From the NCBI GenBank assembly GCA_029432775.1, contig JAROAZ010000006.1, positions 62,001-126,000 of the forward strand: a DNA stretch of 64,000 nucleotides. The letters run 5' to 3'. Under the pieces are notes generated by a model, which saw only the letters and a list, made by a program, of their open reading frames with translations, was not told the DNA's origin and searched no databases. Both the position numbers and the translations under genes were made by a program. Shown here in pieces: positions 1 to 64,000 of the stretch. The stretch is from Pontiellaceae bacterium B12227. Its GTDB lineage: Bacteria > Verrucomicrobiota > Kiritimatiellia > Kiritimatiellales > Pontiellaceae. Position 1 is the stretch's first letter. Each line of letters opens with the position of its first letter.

Positions 1-405
1 TATCTGGAACCGGTCATCGGGTGGCATCAGAAAGGCGTCGTTCCGCTGGGCCGGACCTTAATGAACGACTCGCGCTGCAGTCTGGTTCATGCCGATTTTT
101 TTGACCGCATGCGCAACGCCCCGGAAAAGACATACGATGTGATCCTGCTGGATATTGATCACACCCCCTCCCATGTGCTGAGCCAGACCAATACACATTT
201 CTACACGGAAGACGGACTTCGGGAAATGACTGCACATCTGAATCCCGGTGGCGTGTTTGCAATATGGGCCGATGGTGCACCTGAAGATTCTTTTACCGAG
301 CGTCTGGCCGCTGTGTTTTCTGAGGCCGATTCCTATACCATTGAGTTCGACAACCCGATTACCGGAGGCACCTCGGTTGGGGCGGTTTACACTGCTCAGC
401 TTTAA
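1..405 (+). CDS. Spermidine/spermine synthase-like protein, 3' part
   Basis: The reading frame is open from base 1, so the gene starts upstream of the window and only about 134 C-terminal residues are present. The visible part has the Rossmann methyltransferase-like layout of the polyamine synthase superfamily: an early strand motif (EPVIGWHQKG), then YDVILLDIDHTPSH at about residues 44-57, equivalent to the acidic YDxIxxDxxDP region of spermidine synthases, and a later FAIWADG strand. The protein ends shortly before a tRNA gene. Because the aminopropyl-donor pocket lies mostly outside the window, true spermidine synthesis cannot be claimed; a spermine synthase-like methyltransferase-fold protein is as much as the sequence supports. 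The annotated ATG at 61 is internal, not a start. Confidence 0.7.
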   Translation, partial: YLEPVIGWHQKGVVPLGRTLMNDSRCSLVHADFFDRMRNAPEKTYDVILLDIDHTPSHVLSQTNTHFYTEDGLREMTAHLNPGGVFAIWADGAPEDSFTERLAAVFSEADSYTIEFDNPITGGTSVGAVYTAQL

Positions 406-506
406 GCTCGTTACATTTGATGCAAAAAAGAGGTTGCCATTCCTTTCCGATTCCCTATATTCCGCTGTTTTCCGATACACGGAGGTTTCCTCCAATCGTT
501 GAAAAA

Positions 507-583
507 CGGGGCGTAGCGCAGTCTGGTAGCGCGGTTGCTTTGGGAGCAATAGGTCGGGAGTTCGAATCTCTCCGCCCCGACCA
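507..583 (+). tRNA. tRNA-Pro (anticodon UGG)
   Basis: A complete cloverleaf can be drawn. The 7-bp acceptor stem pairs CGGGGCG (507-513) with CGCCCCG (573-579); the D arm has GCGC/GCGC; the anticodon arm GTTGC-TTTGGGA-GCAAT places TGG as anticodon; the T arm GGGAG-TTCGAAT-CTCTC has one G-U pair. The discriminator is A580, and the CCA end is encoded at 581-583. Confidence 0.96.
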
Positions 584-866
584 TCTTTTTCCCTTTTTAA
601 AAAAGTCGGTCATAATACGATCATGAATCGTGGGCATAGTTAACAGAACGTTTCTATTCGATAGAATTACTCCTCGGAGTTGAACGATACGAACTCTCTG
701 ATACAGAGGAATAGAACGCCACGAACAGCTGCATGATCCGGCCTTCGCAAATCTTACGTTGCATAGATAAGCGAAGGCCATGACCGACAACCGGTTCCCT
801 TAAGCTCGGGCATGACCCTGCCGGAGCTCTATTTGGCTCTCCACCAGATAGGGGGACGGTTTTTAA
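584..866. other. Spacer with no recognisable gene
   Basis: About 280 bases separate the tRNA from the end of the first amylase gene. I see no convincing ORF with a ribosome binding site, no repeat shared with the rest of the window and no clear terminator hairpin; a short T-rich run directly follows the tRNA. Confidence 0.5.
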
Positions 867-2336
867 TTAATTTCCGGAAATCTGGTCCGTTTCGGGCGAA
901 TCCATTGGAACCGAAAATACCGCATACCCACGCGGGGGCACTTCGAGGTTTACGCCGCCCATACTGTTACAGCTGATCTCAGTCGGTTGTTGTTTATGCC
1001 CGTCCACGTAGGAATACCAGGCATGGCTTTTCAGCGCCTGATTCCAGAGCATACGGTTGCGGGTGAAAACTTTCGCGGAGCGCACCTCAGTCGGATGGCT
1101 GTTAATCGCCACCACATAACCCGGCGCCGAAGCACTGCCCTTCAGGGTTCCATACACCAGCAGGTGGTCATCCTCGGTATGGAGCAGTTGAATTTCGGGC
1201 TGCCCGCCGCCTAAGGCATTCCGCACCCAGACCAGCGGTTTAATCCCATGGCCCGGCTGGCCATCCGCTTCCGCCAGGCCATAATTAAAGTAGTCTTTCC
1301 AGAAGATGCAGGGATAGCCCTGATACGTCAGGATGAAGGCGTAGGCCAGCATCGTGTTATCCACGATGGATTCAACATGCGAATCTTTGTCCGTATCGTG
1401 ATTGGCCACAAAGGTCACTGCCCGCTTCGGATGCTTTGCAGCGAGAACCTGATCGGGATCCACCAACAGGCCGATGTCTTCGCCGTGGTTGAATACCTTC
1501 CCCATCGTATAAAATCCGGGAAAATCAAAGGCGGCCGGACATTCCGACTTTTTGAGATATTTTTCAATCATTGCAAGGTCGTCCCAGCATTCAAGAATGC
1601 CGTACGCATTGCCGGTTCCTTTAATAAATTTCCTTATAAAGGAAGGGTTGATCCCCTTCACATAGTCCAACCGCCATCCTCCATCAAAGCCGGCGTTGGC
1701 CGAATCGGCCAGCCAGTTACCCCACTGGACCAGATCATACCCGGCGGAACCCTCCCGGCGACCGGTCACATGGCAGACATCCGGATAGCCCTCAAAAGGT
1801 GCAGCATCGGATTCCTCGCTGGTTGAAGGATGGAACTGGTTATAGCGCCAGGTGCATTTCCCGCTCGCCACTCCGCTGAAGTCGGTCCAGGTTTTTTCGC
1901 CATCGAGGTTCGGGTTGGCTTCGGGCTGACCGCCGCTTCGGTGATTCAGAACAATATCCGGCATACAGACGATGCCCCGGGATTGATAGAGGGCGATAAC
2001 TTTTTTCAGTTCGTCCTGCGTACCGAAACGCGTGGGCATGGTGCCCATCTGATCGTATTGCCCCAAGTCATAATAATCGTACGGATCGTACCCCATGGAA
2101 TACCCGCCGGCATGGCTTTTCTGCGGCGCAGGAAACCAGATGCGGTCGATCCCGCACCCGTCCTTCATATCCCGAAGTTCATCGACCTTTTCAGCCATGG
2201 TGCTGTACCAGCCCGACGGACAGTCCCAGTAGAACCCCTGCATCATGACACCGGAAACGGCAACACGGGCAACCAGGCACAAGCCTAGCAATATGCCGCT
2301 CGCTTTCCAATGGTTGGATATTAACCCCGAAGTCAT
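867..2336 (-). CDS. Secreted alpha-amylase, GH13
   Basis: 489 residues. Predicted to hydrolyse internal alpha-1,4 bonds of starch or glycogen outside the cytoplasm. A hydrophobic N-terminal signal sequence (about 1-29) precedes the GH13 barrel. GH13 signatures: conserved region I DIVLNH (127-132), nucleophile Asp224 in GGWRLDYVKG, acid/base Glu249 in GILECWD, and the third Asp314 in FVANHDTDKD. The opening MMQGFYWD and SMGYDPYDYYDLGQY match liquefying amylases of the archaeal/plant-like branch of GH13. It is a close relative of the catalytic part of the next gene (2447-5278), so the two probably arose by duplication; this copy lacks the added N- and C-terminal domains. The start ATG at 2336 has AGGA a few bases upstream. 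A variant TTCCAA palindrome (2305-2319) lies inside the signal-peptide codons. Confidence 0.9.
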   Translation of the reverse strand: MTSGLISNHWKASGILLGLCLVARVAVSGVMMQGFYWDCPSGWYSTMAEKVDELRDMKDGCGIDRIWFPAPQKSHAGGYSMGYDPYDYYDLGQYDQMGTMPTRFGTQDELKKVIALYQSRGIVCMPDIVLNHRSGGQPEANPNLDGEKTWTDFSGVASGKCTWRYNQFHPSTSEESDAAPFEGYPDVCHVTGRREGSAGYDLVQWGNWLADSANAGFDGGWRLDYVKGINPSFIRKFIKGTGNAYGILECWDDLAMIEKYLKKSECPAAFDFPGFYTMGKVFNHGEDIGLLVDPDQVLAAKHPKRAVTFVANHDTDKDSHVESIVDNTMLAYAFILTYQGYPCIFWKDYFNYGLAEADGQPGHGIKPLVWVRNALGGGQPEIQLLHTEDDHLLVYGTLKGSASAPGYVVAINSHPTEVRSAKVFTRNRMLWNQALKSHAWYSYVDGHKQQPTEISCNSMGGVNLEVPPRGYAVFSVPMDSPETDQISGN

Positions 2337-2363
2337 AATTTCCTGCTACTCTGAATTCTGATC

Positions 2364-2385
2364 TGCACAACGGTTCAACTTATAA
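2364..2385 (-). promoter_or_regulatory. Candidate amylase promoter/operator element
   Basis: Read on the minus strand this contains TTATAAGT (possible -10) followed by GAACCGTTGTGCA. Nineteen of 22 positions are identical to an element at 5459-5480 upstream of the second amylase gene. It ends 28 bases before the first amylase start. The AACCGTT core also occurs in the sites at 6925 and 21325. Confidence 0.45.
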
Positions 2386-2446
2386 CAGCGGTGCCATGGC
2401 ACAACAATTCCTGAGATTGGAATTCATTCCGCGGTCAAGGTCTCGT

Positions 2447-5278
2447 TCAAGGCGCTAACCTGACGCGGTAGAATTGCACCGGTGATGCCGTCTGATTGGT
2501 ATCCGCCCAGTAAAAAGGAAGAACCGGCGAATGGAAGTTAGACACCGAAGTCCAACCGCCCGTCAGGTTCGTGGTCGTCTGAATGGTGTAGTCCGGGCCG
2601 GCATCCCCATCGACTGAAAAGCTAAATTGACCGTTGGTGATTACAGCGGAACTGAGCGTTGGCTCGGCGGGGCGCGCAACCGTTACATTGAAGCTCCGGG
2701 TTGTTCCAAGCATTGGAACTCCGTTGTCGGAAACAGCAACAGACACGGTCTGCAAGGACGGTGATTGCGAAATAAGCGGACGCCATGAAAACGCCCCGTT
2801 CGTGGAATTGATCGAAGCCCCAACAGGCGGGCTTTTCAAACTATAGGTGAGGGTTTGTACCGGCACATCCGCATCGCTCGCGGAATGGGTCAGCATCAGG
2901 TTGCCGCCGGCCAGAATCATCTGATCAGAAATCGCATCAGCCACCGGTGCCGCATTAAGATCCACATTGTCCACGATCGCAGTAGCGAGCGATCCATTGT
3001 TGTGACTGGTCACAGCCAGTCCGATGTTGACCGCTTGTGACATGTTCACAGTCTGGCTGCCTCCAACCTGAGTCCAGCTTTCACCATCTTCGGAATAGTA
3101 GCCTCGGAAAATATTCGCCGAACGCACGAGCCGCACCCAGCACGGAGCACTCAACCCACCGGCATTAGCGGTGCCGGTGCCGCCCCCCGTGGCGTTGCGC
3201 CATTGGAAGGTTACGCCATTCTCAGGGGTAACCAGCACCGCCACATTCATGGCATTGGCCGCCGTTCCCTGACGCATCATGATGCCTGCCTTGGCCCATG
3301 GATCGGTATTTTCCACATGCATCACGCGGGCCTGTATCGCACAATCACCGCTAATGACTTGATGCGTGTATCGGAATCCATCTGCCCCGCCCTGAATATC
3401 TTCGCCGGAGCCGGCCAGGAAAAAGGTGTCGCCCATAAAGCTCGCATTTCCTGCCAAACCGACGGCTCCAACATCCTCCGATGTCCACACCCCCGGCAAT
3501 GCGTTGGCCACCGAATAGACCGCATAGCCCCGTGGAGGTGCCTGCACGGTCACGATCCCGCCGGCACTGCAGGACACATTGACAGGCTGTGTGTTTTGCC
3601 CGGCAACATAGGAATACCAGGCATGGCACTGAAGCGTTTTCCCCGCGAGAAATGAATTGGATGTCGTCACGGTCGCGCCCTGCGTTGTTGAGTCGTGGTT
3701 ATTGAGTACGACGATGTAGCCGGGGGTGCTGGCCGAGCCGTTCGAGGTCCCGTAGATGAGCACATCGGTGCTGTTGGTGTTGAGCAGTTGAATATCCGGC
3801 TCTCCTCCGCCCAACGCTCCGCGCACCCACACCAACGGTTTGATTCCGTTGCCGGACTGCCCGCCCAGGGTGGCGAGGCCCCGATCAAAATAATCCTTCC
3901 AGAAAATGCAGGGGTATCCCTGGTAGGTCAGGATAAAGGCATAGGCGAGCATGGTGTTATTGGTGATCGATTCAACGCCGGCATCTTTGTCGGTATCGTG
4001 ATTGGCCACGAAGGTGACGGCATTGGAGGGGCGCCTGGCGGCGTAGACCTTCGTGGGATCGACCAATCCCGAAATACCGGCACCCTCATTGAACACTTCT
4101 CCCATGGTGTAAAAAGCGGGGAAGTCGAAGGCGGAGCTGTTGCCTGAATATTTTACATAGGACTCGATGACCTCCATGTTGTCCCAGCATTCGAGAATCC
4201 CGAAGGCGTTCCCGGTGCCGACTCGGAAATCCGCCATGAAAGAAGGATGGATCCCTTTGACATAATCAAAACGCCAGCCGCCGTCAAAACCGGCATGGGC
4301 GGAATCCTGCAGCCAGCCGCCCCACTCCGTCAGATCATAATAGGCAGATCCCGCCGAGTGACCCGTAACGTGGCAGACGTCGGGATACGTACCGAACGAA
4401 CCTTCATCGCTCGACTCATAGTTCGACGGATGGAACTGGTTATAGTCCCAGGTACACTTGCCGCTTGCCACACCGCTGAAGTCGGTCCATGAATTTGTCC
4501 CGCCGAGATGGGGATTGGACTCCGCCATCCCGCCGGAGCGATGGTTCAGTACGAGATCAGCCATGCAGAGGATCCCCTGTGCCTGATAAGCCGCAATAGT
4601 GGATTTTAATTCCGCCTGCGTACCGAAATGAGTAGGGATGGTTCCTTGCTGATTATATTGTCCCAGATCGTAGTAGTCGTAGGGGTCGTACCCCATTGAA
4701 AGTCCACCGGAGTCGCTCTTTTGCGGCGGTGGAAACCAAATCCGGTCGATACCCTGCCCGCCCTGCATGAAGCGCAGCTCGGCGGCGTTGGCGGCCATCG
4801 TGCTGTACCATTCCGAAGGGCAGTCCCAGTAGAACCCCTGCATCATGACGTTGGCCTTGCTGGCAGTGGCGGGGAGCGGCGGCGGAGTTCCAATGGTTGG
4901 AACAGGTATGGAGAAATTCCAGTCAGCCCCTCCGTTGGAATCCCATATTTCACTGCCGTTGTGGAAGGCATAGTTGAGTGTATCGGCCATTTGCGGACAT
5001 AGATAAGTATAGGTCCACCATCCATTCGAGAGGACCATCGATACATCGTCGGACTGCGCCCAGCCATTGACTCCCTTGTGGAGCTGGACGGAACCGACAC
5101 CATCCAGCGGACCGCCCGCAGGATTGTAGGCGACCGTTACCAGGTGACCTGCCGACGGCAGAACCGGACTGATTGTGCAGTCCGATGCACCGGCCCCGGC
5201 CGCAAAGAACATCGAAAGACATACCACGGAAAACAAAACGTTCATCTTCCAATGACTGGATGTTAATCGCGATTTCAT
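2447..5278 (-). CDS. Secreted multidomain alpha-amylase (starch-binding-like domain + GH13 + accessory domains)
   Basis: 943 residues. Order seen: signal peptide (about 1-31); a beta-rich N-terminal module (about 33-127) with PAGGPLDG, GWWTYTY and NYAFHNG, resembling CBM25/CBM26-type starch-binding modules; a short Pro-rich linker; a GH13 alpha-amylase (about 143-595) with nucleophile Asp338 (GGWRFDYVKG), acid/base Glu363 (GILECWD) and Asp428 (FVANHDTDKD); a DUF1349/concanavalin-like module (about 600-775, with GADGFRYTH, KAGIMMRQ and SEDGESWTQVG); a cadherin/He_PIG-like Ig domain (about 785-865); and a C-terminal beta-sandwich domain. Expected to degrade starch extracellularly or in the periplasm while held on the substrate by the extra modules. 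Two strict TTCCAANNNTTGGAA copies sit in the linker (4888) and the Ig domain (2704); a degenerate one lies in the signal-peptide codons (5247). Confidence 0.88.
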   Translation of the reverse strand: MKSRLTSSHWKMNVLFSVVCLSMFFAAGAGASDCTISPVLPSAGHLVTVAYNPAGGPLDGVGSVQLHKGVNGWAQSDDVSMVLSNGWWTYTYLCPQMADTLNYAFHNGSEIWDSNGGADWNFSIPVPTIGTPPPLPATASKANVMMQGFYWDCPSEWYSTMAANAAELRFMQGGQGIDRIWFPPPQKSDSGGLSMGYDPYDYYDLGQYNQQGTIPTHFGTQAELKSTIAAYQAQGILCMADLVLNHRSGGMAESNPHLGGTNSWTDFSGVASGKCTWDYNQFHPSNYESSDEGSFGTYPDVCHVTGHSAGSAYYDLTEWGGWLQDSAHAGFDGGWRFDYVKGIHPSFMADFRVGTGNAFGILECWDNMEVIESYVKYSGNSSAFDFPAFYTMGEVFNEGAGISGLVDPTKVYAARRPSNAVTFVANHDTDKDAGVESITNNTMLAYAFILTYQGYPCIFWKDYFDRGLATLGGQSGNGIKPLVWVRGALGGGEPDIQLLNTNSTDVLIYGTSNGSASTPGYIVVLNNHDSTTQGATVTTSNSFLAGKTLQCHAWYSYVAGQNTQPVNVSCSAGGIVTVQAPPRGYAVYSVANALPGVWTSEDVGAVGLAGNASFMGDTFFLAGSGEDIQGGADGFRYTHQVISGDCAIQARVMHVENTDPWAKAGIMMRQGTAANAMNVAVLVTPENGVTFQWRNATGGGTGTANAGGLSAPCWVRLVRSANIFRGYYSEDGESWTQVGGSQTVNMSQAVNIGLAVTSHNNGSLATAIVDNVDLNAAPVADAISDQMILAGGNLMLTHSASDADVPVQTLTYSLKSPPVGASINSTNGAFSWRPLISQSPSLQTVSVAVSDNGVPMLGTTRSFNVTVARPAEPTLSSAVITNGQFSFSVDGDAGPDYTIQTTTNLTGGWTSVSNFHSPVLPFYWADTNQTASPVQFYRVRLAP
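2704..2718. repeat. TTCCAANNNTTGGAA palindrome
   Basis: TTCCAAGCATTGGAA, inside the Ig-like domain of the multidomain amylase, where it encodes VPMLGT on the minus strand. Confidence 0.85.
4888..4902. repeat. TTCCAANNNTTGGAA palindrome
   Basis: TTCCAATGGTTGGAA, in the linker between the N-terminal module and the GH13 domain (VPTIGT on the minus strand). Confidence 0.85.
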
Positions 5279-5324
5279 TTTATACCATTTACCAAAACAT
5301 AATGGTCTAAACTACGGATTAGTG

Positions 5325-5393
5325 CCTCGCAGAGCAGCAGAGATCGCAGAGCAAAACAGGCCATCTCTCTGCGTGCTCTGCGCCTTTGCGAGG
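5325..5393. repeat. Heptamer inverted repeat, family A (GCAGAGA type)
   Basis: The left arm has repeated CGCAGAG units and the right arm CTCTGCG units; together they can fold into a long interrupted stem. It sits in the leader of the multidomain amylase, between its promoter-like element (5459-5480) and the start codon. The same family occurs at 13751, 50597, 54101 and 56967. Confidence 0.8.
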
Positions 5394-5458
5394 GATCAAT
5401 TTTATGCCGGAAAGTTTTCACGATTGGTATTACTCCGCTAACGTTCCGAATCCCAATA

Positions 5459-5480
5459 TGCACAACGGCTCCACTTACAA
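5459..5480 (-). promoter_or_regulatory. Candidate amylase promoter/operator element
   Basis: The minus strand reads TTGTAAGTGGAGCCGTTGTG followed by CA. It matches the element upstream of the first amylase at 19 of 22 positions. Here it lies 180 bases from the start codon, apparently because a heptamer repeat occupies the leader. Confidence 0.4.
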
Positions 5481-5525
5481 AGAGGAGCCGCAGCACATCA
5501 TGTCCCTTAAACGGGCTGAGTAAAA

Positions 5526-6623
5526 CTAGAGTGCTTCCACCTGTAACGTCGCAAATGCCGCGGCATCGGTGGTTGGAACATAATTCGTTACCGTCACAAG
5601 ATCCCCGAACAAATGTACCGGGGGAAGTTCAACAAACCCGTTGGTCTCCCACGCTGGATCAACCAGTTCGTCGGAAATCACCAGACTGTAATCCAGATTC
5701 ATGGCCGCCGCTTTTTCCTCATTATAACGGGTATAGACGTACACCAATCCGTTCGTGCTGTTGCCATGATATTCCGGCGCGCGCCAGCTCGGCCCTTCGT
5801 CGTTGATTGGGCTTCTGCCCACCGAAAATTCTTCAAGATTTTTCATACCATCATTATCGGGGTCGGCATCATAATCCGCATCCGAACCGCTCAAACTGTA
5901 TTGATTGGTCCAGGCACCATAATGGTCGAAACCGGGCGTGTAGGAGACATCGAAGTTGTTGTAGTAGATAGCATTCTGATCACCGCTTTCAGTGAAAATG
6001 CTATATAGTTCAATGCTGTTGACCTTACCTATATAAGTGCCTGAATCAAAATCAGAAAGCCCCCCCGAACGCGTGACCTTCCACGTTCCCCCCGTTGAAG
6101 TGCTCTGTTCAAAGGCAATGTGATACTGTGTGTCTTCATTATATTCACTCCCGATAAAGTTAGTCACTCCAGAAGCGATTACGCGAGTGTCATTATTTCC
6201 GACTTCGATTTCAAAAAACCGTGATTCTCCGACATCGCGAGCTCTGAACCCCTTATAGCCATTGCGCCAATTGATATCCATGTCGAACGAGAAGGTATGT
6301 CCCGGTGCCAAATCCTGATTCAGGTAGCGGTATACAACGATAAATTCGTTGGTTCCATCTACATTATGGATGTAAAATGACCGACTGTTGGTATCGATTG
6401 AGCTGGCTCCTCCGTTGTCGACTGAACTGCCGATTCCAACACGATCGACCCCATTGGTCGCCCAATAGCCCATCACCCAGGCCCCGAAGCCGCTGCCTCC
6501 GTTGTCGTAATTCTGCCAACCATCGTCGTATGCAGCATCGGCCGCATTATCGTGTGCCGTTCCCGCAACCACGGATCCGGCCATCAACATCGCAATTCCA
6601 CATGTCCATAATGTATTTTTCAT
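5526..6623 (-). CDS. Secreted protein of unknown function with TSP3-type calcium repeat
   Basis: 365 residues. An N-terminal signal peptide (about 1-20, ending SVVAGTA) is followed by a beta-rich region (about 25-230) without a family I recognise, then one thrombospondin type-3-like acidic repeat (DADYDADPDNDGMKNLEE, about 255-272) of the kind that binds calcium in large secreted PVC-group proteins, and a short beta domain at the end. It is transcribed divergently from the amylase operon starting at 7032, and one 20-bp regulatory-like site (6724-6743) lies about 100 bases upstream of its start in its own orientation. That placement suggests co-regulation with starch use, perhaps as a glycan-binding or surface protein, but no catalytic motif is visible. 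Confidence 0.75.
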   Translation of the reverse strand: MKNTLWTCGIAMLMAGSVVAGTAHDNAADAAYDDGWQNYDNGGSGFGAWVMGYWATNGVDRVGIGSSVDNGGASSIDTNSRSFYIHNVDGTNEFIVVYRYLNQDLAPGHTFSFDMDINWRNGYKGFRARDVGESRFFEIEVGNNDTRVIASGVTNFIGSEYNEDTQYHIAFEQSTSTGGTWKVTRSGGLSDFDSGTYIGKVNSIELYSIFTESGDQNAIYYNNFDVSYTPGFDHYGAWTNQYSLSGSDADYDADPDNDGMKNLEEFSVGRSPINDEGPSWRAPEYHGNSTNGLVYVYTRYNEEKAAAMNLDYSLVISDELVDPAWETNGFVELPPVHLFGDLVTVTNYVPTTDAAAFATLQVEAL

Positions 6624-6723
6624 CTTCGCAGTCTCCTTATCTCTCTTTGTTTCCTACCTAGCTCTACCGCGTTATATTTTTTCCTCAGTAGTATCGTTAG
6701 GTTGGCAGAGAACAACTAAACTG

Positions 6724-6743
6724 TCTAGCTAGCCAAGGGGTTA
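6724..6743 (-). promoter_or_regulatory. Candidate operator, copy A (GGCTAGCT site)
   Basis: The minus strand reads TAACCCCTTGGCTAGCTAGA, identical at 17 of 20 positions to the site at 6925. It lies about 100 bases upstream of the minus-strand secreted protein gene. The rest of the 6624-7031 spacer holds a degenerate TTCCAA palindrome at 6773 and no gene. Confidence 0.5.
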
Positions 6744-6924
6744 GTATTCGCAAGCCTGACGCATTAAGCAACTTCCAACCATCGAATCTGATTGGAGCGT
6801 AGCAAATATGGAGAAATGTTCAATCATTGAAAGCTCCCCTCCCTGATTCATGCCTCAAAACCGTACAGGGGGTTCGCGTTGTCAGCACAACAGGTTATCC
6901 AAATGAGCGTTCATGGTTTACTTC

Positions 6925-6944
6925 TAACCGTTCGGCTAGCTAGA
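6925..6944 (+). promoter_or_regulatory. Candidate operator, copy B, with -10 box
   Basis: TAACCGTTCGGCTAGCTAGA; 16 consecutive bases (AACCGTTCGGCTAGCT) are repeated exactly at 21326-21341. A -10-like TATACT follows at 6956-6961, and no good -35 hexamer is present. The site would cover the -35 region, as expected for an activator-dependent promoter of the operon beginning at 7032. Confidence 0.5.
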
Positions 6945-7031
6945 AGAAATCCGCTTATACTGGTACAAATACAGAATATTTACTACAAACAGGTTACTCA
7001 TGGACTACATTAATAAGGTGGTTATTCTATC

Positions 7032-9692
7032 ATGATGAAAAAAATATTCATTGGTCTTATCAGTTGCGCTCCTTCAGTGATGTTTGCTGCGGGCGTGCTC
7101 GAAGTCCGGGCTCCGGGCTATCATTTCCAGAATGCGGAATACACCACCAGCCATGTCTTTATTGATGAGATCGCCGGGACGACCGCGGATATTGAAGTCC
7201 TTTTTGACCTCACCGCTTTCAGCAATATCACCGATGTTGAAGTCTTCTCGAACCTGAACCGGCGCGACCTCGCCCGCACCGATAAAAACGGTGATGGCTA
7301 TGCCGACGGCATCGAGCCGATCCCGGGCGGCGACATAACCGATTCCGCCGCAGACACCGATCCGGTGACCGGCCATTATTACATTCCGATCAACATGACC
7401 GACGGCGACACTAACGGCATCTACGAGCTCACTCTCCCCGCCTCGAAGACCGGGGCCTATCGCCTGACCGCACGATTTAAGACAAGCGATTCCATCGAAG
7501 CAAACGGCTATGACCCGAACAGCTGGATCTGGTATGGCCTGCGCGACCACGCCATCGTGGTTTCGCCGGTCGACGCCCGCGACATCCGGCTATATGAAAT
7601 CAATGTGTTTAATATCGATGCCTCGGGCGACACCTTTGCCCAGCGCTCCACCCTCGAAGATCTGCACGATGCCCCCGGCGCAGCCCAGAGCGGCGACGGC
7701 AACTGGAATCTGGACTATCTAAAAGGACTGGGCATGAACTGGCTCTGGTTCCAACCCATCCACCCCAACGGTATCGATGGACGCGAACCCAATGACGGCT
7801 GGGACGGGTCGGGTGCACCCTACGACCCCGGCAGCCCCTATGCCGTTAAAAACTTTTTTGAGGTCAACGAGCTGATGACGGTCAGCTATCACGGCACCAA
7901 CAGCACCGCAGTCAACCGTGCCGCCTCCATGGCCGCATGGTCAAACTTTGTGGTCTCAGCCGACTCCGAAGAGGTCGGCATTATGCTCGACGCTCCGTTT
8001 AACCACACCGCCTTTGATGTCGAACTCGCGCAGCAGGGTGTCGACCTGCTCCAGCCAGACGGCGAAACATGGGATGCATACGACGAAATCCGCAACCGCG
8101 ATGCCCGCTTCTTCTCGCTCGACGGAAACTATGGGAACCGCGCCTCATCCGCAGCCAATATTGCCGCCGGCCCTGACCGCTTTGACTTCGGCAAGTGGAA
8201 CGATGTCAAAGACGTGTTCTTCGGCCGCTACGATGCACTCGTGGAATATGACTCGGAGCCGGAACGCTCTAGCTATACCAGTGAAGGCGACTGGTTTGAC
8301 TGGACCGATTCCGACTGGACGACCCTTGACTTTACACAGGGCGGCCAGCAGTGGAACGTCACCCGCCGGGTCTGGGACTACTTCGCTGAATACGCCATCC
8401 ATTGGCTGGAACAAACCCGTCCGGCGGGCCAGAACCGAAACTCCCTTCCAACCGATGGAAACGCCACCGCACGCTATGCATGGGACAAACAGGGCATCGA
8501 CGGACTGCGCTGCGATTTCGGTCAAGGCCTTCCTCCGCGTTGCTGGGAATACATCATCAACGTCGCCCGCGGCCATAAGTGGAACTTTGTCATGATGAGC
8601 GAGTCGCTCGATGGCGGCGCCGTCACTTACCGCTCCAATCGCCACTTTGACATCCTCAATGAAAATATTGTCTTCCCGCTCAAAAGTGCAACAGACGACA
8701 CCGCCTACCGCAACATCTTCGAGGAGCGTCGCACGGCCTACGGCCAGGGATTGGTACTGATGAACAACACCTCGCACGATGAAGAAACAATGTCTGACCC
8801 GTGGGAGTCAGTGATTCGATCAGCGGCCTGCGGTATGATCGATGGAACCACCATGATCTTCCCCGGACAGGAGCTGGGCATCTCCACTACCTATGGCTAC
8901 AGCCAGTATGAAACCAATTTTGGTAAACAGGTTCCGCACTTCAAACGTTGGAACTCCATGATGCCGATCTGGACCGACACGAACTATGGCAACGACCAGC
9001 TCTTCCCGGTTTACTCCGGGATCCAGAAAGCACGCGCCTCCAGCCCGGCCCTTCAGAGTTCGAACCGATGGTTCCTGGACGGTGACGGCTTTAACAGCAA
9101 CATCTTCGCCTCGGCAAAATATGAAGAAACCAATGCCCTCGCCAACGGCAAGGACGTGGTGATTGCGTTTGCCAACCTTGACCGGAACAATAACCAGGCA
9201 GAAAATTATACAATCCCGCCGGGATTGGCACCGCTGATCGGCATTGAAGATGCGCGATTCTACAACGTGGTGAATATTGCAGCCTACGATGCAGACAGCC
9301 GCAGTACATTCCTATGGGGCAGTCCGAAGACCGGTAGCGAGTTGAAGAGCACCGGCATGTTTGTCTCGCTGAATAAAGTGCCGACCGTTGATGGCGACTG
9401 GGCAACAGCACCGTATGAAGCGCAATACCTGAAACTGGTCGATGTCACGGATCCGCTGGAGGTGGATATCGATGCCATCAACATAACCAATTCTGCTGTG
9501 GCCGTGTCCTGCCCTGCCACGCCCGGCTGGTACTATCATCTGGAAACCCGCACCAACCTGATAGACGGCGCATGGAACACCGTGCAATCCAACGTAAAGG
9601 CCGCGGCAAGCACCATCACCCTGCCGTATGAAGACGGCACAGAACCGGATGCCCGCTATTACCGCGTGAAAGTTTCTTATGTGGAACAATAA
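7032..9692 (+). CDS. Secreted GH13 (alpha-amylase family) enzyme
   Basis: 886 residues. Signal peptide about 1-20 (MMKKIFIGLISCAPSVMFAA). An N-terminal beta domain (about 21-180) includes the calcium-type segment DKNGDGYADGIEP, then the GH13 barrel (about 185-700) begins with RLYEINVFNIDA and WLWFQPIHP. Catalytic residues: nucleophile Asp495 (GLRCDFGQG), acid/base Glu524 (MMSESLDG) and Asp583 (NTSHDEET). A C-terminal beta-sandwich domain of the TxYxL/RYYRV type follows. The exact specificity (amylase, pullulanase-like or maltogenic) cannot be read from the motifs. First gene of an operon with an MFS transporter 30 bases downstream, a GH77 enzyme and a double GH13 protein, so it likely makes maltodextrins that are then imported. 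AAGGTGG at 7016-7022 is the probable ribosome binding site; ATG 7035 is an equally possible start. Confidence 0.87.
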   Translation: MMKKIFIGLISCAPSVMFAAGVLEVRAPGYHFQNAEYTTSHVFIDEIAGTTADIEVLFDLTAFSNITDVEVFSNLNRRDLARTDKNGDGYADGIEPIPGGDITDSAADTDPVTGHYYIPINMTDGDTNGIYELTLPASKTGAYRLTARFKTSDSIEANGYDPNSWIWYGLRDHAIVVSPVDARDIRLYEINVFNIDASGDTFAQRSTLEDLHDAPGAAQSGDGNWNLDYLKGLGMNWLWFQPIHPNGIDGREPNDGWDGSGAPYDPGSPYAVKNFFEVNELMTVSYHGTNSTAVNRAASMAAWSNFVVSADSEEVGIMLDAPFNHTAFDVELAQQGVDLLQPDGETWDAYDEIRNRDARFFSLDGNYGNRASSAANIAAGPDRFDFGKWNDVKDVFFGRYDALVEYDSEPERSSYTSEGDWFDWTDSDWTTLDFTQGGQQWNVTRRVWDYFAEYAIHWLEQTRPAGQNRNSLPTDGNATARYAWDKQGIDGLRCDFGQGLPPRCWEYIINVARGHKWNFVMMSESLDGGAVTYRSNRHFDILNENIVFPLKSATDDTAYRNIFEERRTAYGQGLVLMNNTSHDEETMSDPWESVIRSAACGMIDGTTMIFPGQELGISTTYGYSQYETNFGKQVPHFKRWNSMMPIWTDTNYGNDQLFPVYSGIQKARASSPALQSSNRWFLDGDGFNSNIFASAKYEETNALANGKDVVIAFANLDRNNNQAENYTIPPGLAPLIGIEDARFYNVVNIAAYDADSRSTFLWGSPKTGSELKSTGMFVSLNKVPTVDGDWATAPYEAQYLKLVDVTDPLEVDIDAINITNSAVAVSCPATPGWYYHLETRTNLIDGAWNTVQSNVKAAASTITLPYEDGTEPDARYYRVKVSYVEQ

Positions 9693-9722
9693 ATCTTTGC
9701 CACCGCTGATCGAAGAAAGGAT

Positions 9723-10964
9723 ATGAATATGAGCAACGAAAATGAAAATACAAAAATGAAGATGATCTTCTCCACAGATATTGATGCGAAAAAAGCGATC
9801 TTCATTACATTCATCGCCTTTCTGTTCTGCGGATTCCAGGCAGCTATCTACGGGATGACGACCATGTCGGTTGCCGAGTTTTTCGGTAAAGATTCCTCGC
9901 GGATTGTGTTTTACGACTCGTTCGGCATGTGGGGACAAATCCTGGCGATGGCCACCGGCGGATTTGTCATCTCAAAAATCAAGGGTAAAAACACCTTGCT
10001 GCTCGCCGGCGGCATGATGCTGATCGCATCATCCCTGATCGCCTTATTTCCTGTCCTGCCGATCTACATGTCGATGTCCTTTGTCTGCAACATGGCCATC
10101 GGATTCGTCCTCGTCGCCTGCTACTACATGACTATGGGAACCGTCCGCCGGGAAGGCGAAGGTGAAGGCAAACTCGCCATCATGAATGTATTTTTCAGTG
10201 CCGGCTTCATGATCAGCCCCCTCATCAATGGCTTTGTCATCGATGCCGCCGGTTGGCGTACCGTCTTCGGCCTCATCGCCATCATGTTCATCCTCTTCGT
10301 TATCGTCCTCCTCTTCATGAATATCAGCGAACTCGCCGACAAAGAAATCAGCGACCGCAAAACAGAAAAAGAAGCCGCCAAAGAAAATGCCAGCTTTATG
10401 TCGATCCCTCTCGTACTGACTGCAACTGCGTTCTTTCTTTTCGTCTACGTTGAACAGATCATGAACAACCTCAACCAACCCAGAATGAAAGAGGATCTTG
10501 GGTTCGACATCAAGGTTGTCGGAGCCATGGTCATGACCTATGCCCTCACCCAGATGGTCGGTCGCCTTGTATTCGGCAAATTTCTCCTGCCCAAAGTCAA
10601 AACCCATAAATACATCATTGTCTCCGCCCTCCTGTTCGGTCTTTTCATGGCCCTGTTCCTGAAAGCCTCAACGGTTCCGGCCGTCGTCGGTTTCATGATC
10701 TTCCTCGGCCTGGCCAATTCCTGCATCTACCCGGCCATTGCCGGATACGGTCTGGACCAGATCGGGCACGCCAGCCCCAAAGCCACATCGTTTATCATCA
10801 CCTGCGGTTCCATCGGCATCCCCGTCGGCACGATGATGTCCGGCCTGATTGGTGAACATTTCGGACGGGCAAACGCCATGCTGGTCGGCCCGGTGCTTCT
10901 CGTTGTGGTGGTGCTGTTGATTTATGTTGTTCATAGAACATCAGCAAACAAACCGATCGGGTAA
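9723..10964 (+). CDS. MFS transporter, probable sugar or maltodextrin uptake
   Basis: 413 residues with about 12 hydrophobic segments and a central charged loop (about 205-220, DKEISDRKTEKEAAKEN) that separates the two six-helix halves typical of the major facilitator superfamily. It looks closest to the sugar-porter/TsgA-FucP-like branches; I see no diagnostic substrate motif. The ATG at 9723 is preceded by GAAAGGA. Thirty-base spacings to the GH13 gene upstream and the GH77 gene downstream place it in one operon with starch enzymes, which makes import of maltose or short maltodextrins across the inner membrane the most economical role. Substrate assignment is inference from context. Confidence 0.8.
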   Translation: MNMSNENENTKMKMIFSTDIDAKKAIFITFIAFLFCGFQAAIYGMTTMSVAEFFGKDSSRIVFYDSFGMWGQILAMATGGFVISKIKGKNTLLLAGGMMLIASSLIALFPVLPIYMSMSFVCNMAIGFVLVACYYMTMGTVRREGEGEGKLAIMNVFFSAGFMISPLINGFVIDAAGWRTVFGLIAIMFILFVIVLLFMNISELADKEISDRKTEKEAAKENASFMSIPLVLTATAFFLFVYVEQIMNNLNQPRMKEDLGFDIKVVGAMVMTYALTQMVGRLVFGKFLLPKVKTHKYIIVSALLFGLFMALFLKASTVPAVVGFMIFLGLANSCIYPAIAGYGLDQIGHASPKATSFIITCGSIGIPVGTMMSGLIGEHFGRANAMLVGPVLLVVVVLLIYVVHRTSANKPIG

Positions 10965-10994
10965 CAGGGAATCATCACCAGGAATGATCTGCAT

Positions 10995-13712
10995 ATGAAA
11001 ATCAACTTCAGCATTCACTACAACACAGTCCCCGGTCAGCAGATTTGCATCTGCGGTCCGGCTCAATCGCTGGGAACCGGGGACGTTTCCGAAGCCCCGA
11101 AGCTCACCTATCAAAAGGGTGGCACCTGGACTATTACATTAGACATCCCGGCGAATACCAGACAGCTGGACTACCAGTATGGATTACTCGATGATCATGG
11201 AAACCGTGTCAAGGAATGGGGTGACGGGAGAACGATTCAACTTTCAGAACTGAATGCGCCGATCATTTTTGTAAAGGATCACTGGCGCTCTCCCTCCAGC
11301 GAAGAGCGCATCATGTACAACTCCTGTTTTAAAGAGGTTCTCCTGAAACCGAATGTAGATCTCGGCGCTCCCTGTCCTAAAGCAAAGCAGTCGTTGCAGT
11401 TTAAAATACAGGTTCCGCGCATTGGACATCGCTATCAGATTTGTGTACTGGGCAATCAGGCTGCATTAGGGAACTGGGACAAAACAAAACCGCTGTTGCT
11501 TTCCTGTGGAACTGATTTCCCGGAATGGGCCGGTTCAGTCAATGCGGCGAACCTAACACTGCCCATCCTTTATAAATATGGCATTTATGACACTGAGCAG
11601 AAAACAGTCGTAACGATTGAAGACGGGTTCGACCGGGAAATTGATGCGCTGCCGGAAAATAAACCCGTATATTGTTCGATTCAATCCGACGAATCCTTCC
11701 GCTATCCACTGGGCAACTGGAAAGGAGCGGGAGTCGCCGTTCCGGTGTTTTCATTGCGAAGTGAAAACAGTTCCGGCATCGGAGACTTTGGCGACCTGAT
11801 CGACTTTGTGGACTGGGCCAAACAGGTCGGCATGAAAATGGTCCAGTTGCTCCCTCTGAATGAAACCGTTGCCTCCCATAACTGGCTCGACTCGTATCCC
11901 TACAAATCGATCTCGGTCATGGCGCTGCATCCCATTTATCTGAACCTGCAGAAATTGGGAAAGCTGCAAGACGAAACGCAGATGGAGGAAGTGACGGCCC
12001 GGCTGAAGGAACTGAATGCGGAACCCCACGTAAATTTCCCGGAAGTGCACCGCGTCAAGTCCCACTACTACAAACTGATTTTCGACCAGGACAAAGGCGC
12101 ATTCTTCGACAGCAAATCCTACCAGGCCTTCTTCCGAAAAAACAGGGACTGGCTGGTTCCGTATGCCGCTTATGCCTACCTGAGGGATCGGATGAAAACG
12201 CCGGATTTCAGGGAGTGGAAGGAATACAGCACATACAATCAGGAGGCCATCGAGCAACTATGCGGTACGGAATCCAAAGCATGGGATGACATCGCCGTTC
12301 ATTACTTCATCCAATACCATCTGGATAAACAATTACGCGAGGCTTCAGCATATGCCCGCAACCATGGAATCGTACTGAAAGGGGATATTCCGATTGGCAT
12401 CAGCCCCGACAGCGTTGAAGCCTGGACCGAGCCGCACCTGTTTAACCTTGGAGCACAAGCCGGTGCTCCGCCGGACGATTTTGCAATTAAAGGTCAGAAC
12501 TGGGGCTTCCCTACCTACAACTGGGAAGTCATGGCCGCCGAGGATTTTTCGTGGTGGAAAAAGCGCCTGCATCACATGGGGACCTATTTTGATGCCTACC
12601 GGATCGATCACATTCTTGGTTTCTTCCGAATCTGGGAAATTCCACTCGATGCGGTAGAGGGCGTGCTCGGATATTTCAAACCCGCCCTGCCCATGACGGC
12701 GGAGGAAATCAAACGGTTCGGAGTGGACTTCAATGCGGACCGGATGGCGAAACCCTACATCCGCCGGCATGAGCTGCAGCACCTCTTCGGCGCAGAAACC
12801 GATGATGTAACGCACCGGTTTCTAGAGGAAACAAAGACCGGCGAATATCGAATGAAAAAGGCGTTCGATTCGCAACTCAAAGTAAACCGGCATTTCCTTA
12901 ACGGTATCGAGGAAGAAGACCTGACGGCTTCGAATCGAAAAATCAGAGATGGCCTGTTCGATCTCATAGCAAACGTGTTGTTCGTTCAGACCGGCCCGGA
13001 TGAATGGCACCCAAGAATTTCTCTTCACTTCACCTCGTCATATGCAACGCTGAATGATCACACAAAGAATCGGCTCAAAGAACTGTACATCCATTTCTTT
13101 TATAAACGGCACGATGACTTCTGGTATCACAAAGCCATGGAAAAACTGCCGGCAATCCTATCGGCCAGCGATATGCTGGTTTGTGGAGAGGACCTCGGTA
13201 TGGTTCCGGATTGCGTCCCCCCCGTCATGCATCAACTCGATATATTAAGCCTTGAGATTCAGCGCATGCCGAAAGACCCGCGGGTTGAATATGCCAATCC
13301 CGCCGATGCACCCTATCTCTCCGTCTGCACAACCTCCACACACGACATGCCGACTATTCGGGGCTGGTGGGAGGCAGACCGGAAAGCCACTCAGGAGTTT
13401 TATAACAACGAACTGGGCAATCCGGGAGGAGCCCCCTATTTTGCCGAACCCTGGGTCTGCAAGCAGATTATTGCTCAACACCTTTATTCCCCTGCGATGT
13501 GGACCACCTTCCCCATCCAGGATCTAATGGCCATGGATGGCGAACTCCGATGGGACGAGACACACGAGGAACAGATTAACCAGCCGAGCAATGTGCGGCA
13601 TCAATGGAGGTACCGAATGCATCAGAGTATCGACACCTTGAAACAGGCGTCCGGTTTCAATCAATCCCTCTCAGCCTTGATCAGCGAATCGGGCAGAAAC
13701 TCCGATTACTGA
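10995..13712 (+). CDS. malQ: 4-alpha-glucanotransferase, GH77 with two N-terminal CBM20-like domains
   Basis: 905 residues, no signal peptide, so cytoplasmic. Two starch-binding CBM20-like modules come first (about 1-105 and 130-235; the second has YQICVLGNQAALGNWDKTK), then a GH77 amylomaltase domain (about 245-890). Catalytic residues: Asp538 in AYRIDHILGFFR, Glu732 in VCGEDLGMVP and Asp784 in TSTHDMPTIRGWW. The tandem-CBM20 plus GH77 arrangement is that of DPE2-type enzymes of plants and some bacteria, which act on maltose and heteroglycans by transferring glucosyl units. It belongs to the amylase-MFS operon and would disproportionate imported maltodextrins. MalQ is the generic symbol; DPE2-like describes the architecture better. 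Confidence 0.9.
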   Translation: MKINFSIHYNTVPGQQICICGPAQSLGTGDVSEAPKLTYQKGGTWTITLDIPANTRQLDYQYGLLDDHGNRVKEWGDGRTIQLSELNAPIIFVKDHWRSPSSEERIMYNSCFKEVLLKPNVDLGAPCPKAKQSLQFKIQVPRIGHRYQICVLGNQAALGNWDKTKPLLLSCGTDFPEWAGSVNAANLTLPILYKYGIYDTEQKTVVTIEDGFDREIDALPENKPVYCSIQSDESFRYPLGNWKGAGVAVPVFSLRSENSSGIGDFGDLIDFVDWAKQVGMKMVQLLPLNETVASHNWLDSYPYKSISVMALHPIYLNLQKLGKLQDETQMEEVTARLKELNAEPHVNFPEVHRVKSHYYKLIFDQDKGAFFDSKSYQAFFRKNRDWLVPYAAYAYLRDRMKTPDFREWKEYSTYNQEAIEQLCGTESKAWDDIAVHYFIQYHLDKQLREASAYARNHGIVLKGDIPIGISPDSVEAWTEPHLFNLGAQAGAPPDDFAIKGQNWGFPTYNWEVMAAEDFSWWKKRLHHMGTYFDAYRIDHILGFFRIWEIPLDAVEGVLGYFKPALPMTAEEIKRFGVDFNADRMAKPYIRRHELQHLFGAETDDVTHRFLEETKTGEYRMKKAFDSQLKVNRHFLNGIEEEDLTASNRKIRDGLFDLIANVLFVQTGPDEWHPRISLHFTSSYATLNDHTKNRLKELYIHFFYKRHDDFWYHKAMEKLPAILSASDMLVCGEDLGMVPDCVPPVMHQLDILSLEIQRMPKDPRVEYANPADAPYLSVCTTSTHDMPTIRGWWEADRKATQEFYNNELGNPGGAPYFAEPWVCKQIIAQHLYSPAMWTTFPIQDLMAMDGELRWDETHEEQINQPSNVRHQWRYRMHQSIDTLKQASGFNQSLSALISESGRNSDY

Positions 13713-13737
13713 TCGTCAGATAAAAGGAACTAAAGCA

Positions 13738-16700
13738 ATGGAAATACCATTTTCACCACCCGCTTCGCTAGAGACACAGAGACACAGAGGCTTGCTTTCT
13801 CCGTACCTCCGTGCCTCTGTGGTGAAAAAAGTCATGTCACTCCTTGGCCTAGGTCTTGTTCTGACCGGTGGAGTTTCGGCGCGCGACTGGATCGACCGGG
13901 CATGGAAAGGCGACGTCATCTATTTTGTGATGACCGACCGCTTCAGCGATGGTGATCCGGAGAATAATATTCCAGAGGGTTCCGATCCTGCGTTGTACGA
14001 TGCTGCGCAACAGAACATCAACCTCTACCACGGCGGCGACTTCCGGGGATTGGAAAATGCGCTGACCGACGGATATTTTACAGACCTTGGAATCAGTGCC
14101 ATCTGGATTACGCCGCCGGTGCGCAACGCCTGGATGTCGCAGCACGACCTCGGCGGCAGCAAGAGCGGCTACCACGGCTATTGGACCCAGGACTTCCGCG
14201 ACATTGATCCGCACCTGACGAGCCGAACCGACTTGGCCGGCAAACCCTACCCCGCCGGCACTGCGGGCCGGCTCCAGCACTACAAAGACCTCATCGACCT
14301 CGCCCATTCAAAAGAGATCAAGGTGGTACAGGACATCGTCTGCAATCACATTGGCCCTCTCTTCTACTATGACCTCGACAGGAATGGAGCACATGAAAAC
14401 AACATCGATGAGTGGCAGCCGCCCTACCTCCCGGATGGAACCTATCGGGATGCCGCACGCTGGGCAAACGAGCCGCAGTGGAACGTGGGAAAACCCGACG
14501 ATTTTTTCCAATCATTGGAACTCTACTGGGCCAGGGGCTTCAGCCCGGACAGTCTGGGGAAAAGCGATGGAGAGGAACAGCGGTGCGACTTCTTTTCGTT
14601 GCGCGCACTCAATACAGAGCCGGAGGCCGCGCACTTCGACCGGCTCGTCGATGAGTTTGTCGACATCTACCATTTCTACATTGATGAAATGGGCGTAGAC
14701 GGCCTGCGCATCGATACGGTCAAGCATGTGCACAAAGACTTCTGGAACGCCTTTACCTCCCGCCTGCGCGAGCGGCTGGGCCCGGACTCCGACAAGCTGC
14801 TCCTATTCGGCGAGGTGTATGGCAACTCCATTGAAGACATAAATTACTATGCCGACAGTCTCGATTCCCTGCTCAACTTCCAGTTCACCTGGGCTGTGCG
14901 CGATGTGTTGCGGCAGGATAACCGGGGCGATGTTAAACAGCTCGCTCGCTTTATCGAACGAATGAATAACGAAGTAAAAACCACGGGCAACTATGACGCC
15001 AAGGCCATGCGCCTCAACTCCGTCAACTTCATCGGCAACCACGACGGACTGAATCGCTTTCTGGTGAATGGAATCAGCGAAGCGAATCATGATCTGGCCC
15101 TCGCAACTCTACTGACCTTCGAGGGCATCCCCTGTCTCTACTATGGTTCCGAACTCGCGATCCGCGATGATCAGGTTGACCGGCACAGGGAGAGCGAAAC
15201 CGGGCGGGCCACGTTGTTTGACAATCAGGGCAGGCGCACCTTTGAACAGCGCAAATCCAACCCACACTTCAAAATGATTTCTGAACTGATTACCCTGCGC
15301 AAGCAGCTGCCCGCACTGGTCGATGGCGATATCAACGTATATCCGCTGAACAAAGACGGGGTGCTGGCCTACCGGCGCGGCAATGCGTTAGTCGTGTTCA
15401 ATGCAGGTGATCAGCCAAAGCAGTTTTACATTCCCGCCACAACCCTGCTCTATTCAAACGGAATAGTCGAAAACTCGAAACCAGACAGACCATGCACGGT
15501 TCCTGCAAAAACCCTGCAGGTCTACCGCATGGAGGAGAAAACAACTATGCAATCGGCAACCGGGGGCAAAGCGGTCATTTATCAGGTTTTCACGCGCCTT
15601 TTCGGCAACCGCAACACCACCAACAAACCATGGGGCACCATCGAAGAAAACGGCGTTGGAAAATTCAACGACTTTACCGATACCGCGCTGGAAGGCATCA
15701 AGGAATTCGGCACCACCCACATCTGGTATACCGGTGTGCCGCACCATGCCGTCGTGCGTGACTACACCGGCTTTGGCATTTCAAACGACGATCCCGACGT
15801 GGTCAAAGGTCGCGCCGGCTCGCCTTACGCCGTGAAGGACTATTACAACGTAAATCCCGACCTGGCCGCAAACCCGGCAAAGCGATTCGAAGAATTCCAA
15901 GCACTCATCGACCGAACTCATCAGCACGGCATGAAGGTGATCATCGATATTGTCCCGAACCATGTGGCCCGCGCCTACTACTCCACCACACGGCCCGGCT
16001 GCGATTTCGGCATTCATGATGACACGGACAAAGAGTATCAGCGCAATAACAACTTCTACTACATCGTCGACGAATCCTTCCGCGTGCCGGAAGGCGAGGT
16101 TCCTTTGAATGGCGAAGCGCATCCACTGGCCGACGGCCACTTCGACGAAACCCCGGCCAAATGGACCGGAAACGGTTCACGGCTCGCACAGCCAAACCCG
16201 AATGACTGGTATGAAACCGTCAAGGTAAACTACGGCGTCCGCCCCGATGGAACACACGACTTCCCGGCCCTGCCCGAATCGCTGCGCGGTGCCTCGTTTA
16301 AAGAACACGCCGATTTCTGGGCCGACAAAGAGGTGCCTGACTCGTGGATCAAGTTTCGCGACATCGCCCTCTACTGGCTCGACTACGGCGTCGACGGATT
16401 CCGCTTCGATATGGCCGAAATGGTGCCGGTCGAATTCTGGAGCTACATGAATTCCTCCATCAAAATGGAGAAAGCCAAAGCATTCTGTCTGGCCGAAGTC
16501 TATAACCGCAATCTCTACCGCAACTATATCCAGCTCGGCCTGATGGACGCGCTGTATGACAAGGTCGATTTCTACGACACCACCAAACGGATCATGCAGG
16601 GTCGCGCCCCTGCCTCCGACCTGCTTCCAATCATTGGAAGTCTCAGCGACATCGATCCGCACATGCTCCACTTTCTCGAAAACCACGATGAACAGCGTAT

Positions 16701-17316
16701 TGCCTGCCCCGACTTTGCCGGTGATTCCGTTCTGGGTAAACCGGCTATGACCGTATCCGCGCTGGCGGGTCGCGGCCCGACGCTGCTCTACTTTGCGCAG
16801 GCCCTCGGCGAACCGGCCGACCGGGATGCCGGCTACGGCAAAGCCACACGCACCACGATCTTCGATTACTGGGGACTGGAAAACCTGAAGCGCTGGGCGA
16901 ACGATGGAGCCTACGACGGCGGGCAGCTGACCGAAGCCGAAAAATCACTGCGAAAGCACTACACCACCCTGCTCTCCTTCAGCGCCGAAAACCCGGCCTT
17001 CAACGGGAGCTACCAGGATCTGCACCGCCACAACCTGGCCGAGACGAAGAACTACAGCGAAAAACTCTTTTCCTTCGCCCGCTGGTCCGGCGGTTCAAAA
17101 GTCGTGGTGTTAGCCAGCTTTGACCGCACACAGTCAGCCGAACTTCAACTGAAGCTGCCACCAGACCTCATTCAAGAATGGCAGCTTCAGGATGGAGACT
17201 ACCAACTGAAAAATATCTTCAACGACTCCCCCACCACGCTCACCGTCAGAAACGGAAGAGGCTTCATCCGCACCGAACTAAATCCATTGGAGTCGCAGGT
17301 GTTTCTGCTGCAGTAG
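13738..17316 (+). CDS. Double GH13 protein: two alpha-amylase-family catalytic domains in one chain
   Basis: 1192 residues. A signal segment around residues 33-48 (MSLLGLGLVLTGGVSA) is preceded by an unusually long n-region encoded by a heptamer inverted repeat. First GH13 domain (about 49-600): QDIVCNH, Asp326 (LRIDTVKH), Glu359 (LFGEVYG), Asp436 (IGNHDG). Second GH13 domain (about 610-1190): IDIVPNH, Asp891 (FRFDMAEM), Glu920 (CLAEVYN), Asp984 (LENHDEQ). Both catalytic triads are intact. Between them, GGAGGAG at 15531-15537 stands 9 bases before ATG 15547 (Met604), a good internal ribosome binding site, so the second half may once have been, or may still be, translated separately. Last gene of the operon; AAAGGA precedes ATG 13738. 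Strict palindromes at 14506 and 16625. Confidence 0.88.
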   Translation: MEIPFSPPASLETQRHRGLLSPYLRASVVKKVMSLLGLGLVLTGGVSARDWIDRAWKGDVIYFVMTDRFSDGDPENNIPEGSDPALYDAAQQNINLYHGGDFRGLENALTDGYFTDLGISAIWITPPVRNAWMSQHDLGGSKSGYHGYWTQDFRDIDPHLTSRTDLAGKPYPAGTAGRLQHYKDLIDLAHSKEIKVVQDIVCNHIGPLFYYDLDRNGAHENNIDEWQPPYLPDGTYRDAARWANEPQWNVGKPDDFFQSLELYWARGFSPDSLGKSDGEEQRCDFFSLRALNTEPEAAHFDRLVDEFVDIYHFYIDEMGVDGLRIDTVKHVHKDFWNAFTSRLRERLGPDSDKLLLFGEVYGNSIEDINYYADSLDSLLNFQFTWAVRDVLRQDNRGDVKQLARFIERMNNEVKTTGNYDAKAMRLNSVNFIGNHDGLNRFLVNGISEANHDLALATLLTFEGIPCLYYGSELAIRDDQVDRHRESETGRATLFDNQGRRTFEQRKSNPHFKMISELITLRKQLPALVDGDINVYPLNKDGVLAYRRGNALVVFNAGDQPKQFYIPATTLLYSNGIVENSKPDRPCTVPAKTLQVYRMEEKTTMQSATGGKAVIYQVFTRLFGNRNTTNKPWGTIEENGVGKFNDFTDTALEGIKEFGTTHIWYTGVPHHAVVRDYTGFGISNDDPDVVKGRAGSPYAVKDYYNVNPDLAANPAKRFEEFQALIDRTHQHGMKVIIDIVPNHVARAYYSTTRPGCDFGIHDDTDKEYQRNNNFYYIVDESFRVPEGEVPLNGEAHPLADGHFDETPAKWTGNGSRLAQPNPNDWYETVKVNYGVRPDGTHDFPALPESLRGASFKEHADFWADKEVPDSWIKFRDIALYWLDYGVDGFRFDMAEMVPVEFWSYMNSSIKMEKAKAFCLAEVYNRNLYRNYIQLGLMDALYDKVDFYDTTKRIMQGRAPASDLLPIIGSLSDIDPHMLHFLENHDEQRIACPDFAGDSVLGKPAMTVSALAGRGPTLLYFAQALGEPADRDAGYGKATRTTIFDYWGLENLKRWANDGAYDGGQLTEAEKSLRKHYTTLLSFSAENPAFNGSYQDLHRHNLAETKNYSEKLFSFARWSGGSKVVVLASFDRTQSAELQLKLPPDLIQEWQLQDGDYQLKNIFNDSPTTLTVRNGRGFIRTELNPLESQVFLLQ
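13751..13827. repeat. Heptamer inverted repeat, family A variant, inside a coding start
   Basis: The TTTCACCAC/GTGGTGAAA outer arms enclose ACAGAG-type heptamers and their complement. It lies within the first 30 codons of the double GH13 gene and stays in frame, lengthening the region before the signal sequence. Confidence 0.75.
14506..14520. repeat. TTCCAANNNTTGGAA palindrome
   Basis: TTCCAATCATTGGAA within the first GH13 domain of the double amylase (encodes FQSLE). Confidence 0.85.
16625..16639. repeat. TTCCAANNNTTGGAA palindrome
   Basis: TTCCAATCATTGGAA within the second GH13 domain (encodes LPIIGS). Confidence 0.85.
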
Positions 17317-17327
17317 AACAACCCGGT

Positions 17328-17476
17328 TTCCAATCATTGGAAAAACAGTCCCTGTCGGAGGGCGGCGCTTTGTCGCCGCCGGCGCTGACGAAGCAGCGCC
17401 CTCCATTAAAAATGACAGAACGGGCCCCGAGGCCTCCCTCTATTTTCCAACCATTGGAATTTTCCATGGATTGGAA
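17328..17476. repeat. Convergent spacer with three TTCCAA palindromes and a REP-like hairpin
   Basis: Between the convergent double amylase and response regulator genes lie TTCCAATCATTGGAA (17328-17342), TTCCAACCATTGGAA (17445-17459) and a one-mismatch copy TTCCATGGATTGGAA (17462-17476). Between them a 48-base imperfect palindrome (17357-17404), beginning GGAGGGCGGCGCTTTGTC and ending GACGAAGCAGCGCCCTCC, can fold into a strong GC-rich stem and may act as a two-way terminator or REP-type element. Confidence 0.75.
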
Positions 17477-17485
17477 CTTCGTCCA

Positions 17486-18118
17486 TTACCCTTCCGAGGC
17501 CTGCTGGACTTTCAGGGCGGCTTCGGTACGGGAGTGCACATGGAGCTTTTCGTAGACGTGCTGGAGATGGAATTTAATCGTTGCCGTCGTGACGCACATG
17601 TGGTCGGCAATCTCTTTGTTCGTCATGCCGTGCATCACGTGCCGCAGCACTTCATTTTCGCGCGCCGTTAAGCTCTCCACATCAGAGGACGTCTGGGCCT
17701 TGGCCTGGAACTGGCCGATGACTTTCCGGGCGATTTCCGGAGTCATGGGTACATCGCCCTGGTTGGCCTCCCGCACGGCCTGTACAATGCGATCCGGATC
17801 TGCCCGTTTGAGCAGGTAACCGCAGGCCCCGGCCTGGAGTGCACGAAAGATGCGGTCGGAGTCTTCATAAACGGTTACGCAAACAACCTGCACAGCCGGC
17901 AGCTGCAGCTTGATGCTGGCGGTACATTCAATCCCGGTCCCGTCCGGCAGCTGAATATCCATCAGCACCACATCGGGCTTGGCTTTTGGAATCGTTGCAA
18001 GCGCATCGGCCACCGTGCCGCAGGTACAAATACATTCCATATCACCCGAATGGTTGATGAGTGTTTCAAACCCCTCGCGCAGGGTTCTGTTGTCTTCAAC
18101 TATGGCAACTTTAATCAT
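17486..18118 (-). CDS. NarL/LuxR-family response regulator
   Basis: 210 residues. The receiver domain (about 1-120) has the acidic pair Glu8-Asp9, phospho-acceptor Asp54 (VLMDIQLPDGTG) and Lys104 (YLLKRAD). A LuxR-type HTH follows (about 148-205: LTARENEVLRHVMHGMTNKE and HLQHVYEKL). Such regulators bind DNA as dimers when phosphorylated by HisKA_3 kinases, one of which is encoded directly upstream with a 4-base start/stop overlap. Its position inside the starch locus makes it the leading candidate for binding the repeated 20-bp sites at 6724, 6925 and 21325; that link is inference. Confidence 0.92.
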   Translation of the reverse strand: MIKVAIVEDNRTLREGFETLINHSGDMECICTCGTVADALATIPKAKPDVVLMDIQLPDGTGIECTASIKLQLPAVQVVCVTVYEDSDRIFRALQAGACGYLLKRADPDRIVQAVREANQGDVPMTPEIARKVIGQFQAKAQTSSDVESLTARENEVLRHVMHGMTNKEIADHMCVTTATIKFHLQHVYEKLHVHSRTEAALKVQQASEG

Positions 18119-21100
18119 TCCGCCCCCGGTATCGGTGCCTGCAGGCGGACGGTGGTTCCTTTCCCTGCTTCGCTATCGATCGTGCACGTTCCATTCAATG
18201 CACCCAGACGTTCCTGCATATTCACGAGCCCGTCTGCACCGGCTTCCCGTTTACCGGAACCAAAGCCTGAGCCATCGTCGGTCACAATAACGGTCAGCTC
18301 ATCGTTCTGAACAAAAATACGAAGCCAGACCTTGTCGGCTCCGGCATGCTGGATCACGTTAGCCAACGCTTCCTTGAAGGCCAGGAATATGCTTCGACGG
18401 AACCGGGGGTCCAGTGTAACATTCGGTAGTTGCTCGGCCACATCCAGGCCGCAATTTATCGAAGCAAGTTCCAGCAGCCGCTGGGCATAGGCTCCAAAAT
18501 AACCGGCGAGAGAAGATACGGTGTCATTGCGCGGATTCACCGCCCACACAATTTCATCGAGCGAGGTCACCATGTGCAAGGCGATGCCACTCAGCTCTTC
18601 GGCATATTTCTTTTTTTCCTCATCGGAATTGAAGGGACTCTTAACCAACGAAGCCAACATATTCACTTCGGTCAACCGGGCTCCGAGGTCATCATGGAGA
18701 TCATTCGCCAGGCGGGCTCTTTCCTGCTCCAGCTCACGTTCGTGCTCGGCATGCTGGCGCTCGTGGATTTCGTTTTCTAATTGCTCAGTCCGGATTTCCA
18801 CCGTCCGGCGCAACAGTTTAATCCAGACCAAAGCGCCCAGCAGCACCGCGGCAAGCAGGCCGACCACGTTCAGCATGCGCTGCAGGGTCCACCAGGGCGG
18901 GCGCGACAGAACAACGATTCCTGCATCGCTGTTGAGCAAAATTCTGAATGAGCTGATCGGCTGCCCCATGATGCGGTTTCCGCCCAGACCAACGTACACT
19001 CCAGTCAACTCAAGACGGCTGCCGGGCACCCAGGCCTCGGCATCCTGCTCCCCTTCCAGTTCCGCCACAAATCGGCGCAGCCCGTTCTGCATTTCAAGTA
19101 CAAGCTGGTCATCATGCTTACTGACTTCCAGCAACACCCCTTCGACCTTCACATACGTTGCATCATACTCATCGCGCAGGAGGTCCGGGGGCTCCAGCGG
19201 GTTCGGCGGCGGGAGTTCCGCCTGCTCGGTTGTTCTAACCATGGCTTCCTGCAACACGGGGGTTCCACTTCCCAGCGAGAGAAAGCCCGCCACATCCACC
19301 ATATCTCCAACCTCGGCATCAATGCCGTTGGCCGGAATAAACTTCAACCCGCTGTTCCCATCCATCAGACAACAGAAGTCGTTCCCTTTCTGGATGAGGA
19401 GCCCGTAAACCCTCACCCGCTGCAATGCGCTCGCCTCGGGATCATAAAGAAGCAGGTCATCCACCCGTTTGTATCCCACTCTGAACGGGTCGTCGGGCGC
19501 GGGCTGAACCACCGTAATCCAGTGTTGGTCCAAAAAGATGGATCCCACAATAACGCGTCGCAGAAAACCGTCCCAGTCCGCACGCAGACACCCGCGCAGG
19601 CGGACCGTTGCACCAAGAACCTTTTCCGGCATGGGTGTGCCGTCTGGATTCAGCCTGACATTGATGCGCCCTCCCCGGGTCAGCAACGTGACTCGGTCCC
19701 AGTCTTCGAAAACAACCACGCCCTCTAATTCCACATAGTTGCAGTGCAGACTGCCGTTAATCAACTGATCCCATGACGGCTCAACGGGCTCCGGAAGGCT
19801 GGCCGCTCCAAGAACCTCAACCCGAGTGGCATCAATGTAGGGAGAGAAACGATAAGGCCCCGTGGTTCCTTCAATTTCGCAATAATCGCCGACCTGCAGA
19901 TTAACGGGCCCGCCCAGAGCCACATAGATTCCGCGCGATGAGTCCTGCAGGACCGCGCCGTTGTCTTCCATGGGACTGGTGATCACACCGCGGACCTTAA
20001 CCGGATATCTGCGGGAAGACTCTTCAAGGCTGAGTTCAAAGATCTGGTCAATCGTCGTGAGCACCGGGAGATTGTTGGTGTCGCCCGCCGTCCCGACGTC
20101 GGCAGGAATATTCTGCAGTTCAGGATATTCCAACCGTTGGATAAAAAATTCACTACGCACCCAGCGGCCTCCGGCATTGCGAATACGTCGGCCGACGCCC
20201 GCAACACGGATTTGACTGTGGAGTTCCGGTTGTTCAGTGCTGTCGGCCACATTGGCGCGCACCAATCCGGCTTCGGTCATCAGCTCTACTTCGTATGCTG
20301 TGGCTGACTGGTGAACCGCCACAACACGCCCTTCGATTTCCAACCATTGGAACTCCGATTCTGCAGTGGAGGCGCCATGGGTAGCCATGGGCAGCGGCCC
20401 GCTCCCCTGCGTGGAGATCTTCAGCGTAGACGGCCCGACAAACAAACGGCTGCCGTCATCGGACTGCAGATAAAAGGTATAGTCACCTGCGCGCGGCACA
20501 TTGAGATAACCGGAAAACTGTAGACCAACATGGTTGTTCCGTGTTCTGACAGCGATATCAAAGTTGGTGGTCGTTCCGGAAATCACGGAGGCCAGATGGT
20601 CGCAGTTGGGCAGCAGGCGCCACCACTGGCCTTCAAAGCATTGGTAATTCAATCCGTGTATTGCATTCGTCGCACCGACAGCCGCTTCATCCAGGTTCAG
20701 GTAAAGCTCGCCATCCGGAATGGTTTGCCGTGGAATTCCCGGCCCTTCATATGCCACGTCCAGCCCGAAGATTTCCGTCCGGTTGAACCAGGCCACCTGA
20801 ATGGGATGCCGGCCGGCTTCCAGATAAACGTTGCCGGACTTTTCATCTATTGCATGAAGACCATTATTTTCAACAACAGGAACGGACGACAGCACAATGG
20901 CATCTCTTGATTTCACCACCGCGCACTCGCCCTCAATACGCAACCGGTCGCCCTGCTCCGGCATATCGCAAGGCAGACTCAGTTCCAGCAGCAGAGTTTC
21001 ACCTTCATCATGAAGGATAACCCGCCCTTCCGCGGCACTGGACCAAAGGACGGTTCCATCCAGCTGTATGGAAATATTACGGGGATTATGTGCCTCCGAC

Positions 21101-21234
21101 GAGGCGGCCAGGCCGGTAAGATCGGTCACCACAGGCACAGACTGACCATCGCTGGGGAGCATAAACCACCCGCATAGCAGGCAGATCATCAACTTTTCCT
21201 TCAGTGAGTAGGACGATAATGTAAATAAACCCAT
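18115..21234 (-). CDS. Membrane sensor histidine kinase with large PA14-like ectodomain (HisKA_3)
   Basis: 1039 residues using ATG 21234, chosen because TAGGA stands just upstream and the chain then opens with a signal sequence (to about residue 32); the frame remains open further upstream. The ectodomain includes a PA14-like region (about 135-280; GYLNVPRAGDYTFYLQSDDG and SRLFVG are typical), a fold often used for carbohydrate binding, followed by a series of OB-like beta repeats to about 770. One transmembrane helix (about 787-807), a coiled linker, the dimerisation/phospho-acceptor His847 in ARLANDLHDDLGARLTEV and a C-terminal HATPase (NVIQHAGA, VTDDGSGFG, GKGTT). NarX/DesK-type kinase paired with the overlapping response regulator. 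Given its neighbours, sensing of starch or a breakdown product outside the inner membrane is plausible. Confidence 0.88.
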   Translation of the reverse strand: MGLFTLSSYSLKEKLMICLLCGWFMLPSDGQSVPVVTDLTGLAASSEAHNPRNISIQLDGTVLWSSAAEGRVILHDEGETLLLELSLPCDMPEQGDRLRIEGECAVVKSRDAIVLSSVPVVENNGLHAIDEKSGNVYLEAGRHPIQVAWFNRTEIFGLDVAYEGPGIPRQTIPDGELYLNLDEAAVGATNAIHGLNYQCFEGQWWRLLPNCDHLASVISGTTTNFDIAVRTRNNHVGLQFSGYLNVPRAGDYTFYLQSDDGSRLFVGPSTLKISTQGSGPLPMATHGASTAESEFQWLEIEGRVVAVHQSATAYEVELMTEAGLVRANVADSTEQPELHSQIRVAGVGRRIRNAGGRWVRSEFFIQRLEYPELQNIPADVGTAGDTNNLPVLTTIDQIFELSLEESSRRYPVKVRGVITSPMEDNGAVLQDSSRGIYVALGGPVNLQVGDYCEIEGTTGPYRFSPYIDATRVEVLGAASLPEPVEPSWDQLINGSLHCNYVELEGVVVFEDWDRVTLLTRGGRINVRLNPDGTPMPEKVLGATVRLRGCLRADWDGFLRRVIVGSIFLDQHWITVVQPAPDDPFRVGYKRVDDLLLYDPEASALQRVRVYGLLIQKGNDFCCLMDGNSGLKFIPANGIDAEVGDMVDVAGFLSLGSGTPVLQEAMVRTTEQAELPPPNPLEPPDLLRDEYDATYVKVEGVLLEVSKHDDQLVLEMQNGLRRFVAELEGEQDAEAWVPGSRLELTGVYVGLGGNRIMGQPISSFRILLNSDAGIVVLSRPPWWTLQRMLNVVGLLAAVLLGALVWIKLLRRTVEIRTEQLENEIHERQHAEHERELEQERARLANDLHDDLGARLTEVNMLASLVKSPFNSDEEKKKYAEELSGIALHMVTSLDEIVWAVNPRNDTVSSLAGYFGAYAQRLLELASINCGLDVAEQLPNVTLDPRFRRSIFLAFKEALANVIQHAGADKVWLRIFVQNDELTVIVTDDGSGFGSGKREAGADGLVNMQERLGALNGTCTIDSEAGKGTTVRLQAPIPGAE
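20338..20352. repeat. TTCCAANNNTTGGAA palindrome
   Basis: TTCCAACCATTGGAA in the ectodomain of the sensor kinase (FQWLE on the minus strand); a one-mismatch copy TTCCAACCGTTGGAT lies at 20128-20142. Confidence 0.85.
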
Positions 21235-21324
21235 ATTATTCCTAAGTGTCTTTATTCCAGTTTGCAACACTCTACGATGACAGGCGGCTACTTGCAACCA
21301 GAAGCTCTTTCCAGAGCCGAAAAC

Positions 21325-21344
21325 CAACCGTTCGGCTAGCTTGG
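21325..21344 (+). promoter_or_regulatory. Candidate operator, copy C, between sensor kinase and giant amylase
   Basis: CAACCGTTCGGCTAGCTTGG shares 16 consecutive bases with the site at 6925. A weak -10-like TCTACT (21357-21362) lies at nearly the same spacing as in copy B. The site is in the divergent spacer between the kinase (start 21234) and the 2812-residue protein (start 21482). Confidence 0.5.
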
Positions 21345-21481
21345 CAGTTGCGGGATTCTACTGCACTCTAGGAACCAATCCTCGTAAAGGGCTTTTTCAC
21401 AGCACTTAAAGCTGCATCGTTCCGCTTGGTTTTACGCTGTAGAGGGGTCATTATTATAAAAGAAATCGAGACATCTATATC

Positions 21482-24400
21482 ATGTGGATAAAAAACAGCG
21501 TGTTAAGAAAATACAAAGCCGACCGAACAATCCCCGTTCGCTCGGCCTTCCGCCGTATTCTTAGCATTCTGGTATTGGGAGTTTCGCTTCTGGCCGGCCC
21601 GATTCAGGCCGAGACGGTTCTTCAGTATTTCGGGACGCCCTGGACCGAGATCACAGCACGCATGCCGGAGCTGGCTGAGGCCGGTTGGACTGCGCTCTGG
21701 CTTCCACCGCCGTTCAAAGCCGGCAGCCAGTTCTCGGTCGGGTTCGATACGTTCGACCGTTTCGACCTGGGTTCCAAAGATCAGATGGGCGGTGTATCCA
21801 CCCTGCACGGCACCGAAGCCGAACTGCTCGAGATGATGGAAACCGCCCACCGCTTCGGCATTCGGGTCTACTTTGACAATGTGATGGCCCATAACGGCGG
21901 CTCCATCCCGGGCTATGATGAAAACACCTCCATCTTCATTCAACCGGGCTTCGTTCCGGAAGATTTCCACCTGAAGACCACCGAGGACGGCTTCTACCGG
22001 AAAATGCCCGACTACCCGGATTATAATGATGAATGGCAGGTACTGAACCGCAATCCGTTCGGTCTGGATATTGCCCACGAAGATCCCAACACCAGCTTCG
22101 GTGCCTATGAGGGCGCGCAGTTCCCGAAATATCATGGCATCCGCCATCCGGACAATCCGGAATACTACCTGGACACCGACATCCAGATCGGAACCAACGA
22201 TGACGGCGACCCGGTCTATACGTTTGCCAACAACGAACCCTTTGAGGACATCGGCTACGGTGCGGAGAATACCGGAGCAGGAAACGGAACCTTTGACTGG
22301 GACGATGCAAACGGAAACGGCCAGCACGATGCGGGCGAAACCAGCGAGCCCTTCACCGACACCGGGCTCGATCCCGACCGCCCCGGCTGGAAAGATGTGG
22401 CACACGGACTGGGCGACGGCATCTATAACATGGGCAACCCCGTTTCCGAGGATGTCAATTCGCTGCTCTACCGCGCCATACGCTGGTTCATCGACAAAGC
22501 CCACGTGGACGGCTTCCGGCTCGATGCCGTTAAACATGTGCCCTACTACTTTTTCGGAAAAACCTACGATCCCAAGGATTCCTCAAACTGGGGGTATAAC
22601 GGACAGATCCAGGAGCAGTTCAACATCACACACGGTTATTCAGACTGGAGCAACCACCGCGATTCGCTCTTCAACACCGATCAGGGGCGCGACGATGCCA
22701 TGCTGTTCGGCGAGCATCTCGGCGAACCGCCCTCAAAAGACGGCTATCTCAGTGCCGGAATGCGCATTGCAGACAACGATCTGTATAACTCCCTGTCCTA
22801 CGCCGTCGCCGGCTATGGCAGCCTGGCCGGCTACGATGCCGCTGGCTATGGAACCTATGGCGTGAACGAAGCCATGATGTATTCCGGCAGCCACGACTTT
22901 AACTTTATTTCCCTCTACGACCGCCCCTCCGCACATGCGCTCATACTCACCCGTGCCGGGCTTCCGATTGTCTATACCGACGGCTACAACGAAACCCAGT
23001 ATCCCGATTCCGGCGGAAAATATTTTCCGCAGCACGGCGACAACCCGTTCCTCGGGCAGTTCGGCGACAACCACCTGCTCAACCTGCTCTACATCAATCA
23101 GCTCTTTGCCCGCGGCGAACAGAATCCCAAATGGAGCGACGACAGCTATGTGGCCTACGAACGCCGCGACTGGCGCGAAACAGGAATTGAAGGCAATGCG
23201 GTCATTCTTTCCTACATGATGGCGCGCAACGGAGCCGGCGGACAGTCGAGAAGCTGGACTACCTCTTTCCCGGAAGGGGCGCGGCTCTACAACTATTCCA
23301 AATATGGCGGCGGCTTCTACGCCAATGTGTCCGGCGGCGAAATCAAAGATGACAGCGGCTACAATCCGATTGTTCCGGCAGGCGGCTTCTTCGCCTTCTC
23401 CTGGCGGGTTCCGGAAATGCCGGCCGTTTGGGACGACGGCACCTTTGGAGAGATCCAACCATTGGAAATCCTGCAGGACGGCCAACCCGTTGAAACCATG
23501 CAGCACGTCCGCACCGACGGCTATGCGGGCGACCCGGACTTCAACCCCTACAGCGTTCCGGGCGATACCGCCGGAGACTATCAGTATGCACTTCCGATTC
23601 CCCGGATCACAAACGGCTCCAACCTCACCTTCATTGCCCGCGCCGATGGATCAGCAGAGAACATCCTGATCAAACTCGACGGCGGAATGGACGTGAACGC
23701 CCACATGGGCCTCGGGTCGCAGAGCGACGATCTGCGCGACCGTCTTCCGGCACTGAGCTACGACATGGTAGTCGGCTACGAAGACATGCAGTTCAACCAC
23801 CGGATGGCCGAAAAATTCGCGGCCAAGGATGTGACGCGCAACGTGATCGGCTCGCCCGGAGCAGAAACCTATGAAGCCACCATCGGCACCGCCGGTTTCA
23901 CCGTGAATAACGGCAGCGGCCCGAACACCTATAACGGCACCGTCACATGGGCCTATCACGATCCGGCCGACAACAATGAATCCGCTCAGCTCCAGTTTTC
24001 CCCTGGCCCGGAAAGCGCGGCCGGCTCCAACATCACCGTCTGGGTAAAGGCCGGTTATACCAATCAGGTCCAGCAGGCTTACCTTTACTACACGACCGAC
24101 GGCACCACCTATCCGGAAGGCAGCGCAGGAATCGGCAAAGGCACCACGCAGGTAGCCGAACTGAGCTTCAACCACAACGGCTCACCGGATGAAGCAGGCA
24201 CGCCGGTCTGGTGGAAAGGCACCCTGCCCGCCCAGACTTCGGACACAGTCGTTCGCTATAAAATCGGCGTAAGCCGTCTCGACGCCTCCAGCATTTTCCC
24301 CTACAACGCCGACGACATCTATAAGAAGAAACCGATGGAGACGATGTTCTCGATCACCAACTTCAATGCAACAACCGTGGCCTATCGCCCACACAACGAC

Positions 24401-27400
24401 TTCGGCACAGAGAAGACCGGTCTTAAAGAGGGCTATCATGTGCTTCGAACCAAAGCTTTCCTGAACCGCGGCGGCGCGGCTTCGCTTTTCAACCTGAATG
24501 TCCGGACGTTCTACTACGACACCAAACGGCCCGAAGGCGAAATCATCTACCCGGGCAGCGACGGCGACACGCTGTTCGGCTCCACCTATGGATTCGTGGT
24601 CCGCAGCGATGAAAGTGTGGAAGAGGTCTGCTACCGGATCACCGACAGTGATGCCGGCAACGACGATACCGCAACCGGTGTCGACCAGGGCAACGGCACC
24701 TGGATTCCCGCACTGACCGTCGATACCAGCCTGGCTGTGGACTCGGACTACCCGCAGGAATGGCGCTTTGACTACAACAATATTCCAGCCTCAGGAACGG
24801 CACAGATCGAAATCCGCCTGAAGGAAGCCTCTTCCTCCACCAACAATGCACTCAGCGATGCCGACGGTCACTACACCACGCTGGTGCGCAACGTGAACAC
24901 CAGCGGGCCGGATGTACGCTTCTTCACCGCCTGGCCGCAACAGGACGGCGAAACCGTCGGGCCGGATTATGTGGCAAAAATCCACTTCTCCAAGTCACTT
25001 GCCGTCGGCCTTACCGAGGAAGAACTGCTGAACACCCTCACCCTGAGCATCGATGGGGTTTCCCAGCCGCGGTCGGACTATTCCATCCTCTACAACGAGA
25101 CCTCCGACTACCACGCGCTGGCCTTCACCATGGATAACTATTTCAATAACGTGGCGGACTACCAGCACACGCTGGAAGTGCTCTGCAACCGCGATGGCGA
25201 GCCGCTCCTCACCGCCAGGCGCATCTTCCTTTCCTATCCGATCATTGAACCCTATGTGAATGTTGTGACCCCTCCGCTGACCGACGAGCTGGGCGATCCG
25301 TTCCGCATCGTCCTCCCGGATGTTGCATCCCCGGTTGCCACGCAGCGACAGTACACGGTCTATATCGAAACGGACACCGATGCACAGAACGTTGCGATGG
25401 CCTTTGAACAGGGTAGCGGAATGCTTACCGAAGACGCCGGCAACCCCGTCAGCAACAGTAATTATCTCGGATGGAGCTTTACCTGGAATTTCCCGCTTAC
25501 CAATGATGCTGCGCAGATTGAAGGCACCTTCCGGCTCCGCGCCGATGTCGACACCGACGGCAATACCAATACCGTCGAAGCCACCGCCCTCCGCGAAGCC
25601 CGGGTCATCCTGCGCGAAATCTCGAACGTGAGCACGAACGATTTCGACGACGATGATGACGGCCTTTCCGACTTCGACGAAATCACGCCGAAAGCTCTTC
25701 CCACCACAGCGGTTACCGAGTGGGTCAACAGCGATGTCCATGCCTGGAACATCTACGGCCTTACCGATGCAACCAGCCCCGACACCGACGGCGACGGACT
25801 GCCCGACGGACTCGAATCCGGCTGGCGTCTCCCGGCGGATACCAACGCCACACTCACGACCACCGATACCAACGGCGACGGCTATCCCAACTTCATTGGC
25901 GACCTCGACCCGCCCTTCTATAACACCTTCGACAACTATGGACTGGTACCCGGCGTTTCAACCTACAGCGCTGGCACCAAAACCGACCTGAAGGCCGGCA
26001 CCATGACCGATGCCGCCAACCCCGACACCGACTACGACGGACTGCCCGACGGACTGGAAGATGCCAACCGCAACGGCTGGGTGGACGGCGATGGCGAAGC
26101 CATCCCGCCGGACTGGAATCCGTGGCTCGGGCGCGACTGGCCGGACGGTTCGCTGGATGGTAACGATGTCTGGCTCGAAACCGACCCGAACAACGCCGAT
26201 ACCGACCAGGACGGACTTAGCGACGGCTACGGGGAAGACCAGAATGCCAACGGCATCATTGACGGCGACACCAACGGCGACCGCCTCTACACTGCCGGGG
26301 AAGCCTGGCAGGAAACCGACCCGCTCAACAGCGATACCGATGCCGACGGCCTGCCCGACGGATGGGAAGTCACCTATGGCTTCAACCCGCTCGATAACGG
26401 CACGGACGATCTGAGTACGGCCTCGGCCACCGACGGCGATCCGCAACAGGGCGCCGCCGGGGATGTGGATAATGACGGGACCAGTAATCTTGAAGAGCTG
26501 ATTAACGGCACCAACCCGCAGGTTCCAGACTCTGGAACTCCGCCGCCACCGCCCTCCATCGTGATCGGGCCGCAGGATGAAATCGTCGTTGGCGCGGTTG
26601 CAAACGCACAGGAATTCAGCGACTGGAACGACGAGGACCTGATTGCACTCGATACCTATGACGAACTGGAATCCACCAGCGGCGGCGACGTTTACTATCG
26701 CTCCTGGGCCAGCGATGGGTTGGAATCTTCGCGCGATATGCTCGCCTTCTATGCGCAGGACGGCGGATCCATCTCGAACGGCGGCGACGGCAACTTCTAT
26801 TTCCGCCTGGACATGATGGACCTCGTGGCCAATGCCGAAGAGAGCGGGCTGGATATCTATGTCGTCATCGACACCGGCAACACCGCCATCGGCGAACGGA
26901 AAATAGTGGACAACATTGATGTCCTCACCGACATGCGTTGGGAGGCGGTTGTAGCCGTATACGACAGCGACAACGGGGCGGTATATGTCAACCAGCCGGG
27001 CAGTGCAGACACCGACACACTGGAAGACACCATTGTCTACGACCCCACCGATGTCGACCGGCGTACACAGGCTCATGCCGACGGATTCAAACAGGCCTAC
27101 TTTAACTCAGAGCTCGACTCCATTGAATTCTCCATCAGCCGGCAGGCCCTGATCGACACCGGATGGAACGGGAACTTTGCGCAGCTCAATTTCCAGGTTT
27201 TCACCACCCGCGACGGCACGGACGGCGGCGATGGCGAGCTGGACGGACCGGACATTCAGGATTCGATTCGCACCGACTGGATTGCTGAGGATTTCTCCGG
27301 CATTACCAGCGGCGATGTGGACCAGCTGCGCTATGACGCACGCATCGAGCTCGAATCGCTCGTGCAATGGGTCGGTATCAATGCCGACAACGACCGCGGA

Positions 27401-29920
27401 AAGCAGATAAAAATTATTCCGCTGATCCACGGCAACCAGCACATTCAGCCCGGCAATGTGATTCAGGATCTGATTAATGATGGTGCCGGAGCGGGTTTCT
27501 ATCGCCCGCTGGATACACACGAAGCATTCGCGGCGCCGCTGTCGATGCACATCACCCCGACCCTCGCCTCGGCCATACAATGGGCCTCGGTTGATCCGGC
27601 GGCGGCATTGCCGGAGCGGGATGGACCGGCCCTCAACAACCGCGTAGCCTCGCTCATTTCCAGCGAAATTATTGATCTGACCGGCAGCACCTTCTCCGAT
27701 CATTTAATGCCCTACTTCACTCCGGCGTACAATGCCAACAACGTTGCACTGGCCTCCGAGTTCCTTAACGACCTCTATGGCCCATCCGCCGTATCCACCA
27801 ATGTATTCTGGACGCCCGAACGCGTGATTGATCACGATGTCCTGACGAAAATTCAGGCGCTGGGCTTCGACTACACCTTTATCGATCAGTCGCAGCATCT
27901 CTACCGCTGGTTCGGCATTGATGAGTCCGCAGGAAACAATGCCTACCGGATAAATTCGGTGAACGGCATCAACTGCATTCCCATCTCGAACAAGCTCGAC
28001 GATTTCCGCTTCCAAAGTCTGGACGGCGGCGCCTCCCTCTCCTTCCGTAAAACACTGAGCCGGCGGGTTCAGTCCGGAACATGGAACGGCCAGCATCCGC
28101 AGGTTCTCACGCTTCTGATGAACTGGCAGGATTTCAATAATGCTTCCAATGCCGACCACTATGACCAGTTGATCCGCTGGCTCAGCAGCAAGGGCTGGAT
28201 TAAACTGGTCACCGCCGATCAGGTGGCCGGCAACGAGGTGGATCTATCGATGCCGCCGGACGGCACGGGCGATGTATGGAACCGGGTTGAGCGGGGCACG
28301 GGATTAACACTGGATAAGACCGGCCACGACTGGATTCAGTATTCGGCGCAGGGCAACTACGACAACTGGTATCTCGGCTCCGCCCTCAATGAGGGGATCT
28401 ACAACAAGATGTTTGAGTCGCGTCCCGGCTCATCCATTCCTCAGAATTACGGCATGCTCTACCTCGGCGGAACTGTCAGCAACAGCTGGGAGAGCATCCA
28501 GCAGATCACCGATCCGGACAGTAAACTCGCTAAACTCGCCCAGGCCACTCTGCACGCCTCGGTATTTGAAACCGCATTCCACCAGCAGACCCACGATGTG
28601 AACATGACCAAATTCTCCAGCGGCGAATTTGTCTATCCCGACACCACCTTCGACTGGCTGGCCGACTTTGCCCGCACCGCTCAGTCTCAAAGCCGCATGG
28701 CCGCCGTTTATCAACGCGTTGACCAGTGGGCGGCCGCTCCGCCGGCAAACGCCGTGGCCTCCATCGAGGATATCGACCTGGATGGGGTCGGAGAATATCT
28801 GCTCTACAACACCAATGTCTTTGCGCTAATCGAAGAATCAGGCGGCCGCATGACCGCTGCCTGGATCAAGAGCCCGCTCGACGGAGAGGTCTACCAGATG
28901 ATCGGCAACTACATCAGCGACTCGGATTCCGAAACCGAATTCGAAGGAGACACTCAGGTCGATGCCGGCGGCAACGTGATCGCCCGCCGTACATCATGCA
29001 TGAAAGATCTCTATGCCGTGGGCACCAGCAACACCACCATGTATGTAAACGACCTCTACACCGGCACCAATGCAACCGGCCAGACCGGTTGGAAGCTGAC
29101 CAGCTCCGACGGCAAGATCACCAAGACGATTACCCTTTCGGATACGGATGTCGCGTTTGATGTTTCCTACAGCCTCGGCGGCGATCTATCGCTCTTATAC
29201 ATCCGCAACGGGCTCTCCCCCAACCTGCTTGATCTGCTGAAACACGGACAGCAGGACCTGGCAGATCTCACCGTAAACGGCGGAGCGCTCAGTCTGGCGA
29301 ACACCAGTGCAACCGGCGCGGTCACGGCAGCCATAACCCTGGGACCGAACGCGGTCTATAATGCCTCGGCGGTCGATGACGGCTCCACCTTTGGCTATGA
29401 CTATTCCACCATCAACATGCGGAATCAGGCCCAGACCCATCAAGTCGAGATCTCCGGCTCCGGCACCTTTGCCTATTCGCTCGGATTCGGCTTCGACGGG
29501 ATTGATTCCGATGGCGACGGCGTGCCGGACGACTTTGAACTCCAGTATGACTTCCTCGACCCCGACAGCGGCTCCGATGCCAGTGCCGACGAAGACAACG
29601 ACGGCGTGAACAACGGTGGCGAATACATTGCCGGCACCGAACTCAACAACAACGCCGACTTCCCGGCCATTAACGCCATCCAGGCCGACACCCCGGGCAT
29701 AACCCTTCACTTTTCTACAGAGTACGGACGCAACTACTATGTCTGGTACAAAAATAATTCCGTGGCCGCTTCCAATGTCTGGAATCTGGCCACTTCCGTT
29801 CCAATGGTTGGAAACGGTGGCGTCCAATCCTGGACCGACAACGGCGGCCAAACCAGCCCGGCCCCCGATGATTCCGGCCTGCCGGCCCGGTTCTACAAAA
29901 TCGAGATCGAATACCCGTAA
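21482..29920 (+). CDS. Giant secreted starch-degrading protein: GH13 + TSP3 repeats + GH57-like domain
   Basis: 2812 residues. Signal sequence about 1-44 (ends GPIQAE). GH13 domain about 45-640: Asp348 (VDGFRLDAVKHV), Glu411 (LFGEHLGE), Asp472 (SGSHDFNF). Several Ig/CBM-like beta modules about 640-1380. About seven thrombospondin type-3 calcium repeats at about 1388-1680 (for example PDTDGDGLPDGLE and SDTDADGLPDGWE). A Pro linker (about 1686) leads to a glucodextranase-C-like beta domain (about 1695-1960). Then a GH57-like region (about 1974-2255) with IHGNQHIQPG near His1983, LSMHITPTL, and FWTPERVID followed by LGFDYTFID. C-terminal beta domains and one more calcium repeat finish the chain. 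GH13 and GH57 are unrelated alpha-glucanase folds, so the protein may both cut and debranch or transfer. The GH57 call is from motif resemblance and is less certain. Confidence 0.85.
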   Translation: MWIKNSVLRKYKADRTIPVRSAFRRILSILVLGVSLLAGPIQAETVLQYFGTPWTEITARMPELAEAGWTALWLPPPFKAGSQFSVGFDTFDRFDLGSKDQMGGVSTLHGTEAELLEMMETAHRFGIRVYFDNVMAHNGGSIPGYDENTSIFIQPGFVPEDFHLKTTEDGFYRKMPDYPDYNDEWQVLNRNPFGLDIAHEDPNTSFGAYEGAQFPKYHGIRHPDNPEYYLDTDIQIGTNDDGDPVYTFANNEPFEDIGYGAENTGAGNGTFDWDDANGNGQHDAGETSEPFTDTGLDPDRPGWKDVAHGLGDGIYNMGNPVSEDVNSLLYRAIRWFIDKAHVDGFRLDAVKHVPYYFFGKTYDPKDSSNWGYNGQIQEQFNITHGYSDWSNHRDSLFNTDQGRDDAMLFGEHLGEPPSKDGYLSAGMRIADNDLYNSLSYAVAGYGSLAGYDAAGYGTYGVNEAMMYSGSHDFNFISLYDRPSAHALILTRAGLPIVYTDGYNETQYPDSGGKYFPQHGDNPFLGQFGDNHLLNLLYINQLFARGEQNPKWSDDSYVAYERRDWRETGIEGNAVILSYMMARNGAGGQSRSWTTSFPEGARLYNYSKYGGGFYANVSGGEIKDDSGYNPIVPAGGFFAFSWRVPEMPAVWDDGTFGEIQPLEILQDGQPVETMQHVRTDGYAGDPDFNPYSVPGDTAGDYQYALPIPRITNGSNLTFIARADGSAENILIKLDGGMDVNAHMGLGSQSDDLRDRLPALSYDMVVGYEDMQFNHRMAEKFAAKDVTRNVIGSPGAETYEATIGTAGFTVNNGSGPNTYNGTVTWAYHDPADNNESAQLQFSPGPESAAGSNITVWVKAGYTNQVQQAYLYYTTDGTTYPEGSAGIGKGTTQVAELSFNHNGSPDEAGTPVWWKGTLPAQTSDTVVRYKIGVSRLDASSIFPYNADDIYKKKPMETMFSITNFNATTVAYRPHNDFGTEKTGLKEGYHVLRTKAFLNRGGAASLFNLNVRTFYYDTKRPEGEIIYPGSDGDTLFGSTYGFVVRSDESVEEVCYRITDSDAGNDDTATGVDQGNGTWIPALTVDTSLAVDSDYPQEWRFDYNNIPASGTAQIEIRLKEASSSTNNALSDADGHYTTLVRNVNTSGPDVRFFTAWPQQDGETVGPDYVAKIHFSKSLAVGLTEEELLNTLTLSIDGVSQPRSDYSILYNETSDYHALAFTMDNYFNNVADYQHTLEVLCNRDGEPLLTARRIFLSYPIIEPYVNVVTPPLTDELGDPFRIVLPDVASPVATQRQYTVYIETDTDAQNVAMAFEQGSGMLTEDAGNPVSNSNYLGWSFTWNFPLTNDAAQIEGTFRLRADVDTDGNTNTVEATALREARVILREISNVSTNDFDDDDDGLSDFDEITPKALPTTAVTEWVNSDVHAWNIYGLTDATSPDTDGDGLPDGLESGWRLPADTNATLTTTDTNGDGYPNFIGDLDPPFYNTFDNYGLVPGVSTYSAGTKTDLKAGTMTDAANPDTDYDGLPDGLEDANRNGWVDGDGEAIPPDWNPWLGRDWPDGSLDGNDVWLETDPNNADTDQDGLSDGYGEDQNANGIIDGDTNGDRLYTAGEAWQETDPLNSDTDADGLPDGWEVTYGFNPLDNGTDDLSTASATDGDPQQGAAGDVDNDGTSNLEELINGTNPQVPDSGTPPPPPSIVIGPQDEIVVGAVANAQEFSDWNDEDLIALDTYDELESTSGGDVYYRSWASDGLESSRDMLAFYAQDGGSISNGGDGNFYFRLDMMDLVANAEESGLDIYVVIDTGNTAIGERKIVDNIDVLTDMRWEAVVAVYDSDNGAVYVNQPGSADTDTLEDTIVYDPTDVDRRTQAHADGFKQAYFNSELDSIEFSISRQALIDTGWNGNFAQLNFQVFTTRDGTDGGDGELDGPDIQDSIRTDWIAEDFSGITSGDVDQLRYDARIELESLVQWVGINADNDRGKQIKIIPLIHGNQHIQPGNVIQDLINDGAGAGFYRPLDTHEAFAAPLSMHITPTLASAIQWASVDPAAALPERDGPALNNRVASLISSEIIDLTGSTFSDHLMPYFTPAYNANNVALASEFLNDLYGPSAVSTNVFWTPERVIDHDVLTKIQALGFDYTFIDQSQHLYRWFGIDESAGNNAYRINSVNGINCIPISNKLDDFRFQSLDGGASLSFRKTLSRRVQSGTWNGQHPQVLTLLMNWQDFNNASNADHYDQLIRWLSSKGWIKLVTADQVAGNEVDLSMPPDGTGDVWNRVERGTGLTLDKTGHDWIQYSAQGNYDNWYLGSALNEGIYNKMFESRPGSSIPQNYGMLYLGGTVSNSWESIQQITDPDSKLAKLAQATLHASVFETAFHQQTHDVNMTKFSSGEFVYPDTTFDWLADFARTAQSQSRMAAVYQRVDQWAAAPPANAVASIEDIDLDGVGEYLLYNTNVFALIEESGGRMTAAWIKSPLDGEVYQMIGNYISDSDSETEFEGDTQVDAGGNVIARRTSCMKDLYAVGTSNTTMYVNDLYTGTNATGQTGWKLTSSDGKITKTITLSDTDVAFDVSYSLGGDLSLLYIRNGLSPNLLDLLKHGQQDLADLTVNGGALSLANTSATGAVTAAITLGPNAVYNASAVDDGSTFGYDYSTINMRNQAQTHQVEISGSGTFAYSLGFGFDGIDSDGDGVPDDFELQYDFLDPDSGSDASADEDNDGVNNGGEYIAGTELNNNADFPAINAIQADTPGITLHFSTEYGRNYYVWYKNNSVAASNVWNLATSVPMVGNGGVQSWTDNGGQTSPAPDDSGLPARFYKIEIEYP
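26523..26537. repeat. TTCCAGNNNCTGGAA palindrome
   Basis: TTCCAGACTCTGGAA, the fully paired G/C variant of the palindrome, just before the Pro linker of the giant protein. Confidence 0.8.
29770..29813. repeat. Two adjacent TTCCARNNNYTGGAA palindromes
   Basis: TTCCAATGTCTGGAA (29770-29784) and TTCCAATGGTTGGAA (29799-29813) near the 3' end of the giant protein gene; the second encodes VPMVGN. Confidence 0.85.
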
Positions 29921-29969
29921 CATGGCTAAAACCCGACATATACGGACAAAGAAACCCTAATTTAGGAAA

Positions 29970-29998
29970 TTGACATTCAGAAAGTATAAGTAGATAGT
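29970..29998 (+). promoter_or_regulatory. Sigma-70-like promoter of the PEP-CTERM gene
   Basis: TTGACA (29970-29975), a 17-base spacer and GATAGT (29993-29998). TTAACCGTTC at 30001-30010, just downstream, repeats the first part of the amylase operator sites. Confidence 0.55.
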
Positions 29999-30075
29999 TG
30001 TTAACCGTTCTAATTCACTGAATTGAGAACATTATGCAGGTCAGGTCTGCATGAATTAATAAGGAGAAAAAGATA

Positions 30076-30675
30076 ATGAGTAAAATGTTAACATTGATGG
30101 CTAGCGCAAGCATTCTTCTGGCCATTTCAGCATCTGCCAGCATGACTATTTTTAATGGATATGCCTATGTGAGCGATACGACGGCAGGGGTCGGCTCAAC
30201 CTGGTATGACTTAAACGGATCGGCCCAACCTCAGGACTTTCAGGGTTCCGACCTTGGCAACTTCGAAACCAGCCTCTGGCTGGGCGGACAGACTGGACTC
30301 TGGCAGGATGAAGGTGGCGTTGCTTCTGCTATGCTGCATTACAGTATTTCGGGGGATGCAACCGCCTCTGGCTCAATTTCCTATTCGTTTGAATCATACT
30401 CGGCCCCCAATGATCAATGGGGAACGGATATTAACGGAGCAAACCTCTCCGAAGGTTCTCTTGACCTGATTGCGACTCATAGCCTTGGTAACGGCAGTTA
30501 CAATCTTTCCGTATGGGTACAGGGAGTTGCAAACGGCGGCGGCAACGCGTGGGACAACAATGGTGGCTCCAATCATACAGCTACTTTCGAAGTTGTTCCG
30601 GAACCGGCCGTGATGGGGCTTGTGCTGGTGTTCGGCGGCTCCATGCTCTTCATCCGCCGCATGTTCCAGATGTAA
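30076..30675 (+). CDS. PEP-CTERM sorting-signal protein
   Basis: 199 residues. Signal peptide about 1-22 (ISASASM). A beta-rich body of about 150 residues, high in Gly, Ser and Asn, has no recognised catalytic motif. The C-terminus is a textbook PEP-CTERM signal: VVPEPAVMG, a hydrophobic helix, then RRMFQM. Such tails are cleaved by an exosortase and the protein is passed to the outer surface, usually in bacteria that make exopolysaccharide. AAGGAG stands before the ATG. It follows the giant amylase gene after 155 bases with its own promoter, and the perfect hairpin terminator at 30713 closes it. A glycan- or matrix-associated surface role is likely; no enzymatic function is indicated. Confidence 0.88.
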   Translation: MSKMLTLMASASILLAISASASMTIFNGYAYVSDTTAGVGSTWYDLNGSAQPQDFQGSDLGNFETSLWLGGQTGLWQDEGGVASAMLHYSISGDATASGSISYSFESYSAPNDQWGTDINGANLSEGSLDLIATHSLGNGSYNLSVWVQGVANGGGNAWDNNGGSNHTATFEVVPEPAVMGLVLVFGGSMLFIRRMFQM

Positions 30676-30707
30676 CGCATCGCCCTTTCAAAGGGTATAT
30701 CTTTATG

Positions 30708-30739
30708 AAAAAGGCCCGATCGAAAGATCGGGCCTTTGT
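30708..30739. terminator. Bidirectional Rho-independent terminator
   Basis: Nine-bp perfect stem GGCCCGATC/GATCGGGCC with a GAAA loop (30713-30734), preceded by AAAAA and followed by TTTGTT, so it can serve the PEP-CTERM gene and the minus-strand genes that converge on it. Confidence 0.92.
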
Positions 30740-30873
30740 TATTTTCTGCGAGCCTGTCTGTTGCGCCACCATCGGTAGGCAAGCGCTCCGAGCAGGAAAA
30801 CCGCTGCCACGGTGAGCATGGGAATCACGTCGCTCGGCGGCGGTTCGCAATAGGGTATGGCCGTTTCTTCCAT
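30739..30873 (-). CDS. Small single-pass membrane protein
   Basis: 44 residues from ATG 30873. A short N-terminal part rich in Pro (CEPPPSDVIP) is followed by a hydrophobic helix (MLTVAAVFLLGALAY) and a strongly basic tail (RWWRNRQARRK). The Pro motif, helix and basic tail resemble a free-standing protein-sorting tail. It lies 67 bases after the FKBP isomerase gene on the same strand and ends exactly at the terminator. No clear ribosome binding site is visible, which lowers confidence. Confidence 0.45.
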   Translation of the reverse strand: MEETAIPYCEPPPSDVIPMLTVAAVFLLGALAYRWWRNRQARRK

Positions 30874-30940
30874 AACTGAATGCGGAGGGTTTGCGGCCTC
30901 GGCGACCGGGCGGTGGGCCACCGCCCCTCCAATACAAAAG

Positions 30941-31363
30941 TTAGTCTACAGAAACCAGTTCCAGATCAAAATTGAGGTTCTGGCCGGCGAGCTGGTGATT
31001 GGCATCGATGGTGATGTTTTCTTCTTCAACTGCCGTGATGGTTACCGGCACGGGCTGGCCCTGCGGTCCCTGCATCTGCAGCATCATGCCGATTTCCGGT
31101 TCGAGGTCCGGCGGAAGCTGCGCGCGTTCGAAGCTCATCACGAGATCCTCGCGCTTTTCGCCATAGGCTTCAGCAGCCGGAATGTTGATGGTTTTCTTTT
31201 CGCCAACCGCCATGTCGGCAACGCCGGTTTCAAAACCGGGGATGACCATACCGGCACCCATTTCGAATTCCAGCGGCTCACGGCCGGCTGAGGAATCGAA
31301 CTGATTTCCGTCGTCGAGGGTTCCGGTATAGTGAATTTTAACTTTCTGTCCTTTTTCGATCAT
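30941..31363 (-). CDS. FKBP-type peptidyl-prolyl isomerase, SlyD-like
   Basis: 140 residues. Begins MIEKGQKVKIHYTGTLDDG and continues with FDSSAGREPLEFEMGAGMVI and PGFE, the FKBP core signature. Between about 70 and 125 an insert-in-flap domain (EAYGEKREDLVMSFERAQLP) marks the SlyD-type subgroup; it gives chaperone activity in known members. The His/Cys-rich metal-binding tail of E. coli SlyD is absent; the chain ends LNFDLELVSVD. Predicted cytoplasmic catalyst of proline cis-trans isomerisation during folding. ATG 31363 is preceded by AAGGACC. Confidence 0.93.
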   Translation of the reverse strand: MIEKGQKVKIHYTGTLDDGNQFDSSAGREPLEFEMGAGMVIPGFETGVADMAVGEKKTINIPAAEAYGEKREDLVMSFERAQLPPDLEPEIGMMLQMQGPQGQPVPVTITAVEEENITIDANHQLAGQNLNFDLELVSVD

Positions 31364-31432
31364 AAATTGGTCCTTTGTTTGTAGTTGAATTAAATGCGCA
31401 CCATACAGACCCTAAGTCTTATGGCAATAAAT

Positions 31433-32602
31433 TTAACGATTCCGCCTTTTCTGCCCGCTTCGTCGTTGTTTACCGGCATGCTCTCGCCGGTCCGGACCGC
31501 GGCGGCGCGCCCCCTGCCCCTTCGGCGGTGCTTCCAAGGTTTGGAAACCGTCCTTTTTGCCGCACCGTTTCGCAACACTGGAAACCGCGAGGCGGGCCGT
31601 GGCAAAGGCTGCCTGCAGGTTGTAGCCGCCGGTCGGACCGTCCACATCCATCACTTCCCCGGCAAAATAGAGTCCGGGGCAGACCTTCGATTCCAGGGTC
31701 TGGAAATCAATCTCATCGAGGGCCACGCCACCGACTGTTACCATGGCTTCTTTGATGGAGCGGGTGTTGAGCGGCCGGATTTCCTCAGACTTCCCGTCGA
31801 GCAGGTTGACCTTCAGCACATAATTTTTGAGATCGTGGCGGGCCACGATACGGGAGGCATCGGTGAGGGCCGTTCCGCCGACACCCCACTTTTCAATTTC
31901 GAAAACGCCGCGCGTCTGGCCGACCACGTTTCCTTTGGAGAGCACGTCGACGGTGACCTTTTCATAGATTTTTCCCACACGGCCCTGCAGGACCCCGGGC
32001 TCGACTTCAAACCCGGCGAGTCCCGGCCGGAAGGCTTCCACTTGATGGCCGAGTTTTTTTGCCCAGTCCTGGCCATCGCCGACAGAGCCGGTTTTCGGAT
32101 AGCTGACGCCGCCGGTGGCAATGAGCACATATTTGCTCTCCACCACAAAGTTATCGGTGGTGACCCGGAAGCCGTTCTTTGTTTTTTCCAATGCCTGGAC
32201 CACGGAGGAACAGGCGAGAGAGACATTGCGGTCGCGCAGCTGATCGGTGAAGAGGTTGAGCACATCGGCCGCCCGTTCCGTATGCGGATAGACTTTATTC
32301 CCTGTCTTTACGACCGTCTTCAGCCCGTGGGCTGCAAACCAGCGTTGCGACATGGATGGGGTAAACGCTTTCAGAGCCGGTTCGAGAAACGGGCCCACCG
32401 GATCGCCGAACATCTGGACCATCCGGTCTTCAGAAATATTGGTGGTCAGGTTGCAGCGGGAGTTCCCGCACATCAGCAGTTTCCGCCCCGGTTTGGCTTT
32501 GCGTTCCAGCACAAGCGCCTTCAGGCCCAGTTCGCCGGCGGCGCAGCCGGCCATCAGTCCGGCAGCTCCTCCACCGATTATAATCAGATCCGTTTTACTC
32601 AT
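31433..32602 (-). CDS. HI0933/BaiN-family flavoprotein (NAD(P)/FAD-dependent oxidoreductase)
   Basis: 389 residues. N-terminal dinucleotide-binding motif IIGGGAAGLMAG (about 7-18), then LERKAKPGRKLLMCGNSRCNLTTN, the hallmark of the HI0933 flavoprotein family; ATGGVSYPKTGSVGDG about midway and a C-terminal FAGEVMDVDGPTGGYNLQAA that completes FAD binding. The cellular role of this family is poorly defined; related proteins act on bile-acid or aminoacetone substrates, and I would not assign a substrate here. The last 30 or so residues are basic and low-complexity (GARRRGPDRREHAGKQRR), an extension beyond the usual family end. Two strict palindromes (31532, 31691) fall in the coding sequence as FQTLE segments. 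Confidence 0.85.
   Translation of the reverse strand: MSKTDLIIIGGGAAGLMAGCAAGELGLKALVLERKAKPGRKLLMCGNSRCNLTTNISEDRMVQMFGDPVGPFLEPALKAFTPSMSQRWFAAHGLKTVVKTGNKVYPHTERAADVLNLFTDQLRDRNVSLACSSVVQALEKTKNGFRVTTDNFVVESKYVLIATGGVSYPKTGSVGDGQDWAKKLGHQVEAFRPGLAGFEVEPGVLQGRVGKIYEKVTVDVLSKGNVVGQTRGVFEIEKWGVGGTALTDASRIVARHDLKNYVLKVNLLDGKSEEIRPLNTRSIKEAMVTVGGVALDEIDFQTLESKVCPGLYFAGEVMDVDGPTGGYNLQAAFATARLAVSSVAKRCGKKDGFQTLEAPPKGQGARRRGPDRREHAGKQRRSGQKRRNR
31532..31546. repeat. TTCCAANNNTTGGAA palindrome
   Basis: TTCCAAGGTTTGGAA near the 3' end of the flavoprotein gene (FQTLE on the minus strand). Confidence 0.85.
31691..31705. repeat. TTCCAGNNNCTGGAA palindrome
   Basis: TTCCAGGGTCTGGAA in the flavoprotein gene (FQTLE on the minus strand); a weaker copy TTCCAATGCCTGGAC lies at 32186-32200. 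Confidence 0.8.
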
Positions 32603-32652
32603 AGACAGCTATGGTGGCAGAACCTATATTATTTTCCAACCAAGGAGACTTC

Positions 32653-33228
32653 ATGAAATTTGCCGCCCCCCTTTGTCTGACCGCGATCCTTGCTCTGCTG
32701 AGCGGATGCTCCAGCATGAAAGTCTCGTCGAAGCAAACTGCCGACTTTAACTTCAGCTCCGTAAAAACCTTTGAGTGGGTACAGGCCCCGAAAAAGATTC
32801 TCGACGAAGACGACACCCTGCTGAACGAAAGTGTTCAGCGGGCGCTGAACAACGCCCTTTCCGAACGGGGATGGAAACAGGTACTGGAAACTGCAAACGC
32901 GGACATCCAGGTGGTGTACTACATCAAACTGGCGGAGCACGAAGAATACACCGGCCCGACCGACCGAGATGCCACCCGGGTAACCGGCGGCTTTACTTAC
33001 AAGAAAAGCAACGAAAGCTGGGGCTACACCGATCAGGAACCGGACCTGAACGTTTACACCATTGCGATCGGCACACTCGAACTCCTGCTCTATGATGCGG
33101 AGTCCGGCAGGATGATCTGGACGGGCACGCTGCAGACCCGGCTCGACCGCTCCACTCCACTGAACCAGCAGCAGGAAATGCTTCGCAAAATTGCCGCCAA
33201 GATCACGCATAAAATTCCCGCAGAATGA
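32653..33228 (+). CDS. DUF4136-family lipoprotein
   Basis: 191 residues from ATG 32653, chosen because AAGGAG lies 5 bases upstream and the chain then opens with a lipoprotein signal peptide MKFAAPLCLTAILALLSGCS, with lipobox LLSGC. The mature part matches the DUF4136 pattern: an FNFSSVKTFEWV strand near the start, a helix with LLNESVQRALNNALSERGW, a QVVYYIKL strand and a late LLLYDAESGRMIWTG. Members are envelope lipoproteins of unknown function. It overlaps the MtfA-like peptidase gene by 4 bases (ATGA), so the two are translationally coupled. Confidence 0.85.
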   Translation: MKFAAPLCLTAILALLSGCSSMKVSSKQTADFNFSSVKTFEWVQAPKKILDEDDTLLNESVQRALNNALSERGWKQVLETANADIQVVYYIKLAEHEEYTGPTDRDATRVTGGFTYKKSNESWGYTDQEPDLNVYTIAIGTLELLLYDAESGRMIWTGTLQTRLDRSTPLNQQQEMLRKIAAKITHKIPAE

Positions 33229-34016
33229 TGATGCTGCAGATCTCACTGGTCCTTCTGGTCCTCCTGGCCATTGCGGGTATTTTCCTGCTGCGGAAAAGAG
33301 CGAATGAAAAGCATCTGCTGACGCTCCGCACCACCCCGCCGCCGGCCGACTGGCTCCCGATTCTGGAGCAGACTCTTCCAATGGTTGGAAAACTTACTTC
33401 CGAACATTGGAAGCAGCTCAGCGGCCTGATGAATGTGTTCCTGCACACCAAACACTTCGAAGGCTGCGGCGGACTGGAACTGACCGAGGAGATGAAAGTT
33501 ACCGTGGCGGCACAGGCCTGCATGCTCCTGCTCGGGCGGAACACGGAGGTTTATCCAAAATTAAAAACCGTGCTGCTCTATCCGCACACCTATACCGATG
33601 GCGAAACGGCCCGGCTCGGCGAATCCTGGAATATCGGCGTGGTGGTGCTCTCCTGGAACAGTGTGGTCGGCGGTGCCCGTAATTTTGCGGACGGGCATAA
33701 CGTGACCTTCCACGAATTTGCCCATCAGCTCGACCAGGAATCGGGCGCGGCCGACGGCGCTCCGATTCTGGGAGAAACCAATGCCTACCAAACCTGGGCC
33801 CGCGTGTTCAGTTTTGAATATGAAGATCTCGTTGAAAAAACCGAGCATGGCCAAAAAGATGTGATGGATGAATACGGCGCCACCAACCCGGCCGAATTCT
33901 TTGCCGTCGCCACCGAAACCTTTTTTGAAAAACCGAAGCAGATGAAGCAGAAGCATCCCGAGCTCTACACCAAACTGCGCGGGTACTATAAAGTGGACCC
34001 GACCGAATGGATATAG
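33225..34016 (+). CDS. MtfA-like zinc-dependent peptidase
   Basis: 263 residues. A short N-terminal transmembrane helix (about 4-22) is followed by an M90/MtfA-type metallopeptidase domain. The zinc motif HEFAHQLD starts at His163, with His167 as the second ligand; downstream NPAEFFAVATETFFEKP is the family signature containing the third ligand and stabilising Glu. In E. coli MtfA binds the repressor Mlc and thereby affects glucose phosphotransferase genes, but that partner is not seen here. The gene overlaps its upstream neighbour by 4 bases and the signal peptidase gene by 10. A strict palindrome (33376) and a one-mismatch copy (33398) lie in the region encoding LPMVGKLTSEHWK. Confidence 0.86.
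   Translation: MMMLQISLVLLVLLAIAGIFLLRKRANEKHLLTLRTTPPPADWLPILEQTLPMVGKLTSEHWKQLSGLMNVFLHTKHFEGCGGLELTEEMKVTVAAQACMLLLGRNTEVYPKLKTVLLYPHTYTDGETARLGESWNIGVVVLSWNSVVGGARNFADGHNVTFHEFAHQLDQESGAADGAPILGETNAYQTWARVFSFEYEDLVEKTEHGQKDVMDEYGATNPAEFFAVATETFFEKPKQMKQKHPELYTKLRGYYKVDPTEWI
33376..33412. repeat. TTCCAANNNTTGGAA palindrome plus a near copy
   Basis: TTCCAATGGTTGGAA (33376-33390) and TTCCGAACATTGGAA (33398-33412) in the MtfA-like gene. Confidence 0.85.
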
Positions 34017-35083
34017 ACCCTGAAAAAAGGAAACCTTACCCCCGTTTCATCGGCGTACTGCTGGCAATTTTTATTCCGGGGATCGCTCATTTTTTATCGG
34101 GCGAAAAGAAGGCCGGGCTCATTTTATTCGGAGCACTGCTTCTCATTCCTTTCGCGGGGCTCTGCCTTGCCGCCGTTCCGGGCATTGCCGGCATATACAG
34201 TGGGCTGGCACTTCTTTTTCTGATCACCCCCTGTCTTACGATCTACATACTGGCGACATCCTTCCGGCCGATGCAGCGGCTCTCCGTCAAAGGCTGGCTG
34301 GGCGTCTTCGGGACCCTCATTCTATTCACCGTCTTCAAGATGCTGCTGCCAGCTCTTCTTCCGGTAGACACACACAAAATCCCAACGGCAGGAATGCAGC
34401 CAACCCTTCAGGGCCGATATGCAACAGCCGACATCAACCCCACATCTATCATCGACCAACTGCTCCGGGGAAAAACCTACACCGAATTCCGCGCCAACCG
34501 CTCCGGCAAGATCACTGATATGAACCGGATCAACGGCCAGCTCGTGATGACTATCGGAGACACCGACCATCCCCTTCCCAATGAAATTCTGAATACACTC
34601 CGGCGCAAAAATACCTATCAGAAAAACGAACTCATCTGGAACGGGACCATTCAGTCGGGCGATCGCATTACAACCGGCAAAATCAGCTATTGGTTCAAAC
34701 CACCGCAACGCGGCGACATCGTCACCTTCTCCACTGATGGGATTGCCCATCAGGCTGTCCGCCCTGACCGGATCTATGCCAAACGCATTGTCGGGCTGCC
34801 CGGCGAAACCATCAGCATCCGCAACGGCCGGTTGATGGTGAACGGCACACCGATTACCGAGCCGGCTGTTTTCCAAACTCTGAAATACACCAACGCCGGC
34901 CTGCTATCCAATGCGGAGCAGTCGATCACGCTGGGCACGGATGAATTTCTGACTCTGGGCGACAACACCGCACCGAACATGAGCCTGGACGGGCGGTTCT
35001 ACGGCCCGATTGAACGCGATAGTATCCTTGCCAAAGTCCAAACGATCTACTGGCCCGTCAACCGCATTCGGGTCATCGAATAA
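34007..35083 (+). CDS. lepB: Signal peptidase I-like protein lacking the usual catalytic serine
   Basis: 358 residues. Three or four hydrophobic segments (about 15-115) anchor the protein, followed by an S26A fold. The expected SMxPTL box appears as IPTAGMQPTLQG with Gly129 where the nucleophilic Ser should be; codon GGA at 34391 is unambiguous. The general-base Lys259 is present (IYAKRIVGLPGE), and box E reads LGDNTAPNMSLDGRFYG. A roughly 100-residue insertion separates boxes B and C. The chain is longer than typical LepB (about 250-325 residues). Either it is an inactive paralogue, or another residue serves as nucleophile; a second lepB elsewhere would be expected. It overlaps the MtfA-like gene and ends at a palindrome-filled convergent junction. 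Confidence 0.8.
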   Translation: MDIDPEKRKPYPRFIGVLLAIFIPGIAHFLSGEKKAGLILFGALLLIPFAGLCLAAVPGIAGIYSGLALLFLITPCLTIYILATSFRPMQRLSVKGWLGVFGTLILFTVFKMLLPALLPVDTHKIPTAGMQPTLQGRYATADINPTSIIDQLLRGKTYTEFRANRSGKITDMNRINGQLVMTIGDTDHPLPNEILNTLRRKNTYQKNELIWNGTIQSGDRITTGKISYWFKPPQRGDIVTFSTDGIAHQAVRPDRIYAKRIVGLPGETISIRNGRLMVNGTPITEPAVFQTLKYTNAGLLSNAEQSITLGTDEFLTLGDNTAPNMSLDGRFYGPIERDSILAKVQTIYWPVNRIRVIE

Positions 35084-35086
35084 CTT

Positions 35087-35101
35087 TTCCAGGGATTGGA
35101 A
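35087..35101. repeat. TTCCARNNNYTGGAA palindrome filling a convergent gene junction
   Basis: TTCCAGGGATTGGAA; with flanking bases it extends to TTTTCCAGGGATTGGAAAA (35085-35103). The two converging genes end at 35083 and 35105, so the palindrome is the whole intergenic spacer. Confidence 0.85.
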
Positions 35102-35104
35102 AAA

Positions 35105-36604
35105 CTAATCCACACTGCGGCGCTCGATCTGCTTGATGAGGTCGTCAAAGATGAAGTGATGGAACGGTAGAAAGATATACCAGTAGGTGCGGCCCCACAG
35201 CCCTTTGGTTTTGTAATAGGCATTCACGGACAACCGGTTTTTATCGCCGGAGATGGCATCCACGCGGAACTCGAGCCACGCATAACCGGGCACCTTCATT
35301 TCCGCGCGCAACAGGAGCTGGCGGTTATACTGAATCTCCTCCACGCGCCAGAAATCGACCACATCATTCACGCGCAACCCGGAAGCACTCCGGCGGCCGC
35401 GCGTGGTGCCCACCCCGCGCAGCAGACGGTCGATGGCCCCGCGAATGCGCCATAGAAAGGTGCTGTGGAACCAACCGTTTTTCCCGCCAATGTGGGTGAT
35501 CGATTTGAAAAGGGCCGCCGCTCCTTTGCTCGTGACGAGCGAATAGGAACTGGTGTAGGTCGGCGGACCATCAATTTCCCTCAGCTTGATGGCCAGTTCA
35601 TAGTCGGGTGGATAGCTGTCAGACCAGCGCGTGGAAACCGCATCCTGTTCTTCGCGGGAAAGGGCGAGCACAAATGCTTCTTTGCAGGAGATCCGGCGGA
35701 AAGGAATGAGCTTCACAATATCCTGCTCTTCACAGATGACATCGTGGGTCACGCTCTCCATCAGACACCACGTGATGGCCGCGGGAATCGGCGTCAGCAG
35801 ACTGGTGATGTAGGAATAGAATCCGATATTGGAAACCGGCGAAGGAATAAAGATTCGACTGCGGCCCAGCACCTTGGAATGGGTTTTCAGCATCTCTTCG
35901 TAGGTCAGAATATCGGAGCCGCCGATATCGAAGGTTCGGCCCGCCGTCTCCGGAAGTTCCAGCACCCCGATCAGTGTCTTGAGCACATCGCGCAGGCCGA
36001 TCGGCTGGCAGCGCGTTTTGGCCCAGGACGGCACCAGAAAGAGCGGTATTTTCCGAACCAGATGATTGATCATTTCATACGAAGCACTACCGGAACCGAT
36101 AATAATGGCCGCGCGCAATACGGTGGTTGGAACACGCCCCCGGCTGAATTCTTCCGCCACCTGCGAACGGCTGGAGAGATGCGTTGAAAGGTCCACCTGC
36201 GTATCCCCCAGACCGCCAAGATAGATGATCCGCTTAACACCCTGCACCTCTGCTGCAGAACGGAAATTGCGCGCTGCCTGTGTGTCGATGTCTTCGAAAC
36301 GGCGCGGTCCGACCAGCATGGAGTGGATCAGATAGTAGGCCGTATCGACTCCCACCAATGCCCGGGCCACCTCCTCTTGAATGAGCGCATCGGCCACCAC
36401 GACTTCAGCCTCCGGCCAGCGTTCGACATGCTCCGGAGATTCCGCGCGTACCATCACCCGCACCCGGTACCCCCGGTCAATCAGCTCAGGAACCAGCCGC
36501 CCGCCAATATATCCCGTGGCACCGGCAACTAAAACCGTACCGAGCTCCGGCCGGAATGCGGTTGGAAGATCATCGCACACCAACTCCTCTGCATCTGAAA
36601 CCAT
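35105..36604 (-). CDS. SDR-family NAD(P)-binding protein with C-terminal DUF2867
   Basis: 499 residues from ATG 36604, preferred because TTAGGAG lies upstream; an in-frame TTG at 36640 has no such site. The N-terminal half is an atypical short-chain dehydrogenase/NmrA-like Rossmann domain with VAGATGYIGGRLVPELIDRG (glycines 28, 31, 34) and VRVMVR. The second half (about 320-495) matches DUF2867 (WHSTFLWRIRGAIDRLLRG-type segment, NDVVDFWRVEEI, LEFRVD, GLWGRTYWYIFLPFHHFIF). Such fusions are found in many bacteria and probably act on a quinone or lipid-like substrate, but the reaction is unknown. It converges on the signal peptidase-like gene. Confidence 0.85.
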   Translation of the reverse strand: MVSDAEELVCDDLPTAFRPELGTVLVAGATGYIGGRLVPELIDRGYRVRVMVRAESPEHVERWPEAEVVVADALIQEEVARALVGVDTAYYLIHSMLVGPRRFEDIDTQAARNFRSAAEVQGVKRIIYLGGLGDTQVDLSTHLSSRSQVAEEFSRGRVPTTVLRAAIIIGSGSASYEMINHLVRKIPLFLVPSWAKTRCQPIGLRDVLKTLIGVLELPETAGRTFDIGGSDILTYEEMLKTHSKVLGRSRIFIPSPVSNIGFYSYITSLLTPIPAAITWCLMESVTHDVICEEQDIVKLIPFRRISCKEAFVLALSREEQDAVSTRWSDSYPPDYELAIKLREIDGPPTYTSSYSLVTSKGAAALFKSITHIGGKNGWFHSTFLWRIRGAIDRLLRGVGTTRGRRSASGLRVNDVVDFWRVEEIQYNRQLLLRAEMKVPGYAWLEFRVDAISGDKNRLSVNAYYKTKGLWGRTYWYIFLPFHHFIFDDLIKQIERRSVD

Positions 36605-36759
36605 CAATATATCGCTCCTAATCAGTCCTATTTTATCCAACGTTTAAAAAAGCACAAGCCCCGTAAAACATGGACTAAACCCGGGGGCATTACCCATCTT
36701 TATTATATTTAAAAGACTACTAGACACCACCGCAGGAGATTGTTACTTCCATAGTGGAT

Positions 36760-37260
36760 ATGAAAACAAACCGACTTGATGAACTGATCGATGAAAGCAT
36801 TCAACTGGAGCTGAATGCTGCTGAGCTCTACCGCGTGTTCGCAGAATCCTTAAACGAAGATGCCGATTTCTGGCTGCAAATTTCCAAAGAGGAAAAACAC
36901 CACGCGATGCTGCTTCGATCGGCCAAGGAATCGTTCGTGAAACGAGGGAATTTCCCACGCGACCTCGTATCGGACTCGATCGAATTGCTGCTTCTTAGCA
37001 ACTTAAAGCTCCAAGCACTGATTGCTAAATTCAAAGCCTTCCCGCCCACGCGGATCGAAGCGTGCGAAACCGCCCTTGCGCTTGAGCGGGATGTCGGAGA
37101 AAGCCACTACACTAAATTCATGGAAAAAAAACCGGACAGCGCGATCGACAGCGTTTTCCAGACGCTCAATAAGGGCGATAAAGCTCACGAGCGCCGCATC
37201 AGTGCACACTTCGAATCGCTTCTGGCCATAGAACCCCAGAGAGAGCCCAAGCCCCTGTAG
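36760..37260 (+). CDS. Rubrerythrin/ferritin-like di-iron protein (copy 1)
   Basis: 166 residues from ATG 36760, chosen over the in-frame GTG 36754 because its paralogue downstream starts METNHLTELIEESI, matching MKTNRLDELIDESI. All-helical ferritin-like protein; candidate iron ligands are seen in LELNAAELY, EEKHHA, ALERDVGESHY and KAHERR, the E-x6-Y and E-x2-H pattern of the rubrerythrin fold. No rubredoxin domain is attached. About 50 percent identical by eye to the next gene, so a tandem duplication. A role in peroxide detoxification or iron handling fits an oxygen-sensitive diazotroph, but is inferred. Confidence 0.82.
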   Translation: MKTNRLDELIDESIQLELNAAELYRVFAESLNEDADFWLQISKEEKHHAMLLRSAKESFVKRGNFPRDLVSDSIELLLLSNLKLQALIAKFKAFPPTRIEACETALALERDVGESHYTKFMEKKPDSAIDSVFQTLNKGDKAHERRISAHFESLLAIEPQREPKPL

Positions 37261-37431
37261 CGGCACCGGGTTCCATGTAACAACCCTCCCCCCGATGCGC
37301 TCCTTCTTTATGCTCAAACCACAACGAACATACCCATATAATACCGACAAATAAACCGGGATTGTGGATTGCCGAAAACCAAAACTCTCCTCGACACACA
37401 GAGGTCCTTCTGCGATTTTATATAGCTTGTT

Positions 37432-37911
37432 ATGGAAACAAATCACTTAACAGAATTAATTGAAGAGAGCATCCGGTTGGAACTCAACATTAGTGAGCTC
37501 TACAAACTTTTTGCGGAAACTCATCCGGAGGATAATGAATTCTGGTGGCAGCTTCATCTGGAAGAAAAGAGCCATGCCACACTGATTCGTGCCGCCCGGG
37601 ATTCATTCATCAAACGCGGCAAATTTCCGTTTAACCTGGTGACGGACTCGATCAGCACTCTTCAGGAATCCAATTTAAAAGTTCGAAAGTTGATCGAGTG
37701 CTTCCAGCAAAACCCGCCAGGACGGACAGAAGCCTGCCACACGGCAATCGATCTGGAACAGGAAGTTGGAGAAGTGCACTATACCCAGTTCATGGAGAAG
37801 AAAGCGGAAAATGTGGTAGAAACCGTGTTCCAGCAGCTGAACCGTGACGATAAAGATCACGAAGATCGCATTCGCGCTTACCTCAATTCAATTTGCAGTA
37901 CCCAAGCGTAA
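37432..37911 (+). CDS. Rubrerythrin/ferritin-like di-iron protein (copy 2)
   Basis: 159 residues, the tandem paralogue of the preceding gene. Candidate ligands lie in LELNISELY, EEKSHA, DLEQEVGEVHYTQF and KDHEDR. No cysteines of a rubredoxin domain are present. The 171-base spacer between the copies shows no repeat or terminator. The final codons run up to the start of the EamA exporter gene, 12 bases away, so these may be co-transcribed. Confidence 0.82.
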   Translation: METNHLTELIEESIRLELNISELYKLFAETHPEDNEFWWQLHLEEKSHATLIRAARDSFIKRGKFPFNLVTDSISTLQESNLKVRKLIECFQQNPPGRTEACHTAIDLEQEVGEVHYTQFMEKKAENVVETVFQQLNRDDKDHEDRIRAYLNSICSTQA

Positions 37912-37922
37912 GCGGCTGTGTA

Positions 37923-38807
37923 ATGCCACTCTCTAAATCTCTTCGCTACAGTCTCATGGCGGTCTTTGCCTGCCTGCTGTGGTCGTCCGCCTTTGTGGCC
38001 GGCAAGCAGGCCCTGGAATACCAAACGCCGCTCAACCTCGCCGGCACCCGCTTTCTGTTGGCCGGCCTGTTGCAGCTCCCGCTCTGCGGCCATCTGCTGG
38101 CCCCGCTTCGACTCATCAAAAAAGAGTTTTTGACCGTTCTGCTGGTGAGCCTTTTTCATACCGTCTATCTTTATTCCACCTTCTTCATTGGCCTCAGTTG
38201 GGTGAACGGAGCGGAAGGCGCCATGATGATCGGGGTCGGCCCGCTGGCGTCGGCCCTGATGGCACACGTTCTGATGAAAGACGACAAGATGCAGCCGCGC
38301 CTGCTTTTCGGCATCCTGCTCGGCATGTCCGGCGTCGTATTTGTCAGCCTGGCTTCCAATCCCTGGAACCCGGAGGGGCTGAAAGAATTTTTCGGGCTCA
38401 TGCTGTTGCTGAGCGGCGCCTTTGTTTCAGCCATTGGAAATGTAGTGGTGGCCAAACGGAAAGGCGGACTGCATCCGATTGCACTCAACAGCGCCCAGAT
38501 GCTGCTCGGTGGAGCGCTTCTTCTACTGATCGCCCTGCCCTTTGAAGGAGTACCCGCTTTGAACCTTCCGGCGGCGTACTATGGAAGCCTGCTCTGGCTC
38601 GCCACCATCTCGGCCACGGCCTTCGGCATCTGGTTCTTCCTGCTCAGCCGCGTGAAAGTGTCGCGATTGAATCTTTGGAAGTTTCTGATTCCGCTGTGCG
38701 GCTCGGTGCTCGCCTGGCTCTTTATCCCCGGCGAATCACCCACCTGGCCCAGCCTCGTCGGCATGGTCCTGATCGTGATCGGCATCATCGTCGGGCAGAA
38801 GAAGTGA
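37923..38807 (+). CDS. EamA/DMT-family transporter
   Basis: 294 residues from ATG 37923. The frame extends to a TTG 30 bases earlier, inside the preceding gene, which is unlikely to be the start. About ten hydrophobic helices in two EamA repeats; the first starts SLMAVFACLLWSSAFVAGKQALEYQTPLNLAGTR, the typical repeat opening, and the second contains ISATAFGIWFFLLSRV. Members of this drug/metabolite superfamily export amino acids or other small metabolites; the substrate cannot be told from sequence. A strict palindrome TTCCAATCCCTGGAA (38354-38368) lies in the loop between the repeats. Confidence 0.88.
   Translation: MPLSKSLRYSLMAVFACLLWSSAFVAGKQALEYQTPLNLAGTRFLLAGLLQLPLCGHLLAPLRLIKKEFLTVLLVSLFHTVYLYSTFFIGLSWVNGAEGAMMIGVGPLASALMAHVLMKDDKMQPRLLFGILLGMSGVVFVSLASNPWNPEGLKEFFGLMLLLSGAFVSAIGNVVVAKRKGGLHPIALNSAQMLLGGALLLLIALPFEGVPALNLPAAYYGSLLWLATISATAFGIWFFLLSRVKVSRLNLWKFLIPLCGSVLAWLFIPGESPTWPSLVGMVLIVIGIIVGQKK
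38354..38368. repeat. TTCCARNNNYTGGAA palindrome
   Basis: TTCCAATCCCTGGAA in the EamA transporter gene. Confidence 0.8.
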
Positions 38808-38841
38808 TGTGACCCTGGAGAAATGTCCGGGATCTACGGCT

Positions 38842-39284
38842 CTATCGTTCGATCTCTTCAACATCCATCTTATCCTTAAGACGGTCGGTGGAAGATTTAT
38901 TCAGAAGCAGATCATCACGCCCGATTACACGAATCTCGACATCGCCATACCTGGCCGCAACGGTGTGTTCCGAAGCAGAAGCATACTCAACGCCACTGAT
39001 CTGATTAAGCAAATCAATCTGGCAGGGAGGAACTCCGAATTGAATAACCGTTCCTTCTTCTGAAAACAGTTCGTCCTTCAACTGATCAGAAGGAAATCCG
39101 AAGGCAAGCATCGCCTTTTTCAGACATACCACGTTATCCGCATGATTGTCACAAAAGACATCAATGTCTTTAGTGAAACGAGGATACCCATGAATGGCCA
39201 CGGCATATCCCCGACAATCATGTAATCGACATCATATTTTCCTAACAGCTGTAAGAACTCGCTGAAGTCTGGCTGGATATTCAT
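38842..39284 (-). pseudogene. Frameshifted nucleotidyltransferase (AbiEii/DUF6036-like)
   Basis: Two overlapping minus-strand frames together encode one protein. The first gives MNIQPDFSEFLQLLGKYDVD then YMIVG; the second gives AIHGYPRFTKDIDVFCDNHA and continues to YGDVEIRVIGRDDLLLNK. The expected core, GGYAxAIHGYPRxTKDID, is broken between them in a G run (plus-strand CCCC at 39210-39213): adding one G to the run restores the frame. The GG/GS and DxD features of minimal nucleotidyltransferases are then seen. Either a recent pseudogene, a phase-variable tract or a sequencing error. A 59-residue partner overlaps its start. Confidence 0.75.
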
Positions 39285-39411
39285 AGATGATCTTTCCCGC
39301 TTCAAGACGCAGCCGCTCCAACTCGTCCAGACGCTCCTCCGGAGTCGAAGCTTTGAAAAGAGGTCGCATGTCGTCGAACCCTCTGGATATATTGACCGTC
39401 ATCTTCTGCAT
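39232..39411 (-). CDS. Small partner protein upstream of the nucleotidyltransferase
   Basis: 59 residues, ATG at 39411 and TGA at 39232-39234. The N-terminus reads MQKMTVNISRGFDDMRPLFK; further on STPEERLDELERLRLEAGK and IIYEYPARLQRVL. Highly charged and helical. It overlaps the nucleotidyltransferase start by 53 bases in another frame, the usual arrangement for the short companion gene found before AbiEii/DUF6036-type nucleotidyltransferases. It may be the antitoxin or an accessory of a two-gene defence or toxin system; its own frame is intact while the partner is broken. Confidence 0.65.
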   Translation of the reverse strand: MQKMTVNISRGFDDMRPLFKASTPEERLDELERLRLEAGKIIYEYPARLQRVLTAVRKI

Positions 39412-39451
39412 GGTTCAGACCCTATGAAAAGCCGCACTCGCTGTAAACCGA

Positions 39452-40084
39452 TTAAGCAGGAAAACGCGGGGCAATGAAAACCGGCGGGTGCATGTAGAGC
39501 GGTTCAAACGTTTCCGACTCAATGCCGTTTTCCAAACGTTGGAAAACCAGCTCGCCGAGTTTTCCAGCCATTGGAAACTTCGGTTCTTCCAAGGCCTGGA
39601 AACCGGCCAGCAGCTCTTCGAGCCGATCATGATCCGGGCTGACCACCAGCATTCCCTCCGGCACAAAGGCCTTCAGCTCATCGCGCTCCATCAGTTCAAA
39701 TTCCTTTTCCAGTTCGCTGCCGGAAAAGAGGCCGGCCCAGACTTTGTTGCGGCGGGCATCGCCGACAATGGCCGTTTTCTCTGCTCCGATCTGCGCAGCC
39801 AGTGCCGCGCCGCTGTTAAGCGCATAAACCGGTTTCTTCAGCGGGGCGGCCAGTGTATTGATGACTGTAAAGCCGATACGCATCCCCGAAAAGGCCCCCG
39901 GTCCGCGGCCGACCGCGAAGACATCGACGCTGTCCCAGTCCGATTCCAGCTCCGACATGGCATCAAACAGCTGCTGCCGGTTTTTAAAATTCTCTTCCCA
40001 GCTCATTTCGCGGATCACCTGACCGTCTTCCAGCACCGCAATGCTTCCGAAGCGGGAGCTCAGTTCAATGGCAAAAATCTTCAT
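39452..40084 (-). CDS. tsaB: tRNA threonylcarbamoyladenosine biosynthesis protein TsaB
   Basis: 210 residues. Opens MKIFAIELSSRFGSIAVLED, the ASKHA-fold start of TsaB, and has VGRGPGAFSGMRIGFTVINT (about 58-77), the family signature. TsaB is the scaffold that joins TsaD and TsaE in making the t6A37 modification of ANN-reading tRNAs. The C-terminal third, poorly conserved in the family, contains three palindromes within 72 bases that encode FQALEEPKFPMAGK and VFQRLE. Start overlaps the stop of tsaE by 4 bases. Confidence 0.93.
   Translation of the reverse strand: MKIFAIELSSRFGSIAVLEDGQVIREMSWEENFKNRQQLFDAMSELESDWDSVDVFAVGRGPGAFSGMRIGFTVINTLAAPLKKPVYALNSGAALAAQIGAEKTAIVGDARRNKVWAGLFSGSELEKEFELMERDELKAFVPEGMLVVSPDHDRLEELLAGFQALEEPKFPMAGKLGELVFQRLENGIESETFEPLYMHPPVFIAPRFPA
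39530..39601. repeat. Cluster of three TTCCARNNNYTGGAA palindromes in tsaB
   Basis: TTCCAAACGTTGGAA (39530-39544), TTCCAGCCATTGGAA (39562-39576) and TTCCAAGGCCTGGAA (39587-39601), the densest group in the window. Confidence 0.88.
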
Positions 40085-40509
40085 GCGTCACCTTCCCGGT
40101 AAATACGGAATGTACGGGTTTGAGTTTCCTCATCGGCCTTGATTTCAATATGCAGCAGATCGTCCGGCAGCAGGCCTTCCGCCCGCTCGGCCCATTCAAT
40201 GGCCGTGATGCCGTTGACATCAAAATATTCTTCCAGTCCGAGGCCGAGCGCCTCTTCCGGCCCGGAGAGGCGATACAGATCCAGATGGTGGAACGGCAAC
40301 CGACCTTCATACTCACCGATCAGGGTATAGGTCGGGCTCGTAACCGGTTCATCAATACCGAGTGCCACCGCGAAGCCCTGAATAAAACAGGTCTTACCCG
40401 CTCCCAGATCGCCATGCAGCGCCATCACCGTTCCGGCCTGCAGTTCATCAGCTATTTCGGCCGCCAGTTCCCAGGTTTCTTCCGGGCTGTTCGTTTCTAC
40501 AACTCGCAC
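40081..40509 (-). CDS. tsaE: tRNA threonylcarbamoyladenosine biosynthesis ATPase TsaE
   Basis: 142 residues. P-loop GDLGAGKT (33-40), then TSPTYTLIGEYEG and FHHLDLYRL (Walker B region with the DLYR signature), and IEWAER near the end, all diagnostic of the YjeE/TsaE family. It hydrolyses ATP to drive the TsaBDE complex during t6A37 synthesis. Lies between gmhB (13-base overlap) and tsaB (4-base overlap) in a tight operon. Confidence 0.95.
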   Translation of the reverse strand: MRVVETNSPEETWELAAEIADELQAGTVMALHGDLGAGKTCFIQGFAVALGIDEPVTSPTYTLIGEYEGRLPFHHLDLYRLSGPEEALGLGLEEYFDVNGITAIEWAERAEGLLPDDLLHIEIKADEETQTRTFRIYREGDA

Positions 40510-41036
40510 GGTACAAGCTCCTTTTCCAGAATGGCCGCCACGTCATCCATTTGACCCACATGGAAATCGGCCTTGGTTTCTTCGCTTATCGGGCAGACAC
40601 GTATCGTCCGGCAACCGGCCGCCTGCCCGGCTTCCACATCCTTTTCGCTATCGCCGATCATCCAGGACCCGGAAAGTTCAAGATCATGTTTTTCCGATGC
40701 CTGGAAAATCATTCCCGGCTTCGGTTTGCGGCAGTCGCAGTCCTCGGCCGCAAAGTGTGTACACTGAAAAACATCCAGCACATCCACACCCTCAGCCCGT
40801 AGCTGTCCGCGCATCTTTTCATGCATAGCGTTCAGGTCGTCTTCCGAATAGAGGCCTTTGGCCACGCCCTGCTGGTTGGTGATGATCACCGCCGGATAAC
40901 CTTTGGCCGTCGCCGTTTTCAGCGCAGCCACAAAGCCAGCCATCAAATGAAAATCCTCCCAGCGCTCCACATAACCGGGGCCGGGCGACTCGTTCACAAT
41001 GCCGTCGCGATCAAAAAATATACAGGGTCCACTCAT
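40497..41036 (-). CDS. gmhB: D-glycero-D-manno-heptose-1,7-bisphosphate 7-phosphatase
   Basis: 179 residues. HAD-superfamily subclass IIIA phosphatase: catalytic Asp9 and Asp11 in FFDRDGIVNE, ITNQQGVAKG (motif II), CRKPKPGM and GDSEKDVEAG (motifs III-IV). A zinc site C-x-H with C-x-C (Cys92, His94, Cys100, Cys102) is that of GmhB-type enzymes. The reaction removes the 7-phosphate in the ADP-heptose pathway for LPS inner core, consistent with a Gram-negative envelope. First gene of the gmhB-tsaE-tsaB operon, divergent from nifH. A weak palindrome TTCCGATGCCTGGAA lies at 40692-40706. Confidence 0.9.
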   Translation of the reverse strand: MSGPCIFFDRDGIVNESPGPGYVERWEDFHLMAGFVAALKTATAKGYPAVIITNQQGVAKGLYSEDDLNAMHEKMRGQLRAEGVDVLDVFQCTHFAAEDCDCRKPKPGMIFQASEKHDLELSGSWMIGDSEKDVEAGQAAGCRTIRVCPISEETKADFHVGQMDDVAAILEKELVPCEL

Positions 41037-41178
41037 AAGACGGCGAAATCTACAATCCCGATCCCCTGTTTGGAAGTCTCATTTCAGAACCTTTTCGCAC
41101 TGCGGTTTTCGGGTTGTTTGCAGATTTTGCCGGTGATTCGGGAAATTTGTTTCCGCCGGCGAAACAGCGATGGAAAAA

Positions 41179-41267
41179 AATGTCGACCTTTTATGTAATG
41201 TCCTGTTTTACCAAGGGTTGGAACATTCCTGTGCCTGCCCCGCTCCAGGCTCGGAAAAATTTTTCCG
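41179..41267 (+). promoter_or_regulatory. Candidate upstream activating module of nifH
   Basis: Three elements: AATGTCGA (41179-41186), CCAAGGGTTGGAA (41211-41223, within a one-mismatch palindrome) and the perfect 16-bp palindrome CGGAAAAATTTTTCCG (41252-41267). The same three occur upstream of nifE with nearly identical spacing, the last centred about 112 bases before the -24 box in both. No TGT-N10-ACA NifA site is found in the 430-base nifH leader. Confidence 0.6.
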
Positions 41268-41370
41268 CTTTGCCGGATCCCTTTCCCCGAACCCCTATCC
41301 CCTTAAATACTTTTTCTAACCGCTTATAACCAACAAGTAACAACTTCCCTGCCGTCCCGAAAAACGCCGA

Positions 41371-41386
41371 TGGCACACCTGGTGCA
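41371..41386 (+). promoter_or_regulatory. Sigma-54 promoter of nifH
   Basis: TGGCAC-N5-GTGCA, a close fit to the -24/-12 consensus TGGCAC-N5-TTGCA. The surrounding sequence (CGCCGA before, ATAG after) is repeated at the nifE promoter. Confidence 0.85.
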
Positions 41387-41427
41387 ATAGAGGCTGACAC
41401 CATTTGGGAAGATAGAAACTGAACTGA

Positions 41428-42291
<864 letters not shown>

Positions 42292-42320
42292 GTAGGCGCT
42301 GCGCGCCCGTCGAACGTCTC

Positions 42321-42391
42321 AAGGTCAAAGGTCGAAAGTCCAGAACCGCTGACCCGAGACCTTCAGACCTTCGACATTCCGACCTTTGACC
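42321..42391. repeat. Heptamer inverted repeat, family B (AAGGTC type)
   Basis: Repeated AAGGTC-type heptamers on the left and GACCTT-type on the right fill the nifH-nifI1 spacer and can pair into a long stem. A second copy of the family lies between nifD and nifK. Confidence 0.8.
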
Positions 42392-42419
42392 AAATTGAAA
42401 AACTACCAGGAGAAAACTA

Positions 42420-42752
42420 ATGTCTAAACTACTCGTACGTTCGATTGTCCGCCCGGAAAAGGCTGACGAAGTAATGAAATCCCTGCTCGAAGCCGGCTAC
42501 CCGGCTGTTACCAAAGTTCCGGTATTCGGACGCGGTAAACAACGCGGCCTGAAGGTCGGCGAAGTGACCTACGACGAACTGCCGAAAGAAATGCTGATGA
42601 CCGTGGTTCCGGAAGCGGATAAAGAATTCGTGGTTAAAACAGTGCTCGCGGCCGCCAAGTCCAGTGAAACCGGAAACTTCGGCGACGGTAAAATCTTCAT
42701 CTCACCGGTTGTAGAGTCCTACACCATCAGTTCCGGCGTCAAAGAAGACTAA
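42420..42752 (+). CDS. nifI1: Nitrogen regulatory PII-like protein NifI1
   Basis: 110 residues. PII/GlnB family: beta-alpha-beta start LLVRSIVRPEKADEVMKSLLEAGY, a T-loop with FGRGKQRGLKVGEVTYDELP, and the C-terminal GDGKIFISPV signature. In anaerobic diazotrophs NifI1 and NifI2 form a complex that binds the MoFe protein and switches nitrogenase off when ammonium is present, relieved by 2-oxoglutarate and ATP. Lies in the nif operon, 128 bases after nifH, the spacer being a hairpin repeat. Confidence 0.95.
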   Translation: MSKLLVRSIVRPEKADEVMKSLLEAGYPAVTKVPVFGRGKQRGLKVGEVTYDELPKEMLMTVVPEADKEFVVKTVLAAAKSSETGNFGDGKIFISPVVESYTISSGVKED

Positions 42753-42760
42753 CAGCATTG

Positions 42761-42842
42761 GCGATTGATGATTGATGATTGATGATTGAACTGCCTACTG
42801 AAGCCCTGCACTTCAATCGAAAATCATAAATCGAAAATCGGC
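42761..42842. repeat. Heptamer inverted repeat, family C (GATTGAT type)
   Basis: Four tandem GATTGAT-type heptamers (42763-42790) face TCGAAAA/TCATAAA heptamers (42817-42839) across a short loop, filling most of the nifI1-nifI2 spacer. Confidence 0.8.
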
Positions 42843-42867
42843 AATTCCTTATCCCGAAGGAAAAATC

Positions 42868-43278
42868 ATGAAAGAAGTAATGGCAGTCATACGAATGAAT
42901 AAAATCAACGACACAAAACGTGCGTTGAATGAAGCGGGCATCAGCTCCTTCACCGCAACCGGGCGCGTTCAGGGCCGTGGTAAAGGGATGGTCGATTATA
43001 ACATCCTGCACGGTGCTGAAGACGGCGCTCCGGAAGCCATCGCCCAGCTGGGTCAGGGCCCGCGCCTGGTACCCAAGCGCCTGATCACCGTGGTGGTGTC
43101 CGACGACTGGGTGGAAAAAACCGTTGAAACTATCATCAATACCAACCAGACCGGAAGCTCCGGTGACGGGAAGATTTTCGTCCTGCCAATCCTTGAAGCA
43201 ACCCGCGTTAGAACTGGTGAAACTGTCGATGGCCCCTGTGGCGGCGACGTACTCGATTCCTCAGGAGGTTTGAAATGA
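42868..43278 (+). CDS. nifI2: Nitrogen regulatory PII-like protein NifI2
   Basis: 136 residues. PII fold with the longer T-loop of NifI2: MKEVMAVIRMNKINDTKRAL at the start, GRVQGRGKGMVDYNILHG, then PKRLITVVVSDDWVE and GDGKIFVLPI. Partner of NifI1 in post-translational inhibition of nitrogenase. The stop overlaps the nifD start by 4 bases (ATGA), coupling regulator and target translation. Confidence 0.95.
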   Translation: MKEVMAVIRMNKINDTKRALNEAGISSFTATGRVQGRGKGMVDYNILHGAEDGAPEAIAQLGQGPRLVPKRLITVVVSDDWVEKTVETIINTNQTGSSGDGKIFVLPILEATRVRTGETVDGPCGGDVLDSSGGLK

Positions 43279-44912
43279 GTGTAGATAAAAAATTACCGGA
43301 TCCTTCTAAACTGAAGGAAGAAATACTCGCCAAGTATCCACCGAAGATTGCGCGAAAACGTGCAAAATCCATGGTGATCAACGACACCAAACTCGATCAG
43401 CAGATCCAGTCCAACGTCCGCACCATCCCGGGCATCATCACGCAGCGCGGTTGTACCTATGCCGGTTGTAAAGGGGTGGTTCTCGGTCCGACCCGCGATA
43501 TCATCAACCTCGTACACGGTCCGATCGGCTGCAGCTTCTATGCCTGGCTGACCCGCCGCAACCAGACCGATCCCGGTCCGGAAGGGCCCGATGGCGAAAA
43601 CTTCATCAACTACTGCTTCTCTACCGACATGCAGGATTCGAACATCGTGTTCGGTGGTGAAAAGAAACTGGCGCAGGCCATTCAGGAAGCGTACGACATT
43701 TTCAAACCGAAAGCCATTGGTGTATTCTCCACCTGCCCGGTCGGTCTGATCGGTGACGATGTGCATGCCGTCTCCCGCGAAATGAAAGCCAAGCTCGGCG
43801 ACTGCAATGTGTTCGGATTCAGCTGCGAAGGGTACAAAGGGGTTTCCCAGTCTGCGGGTCACCACATTGCCAACAACCAGCTGTTCCGTCACGTGGTCGG
43901 TAACGACGACACCAAGCCGGAAGGCAAGTTCAACATCAATCTGCTTGGTGAGTATAACATCGGCGGCGACGGTTTTGAAATCGACCGGATCTTCAAAGCC
44001 TGCGGTATTAACGTAGTCTGCACCTTCTCCGGCAACTCCACTATGGGGGCGTTTGAACAGTCGCACATGGCCGACCTCAACCTCGTGATGTGTCACCGCT
44101 CGATCAACTACATGGCTGAGATGATGGAAACCAAATTCGGCATTCCGTGGTTCAAGGTCAACTTTATCGGCGGCGAGTCCACCGCGAAGGCGCTGCGTAA
44201 AATCGGCGAGTACTATGAAGACGACGACCTGAAGGCGAAGATCGAAGAAGTGATTGCCGCCGAACTGCCGAAGGTGGAAGCCCGCGCTGCAGAAGCCCGG
44301 AAACGCACCGAAGGTAAACTGGCTATGCTCTTCGTGGGCGGCTCCCGTGCCCATCACTACCAGGAACTCTTCAAGGAGCTGGGGATGGAAACCGTTTCGG
44401 CCGGGTACGAGTTCGGACATCGCGATGACTACGAAGGCCGCAAAGTGCTGCCGACGATCAAGGTCGATGCCGACAGCCGGAATATTGAGGAACTCAAGGT
44501 CGAGGCCGATCCAGAGCGCTTCAATCCCCGTGCGTCCGACATCAAACTCGAAACGCTTAAGGAAAAGGGTCTGGAAGTCAGCGATTATATCGGTATGAAA
44601 TCCGACATGGCCGACCAGTCACTGATTGTGGATGACATCACGCATTGGGAAACCGAAAAGCTGGTCGACTTCTACAAACCCGACATCTTCTGCGCCGGCA
44701 TTAAAGAAAAGTATGTCGTCCAGAAATCGGGTATTCCGCTGAAACAGCTGCACTCCTACGACTACGGTGGACCGTATGCCGGATTCGAAGGTGCCATTAA
44801 CTTCTACACCGATATCGAAACGATGCTCAGCACGTCGATCTGGAAGAAGCTCAAGGCCCCGTGGCTCAGCAAAGAAACCGATCCCTGCATCTGCGCGGAG
44901 TTTGTAGCTTAG
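43275..44912 (+). CDS. nifD: Nitrogenase molybdenum-iron protein alpha chain
   Basis: 545 residues, longer than the 480-490 of proteobacterial NifD because of an insertion of about 45-50 residues (about 385-430) as in clostridial and other anaerobe forms. P-cluster ligands Cys60 (RGCTYAGCKG), Cys86 (HGPIGCSFYAW) and Cys154 (STCPVGLIGDD); FeMo-cofactor ligands Cys273 (VMCHRSINY) and His493 (LHSYDYGGPY); GVSQSAGHHIANN provides the Gln and His near the cofactor. All key residues are intact, so the enzyme should be a functional Mo-nitrogenase. Translation coupled to nifI2. A small GCGGC-AAA-GCCGC hairpin directly follows the stop codon. Confidence 0.98.
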   Translation: MSVDKKLPDPSKLKEEILAKYPPKIARKRAKSMVINDTKLDQQIQSNVRTIPGIITQRGCTYAGCKGVVLGPTRDIINLVHGPIGCSFYAWLTRRNQTDPGPEGPDGENFINYCFSTDMQDSNIVFGGEKKLAQAIQEAYDIFKPKAIGVFSTCPVGLIGDDVHAVSREMKAKLGDCNVFGFSCEGYKGVSQSAGHHIANNQLFRHVVGNDDTKPEGKFNINLLGEYNIGGDGFEIDRIFKACGINVVCTFSGNSTMGAFEQSHMADLNLVMCHRSINYMAEMMETKFGIPWFKVNFIGGESTAKALRKIGEYYEDDDLKAKIEEVIAAELPKVEARAAEARKRTEGKLAMLFVGGSRAHHYQELFKELGMETVSAGYEFGHRDDYEGRKVLPTIKVDADSRNIEELKVEADPERFNPRASDIKLETLKEKGLEVSDYIGMKSDMADQSLIVDDITHWETEKLVDFYKPDIFCAGIKEKYVVQKSGIPLKQLHSYDYGGPYAGFEGAINFYTDIETMLSTSIWKKLKAPWLSKETDPCICAEFVA

Positions 44913-44931
44913 CGGCAAAGCCGCTGTCATA

Positions 44932-44993
44932 GGTCGGAAGGTCCAAAGTCAAAGGTCATGGACTTTCGACCTGCGACCTTCAGACCTTAGACA
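44932..44993. repeat. Heptamer inverted repeat, family B (AAGGTC type)
   Basis: AGGTCGG-AAGGTCC-AAAGTCA heptamers and their complement (GGACTTTCGACC, GACCTTCAGACCTT) fill the nifD-nifK spacer. Confidence 0.8.
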
Positions 44994-45012
44994 AAATATT
45001 CAGGAGAAAACA

Positions 45013-46395
45013 ATGTTACTACGACACACCCCAAAAGAAATCAAGGAACGCAAAGCGTTAACCATTAACCCGGCCAAAACCTGCCAGCCCGTCGGGGCCA
45101 TGTATGCCGCCCTCGGCGTGCACGGCTGCCTTCCGCACTCGCACGGTTCGCAGGGTTGCTGCTCGTATCACCGTAGTGTGCTGACCCGCCACTATAAAGA
45201 TCCAGTCATGGCCGGAACCAGCTCCTTCACTGAAGGCTCTTCCGTATTTGGTGGACAGGCCAACCTGCTGCAGGCCCTGGCCAACATGTTCACGATCTAC
45301 GATCCGGATCTTGTGGCGATTCATTCCACCTGCCTGTCCGAAACCATCGGAGACGACCTGAACCAGATCGTGTCCAAAGCCATCGAAGACGGCAAGGTTC
45401 CGGAAGGTAAAAATGTGATCTACTGCAACACGCCGAGTTATATCGGTTCACACATCACCGGATTCTCCAACATGTGCACCGGCATCGTCAAAGGCCTCGC
45501 CAAACATACCGGCGAAGCCAAAGACCAGGTGAACATTCTTCCGGGCTGGGTTGAACCGTCCGACATGCGGGAAATCAAGCGCATCGCCGCGGAAATGACT
45601 GCGAAGATCGTCATGTATCCCGACACCTCCGACGTAGTCGACTCTCCGCAGACCGGAGAGTTCCAGATGTATCCCGACGGTGGCGCCACCGTTGAAGACA
45701 TTGCTTCGTCCGGCGACAGCATCAAGACGCTCGCGCTCGGCTCCTGGGCCTCTGAAGATGCAGCCAAGCTGCTCGACAGTCAGTTCAAGGTTCCATACGA
45801 AGTGCTGGATATTCCGGTTGGCCTTTCGGCCACAGACCGCTTTGTTGAAGCGCTCGCCAATGCAGCCAAGGTTGAAGTTCCCGCATCATTTGTTTCAGAG
45901 CGCGGACGCCTGGTGGATGTCATCACTGACATGTCGCAGTATCTCTACGGCAAAAAAGTGGCGCTCTTCGGCGACCCCGACCAGCTCATCCCGCTCACCG
46001 AGTTCCTGCTGGACCTCGACATGATCCCGACACATATCGTTTCCGGCACCCCCGGCAAAAAGTTCACCAAAAAGATCCTGGAGCTTTGTGCGGAAAAAGC
46101 GCCGAACGTGAATGTGAAAAACGGAGCGCAGGCCGACATCTTCCAGCTGCATCAGTGGATGAAAAACGAGCCGGTGGATCTGATGCTTGGCAACACCTAC
46201 GGAAAGTATATTGCCCGCGATGAAGACGTACCGTTCGTACGCTACGGCTTCCCGATCATCGATCGGATCGGGCACAGCTACTTCCCGACCGTGGGATACA
46301 CCGGCGGCATCCGCCTGCTCGAAAAAATGCTCGGCGCCATCATGGACAAAATTGACCGCGATGCTGACGACACGCAATTCGAACTGGTGATGTAA
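45013..46395 (+). CDS. nifK: Nitrogenase molybdenum-iron protein beta chain
   Basis: 460 residues, shorter at the N-terminus than Azotobacter NifK (523), as in clostridial and other group II/III enzymes. P-cluster ligands Cys24 (KTCQPVGA), Cys49 (HGSQGCCSY) and Cys107 (HSTCLSETIGDD). The later segment NTPSYIGSHITGF holds the serine that can bind the oxidised P-cluster in known structures. AGGAG precedes the ATG. Forms the alpha2-beta2 tetramer with NifD. Followed by two stem-loops that may end or attenuate transcription before the accessory genes. Confidence 0.98.
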   Translation: MLLRHTPKEIKERKALTINPAKTCQPVGAMYAALGVHGCLPHSHGSQGCCSYHRSVLTRHYKDPVMAGTSSFTEGSSVFGGQANLLQALANMFTIYDPDLVAIHSTCLSETIGDDLNQIVSKAIEDGKVPEGKNVIYCNTPSYIGSHITGFSNMCTGIVKGLAKHTGEAKDQVNILPGWVEPSDMREIKRIAAEMTAKIVMYPDTSDVVDSPQTGEFQMYPDGGATVEDIASSGDSIKTLALGSWASEDAAKLLDSQFKVPYEVLDIPVGLSATDRFVEALANAAKVEVPASFVSERGRLVDVITDMSQYLYGKKVALFGDPDQLIPLTEFLLDLDMIPTHIVSGTPGKKFTKKILELCAEKAPNVNVKNGAQADIFQLHQWMKNEPVDLMLGNTYGKYIARDEDVPFVRYGFPIIDRIGHSYFPTVGYTGGIRLLEKMLGAIMDKIDRDADDTQFELVM

Positions 46396-46405
46396 CGTAG
46401 TTCAC

Positions 46406-46438
46406 CTCGTTCCCGCCTGTTCCGGAGGCGGGAACGAG
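46406..46438 (+). terminator. Strong hairpin after nifK
   Basis: Thirteen-bp stem CTCGTTCCCGCCT/AGGCGGGAACGAG with a 7-base loop, then ATCCTTTTG. The weak T run suggests partial termination or 3'-end protection of the nifHDK message. Confidence 0.65.
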
Positions 46439-46446
46439 ATCCTTTT

Positions 46447-46527
46447 GAAACCGGAGCGCGGACTTGGGAACACTAGCCTCAAGATGGAATCTCTCTCCTC
46501 CTCTGTTTGCACCCGCGCTCCGGTTTC
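46447..46527. repeat. Long-armed inverted repeat in the nifK-HEPN spacer
   Basis: Perfect 15-bp arms GAAACCGGAGCGCGG (46447-46461) and CCGCGCTCCGGTTTC (46513-46527) around a 51-base loop. No coding content. Confidence 0.75.
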
Positions 46528-46590
46528 ATTTCCTTACCGCCGGCATCCGGCCGGCTCTTCGCCTGAATCAATACACAACAGGAAAAACCA

Positions 46591-46998
46591 ATGACCGCAG
46601 AAATCGACCCCATCACCGATTGGAAAAGCTTCATGGCCGAGGGCGACAAATATTTAAAAACAGCCCGCGGCGGCATCAACCGTCCGGCGATTTTCACCGC
46701 TGAAATTCTCTACAACATTCTCGGCCTCGCCATTGAAAAACATGTAATGGGCGCACTGATGGCCAAAGGGCAGCTGGCTGATAACCACACCTTCACCGAC
46801 CTGATCGATGCCACCAAACAGATCGGCGAAATCGATCCATCGATTGCAGACTCGCTTCGCAAGTTTGAGTCCTATCAAAACCTCTGCCCCGTCTTCGCCG
46901 GCTATCACAGTGCCGAAGTTTCTCTGGACGTCATTCCGGAAATGATCGACACCGCCGGGGCCGTTCAAGCCTGGGCCGAAAAGATGATCGCCGCCTAA
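46591..46998 (+). CDS. HEPN-domain protein linked to nif genes
   Basis: 135 residues, mostly helical. The layout (WKSFMAEGDKYLKTARGGIN, then EILYNILGLAIEKHVMGALM and SLRKFESYQN) is that of HEPN-type proteins; the classical R-x4-6-H RNase motif is not evident, so a non-nuclease binding role is likely. Similar small helical proteins occur beside nif genes in other anaerobes, and the position within the cluster supports an accessory role in nitrogenase maturation or regulation. Function is unproven. Confidence 0.65.
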   Translation: MTAEIDPITDWKSFMAEGDKYLKTARGGINRPAIFTAEILYNILGLAIEKHVMGALMAKGQLADNHTFTDLIDATKQIGEIDPSIADSLRKFESYQNLCPVFAGYHSAEVSLDVIPEMIDTAGAVQAWAEKMIAA

Positions 46999-47008
46999 CC
47001 ATTAACAT

Positions 47009-47065
47009 CCACAGATTTCACGGATTACCCAGGTTGAGAATCCATGTAATCTGAGTAATCTGTGG
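47009..47065. repeat. Inverted repeat, family D (CCACAGATT type)
   Basis: CCACAGATT (47009-47017) and AATCTGTGG (47057-47065), with further GGATTA/TAATC pairing inside, fill the spacer between the HEPN gene and the 101-residue protein gene. Confidence 0.75.
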
Positions 47066-47080
47066 AGAGAAAAGATTGAT

Positions 47081-47386
47081 ATGAACACTGCCATCATCAA
47101 ACCCCTCGGAAAAATCACCGCCATCCTCGCCGATCTCGGCCTCGAAGTCACCTATGCCTACGACGATCTGGTCTTCGTCCAGGAATGCGCCTTCCTGCTG
47201 CAGTTTGTTGATGAAACATCCAACCTCAAGATATTCACCAACACCGAATGCAACCCGATCGAAGCAAACCTTGCGGAAAAGCAGATCATCGAAGCCCACG
47301 CCAAAGCCGGCTTCAGCATCGTCCCTTCCGGCCAATACACTCTCACCGGAAACGACGACGAGACGATTGATATTCAGTTTGTTTAA
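47081..47386 (+). CDS. Nif-cluster protein of unknown function, 101 residues
   Basis: Acidic protein with alternating predicted strands and helices: LGLEVTYAYDDLVFVQECAF, FVDETSNLKIFTNTECN and KQIIEAHAKAGFSIVPSGQY, ending in an acidic strand. No cysteine cluster (single Cys residues only) and no family I can name with certainty. Part of the accessory block after nifK. A partial second copy of its C-terminal half survives at 49561-49683, beyond the inserted secreted-protein gene, which shows a duplication in this region. Confidence 0.7.
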   Translation: MNTAIIKPLGKITAILADLGLEVTYAYDDLVFVQECAFLLQFVDETSNLKIFTNTECNPIEANLAEKQIIEAHAKAGFSIVPSGQYTLTGNDDETIDIQFV

Positions 47387-47431
47387 TTAGACCGAATAAC
47401 AGGATCTACAACATCGAGACGGAGAAGAAGC

Positions 47432-47548
47432 ATGACAAAAAGCTGGGTCTGTTCAATTTGCGGTCACGTGCATAAAGGCGAAGAACCGCCCGGATTTTGT
47501 GTAGTCTGCAAGGCTGGCGGCACTAAGTTTATGAGTTCAAACGTATAA
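47432..47548 (+). CDS. Rubredoxin-like mini-protein
   Basis: 38 residues: MTKSWVCSICGHVHKGEEPP then GFCVVCKAGGTKF. Two C-x2-C pairs (Cys7, Cys10, Cys23, Cys26) in the layout of the rubredoxin-like domain at the end of rubrerythrins (WxCxxCGxxHxGxxPPxxCxxC). It should bind one Fe(Cys)4 or zinc centre. GGAG precedes the ATG. Lies between the 101-residue protein and the ArsC-like gene in the nif accessory block; an electron carrier or oxygen-stress role is plausible but inferred. Confidence 0.8.
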   Translation: MTKSWVCSICGHVHKGEEPPGFCVVCKAGGTKFMSSNV

Positions 47549-47558
47549 GGCGACCCAC

Positions 47559-47960
47559 ATGAAGAAGCTCCTCTTTTATGAAAAAACCGGTTGCAAGGGA
47601 AACGCCCGCCAAAAAGCCATCCTCGAAGCTAACGACTACACCCTTGAGGTAAAATCATTGTTGGACGCGGACTGGGGGCGCGATCGTTTGCGCCCCTTCT
47701 TTGGCGACCGGCCCGTGTCGGAGTGGTTCAACTGGAAAGCCCCGGCCATTAAACAAGGCGAGGTTGATCCATCGTCTTTCAATGCTGAAAACGCATTGGA
47801 TATAATGATTCGCGAACCGATATTAATCCGCCGCCCCCTCATAGACATGAATGGAACGAAGATGTGCGGCTTTGACGACGAAGTGCAGGCGTTGTTGGGA
47901 ATCAATGAAAGTTTCCAGGGGCTGGAAGCCTGCCAGAATAGCCGGGAGCGCTGCGATTAA
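47559..47960 (+). CDS. ArsC/Spx-family nitrogenase-associated protein
   Basis: 133 residues. Thioredoxin-fold ArsC family: LLFYEKTGCKGNARQKAILE with a single active-site Cys12, then DRPVSEWFN, REPILIRRPLIDMNGTKMCG and FDDEVQALLG. This is the pattern of the nitrogenase-associated ArsC-like proteins (NifO-like) found in nif clusters, which differ from arsenate reductases in lacking the full catalytic arginine set. A strict palindrome (47913-47927) overlaps the end of the gene (FQGLE). Confidence 0.82.
   Translation: MKKLLFYEKTGCKGNARQKAILEANDYTLEVKSLLDADWGRDRLRPFFGDRPVSEWFNWKAPAIKQGEVDPSSFNAENALDIMIREPILIRRPLIDMNGTKMCGFDDEVQALLGINESFQGLEACQNSRERCD
47913..47927. repeat. TTCCAGNNNCTGGAA palindrome
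   Basis: TTCCAGGGGCTGGAA at the end of the ArsC-like gene; the only strict copy between 41224 and 52503. Confidence 0.85.
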
Positions 47961-48098
47961 TTCCCGGCAGCAACAAAGCTAACCACGACATTTCAGCTCA
48001 GCACAAAAATGCAATGACTCTTGATATATTGCTTAGCAAACGTAAGCTGTTCTTTTAACACGTCTAAGACATTTGACTTGTGGGATAAAAGGATCGCT

Positions 48099-49511
48099 AT
48101 GAAACTTAGAATTCAAGAAACAGTAATAACATTACTTGTACTTGCCGCAACATCTTTCGGTTCTCCATCAAAGCCTTCTCTCCTTTCTACTAAGCAGGAA
48201 GACATTAGAAACTTGCTGAAAGTGACTGAAACACGAGAACTGGCGATGCAAATAATGACACATAAGATTTCATCGTTTCGAGAATCTATGTCGGATGTAC
48301 CTGATACAATATGGACGTTGTTAATAGCTGAAATGGATCCAGACGAATTGGTGACACTCTGCATCCCGGCCTATGAAAACAATTTTTCACACGACGAGAT
48401 TCGGCAATTACTAGCGTTCTACCAATCCCCCCTCGGTAAACTACTGTTAGAAAAGCAACCCATGATAATACAGGAATGTATAAATGTCGGAGAGCAATGG
48501 GCCCAAATGGCAAATCAGCGATTTAGTGCAAACCCCAAAGAACTCTACGGACAGGATGACACCGCCAGGAATCTGGAATTCTCTGCACCGGATCTGTCAC
48601 AAGTTGGGAATGATTATTTCAATCAACTGCTCACCATGATCTCCACAACTGAAGATGAAATGACATGTAATGCATTTAAGTCCAGTCAGATTGATCCATC
48701 GGGAAAAATGTGCGGTTTAACATTTGGTATGTCCATCGATCAAGTAATTGCCGTTTGGGGCAAACCTACCGGATTAAGCTTTAATACAATTCACCGTCTT
48801 CCTGAGCAGGTATTGCACTACAGGGCAAGCAGTCTACACTTTAAACATAACAAATTGACTGAGCTTGATTTCCACAATAACAATTTCCCTGATGTAACCA
48901 TCTGGGAAGGCCTTACCTTCGGGATGAATCCTGAGCAGGTAGCGGCAGCATGCTCAAACCTGACATCGGAAACCAAAGGAAATCGCATCTATTATGATGT
49001 GGCTGATGGTGTAACCATGAAGCCTCATTTCTATCAGACGAGCAAAGAGCCAGAACCACTCCTCATCAGCATAGAGCTAAGCCGCAAGAATGCTGAAACA
49101 CAGTCGAGTCCTCATAGGATGAGACCGGAGAGTTTTAAAACACAGTCCAATCCCATTGGGCTAAGCAATATTCTAGGTAAGCACAAAATCATTGCATGCA
49201 TTACCTCAAACGAGGGCAAAGACGCACGGATTCCCGATAAGGAGTTGAAGAACAGCACCCTGAATATCAGCACAAACCAGATTACTGCCGAAAACCTTTT
49301 AGGGAAAAAGCTAATTCACATCAAGGATGAGCCAGCTATCGATTCGAGTATATCCACTGATGATTTCATTGTTGGATACTTTAATGGGAATGAAGATGAT
49401 ATGTTCTTCGTTCAGCCTGAAGAGATTGAAATTAATGGAAAGAAGAAGACCGCTATTTGTTTTTCATGTGATTTGAACGATCAATCCCTGATTAACATCT
49501 GGGTAGAATAA
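48099..49511 (+). CDS. Secreted protein with DUF2059-like domain, unknown function
   Basis: 470 residues from ATG 48099, preceded by AAAGGA; upstream in-frame codons lack a ribosome site. Signal peptide about 1-22 (LLVLAATSFGSPS). Residues about 30-150 resemble DUF2059: TRELAMQIM, then FSHDEIRQLLAFYQSPLGKL. Two short repeats follow, CGLTFGMSIDQVIAVWGKP and EGLTFGMNPEQVAAACSN, which look like SmpA/BamE-type GLTFGMxxxQV elements. Nothing ties it to nitrogen fixation; it seems to have entered the nif accessory block, whose 101-residue gene has a partial copy just downstream. Confidence 0.72.
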   Translation: MKLRIQETVITLLVLAATSFGSPSKPSLLSTKQEDIRNLLKVTETRELAMQIMTHKISSFRESMSDVPDTIWTLLIAEMDPDELVTLCIPAYENNFSHDEIRQLLAFYQSPLGKLLLEKQPMIIQECINVGEQWAQMANQRFSANPKELYGQDDTARNLEFSAPDLSQVGNDYFNQLLTMISTTEDEMTCNAFKSSQIDPSGKMCGLTFGMSIDQVIAVWGKPTGLSFNTIHRLPEQVLHYRASSLHFKHNKLTELDFHNNNFPDVTIWEGLTFGMNPEQVAAACSNLTSETKGNRIYYDVADGVTMKPHFYQTSKEPEPLLISIELSRKNAETQSSPHRMRPESFKTQSNPIGLSNILGKHKIIACITSNEGKDARIPDKELKNSTLNISTNQITAENLLGKKLIHIKDEPAIDSSISTDDFIVGYFNGNEDDMFFVQPEEIEINGKKKTAICFSCDLNDQSLINIWVE

Positions 49512-49560
49512 ACTAAGTTTCCTGCTACCCGTCTCCGGCCCGGAAACTATTCCATCACAT

Positions 49561-49683
49561 CCAAATGCCGACAAACAGATTATCGAAGCCCACACCAAAG
49601 CCGGTGTCATTATCGTCCCCTCCGGCCAATTCACCCTATCCGAAAACGATGATGAGACGATCAATCTGGAATTCTTACAGTGA
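49561..49683 (+). pseudogene. Remnant copy of the 101-residue nif-cluster protein
   Basis: One frame reads ADKQIIEAHTKAGVIIVPSG, then QFTLSENDDETINLEFLQ and stop. It aligns with AEKQIIEAHAKAGFSIVPSG and QYTLTGNDDETIDIQFV of the gene at 47081-47386, about 75 percent identical. No start codon or N-terminal half remains. Confidence 0.85.
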
Positions 49684-49704
49684 AAATCTCTAATTACGGG
49701 ATTA

Positions 49705-49740
49705 CGTTATAAAAAAGGAACCCGCCCCTTTTTTGTAACG
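49705..49740. terminator. Bidirectional hairpin terminator
   Basis: CGTTA-T-AAAAAAGG pairs with CCTTTTTT-G-TAACG around an 8-base loop, giving A- and U-rich flanks on both strands. It separates the nif accessory block remnant from the following secreted-protein genes. Confidence 0.75.
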
Positions 49741-49827
49741 AAAAAGATCTGTGCAAATATAGCAGGGAGTAATACGGTCGACCCGATCGTATTATCAGCC
49801 CACGCATAAAGGCTGTATTTGTTCGCT

Positions 49828-50550
49828 ATGAAGGTGATTCGTTACAAAAAATGGGTATTGCCCCGTTTATTTATGCTTATGGTGAGCCTGATTGCTTTCC
49901 AGGCTGTTGCTGAGGATTTTTCGCAGTTGCAGAAACCGAGAGCCTTCACCCTGTTAGACGACAAGTCCGTCACGTTAAAAATCCTCGACTGGAATCCGCA
50001 ACGCAAAAAATTTCATGTTGAAAACAACAACGGGAAAAGGGTCTGGGTGAGTCCCGGAACATTTATAGAAGCCGACCAGTCCTACTTGAAGGAATGGATT
50101 TCGGCGCATTGGTTTTTGTCGAATAACAAACTCTACGTCTCAGCCAAAAGGGAAGCCAGAGGAGGTTATGTTTCTTATAATGTATCCATCTACAACAAAA
50201 CCTCTGTCGACTATGCAAAAGTTTCGATGAACTACGAGGTGGAACGGATTTGGGATAATTATGAAACGGGAGGTGAGGAAAATAAAAACGTACCCGGTAA
50301 AATTTTTATAGGATTGATTAAGGCCGGATCCCACAGAGATTTTCAAACGCAGCCTGTCAGGGCCAGTGAAACCTATAAAATGATTCACTCCACGGAGCCG
50401 GTGCGGGTAACAAGCGGAGTGGGTTATACGTACACCAATGAAGTACCGCGTAAAACCGGAAAAGAAAAAGTGAACGGCATACGCCTCAAACTCCTGGGCC
50501 CAAAGCTCGATAATGTTCGGATTATCAGAGATGTTCACATAGATAAATGA
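49828..50550 (+). CDS. Secreted SHD1-like protein of unknown function
   Basis: 240 residues from ATG 49828; a TTG 9 bases earlier is also in frame. Signal peptide about 1-28 (IAFQAVAEDF). Residues about 30-90 (RAFTLLDDKSVTLKILDWNP, then GKRVWVSPGTFIEADQSYLKEWI) fit the SHD1 domain, a small beta module common in planctomycete and verrucomicrobial secreted proteins. The rest is a beta-sandwich-like region. Not a known nif gene; it and the next gene form a pair of SHD1 proteins within the nif island. Confidence 0.7.
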   Translation: MKVIRYKKWVLPRLFMLMVSLIAFQAVAEDFSQLQKPRAFTLLDDKSVTLKILDWNPQRKKFHVENNNGKRVWVSPGTFIEADQSYLKEWISAHWFLSNNKLYVSAKREARGGYVSYNVSIYNKTSVDYAKVSMNYEVERIWDNYETGGEENKNVPGKIFIGLIKAGSHRDFQTQPVRASETYKMIHSTEPVRVTSGVGYTYTNEVPRKTGKEKVNGIRLKLLGPKLDNVRIIRDVHIDK

Positions 50551-50596
50551 GCCTTGGTCCCATGCAATTCCACCGTCCCTTCGGCATACGTTTACT

Positions 50597-50666
50597 CCTC
50601 GCAGAGGCGCTGAGTCCGCCGAGGATGTATCTCAACCTGCTCTGCGGTCTCCGCCCCTCTGCGAGG
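50597..50666. repeat. Heptamer inverted repeat, family A (GCAGAG type)
   Basis: CCTCGCAGAGG and CCTCTGCGAGG outer arms with further GC-rich heptamers inside; lies in the leader of the SHD1-hydrolase gene, 60 bases before its start. Confidence 0.78.
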
Positions 50667-50726
50667 GATCAAGTCGACAGGAGGATTAAGGCCGGTTTCA
50701 TACGGGAAACGGCACAGGGAGACTCG

Positions 50727-52013
50727 ATGCTGAAACCATTTGCGGTTCTGATGATTCTTTTCCTCTCGCTCAACTGCCCCGCCAGGGAGATGCGGGAGTG
50801 GCGGTCCAGAGATGGCTCGCAAACGTTGACCGCCCAATATATCGCGATCAGGAATGGCAAAGAGGTCCTGCTGCTTGGCAAAGAAAAGCAACAGGTGAAA
50901 GTGCCCGTCGCAAAACTATCGGCTGAAGATCAGGAATATATCTTCCATGCAGAAAGTCGCAACGTCCTTAACGTTGCAGAGGCGAAGATTCGGGGCCTCG
51001 CCTACAGGCAGGGGGAAATTCTCGGTCCGCTTGAAGCTGAAGACGGATCGAGCTTTTTTCTCTATGTCCCTGAATCATTGGCGAGAGACCGTTTAGTTCC
51101 TTTGATGCTTTTCACGGGTCCAACGGGTGGAAAGATGCGCTATATCAAAGAGCTCATAGCGGGGGCGGAGGTTGCGGGATGGATCGTGGCCGTGGCCGTT
51201 GAATCGAACTATTATAATTCAGTGGATGTGAATAGATCCCTATGTAACAGCATCGTTCAAACCCTGCTGAATACCGCTCCGGTCGATAGGCGGCGGCTCT
51301 ATTTCGGAGGCTTTTCGGCAGGCGCATCCGTGAGTTATTATAGTGGGGCCAAGTGGAAGGCCTGCGGATTGATGCCAATGAGCACCTACATCCCCCCCCG
51401 ACTCGATCCGCCCTCATGTGACACCGTCATTATCACCGGCGGAAGCGATTTCAATCGCTACACAGGAGCATACGCACGGAAGCACATTGGAGAGAGGGCC
51501 GTTCACCGGTTTCATGCCAAGGGACACGAGACACCCCCTCCCTGGATGATGCACGATGCAATGGCGCTGCTGGAGGCCCGATTTCTTGAACGCGATCCAA
51601 CAAACAATGAGCAGGAGCTGAGTCGTTTTCTCTATTCAATGATCAATTGGATTGATGGGTTTAAAGAAAAGCATCCCCACCGCACATACCATTGGGCCTG
51701 CTTTTTGAGAAACACATTTGAGCTTAACCCCCTGCTGCTTACGCAACTGGACCCGCTCGTTGAGGAATTGGATAAAAATGAACTGAACAGACTTTATAAA
51801 AAGGGCCTCGACGATCTTGATGAACTCTCCCGGTCCTATCTCTCAACCATTACCCGGGAATCTAAATTAAATTTTACCGATTCAGCATTAATCGCCGAAT
51901 GCGAACCACTGATGCATACGCATAAAAAAACACCTGTCATCAAAGAGACTCTGGAAGCCTTGTGTAAGCAGACCGATGAGCCGGCCTGCGTGCAGCCGCA
52001 CTGGGAAGAATGA
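50727..52013 (+). CDS. Secreted SHD1 + alpha/beta-hydrolase-like protein
   Basis: 428 residues from ATG 50727, chosen because AGGGAG lies just upstream and a signal peptide follows directly (MLKPFAVLMILFLSLNCPA). SHD1 module at about 22-72 (REWRSRDGSQTLTAQYIAI, then KVPVAKLSAEDQEYI). An alpha/beta-hydrolase-like region (about 95-290) has the nucleophile elbow GGFSAG in LYFGGFSAGASVSYYSGA and a late FHAKGHETPPPW that could supply the catalytic His. Probably an esterase-type enzyme acting in the periplasm; the substrate is unknown. The helical C-terminus has no recognised domain. Confidence 0.75.
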   Translation: MLKPFAVLMILFLSLNCPAREMREWRSRDGSQTLTAQYIAIRNGKEVLLLGKEKQQVKVPVAKLSAEDQEYIFHAESRNVLNVAEAKIRGLAYRQGEILGPLEAEDGSSFFLYVPESLARDRLVPLMLFTGPTGGKMRYIKELIAGAEVAGWIVAVAVESNYYNSVDVNRSLCNSIVQTLLNTAPVDRRRLYFGGFSAGASVSYYSGAKWKACGLMPMSTYIPPRLDPPSCDTVIITGGSDFNRYTGAYARKHIGERAVHRFHAKGHETPPPWMMHDAMALLEARFLERDPTNNEQELSRFLYSMINWIDGFKEKHPHRTYHWACFLRNTFELNPLLLTQLDPLVEELDKNELNRLYKKGLDDLDELSRSYLSTITRESKLNFTDSALIAECEPLMHTHKKTPVIKETLEALCKQTDEPACVQPHWEE

Positions 52014-52183
52014 GCAAAAATATCAGCCTGGAGTTTGCTCCTTAAGCAACCGATCCAACATGCCGCCCGGCGAGACATGCGGAAGCCATAGCTTGTCGGC
52101 GTGTTCAAAAAAAACCGGTTTCGACAACTCCCACAGCACCGGATTTCCCATTCCTCGTAAACCACCGCCAAGAGACTGCACAC

Positions 52184-52264
52184 ACCGCCACGGATATATT
52201 CGGCAACCTTTTTCTCCGCCTCCGGCGAACGAACCAACATCTCATAATAATTGCGGTGCCAAAT
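52184..52264 (-). pseudogene. Remnant of a Y1/REP-associated transposase
   Basis: The minus strand reads IWHRNYYEMLVRSPEAEKKV then AEYIRG, which matches the C-terminal FWQRNYYEHIIR..KIREYI segment of IS200-like Y1 (RAYT) transposases, but flanking sequence changes frame and lacks the catalytic HUH region. The wider 52014-52470 stretch has no intact gene. Confidence 0.7.
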
Positions 52265-52272
52265 GCGGGGAC

Positions 52273-52292
52273 GGGCAACATGCATGTTGCCC
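52273..52292. repeat. Perfect 20-bp palindrome, family E
   Basis: GGGCAACATGCATGTTGCCC, inside the transposase remnant. Related palindromes lie at 52406-52425 (degenerate) and 55661-55680, as expected for REP sequences served by RAYT-type transposases. Confidence 0.75.
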
Positions 52293-52474
52293 CTACGAAT
52301 GCGCCTCAATACCGCCGCCACTCCTCGGAAATGAGTTCCCGAATCAAATGCTATGCAAAAAAACATATCCAAATCCCGATTCTCTTGCTGAGAATCGTGA
52401 CGAACGGTCGACACGCATGTCGCCCATCCACAATTGCACAACATTTTCGGGGACGCTCCATGACATTGGAAATA

Positions 52475-52563
52475 AATGTCGAAATTTAGTTAACCCCCTG
52501 CTTTTCCAAGGGTTGGAAAAGTGACCCTTCCAACCATTGGAACTCCCGGAAATATTTTTCCGG
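52475..52563 (+). promoter_or_regulatory. Candidate upstream activating module of nifE
   Basis: AATGTCGA (52475-52482), strict palindrome TTCCAAGGGTTGGAA (52504-52518), a second strict palindrome TTCCAACCATTGGAA (52528-52542) and CCGGAAATATTTTTCCGG (52546-52563). Order and spacing match the nifH leader: 43.5 bases between the centres of the last and first palindromes in both, and about 112 bases to the -24 box. Confidence 0.6.
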
Positions 52564-52664
52564 CGAAACTCACGCACCCATCGTTACGCCCTGAGCCCCT
52601 TACATTTTATTACCGACTTACAATTAAGGACTTAACACTTTGACACACACTCCCTATTCGCCGA

Positions 52665-52680
52665 TGGCACACCTGATGCA
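52665..52680 (+). promoter_or_regulatory. Sigma-54 promoter of nifE
   Basis: TGGCAC-ACCTG-ATGCA; differs from the nifH promoter by one base across a 26-base block. Thirty bases before the nifE start. Confidence 0.85.
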
Positions 52681-52688
52681 ATAGGGAG

Positions 52689-52703
52689 TTCCAACCATTG
52701 GAA
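52689..52703. repeat. TTCCAANNNTTGGAA palindrome in the nifE leader
   Basis: TTCCAACCATTGGAA between the sigma-54 promoter and ATG 52711, covering the place where a ribosome binding site would be expected; the hairpin could affect translation of nifE. Confidence 0.85.
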
Positions 52704-52710
52704 AACTATA

Positions 52711-54060
52711 ATGAGCGACAAAACAATCAATCTACTCGAAAAGCGGAAGCGCCAGATTCATGAAGGCGGCGAGTTTGTGATGGAAGCGGAAAAGCAGAGC
52801 CTGGCCGGATCAGTCAGTCAGCGCTCCTGCAGTTTCTGCGGTTCGCGGGTGGTGCTCTATCCGATCGCTGACGCGCTGCATGTGGTACATGGCCCGATCG
52901 GCTGCGCGTCCTACACTTGGGACATCCGCGGTTCCCTCTCCTCCGGCCCCGAGCTGCATCGCCTGAGCTTCTCCACCGATATGCAGGAAAAGGATGTCAT
53001 CTACGGCGGCGAAGGCAAACTCTACAACGCCCTCGTTGAACTGATCGAAGAATACAACCCCAACGCGGCCTTCATCTATACCACCTGCATCATCGGCGTC
53101 ATTGGGGACGACGTGCAGGCCGTCTGCAAAAAAGTGCAGAACGAAAAAGGCATCCCCGTCATCGCCGTGGACTCCGAAGGATTCAAGGGATCCAAGAAGG
53201 AAGGATATAAGGCCGCCTGCGATGCCCTCTTTAAAATTGTCGGAACGGACGACGCCACAGAAACCATCCCGAAGTCGATCAACATTCTGGGCGATTTCAA
53301 CATTGCCGGTGAAATCTGGGTGATCAAAGACTACTACGAACGCATGGGCGTTGAAGTGGTCTGCTCCGTATCCGGCGACGGCCGCGTGGAAGACATCCGC
53401 AAAGCGGGCCGGGCCCAGCTCAACATTGTTCAGTGCTCCGGCTCCGTCAGCAACCTGGCCAAGATGCTCGAAACAGAATACGGCACACCGATGATGCGCG
53501 CCTCCTACTTCGGTATCGAGGATATGTCGAAAGCGCTCTACGACGTGGCGGACTTTTTTAATGACGACGAAATGTATGAAGCCGCTGCCCGTGTCATTCA
53601 GGAAGAAGTAACCAAACTGGTGCCCCGGTTGGCACCCTACCGGAAAGACCTTAAGGGGAAAAAGGCCGCGGTGTATACCGGCGGAGCCTTCAAGGTCTTT
53701 TCGCTGGTGCGTTCGCTGAAAACCATAGGGATGGATGTCGTGATTGCCGGCTCCCAGACCGGCTCGGTGGAAGACTATAAAATGCTGATGGAGCTTTGCG
53801 ATCCGGGCACAGTGATCCTTGATGACACCAACCCGCTGGAGCTCGCGAAGTATGTGAAGGAAAAAGATGTCGACCTCTTCATCGGCGGGGTGAAGGAACG
53901 CCCCATTGCCTTTAAGCTCGGTATCGGATTCTGCGATCACAACCACGAACGCAAAGAATGCCTGGCCGGCTTCATCGGCATGCTCAACTTTGCCGCAGAA
54001 GTTCATTCATCGGTCATGAGCCCGGTCTGGCAGTTCGCGCCGCGGAGGGCCAACCGATGA
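52711..54060 (+). CDS. nifE: FeMo-cofactor assembly scaffold NifE
   Basis: 449 residues. NifD-related scaffold subunit that with NifN receives the L-cluster from NifB and completes FeMo-co with Mo and homocitrate. Cluster-ligand cysteines Cys40 (RSCSFCGSR), Cys65 (HGPIGCASY) and Cys126 (TTCIIGVIGDD) match NifE. VDSEGFKGSKKEGYKAACDA is the NifE counterpart of the NifD HHIAN region and lacks the FeMo-co His pair of NifD. The first Shine-Dalgarno-like purines upstream are GGAAAA within the palindrome. Starts the second sigma-54 operon, nifENB. Confidence 0.97.
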   Translation: MSDKTINLLEKRKRQIHEGGEFVMEAEKQSLAGSVSQRSCSFCGSRVVLYPIADALHVVHGPIGCASYTWDIRGSLSSGPELHRLSFSTDMQEKDVIYGGEGKLYNALVELIEEYNPNAAFIYTTCIIGVIGDDVQAVCKKVQNEKGIPVIAVDSEGFKGSKKEGYKAACDALFKIVGTDDATETIPKSINILGDFNIAGEIWVIKDYYERMGVEVVCSVSGDGRVEDIRKAGRAQLNIVQCSGSVSNLAKMLETEYGTPMMRASYFGIEDMSKALYDVADFFNDDEMYEAAARVIQEEVTKLVPRLAPYRKDLKGKKAAVYTGGAFKVFSLVRSLKTIGMDVVIAGSQTGSVEDYKMLMELCDPGTVILDDTNPLELAKYVKEKDVDLFIGGVKERPIAFKLGIGFCDHNHERKECLAGFIGMLNFAAEVHSSVMSPVWQFAPRRANR

Positions 54061-54100
54061 CCTATTCACGTATTTTCATCACGCCCGTTCCTACCGTCAC

Positions 54101-54170
54101 TCTAGACGCAAAGACGCGAAGCCATAATGAAATTAAAAATCTTAGCGCCTCTGCGCCTTTGCGCGAGACC
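54101..54170. repeat. Heptamer inverted repeat, family A variant (ACGCAAAG type)
   Basis: GACGCAAAGACGCGAAG on the left and CGCCTCTGCGCCTTTGCGC on the right around an AT-rich loop, filling the nifE-nifN spacer. Confidence 0.75.
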
Positions 54171-54190
54171 TGCCGTAGAGGAGAAAAGTC

Positions 54191-55657
54191 ATGAGCTGCG
54201 AATGTGGAAAAACCTGCGCGCCGGTCGACAGTCCGGAGAATGCCTGCACATCCGAGGATAAAGCCAAATGCGGATGCGGTCCGTCCAAAGCGGACACTCC
54301 TCCGATCACCGGAAAGAATTTCACGGCCACGCGCAATGCCTGCAAACTGTGCGCCCCTCTTGGAGCGTGTCTTGCGTTCCGCGGAATCGAAGGCTGCCTC
54401 CCCTTCCTCCACGGATCGCAAGGCTGCGCCACTTATATCCGCCGCTACATGATCAGCCACTTCCGCGAACCGATGGATATCGCCTCCTCCAACTTTGGTG
54501 AAGAGAGTGTGGTATTCGGCGGACGGGGTAACCTGAACGAAGGACTGAAACACGTCATCGAAGGCTATAAACCCGAAGTGATCGGCATTGCCACCACCTG
54601 CCTGGCCGAAACCATCGGCGACGATGTCGGCATGTATGTGAAGGATTTCATCAAGGGGAATAAAGACACCATTTCCATGCCGCACCTGCTGCATGTTTCC
54701 ACACCGAGCTATGCCGGCAGCCATGCCGACGGCTACCAGTGGGCCGTGCGCGCCATTGTGGATCAGCTGGCGGTAGACGGACCCAACGAAAAATTTATCG
54801 GGATATTCCCCGGCATGGTTTCCCCCGCCGATCTGCGGCACCTGCGCGATATCCTGTCCGACTTCGGCATGCCCTTTTCCATCGTCCCCGACTATTCCGA
54901 CCCGCTGGATGGTCCGGTCTGGGGCGAGTATCATAAGATCCCGGCGGGCGGAACCCCCGTCAGCGAAATCAGCAAGCTGGGTCGCGCATCGGCCGTCATC
55001 GAACTGGCTTCCACCATCTCCGAAAAACAGTCGGCGGCCACACTGCTGGACGAGCGTTTTTCCACCGCGGCCTTCCGCGTCGGTCTGCCCATCGGCATCC
55101 GGCAGTCGGATGCATTTTTCAAAGTCCTCGAACAGATCACGGGCGAGTCGATTCCGGATCATCACGAAAGCGAACGGGGCCGATTGATTGATGCCTACGT
55201 CGACGGTCATAAATATACCTTCGGTAAAAAAGTCGTGATCTACGGCGAAGAAGATTATGTCGTCGGCCTCACCGCTTTCTGTGCAGAAATCGGCCTCAAG
55301 CCCGTGCTCTGCGCCTCCGGCGGAAAAAGCGGCCGGCTCAAGTCCTGCATCCAGGACGCCGCGCCGGAACTCGATCCGGAAACAGAAATCCTCGAAGGCA
55401 TCGACTTCGCCGAAATCGAAGAAGCCGTAACCCATTTGAAACCTGACCTTCTCATAGGCAACAGCAAGGGTTTCTCCCTCAGCCGCAAAACCGGCACCCC
55501 GCTGATCCGCGTCGGATTCCCTATCCACGACCGGGTCAGCGGGTCTCGCACCCTCCATCTGGGATACAAGGGTGCGCAGCGGCTTTTTGATACCATCGTC
55601 GATAAATTAATGGAACTTAAACAAGACAGCAACGACATCGGATATACCTACATTTAG
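54191..55657 (+). CDS. nifN: FeMo-cofactor assembly scaffold NifN with Cys-rich N-terminal extension
   Basis: 488 residues. NifK-related: KLCAPLGACLAFRGIEGCLP, then FLHGSQGCATYIRR (Cys79) and TTCLAETIGDD, with the later STPSYAGSHADGY. Pairs with NifE. An unusual N-terminal extension of about 40 residues carries six cysteines (Cys3, 5, 9, 19, 27, 29: CECGKTC and CGCG motifs), which could bind a metal or Fe-S cluster. GGAG precedes the ATG. Confidence 0.95.
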   Translation: MSCECGKTCAPVDSPENACTSEDKAKCGCGPSKADTPPITGKNFTATRNACKLCAPLGACLAFRGIEGCLPFLHGSQGCATYIRRYMISHFREPMDIASSNFGEESVVFGGRGNLNEGLKHVIEGYKPEVIGIATTCLAETIGDDVGMYVKDFIKGNKDTISMPHLLHVSTPSYAGSHADGYQWAVRAIVDQLAVDGPNEKFIGIFPGMVSPADLRHLRDILSDFGMPFSIVPDYSDPLDGPVWGEYHKIPAGGTPVSEISKLGRASAVIELASTISEKQSAATLLDERFSTAAFRVGLPIGIRQSDAFFKVLEQITGESIPDHHESERGRLIDAYVDGHKYTFGKKVVIYGEEDYVVGLTAFCAEIGLKPVLCASGGKSGRLKSCIQDAAPELDPETEILEGIDFAEIEEAVTHLKPDLLIGNSKGFSLSRKTGTPLIRVGFPIHDRVSGSRTLHLGYKGAQRLFDTIVDKLMELKQDSNDIGYTYI

Positions 55658-55660
55658 TAC

Positions 55661-55680
55661 GGGCGACATACATGTCGCCC
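55661..55680. repeat. REP-like palindrome, family E, before nifB
   Basis: GGGCGACAT-AC-ATGTCGCCC, directly after nifN and 15 bases before the nifB start. Confidence 0.7.
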
Positions 55681-55695
55681 CAACGGAGAAAACCC

Positions 55696-56955
55696 ATGGC
55701 CCTCGACTTCACCAAACACCCCTGCTTCAACCCCGACGTAAAAGGCAAGTTCGGCCGCGTGCATTTGCCCGTTGCCCCGAAGTGCAATATTCAGTGCGGC
55801 TACTGCAACCGCAAGTATGACTGCGTGAATGAAAGCCGTCCCGGCGTTACATCCAACGTGCTGTCCCCGGGCCAGGCCCTCTATTACGTGAACGATCTGG
55901 TTGAGTCCGGCAAACCGATTTCGGTGGTCGGCATTGCAGGACCCGGCGATCCCTTTGCCAACCCCGAAGCGACCATGGAAACGCTGCGGCTCATTCGCAA
56001 ACGCCATCCCGACATGCTGCTGTGTGTCTCTACGAACGGGCTCGGCGTCGGACCCTATATTGCCGAACTGGCGGAGCTGGAAGTCAGCCACATCACCATC
56101 ACCATGAATGCCATCGATCCGGAAATCGGCGCACAGATTTACAGCTGGGTGCGCGCCAGTAAAAAACCGATGAGAGGCAGGGAAGCAGCCGAATTGTTGC
56201 TGTCCCGTCAGATTCAGGCGATGAAAACGATCAAAGCCCACAGTCTCACGCTGAAGGTTAATACCATTCTGATTCCCGGCGTGAACGACGAGCATCTGGA
56301 CGAAGTCGCCTCATTCGCCAAGGCACAGGGCGCTGATCTGCACAACATCATACCGCTCTGTCCGGTGGAAGGCACGATGTTCGAAGATTTCGAGGAACCG
56401 ACTCCCGCACAGATCCATGCCGCCCGCGACATCGCCGGAAAGTATATGCCGCAGATGACACACTGTCAGCGCTGCCGGGCCGACGCCTGCGGCCTGCTGG
56501 CCGAAGGCACCACGCAGGACACACTCAACAAACTGGAAGCTGCCGCCAACGCGCCGGTCAACCCGGATGAAGATCGGCCGCACGTTGCCGTTGCCACTCG
56601 CGAGGGCGTGCTGGTGAGCCAGCATCTGGGAGAAGCCACCAATGTCCATATCTTCGAACAGAATAATGAGTTCATCCAGCCATTGGAAATCCGCACCCTG
56701 CCCTCTAAAGGCGGCGGGGATGAACGCTGGGCGGAAGTGGGTGCCACGCTGAAAGACTGCCGGGCCGTACTGGTTTCGGGCATCGGCCCCAAGCCGACCC
56801 GGGTGCTGCGCGACTCCGGCATTAAAGTGATCGTAATGGAAGGCCTGATTGAAGAAGCCCTCGAGCGCATCTATGCCGGCGAAGAAATCCGCGCCCCTAT
56901 CCGCCCCACCAAGTGCGGCGAAAAATGCGCCGGCGACGGCGGGGGATGCGGGTAA
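55696..56955 (+). CDS. nifB: FeMo-cofactor biosynthesis radical SAM protein NifB with NifX-like C-terminal domain
   Basis: 419 residues from ATG 55696, where GGAG precedes and MALDFTKHPCFN matches NifB starts. Radical SAM motif C-x3-C-x2-C (Cys30, Cys34, Cys37 in KCNIQCGYC) after HPCFN, then GIAGPGDPFAN; the HCQRCRADACG region holds further cluster ligands. It fuses two [4Fe-4S] clusters with a carbide to give the NifB-co precursor passed to NifEN. A NifX/NafY-like domain (about 300-405; ATREGVLVSQHLGEATNVHI) is fused, as in many species. The very end is Cys/Gly-rich (CGEKCAGDGGGCG). A palindrome variant (ATCCAGCCATTGGAA, 56674) encodes IQPLE. Confidence 0.97.
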   Translation: MALDFTKHPCFNPDVKGKFGRVHLPVAPKCNIQCGYCNRKYDCVNESRPGVTSNVLSPGQALYYVNDLVESGKPISVVGIAGPGDPFANPEATMETLRLIRKRHPDMLLCVSTNGLGVGPYIAELAELEVSHITITMNAIDPEIGAQIYSWVRASKKPMRGREAAELLLSRQIQAMKTIKAHSLTLKVNTILIPGVNDEHLDEVASFAKAQGADLHNIIPLCPVEGTMFEDFEEPTPAQIHAARDIAGKYMPQMTHCQRCRADACGLLAEGTTQDTLNKLEAAANAPVNPDEDRPHVAVATREGVLVSQHLGEATNVHIFEQNNEFIQPLEIRTLPSKGGGDERWAEVGATLKDCRAVLVSGIGPKPTRVLRDSGIKVIVMEGLIEEALERIYAGEEIRAPIRPTKCGEKCAGDGGGCG

Positions 56956-56966
56956 AAAAAAATCTC

Positions 56967-57036
56967 CCTCGCAGAGACGCAGAGATCGCAGAGTTTCAAA
57001 TTGCTCCTTCTCTGCGTACTCCGCGCCTCTGCGAGG
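56967..57036. repeat. Heptamer inverted repeat, family A (CGCAGAGA type)
   Basis: CCTCGCAGAGACGCAGAGAT-type left arm and CTCTGCGTACTCCGCGCCTC-type right arm fill the nifB-ferredoxin spacer. Confidence 0.82.
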
Positions 57037-57078
57037 AATAAACATATATTTGATTAGTAACTAACCAGGGGAAATATT

Positions 57079-57387
57079 ATGCCAATAGCAAAACCGGAAA
57101 TGCACTTTTTCATCTGCAACTCATACCGCGTCAGCGGTCAGGCACAGGGTGCCTGCAACAGCAAAGAGGCGGGCGATCTGCTGGCCTATCTTGAAACCGA
57201 AATTCTCGATCGCGGCATGGACGCCCAGGTATCCGGTTGCGGCTGCCTGAAGGTCTGCACCGAAGGTCCCGTGATGGTGGTGTATCCGGAAGGAAAATGG
57301 TTCGGGCAAGTCGACGAAGAGAAAATGGATGCCATTCTCGATGCTATAGAAGACGACGAAGATACGAGTGAACTCGAAATTGCCTGA
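57079..57387 (+). CDS. Thioredoxin-like [2Fe-2S] ferredoxin, nif-associated
   Basis: 102 residues. Thioredoxin-fold ferredoxin: HFFICNSYRVSGQAQGACNS gives the first two cysteines (Cys13, Cys26) and SGCGCLKVCTEGPVMVVYPE the second pair region (Cys54, 56, 60). YPEGKWFGQVDEEKMDAILD is the family's Y-P-x-G-x-W/Y-Y motif. Such Shethna-type proteins sit in nif clusters and in Azotobacter one of them protects nitrogenase from oxygen. The acidic tail overlaps the DUF2292 start by 20 bases. Confidence 0.92.
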   Translation: MPIAKPEMHFFICNSYRVSGQAQGACNSKEAGDLLAYLETEILDRGMDAQVSGCGCLKVCTEGPVMVVYPEGKWFGQVDEEKMDAILDAIEDDEDTSELEIA

Positions 57388-57553
57388 TGGCAATCACACG
57401 CTTAACAGCGGCTCATACTGCAATACGCAGGATGGCCGCTGGATTATATCCGTAAAGAACTATGTAAAGAGTCTGGAGTTTGGCGAGGTCATCCTCACCG
57501 CCCATAACGGCCATGTGGTTCAGCTTGAGAAAACGGAAAAGGTACAGTTTTAA
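57368..57553 (+). CDS. DUF2292 (YezD-like) small protein
   Basis: 61 residues from a GTG start inside the ferredoxin gene. The C-terminal part VKNYVKSLEFGEVILTAHNG then HVVQLEKTEKVQF matches the DUF2292 pattern (I-x2-L-x-F/Y-G-x-V-x-I-x2-H-x-G-x-V-x-Q-I-E-x-x-E-K-x-R/Q-F). These small proteins are often next to sulfur, molybdate or nitrogen-fixation genes; function unknown. Lies one base before the trmO-like start, so the three genes are probably translated together. Confidence 0.75.
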   Translation: MNSKLPDGNHTLNSGSYCNTQDGRWIISVKNYVKSLEFGEVILTAHNGHVVQLEKTEKVQF

Positions 57554-57554
57554 A

Positions 57555-58073
57555 ATGAATCCCGAAACAGTAGAGCTGAATCTAATCGGCACCATCCGCA
57601 CGCCCCACATAACGGCAGACAACATTCCGGTACAACCGGTGGGGAGCAGCGACGAGGGCATTGCTGAACTCTATCCGCAATTCGCCGAAGGTCTGGTGGA
57701 TGTCGACGGGTTTTCACATGTCATGCTCCTCTTCCACCTGCATGAAATGAAGAAGGATTATAAGCTGACGATCACCCCGTTTATGGATAAACAAGAGCAC
57801 GGAGTTTTCGCCACGCGCTCACCGGCCCGCCCGGCCGCCATTGGACTTTCGACCGTTAAAGTCAAAAGAATTGAAGGCAACCGACTGTACTTCGAAGGGG
57901 CTGACATGCTCGACGGCTCACCGCTGATCGATATCAAACCGTTCTTCCGGAATGTGGATAACCGCCCCGAAGCCGTAAGCGGATGGCTCGAAAACAAAGA
58001 GGCGGACATTGCATCAAAGCACCGTTCCGACGACCGCTTCATGGAGCGCAAAGCCATCCACAAAATGGATTGA
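57555..58073 (+). CDS. TrmO/TsaA-family tRNA methyltransferase-like protein
   Basis: 172 residues from ATG 57555. Beta-barrel TsaA/VirR fold: LIGTIRTPH at the start, YPQFAEGLVDVDGFSHVMLL, then HGVFATRSPARPAAIGLSTV and DGSPLIDIKPF, the TrmO signature. E. coli TrmO N6-methylates t6A37 of tRNA-Thr; members inside nif and Mo clusters may have another SAM-dependent role. Its place next to nifB and the ferredoxin, as in other anaerobes, suggests a nif-linked function. Confidence 0.88.
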   Translation: MNPETVELNLIGTIRTPHITADNIPVQPVGSSDEGIAELYPQFAEGLVDVDGFSHVMLLFHLHEMKKDYKLTITPFMDKQEHGVFATRSPARPAAIGLSTVKVKRIEGNRLYFEGADMLDGSPLIDIKPFFRNVDNRPEAVSGWLENKEADIASKHRSDDRFMERKAIHKMD

Positions 58074-58255
58074 TTCTTGTAAACAAACCCTGCCTACCTG
58101 ATCACCGGCAGCCTCAAATGCGCTCCGTTTAAAAAGTTCTCACTCTGCACCTACATCATACGTGATCTCGTGAAAAACAGATCGGGGAACAAGTGGAACG
58201 AGCGATACCACTACGGCCTGACCGGTTGCCTGAGTTTCTGACCGAAAAGTTACGA

Positions 58256-58271
58256 TGGCATATTCTGTGCA
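58256..58271 (+). promoter_or_regulatory. Sigma-54 promoter of modABC-nifV
   Basis: TGGCAT-ATTCT-GTGCA fits the -24/-12 pattern with one change in each box. About 100 bases before modA. The rest of the 58074-58371 spacer shows no gene. Confidence 0.6.
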
Positions 58272-58371
58272 AAAAGGATGTTTGCGTTTATTCAGCGACT
58301 CATGAAATCAGTGCCAACATCAATAAATACAGCCCTTTTAAATACATAAAGCCCTTTATAGGAGTACAAAC

Positions 58372-59100
58372 ATGAAAATAGCCGCAACAATTTTGTCTGT
58401 CCTGTTCATTGCTCTTCAGGTGCAGGCCGGCCTGACCGTCTTTGCAGCGGCCAGCACCACCGACGTGATGAAACAGCTCGCTGCCGCCTTTGAAGCAAAC
58501 GGCGGCGAAAAACCACGGTTCAACTTTGCCTCTTCCGGCACGCTGGCCCGGCAGATTGATGCCGGCGCCCCCGCCGGGCTCTTCCTTTCGGCCAACGTAA
58601 AGTGGATGGATTATGTGGAGCAGAAACAGCTGCTGCTGCCGGACAGCCGCCGCAACGTGGCGCAAAACGCACTGGTGCTGATTGCCCCCAAGGGAAGCGC
58701 AATAACCTTTGAAGGATTTCCCGGCAACCTGTCCGGGCGCCTCGCCATCGGCGACCCGAAAAGCGTCCCCGCCGGTGCCTATGCCTTCGCTTCGTTAACC
58801 GCACTGAACATGCTCGATGCGGCAAAATCGAAACTGGTGATGAGTAAAGATGTCCGCACTGTTCTGATGTACACCGAACGGGGCGAAGTTGATGCCGGAA
58901 TCGTCTATTCCACCGATGCCGCCCGATCCGGCAAAGTCATTGAGCTTGGATCCTTTCCTGTCGATTCCCACCCAGCCATCGTCTACCCGGCGGCCTGCCT
59001 GAAAAACAGTTCCGCTTCGGCGCACGATTTTCTTGATTTCATCACCAGTGCCGCCGGTCGGAAAATCTGGACGAAACACGGATTTAAACCCGCAGGATAG
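58372..59100 (+). CDS. modA: Molybdate ABC transporter substrate-binding protein
   Basis: 242 residues. Signal peptide about 1-19 (LFIALQVQAG). Opens LTVFAAASTTDVMKQLAAAF with FNFASSGTLARQIDAGAPAG, the ModA motifs whose Ser/Ala residues bind molybdate; AIGDPKSVPAGAYA and GEVDAGIVYSTDA follow. Delivers molybdate to ModBC; Mo is needed for FeMo-co. Preceded by a sigma-54-like promoter, linking uptake to nitrogen fixation. Confidence 0.96.
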   Translation: MKIAATILSVLFIALQVQAGLTVFAAASTTDVMKQLAAAFEANGGEKPRFNFASSGTLARQIDAGAPAGLFLSANVKWMDYVEQKQLLLPDSRRNVAQNALVLIAPKGSAITFEGFPGNLSGRLAIGDPKSVPAGAYAFASLTALNMLDAAKSKLVMSKDVRTVLMYTERGEVDAGIVYSTDAARSGKVIELGSFPVDSHPAIVYPAACLKNSSASAHDFLDFITSAAGRKIWTKHGFKPAG

Positions 59101-59109
59101 GACCATCGC

Positions 59110-59814
59110 GTGACGCCCTTAAGCACAACAGAATGGCTGGCCATTGGACTCTCGCTCAAGGTGGCCGTGTGGGTTTCGCTGCTCACCGCCATCCCGGCCG
59201 TTCTCCTGGGCTGGCTGCTGGCGCGGCGCGAATTTCGCGGCAAGATCATCGTGGAAAGTCTGGTGCATGCCCCGTTGGTGATGCCGCCCGTTGTAACCGG
59301 ATATCTGCTGTTAGTGCTGCTTGGACGTCACGGAGTTATCGGGCAATGGCTGGAAAGCTGGTTCGGCATCCGCCTTGTTTTCACGTGGCAAGGCGCGGTG
59401 CTTGCCGCTGCGATTGTCGCCCTGCCGCTGGCCGTACGGTCCGTCCGTCTGGCCATTTCTCTGGTTGACCAACGATTGGAAGAAGCCGCCCAGACGCTGG
59501 GCTACCGCCCGTCGCGTATCTTCCTGAAGGTTACGCTGCCGCTGGCATGGCCCGGCATTCTCGGCGGGATCCTGCTGGCCTTTTCCCGCAGCCTCGGCGA
59601 GTTCGGCGCAACAATCACCTTTGCCGGCAACGTGGAAGGTTCAACCCAAACCCTGCCGCTGGCAATCTATTCCGCCCTCCAGGTGCCCGGCGAAGAAGCA
59701 GTCGCCATGCGGCTCGTCGGGGCTTCCCTGCTGCTTTGCTTCCTCTCCTTATTGATCTCCGAACTTTTAACGCGCAAGGCAAAAAGGAAGATGGATAGGA
59801 CGATTAAAACGTGA
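59110..59814 (+). CDS. modB: Molybdate ABC transporter permease
   Basis: 234 residues, GTG start with GGATAGGA upstream. About five to six transmembrane helices and the EAA loop EEAAQTLGYRPSRIFLKVTL followed by P, with FSRSLGEFGATITFAGN, typical of ModB. Forms the channel of the molybdate importer. Stop overlaps the modC start by 4 bases. Confidence 0.95.
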   Translation: MTPLSTTEWLAIGLSLKVAVWVSLLTAIPAVLLGWLLARREFRGKIIVESLVHAPLVMPPVVTGYLLLVLLGRHGVIGQWLESWFGIRLVFTWQGAVLAAAIVALPLAVRSVRLAISLVDQRLEEAAQTLGYRPSRIFLKVTLPLAWPGILGGILLAFSRSLGEFGATITFAGNVEGSTQTLPLAIYSALQVPGEEAVAMRLVGASLLLCFLSLLISELLTRKAKRKMDRTIKT

Positions 59815-60914
59815 AACTGGACGTAGACATCTACATGAAACAGGGCCGCTTCCTGCTCGACGCGCAGTTTAAGTGCTTCGAGTCGGCGCTGGGTATTTTC
59901 GGTCCGTCGGGCTGCGGCAAGAGTACGCTTTTCCGCGCCCTTGCGGGGCTGGCGCGCCCGCACGGCGGGCATATCGTGCTCGATGGAAAAACACTTTTTG
60001 ATAGCGCCGGCCATATTTTTGTTCCACCGCACAAGCGCAACATCGGTCTCGTCTTTCAGGATGCTCGGCTCTTCCCGCATTGGTCGGTGGAAAAAAATCT
60101 GCGGGCCGGCGAATGCCTCAAGGAGCGCGTGGCCGACCGCCCGTTCGGATTCGACGACATTGCGGGGTTGCTGAATATCGGGCATCTGATTGGCCGGTCG
60201 GTCGAAGACCTTTCGGGGGGTGAAAAACAGCGCATCGCCATTGGCCGAGCGCTGCTTTCCAATCCGCGGTTGCTGCTGATGGACGAACCCGTCACCGGAC
60301 TTGATGTTTCGTTGAAGGCCCAGATTCTTCCTTTCCTGGCCAAGGTGCACCGGGCCCTTCGAATCCCGACGATTTTAATCAGCCACGATCTCGGCGAAAT
60401 TCTGCAGCTGACCGACCAGCTGATGCTTATGCGCGAAGGAACGGTGACAGGCTTCGGCACGCTCGACCAGCTGGCCACCAGACCGGATACCCTGCAGGAA
60501 CTGAACGGGGCCGACCTGACCAACATGATTTCCGCGCGCATTCGCGAGCATTGCCCCGGACACGGAACCACACGGCTCGAGCTTCCGGGCTCCGAACACA
60601 CGCTGACCATGGAACTGACCGAACAACGGCAGGCGGGTCAAACCGTCGTACTCGGCATTGCCGCCAACCAGATTGCCCTGGCTCCCGGCCGCATCGACGC
60701 CATTTCCATGCGCAACCAGCTTCCGGGCACCGTCGAAAAGATCGTGCATACCCCCGCCCGATCCCTCTGCAGCCTGTCCACGCCCGCCGGGCCGCTGTTT
60801 GTGGAAATCACCCCGGGAACGGAAACCGACCTGCAGCTGCACGAAGGCAAACAGGTATGGATCCTCTTTAAAAGCCGCGCTCTGGAACAAATTGGCGGCC
60901 CCGAACACCTTTAA
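59811..60914 (+). CDS. modC: Molybdate ABC transporter ATP-binding protein with TOBE domain
   Basis: 367 residues, GTG start. Walker A GPSGCGKST (about 30-38), signature LSGGEKQR, Walker B LLLMDEPVTGLD and the H-loop ISHDL. The C-terminal part (about 285-360) is a TOBE/MOP-type domain that senses intracellular molybdate. Powers ModAB uptake. Only three bases separate its stop from nifV, which places both in one operon. Confidence 0.95.
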   Translation: MKLDVDIYMKQGRFLLDAQFKCFESALGIFGPSGCGKSTLFRALAGLARPHGGHIVLDGKTLFDSAGHIFVPPHKRNIGLVFQDARLFPHWSVEKNLRAGECLKERVADRPFGFDDIAGLLNIGHLIGRSVEDLSGGEKQRIAIGRALLSNPRLLLMDEPVTGLDVSLKAQILPFLAKVHRALRIPTILISHDLGEILQLTDQLMLMREGTVTGFGTLDQLATRPDTLQELNGADLTNMISARIREHCPGHGTTRLELPGSEHTLTMELTEQRQAGQTVVLGIAANQIALAPGRIDAISMRNQLPGTVEKIVHTPARSLCSLSTPAGPLFVEITPGTETDLQLHEGKQVWILFKSRALEQIGGPEHL

Positions 60915-60917
60915 ACC

Positions 60918-62030
60918 ATGGATGAACTAATGAAAACACCCTATTTAATTGATACCACCCTGCGCGACGGCGAACAGATGCCGGGTGCCGTTTTTACCCG
61001 CGATGAAAAACTCGCCATCGCGCGCCGGCTCGCCAAAACCGGCGTCGGCGAAATTGAAGCCGGCATTCCCGTAATGGGTCCAACGGAACAGGCCGACATC
61101 CGCGCGGTGCTTGAACTCGGCCTGCCCTGCCGCATCACGGGCTGGTGCCGCGCGGCCCGGGCCGACCTCGACGCCGCCGAGGCCGCGGGCCTCGACTCAG
61201 TTCACCTCTCCTTTCCAGTTTCCGGCCACCACTTCCAGGCATTGGAAAAATCGGAGGACTGGGTTTTCCAGACCCTGGAAAAAATCCTGCCGGAAGCGCG
61301 TGAGCGGTTTGCGTTTGTATCGGTGGGTGCGCAGGACTCGGGCCGGGCCGACCGCTCCTTTCTCAACCAATTTGCCCGCGGCGTTTACGAACTCGGAGCA
61401 GACCGCTTGCGGATTGCCGATACCGTAGGCGTACTGAACCCATTCCAAACGCGGGCACTTTTTGAAGAGCTCCACGCCGCCGTGCCGAAGCTGGAACTGG
61501 CCTTTCATGCCCATAATGATCTCGGCATGGCCACGGCCAATACGCTGGCCGCCTTTGAGGGCGGTGCGGCGGCGGCCGATGTGACCGTGGCGGGAATCGG
61601 CGAACGCGCCGGCAACGCCGCGCTCGAACAGGTGGCGATGGCGGTTCCTGCCCTTGGAATTCCAACCACCGAACTGACCCCGCTGTGCGATGCAGTCCTC
61701 CAGGCTCTGGAACTCCCGGTGCCGGCCTGCTTTCCAATCATTGGAAAAAATGTATTCAGCCATGAATCGGGCATTCATGTGCACGCGGTGCTGAAGCACC
61801 GGTCCGCCTACGAACCGTTTTCCGCCGCGGATATCGGCCGCACCGATTCAACAACTGTGGTGCTGGGTATTCATTCCGGCGAAGCGGCTCTGCGCCATGC
61901 GCTGAATGAATTGGACATTAATCCGGGACAGGAATCCCTTGGCTGGCTACTGAAACGGGTCCGGAATCATGCACAGCAAACCAAGAAGCCGGTCACACCG
62001 CATCAGCTGAAAATGCTTTTTTATGAGTGA
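60918..62030 (+). CDS. nifV: Homocitrate synthase
   Basis: 370 residues. DRE-TIM metallolyase: IDTTLRDGEQMPG near the start (metal ligand and catalytic Arg/Asp), then HAHNDLGMATANTLAAFEGG (metal His pair) and VAGIGERAGNAALEQ; GKNVFSHESGIHVHAVLKH is the C-terminal signature. Condenses acetyl-CoA with 2-oxoglutarate to homocitrate, the organic ligand of FeMo-co. ATG 60918 gives MDELMKTPYLID; the ATG at 60930 is an alternative start. Three strict palindromes lie in poorly conserved segments (FQALEK, FQTLEK, FPIIGK). Confidence 0.95.
   Translation: MDELMKTPYLIDTTLRDGEQMPGAVFTRDEKLAIARRLAKTGVGEIEAGIPVMGPTEQADIRAVLELGLPCRITGWCRAARADLDAAEAAGLDSVHLSFPVSGHHFQALEKSEDWVFQTLEKILPEARERFAFVSVGAQDSGRADRSFLNQFARGVYELGADRLRIADTVGVLNPFQTRALFEELHAAVPKLELAFHAHNDLGMATANTLAAFEGGAAAADVTVAGIGERAGNAALEQVAMAVPALGIPTTELTPLCDAVLQALELPVPACFPIIGKNVFSHESGIHVHAVLKHRSAYEPFSAADIGRTDSTTVVLGIHSGEAALRHALNELDINPGQESLGWLLKRVRNHAQQTKKPVTPHQLKMLFYE
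61233..61280. repeat. Two TTCCAGNNNYTGGAA palindromes in nifV
   Basis: TTCCAGGCATTGGAA (61233-61247) and TTCCAGACCCTGGAA (61266-61280). Confidence 0.82.
61732..61746. repeat. TTCCAANNNTTGGAA palindrome in nifV
   Basis: TTCCAATCATTGGAA (encodes FPIIGK); a one-mismatch copy CTCCAGGCTCTGGAA lies at 61698-61712. Confidence 0.85.
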
Positions 62031-62124
62031 GTTGTTGATTCCGGCGCCGAACATCCGCGTCCGGAGCAACAGTCACGCCCCAATCGTCATTCTTCACGCC
62101 CCGGCAGCGCCTCGGGAAATCGCT

Positions 62125-62140
62125 TGGCATAGCTGATGCA
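62125..62140 (+). promoter_or_regulatory. Sigma-54-like promoter before nifA
   Basis: TGGCAT-AGCTG-ATGCA, resembling the -24/-12 elements of nifH, nifE and modA; 80 bases before nifA. If real, nifA would be controlled by another enhancer-binding protein or by itself. Confidence 0.5.
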
Positions 62141-62219
62141 TACTTAAGGTACAAATCCGCACCGAACCTCAGGTTTGAAACATAATTGTATCTTATACCC
62201 AAGAAATGACGAATAAGAA

Positions 62220-63815
62220 ATGCCAAATTGTAAGTTTAACAATCCAGTCATCTGTGATGAACGCCACATCAAGGAACTTGAAACGCTGGCCCGCATCGCC
62301 AGCACCCTGTCTGCTAAATCGCAGCAGGAGGAGGTCCTCCTCGAGGTAATTGATGTCCTGGAGAAGAGCCGCAGCGTCAAACGCGGAACCATTATGCTGC
62401 TGACAGTGGACGGGCGCGAGCTGCGCGTTGAGGCCGTGAAGGACCGGAAGGTTCAGCAAGCCGAAGGGGCTGCCTATCGCCGTGGCGAAGGCATCACCGG
62501 CCTCGTGCTCGATACCGGAGAACCGTGCATTGTTCCGCTGGTATCCGAAGAACCGCGCTTCAAAGGACGCCTGCACAGCCGCTCCGATGAACCGCTCAGT
62601 TTTATCTGCGTTCCGATCACCGTTGAAAAGGCAACCGTGGGCACGCTGTCGGTCGACTGCGACGAGCAGCCCGCCAACGTGCTCAACGAGATCATGCGCT
62701 TTCTCTCCATTGTGGCCACCATGATTGCCAACGATGTGGTGGCGCGGCGCTCCGCCCGAATGGAGCGCGAAGCACTCGAAACAGAAAACATTCGGCTGCG
62801 CTCGGAGATGATGGAAAAATTCCAGCCGGACAATATGATCGGCAATTCACACCTCATGCATGAAGTGTACACCCGCATTCATCAGGTGGCCGCATCGGAT
62901 ACGACCGTACTGATCCGGGGCGAGTCCGGCACCGGCAAGGAACTGGTGGCCTCGGCGATTCACTACAGCAGCCCGCGGGCCCGGAAACCGTTCGTGAAAG
63001 TGAACTGCGCCGCTTTGAATGAAAATCTATTGGAGAGCGAATTGTTCGGACACGAAAAAGGAGCATTCACAGGAGCGCTGCAGGCGCGTATCGGACGGGT
63101 GCAGGAAGCAGAGGGCGGCACCCTCTTCCTGGACGAGATCGGCGATTTTTCACCCACCACTCAGGTTAAACTGCTGCGGGTGCTGCAGGAGCGAACCTAT
63201 GAACGGGTCGGCAGTAATGATCTTCGAAAAGCGGATGTTCGTATTGTGGCAGCCACCAATGCCGATCTGGAGAAAGCCATTCTGGAAAACACCTTCCGGC
63301 AGGACCTCTTCTACCGCATCAATGTCTTTCCGGTGCACCTTCCGCCTTTGCGGTCGCGACGCGATGACATTCTGCTGCTCACTAATTTTTTCGTGAATAA
63401 ATATTCAACCAAGATGTGCGTGGAAATCCGGCGAATCAGTACGCCTGCCATCAACATGCTGATGGCCTACCACTGGCCGGGCAACGTGCGTGAGCTGGAA
63501 AATACCATTGAGTATGCCGTTCTGATGGGCAAAGAAGACGGCGTCATTCACGGGCACGATCTGCCACCCACCCTGCAGACCCCGGTAGCCATTGCCGCAA
63601 CCGGCAGCAATCAACATACGCTGAAAGCGCGCGTTGCCATGCTGGAACGGGATCTGATTGTCGATTCCCTGAAACGCCACAAAGGAACCATCAGCGCCGC
63701 CGCTCGCGAACTGGGCATTACGGAGCGAATGGTGCGCTATAAAATTCAGAAACTGGATATCGACTACGAAACACTGTTCAAAAAACGACGAAAAAGGAAA
63801 ACGCCACGACCATGA
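62220..63815 (+). CDS. nifA: Sigma-54-dependent activator NifA
   Basis: 531 residues. N-terminal GAF domain (about 20-175), central AAA+ sigma-54 interaction domain (about 205-430) with Walker A GESGTGKE (234-241), the GAFTGA loop (281-286) and [11 protein letters not shown] (Walker B), and a C-terminal Fis-type HTH (about 490-525; [20 protein letters not shown]). The GAF-AAA-HTH order and the position in the nif island identify NifA. The extra cysteine linker of oxygen-sensitive rhizobial NifA is not present; oxygen or nitrogen signals may come through the GAF domain. It should act on the four -24/-12 promoters here. Confidence 0.93.
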
Positions 63816-64000
63816 AAATCCGCCGCGCAACCCAAGATGACATCCCGGCTATGGCTGAACTGCTCCACGAGCTTTTTGCAATTGAGGTGGACTTCACCCC
63901 CGACTTTGCCGTGCAGTCGGAAGGTCTTTCCCGCCTCTTGGACCGGGAGAGCGCGGAAATTTTTGTGGCTGAAATCCGCCGCCAGGTGGTGGGCATGTGC
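63812..64000 (+). CDS. GNAT-family N-acetyltransferase, 5' part
   Basis: 63 residues are visible before the window ends. [20 protein letters not shown] and LFAIE form the strand-helix opening of a GNAT fold, and [13 protein letters not shown] is the second-strand region leading to the acetyl-CoA site, which lies beyond the window. The start overlaps the nifA stop by 4 bases, so it is likely co-expressed with nifA. Substrate unknown. Confidence 0.78.

What the first reader, a model, noticed from the sequence alone, without database searches (positions are those of the whole stretch)
2704..61746. Highly iterated 15-bp interrupted palindrome TTCCARNNNYTGGAA across genes and spacers
By eye I find 25 exact matches (starts: 2704, 4888, 14506, 16625, 17328, 17445, 20338, 26523, 29770, 29799, 31532, 31691, 33376, 35087, 38354, 39530, 39562, 39587, 47913, 52504, 52528, 52689, 61233, 61266, 61732) and at least a dozen one-mismatch copies. 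With ten fixed and two two-fold positions, chance gives about one per 4.2 million positions, or 0.015 in this window. Copies occur in all reading frames and encode different peptides (FQxLE, xNHWK, VPMVG, QPLE), so selection is on DNA or RNA, not protein. In the Ig-like domain copy the surrounding protein pattern looks unbroken, suggesting substitution rather than insertion. Candidate roles: a highly iterated palindrome like HIP1 of cyanobacteria, a nucleoid or segregation site, an uptake or modification signal, or a widely bound regulator site. I know of no described function.
Basis: partly seen in the sequence, partly recalled or inferred. Interest (0 to 1): 0.85.

Follow-up and report, generated by a model that had tools for sequence, protein, structure and literature searches.

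The report
Genome-wide palindromic DNA-binding site array
A little-studied class of bacteria carries hundreds to thousands of copies of one 15-letter mirror-image DNA word, often set exactly two or three helix turns apart, which looks like the landing sites of an unidentified protein that coats or organises the chromosome.

Summary
The window holds 25 exact TTCCARNNNYTGGAA (0.01 expected); its 6.3 Mb genome holds 2106, against 3 for the reversed control. Strong enrichment was seen only in the window's class, Kiritimatiellia by record titles, and ranges from 1 to over 2000 copies between congeners. Genic copies differ from relatives by in-register substitution. Positions are kept in G001, the closest relative compared: 17 of 20 aligned sites exact, about 2.6 expected; in G009 11 of 22, with only 2 of 9 in the second region.

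In other families the site forms intergenic arrays spaced 31/32 or 22 bp, three or two helical turns; two phage contigs carry such arrays. Several lineages use TTCCAY..RTGGAA almost exclusively. Half-sites vary independently within genomes, against a hairpin.

Best reading: sites of a symmetric, cooperatively binding, class-specific protein of nucleoid or global-regulator type, in mode like Lrp; tests do not support Lrp itself. The binder is unidentified. Phasing is not significant in the window's own genome taken alone. No description was found in the open-access library searched.

The parts
2704..2718 (.). exact site TTCCAAGCATTGGAA, inside predicted gene 2447-5212 (-)
4888..4902 (.). exact site, inside predicted gene 2447-5212 (-)
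14506..14520 (.). exact site in alpha-amylase-like gene (13738-17316 +); G005 has in-register different sequence, G010 aligns with gaps
16625..16639 (.). exact site in the same gene; in-register substitutions relative to G010, compensating small gaps relative to G005
17328..17342 (.). exact site, convergent intergenic region
17445..17459 (.). exact site, convergent intergenic region; one-mismatch copy follows at 17462
20338..20352 (.). exact site in histidine-kinase-like gene 18115-21327 (-)
26523..26537 (.). exact site in the 2812-aa amylase/GH57 ORF 21482-29920 (+)
29770..29784 (.). exact site in the 2812-aa ORF, 29 bp before the next
29799..29813 (.). exact site in the 2812-aa ORF
31532..31546 (.). 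exact site in predicted gene 31433-32602 (-)
31691..31705 (.). exact site in predicted gene 31433-32602 (-)
33376..33390 (.). exact site in M90-peptidase gene 33225-34016 (+); one-mismatch copy at 33398
35087..35101 (.). exact site filling the convergent gap between 35083 and 35105
38354..38368 (.). exact site in predicted gene 37956-38807 (+)
39530..39544 (.). exact site, cluster of three (32 and 25 bp apart) in predicted gene 39452-40084 (-)
39562..39576 (.). exact site, same cluster
39587..39601 (.). exact site, same cluster
47913..47927 (.). exact site in predicted gene 47559-47960 (+)
52504..52518. exact site, intergenic by the gene finder (an ORF 51976-52524 overlaps it), 24 bp before the next
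52528..52542 (.). exact site, intergenic
52689..52703 (.). exact site just upstream of a nitrogenase-component-1-type gene (52711-54060 +)
61233..61247 (.). exact site in HMGL/homocitrate-synthase-like gene 60918-62030 (+), 33 bp before the next
61266..61280 (.). exact site, same gene
61732..61746 (.). exact site, same gene; one-mismatch copies at 61645 and 61698

Best explanation
The palindrome is the double-stranded DNA binding site of a symmetric (dimeric) sequence-specific protein found in many, not all, lineages of the class Kiritimatiellia. Each half-site (core TCC within WTCCRR) is read independently. Where sites lie two or three helical turns apart (about 21-22 and 31-32 bp) neighbouring dimers sit on one face of the DNA and bind cooperatively, possibly wrapping or bridging it. 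Because sites occur in genes and in all kinds of intergenic regions, keep their places in the closest relative compared, and look sparse in some acquired-looking DNA, the likeliest role is chromosome organisation or very broad regulation by a nucleoid-associated-type protein. Shown: enrichment, class restriction in the genomes searched, in-register substitution, positional conservation against G001, helical spacing in other members of the class, near-absence in some congeners, a half-site specificity switch. Inferred: that a protein binds it, that binding is cooperative, and what it does. Not known: which protein.
For: 2106 copies against 3 control; in 387 phylum genomes no genome of another class exceeds 16. 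Positional conservation: 11 of 13 and 6 of 7 exact G000 sites exact in G001 (control all-arm identity 0.098 and 0.19), 9 of 13 and 2 of 9 in G009 (0.083 and 0.146); in the first region arm identity is 0.95 in both against 0.76 background, with the middle at 0.74/0.62. Neighbour spacings: 31/32 in 25 of 26, with one at 29, in 100 kb of G048; 31/32 in 16 of 16 in G057 stretches chosen around listed sites; 13 of 14 within 1.5 bp of a multiple of 10.5 in 220 kb of G032 (4 expected; p at the floor of 5e-5). 64 of 288 class genomes have triple arrays at 31/32, reversed control 0 in every row. Two phage contigs have 9 and 11 sites (up to two mismatches) at 22, 31, 32 or 42 bp. The switch TTCCAR to TTCCAY is almost exclusive per genome (e.g. 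G275 3 R/Y, 129 Y/R; same-genus G288 110 R/Y, 0 Y/R). In G000 positions 6/10 and 7/9 are no more complementary than re-paired half-sites (151 against 149; 63 against 72). Array flanks in loci chosen for arrays: tandem 113, divergent 21, convergent 19, within a gene 24 (no formal control).
Against: No binder identified. In the window's own genome, spacing taken alone shows clustering (70 pairs within 120 bp against 28 Poisson) but not significant 10.5-bp phasing (23 of 64 within 1.5 bp against 18 expected, p 0.29; G027 p 0.72), so cooperativity is argued from relatives. The pooled phase test is driven mostly by G032, and in its one-mismatch set a period of 11 fitted slightly better than 10.5. 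G009 keeps only 2 of 9 sites in the second region, where arm identity (0.80) equals background. In family f8 arrays are not stable: of three G048 array positions compared, one was partly kept in one congener and two were not. In G057 arrays belong to a longer dispersed repeat. Lrp, the family whose known spacing fits, did not co-vary by eye with the switch or the losses.
Confidence: 0.6

Rival explanations
1. HIP1-like methyltransferase/repair-driven palindrome: an orphan DNA methyltransferase recognises the site (perhaps inner CCAN5TGG) and a methylation-coupled repair bias creates and keeps copies; the Y/R form would reflect another methyltransferase.
For: Copy number, spread by substitution, presence in genes and lineage-specific alternate palindromes all parallel HIP1 and 'alternate HIPs' with cognate methyltransferases (passages of PMC4390886, abstract included).
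Against: Arrays at two/three helical turns are not explained. A5, the adenine of CCA, is among the most tolerated positions (A to G in 53 one-mismatch sites), which speaks against m6A there; cytosine methylation is not excluded. No methyltransferase search was run.
Confidence: 0.16
2. DNA-uptake or recombination signal (DUS/USS-like) enriched by molecular drive.
For: Thousands of copies in genes and spacers, near-match tail, few copies in some acquired-looking stretches.
Against: Palindromic, so without orientation; helical-phase arrays and arrays in phages; in some families almost purely intergenic (33 of 34 in G048). Competence genes were not examined.
Confidence: 0.07
3. REP/BIME-like mobile palindromic repeats moved by a Y1 (RAYT-type) transposase.
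For: Intergenic arrays with regular spacing in several families; in G057 arrays share spacers and flanking sequence. Y1_Tnp matches are somewhat commoner in the motif-bearing genomes I listed (46 of 48) than in the motif-poor ones (24 of 32), uncorrected for kinship and genome size.
Against: In the window's genome copies in genes are in-register substitutions. Half-sites do not pair better than chance within a genome. No Y1_Tnp match in motif-bearing G057 and G191, and matches in most motif-poor genomes.
Confidence: 0.07
4. The Lrp/AsnC protein of the class is itself the binder, as a global regulator/nucleoid protein.
For: Lrp sites are spaced two or three helical turns centre to centre (passages of PMC2995911). 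The 20 listed genomes without an Lrp match (of 23) have no triple arrays.
Against: Lrp is present in many motif-free families (123 of 146 genomes). The HTH is much alike in motif-rich and motif-poor congeners and has no residue tracking R/Y versus Y/R (by eye). No 22/31-bp array lies in the roughly 3 kb around the gene in 32 loci; 7 of the 32 have scattered sites.
Confidence: 0.08
5. RNA or ssDNA hairpin (terminator, attenuator, RNA-stability element).
For: The sequence can fold as a 6-bp stem with a 3-nt loop (by inspection); some G048 arrays directly follow stop codons.
Against: Positions 6/10 and 7/9 do not co-vary within a genome; centre conserved as G/C; no flank bias evident. The pooled multi-genome set does show excess 7/9 pairing (163 against 105) and slight 6/10 excess (244 against 237), which I attribute to mixing genomes with different base preferences.
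Confidence: 0.02

Closest known systems
HIP1 (GCGATCGC) and alternate HIPs of cyanobacteria
   Same: Highly iterated palindrome; replaced by another palindrome in some lineages; a cited title says it propagates via substitutions (PMC4390886, passages).
   Different: 15-bp interrupted palindrome with variable middle; helical-phase arrays; phage arrays; no methyl target shown.
Lrp/AsnC-family operator sites (e.g. Ss-LrpB, FL11)
   Same: Dimer sites two or three helical turns apart on one DNA face, wrapping (PMC2995911, passages); 5-5-5 layout of the Ss-LrpB site (recalled).
   Different: Thousands of near-perfect copies, where the review passages call natural Lrp sites quite degenerated; this class's Lrp does not track the motif.
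REP/BIME elements with RAYT transposases
   Same: Intergenic arrays of regularly spaced palindromes (PMC2817692, abstract start in search listing).
   Different: Here found inside genes by substitution; no hairpin covariation within genomes; transposase family only weakly linked.
NrdR and ComK boxes (recalled, no call)
   Same: Palindromic boxes set whole helical turns apart.
   Different: Few sites per genome; different sequences.
DNA uptake sequences (DUS/USS)
   Same: Very high copy number in genes.
   Different: Non-palindromic, oriented; no phased arrays (recalled).

Membership tests
Highly iterated palindromes (HIP1 type) | palindrome far above expectation genome-wide, in genes and spacers | tested here: met
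Highly iterated palindromes (HIP1 type) | arises by nucleotide substitution | tested here: met
   (15 of 106 aligned cells had a gap in or near the site)
Highly iterated palindromes (HIP1 type) | cognate DNA methyltransferase for an internal sequence | not tested
   no methyltransferase search or methylome; A5 tolerates G, which speaks against m6A at CCA
Lrp/AsnC regulon sites | centre-to-centre spacing of two or three helical turns | tested here: met
   met in relatives, phages and G032; not significant in the own genome alone
Lrp/AsnC regulon sites | Lrp presence and DNA-binding helix track the motif | tested here: not met
   (helix compared by eye)
Lrp/AsnC regulon sites | site bound by Lrp | not testable with these tools
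   needs protein and DNA
REP/BIME | extragenic, mobile insertions | tested here: not met
   172 of 245 sites in genes in G000; in-register substitutions. In G048 33 of 34 are intergenic, so the first half is met there
REP/BIME | hairpin pairing conserved | tested here: not met
   no excess within single genomes; excess in the pooled class set
REP/BIME | RAYT transposase in the genome | tested here: inconclusive
   Y1_Tnp in 46 of 48 motif-bearing and 24 of 32 motif-poor genomes
DNA uptake sequences | preferential uptake | not testable with these tools
   needs experiment
DNA uptake sequences | non-palindromic, oriented | tested here: not met
   the pattern is its own reverse complement
Nucleoid-associated-type binding sites | genome-wide sites in genes and spacers, kept in place by selection | tested here: met
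   (strong against G001, mixed against G009)
Nucleoid-associated-type binding sites | an abundant protein bound to them | not testable with these tools
   no binder identified

The most novel reading that the evidence does not exclude
Kiritimatiellia have an undescribed sequence-programmed chromatin: an unknown dimeric protein reads a 15-bp palindrome at up to two thousand places, polymerises or wraps DNA in units of 31.5 bp where sites are arrayed, and has changed its recognition of half-site position 6 in several lineages, each time with a rewrite of the genome's sites; phages of these hosts carry long arrays to exploit or resist it.
Probability: 0.33. Interest if true: 0.95.

Novelty: new variant of a known kind. 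Interest (0 to 1): 0.8.

Why it matters
As far as I recall, few bacterial site families combine this copy number, this length of consensus, helical-turn arrays and repeated specificity switching. It offers a natural experiment on how a global DNA-binding protein changes specificity when hundreds of sites depend on it. It also gives a concrete handle (a cheap oligo bait) for a nucleoid protein of a class that has cultured members (abstract of PMC7356697 in the listing). I found no description: in the open PMC library, searches found no paper, one search found 4 unrelated ones, and the 20 papers listed of 989 and of 695 did not concern it. Subscription papers and preprints are not held.

Tried and rejected
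Alternative palindromes in motif-poor congeners: none strong in 196 kb of G004 and 161 kb of G018, so loss rather than switch there. Lrp as binder: co-occurrence and HTH covariation not supportive. RAYT: at most a weak link, 46 of 48 against 24 of 32; the odds of that rival are left as first written because the link is uncorrected for kinship and genome size. Genes next to residual or class-wide arrays: no recurrent regulator; the best recurrences were sulfatase-, fucosidase-, beta-helix- and PheS-like genes in up to four loci each, judged by eye from the sequence. Viral contigs as a source of the binder: phage arrays upstream of a terminase-like gene, no candidate binder. Conservation of arrays in family f8: mostly not kept. 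A first ortholog script returned no alignments and was repeated with other BLAST settings. Not tested: methyltransferases, competence genes, NrdR, any tree. Gene predictions come from a home-made ORF scorer, so gene/spacer counts are approximate. The helical-phase p values assume uniform spacings. The stretches read for one search were picked because they were sparse. Papers: PMC4390886 and PMC2995911 read as passages only; all others seen only as search listings.
Full report
OBSERVATION. The 25 starts are correct and complete (25 exact, 0.01 expected). Up to two mismatches there are 65 against 10. In the whole genome (6,294,789 bases, 206 contigs) there are 2106 exact sites, and 3 for the pattern read backwards. 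In 379 kb of this genome TTCCA-N5-TGGAA occurs 122 times against 1.8 expected; no unrelated half-site palindrome comes close. The logo of 118 symmetrised sites shows little information beyond one base either side, so the copies are not parts of a longer repeat. In 245 sites from 777 kb the dyad base is G or C in 227; one-mismatch sites show a hard core T2-C3-C4 and tolerance for T1 to A (55) and A5 to G (53).

WHERE THE SITES LIE. By a home-made gene finder 172 of 245 sites in the own genome are inside genes, 70 are intergenic and 3 span an edge: 0.25 per kb in genes and 0.81 per kb between them, all codon phases, all gene orientations. In the window 19 of 25 are in genes. Counts per 20 kb are over-dispersed (variance/mean 2.1 in 34 bins). 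I read four of the sparsest bins: one low-GC island with an integrase-like gene has 0 sites, two sulfatase-bearing stretches 0 and 1, and a stretch with prophage-like genes 1 (gene labels by eye). This suggests, but does not show, that acquired DNA is poor in sites.

HOW COPIES ARISE AND PERSIST. Against relatives G005 and G010 the window's genic sites align largely in register with different bases; two of the alignments (site 14506 against G010, site 16625 against G005) contain small gaps. In a syntenic 20-kb region (L044) compared with 12 congeners, 106 site-by-genome cells were aligned; 15 had a gap in or within 3 bp of the site and 27 kept an exact site. By genome, exact G000 sites also exact: G001 11 of 13, G009 9 of 13, G027 4 of 12, G024 1 of 12, G023 1 of 9, G012 1 of 6; G005 0 of 11, G025 0 of 8, G021 0 of 8, G004 0 of 6, G018 0 of 4, G014 0 of 4. 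The chance of all ten arm bases agreeing elsewhere is 0.05-0.10. Arms are more alike (0.95) than the middle (0.74 and 0.62) in G001 and G009. A second region (L098) gave G001 6 of 7 (control 0.19; arms 0.94 against 0.82) but G009 only 2 of 9 (control 0.146; arms 0.80 against 0.80). So positions are under selection at least between G000 and G001; the G009 evidence is mixed.

DISTRIBUTION. Counts within the genus (own genome and 27 others) run from 1 to 2106. In 387 genomes of the phylum no genome of another class has more than 16 (that one with control 2), while in the own class several families reach hundreds or more and others are at chance. Contig lengths tie G424 to 'Kiritimatiellae bacterium FR_21', and G048, G201 and G057 to MAGs titled Lentisphaerae (two) and Verrucomicrobia. 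The class name is inferred from these titles.

ARRAYS AND HELICAL SPACING. In 100 kb of G048 neighbours lie 31 (19), 32 (6) or 29 (1) bp apart; in G057 stretches chosen around listed sites 31 (8) or 32 (8). Triple arrays at 31/32 occur in 64 of 288 class genomes, reversed control 0 in every row. f20 genomes mix 22 and 30-31. In 220 kb of G032, 13 of 14 spacings of 16-100 bp lie within 1.5 bp of a multiple of 10.5 (4 expected, p at the simulation floor of 5e-5); in G000 23 of 64 (18.1 expected, p 0.29) and in G027 5 of 14 (4.0 expected, p 0.72), neither significant. The pooled test over five genomes (exact sites n 36, R 0.42, p 0.0015 at 10.5; one-mismatch n 85, R 0.28, p 0.001 at 10.5 and R 0.32 at 11) therefore leans on G032. 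G000 does show clustering (70 pairs within 120 bp against 28 Poisson) and one array of six at 30-32 bp (L252). Array contexts in 163 loci chosen for arrays, some overlapping or from the same genome: tandem 113, inside a gene 24, divergent 21, convergent 19. Two phage contigs, found by an array pattern, carry 9 and 11 sites (up to two mismatches) at 22, 31, 32 or 42 bp upstream of a terminase-like gene. A terminase search returned these two and two more, of which one has a single exact site and one none; the own genome's prophage-like stretch has three exact and one one-mismatch site at the same place.

SPECIFICITY SWITCH. TTCCAYNNNRTGGAA is enriched in genomes poor in the R/Y form: G115 298 (R/Y 1), G139 259 (2), G261 211 (2), G297 200 (4), G366 175 (1), G096 151 (4), G275 129 (3), G050 83 (3). 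R/Y genomes have almost none: G134 462 R/Y, 1 Y/R; G288 110, 0; G393 106, 1; G120 178, 0; G048 1764, 1; the own genome 2106, 12. Two more Y/R genomes (G451 156, G454 83) were not counted for R/Y. Both forms occur within families f9, f14 and f20 and within genus g51, so at least three changes are implied if families are monophyletic (no tree was built). Motif-poor congeners G004 and G018 show no substitute palindrome in the DNA examined.

DNA OR RNA. If stems mattered, inner partners should match. In G000 complementary 6/10 pairs number 151 against 149 expected and 7/9 pairs 63 against 72; G027, G032, G048, f20 and the Y/R set show no significant excess. The pooled class set shows an excess at 7/9 (163 against 105) and a slight one at 6/10 (244 against 237), which mixing genomes with different preferences would produce. 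This favours two independently read half-sites, as for a dimer on double-stranded DNA.

CANDIDATES. Lrp-type proteins place dimers two or three helical turns apart and wrap DNA (passages of PMC2995911). Lrp is in 123 of 146 class genomes including motif-free families; the 20 listed genomes without it have no triple arrays. By eye its helix-turn-helix does not follow loss or switch, and in 32 loci no 22/31-bp array lies around its gene, though 7 have scattered sites. So 'works like Lrp' is kept and 'is Lrp' is not supported. Y1 transposase matches are found in 46 of 48 motif-bearing and 24 of 32 motif-poor genomes, at most a weak link. HIP1 is the nearest named phenomenon (passages of PMC4390886) but, as far as those passages show, lacks phased arrays; its defining methyltransferase link was not tested here.

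VERDICT. A real, strong and, as far as my searches show, undescribed genome-wide site family. The binding-site reading is well supported for the class as a whole, less directly for the window's own genome; its protein and purpose are open.

Noticed in passing
G108 (another class of the phylum): The reversed control pattern (AAGGTYNNNRACCTT) has 55 copies and the motif none: possibly another iterated palindrome in an unrelated lineage.
   Followed up: no
window 13750-13828: Up to about 80 bp at the start of the amylase-like gene matches many places in 13 other genomes of the genus at 72-94% identity; may encode a shared leader such as a prepilin-type signal (by recall).
   Followed up: no
window 43275-63815: Nitrogenase-component-type genes (43275-44912, 52711-54060), a homocitrate-synthase-like gene and a sigma-54 activator suggest a nif cluster.
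   Followed up: partly
window 7032-29920: Starch-utilisation cluster: alpha-amylases, MFS transporter, GH77, and a 2812-aa ORF with amylase and GH57 matches.
   Followed up: partly
window 48001-52000: GC falls to 0.46 and there is no exact site between 47927 and 52504: possibly acquired DNA.
   Followed up: no
L114:16124-L115:2060 (own genome): Prophage-like stretch whose genes resemble viral contigs L257/L258, with motif copies upstream of the terminase-like gene as in those phages.
   Followed up: partly
L086, L089, L323: Arrays upstream of a PheS-like gene (by eye) in three loci.
   Followed up: no
G015:C98, C99, C250: Y/R-form arrays near the starts of three contigs of a motif-poor congener: possibly contamination from another family.
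   Followed up: no
L052 and L055 (G057): Arrays share spacers and about 45 bp of downstream sequence, so here they are copies of a longer dispersed repeat.
   Followed up: partly
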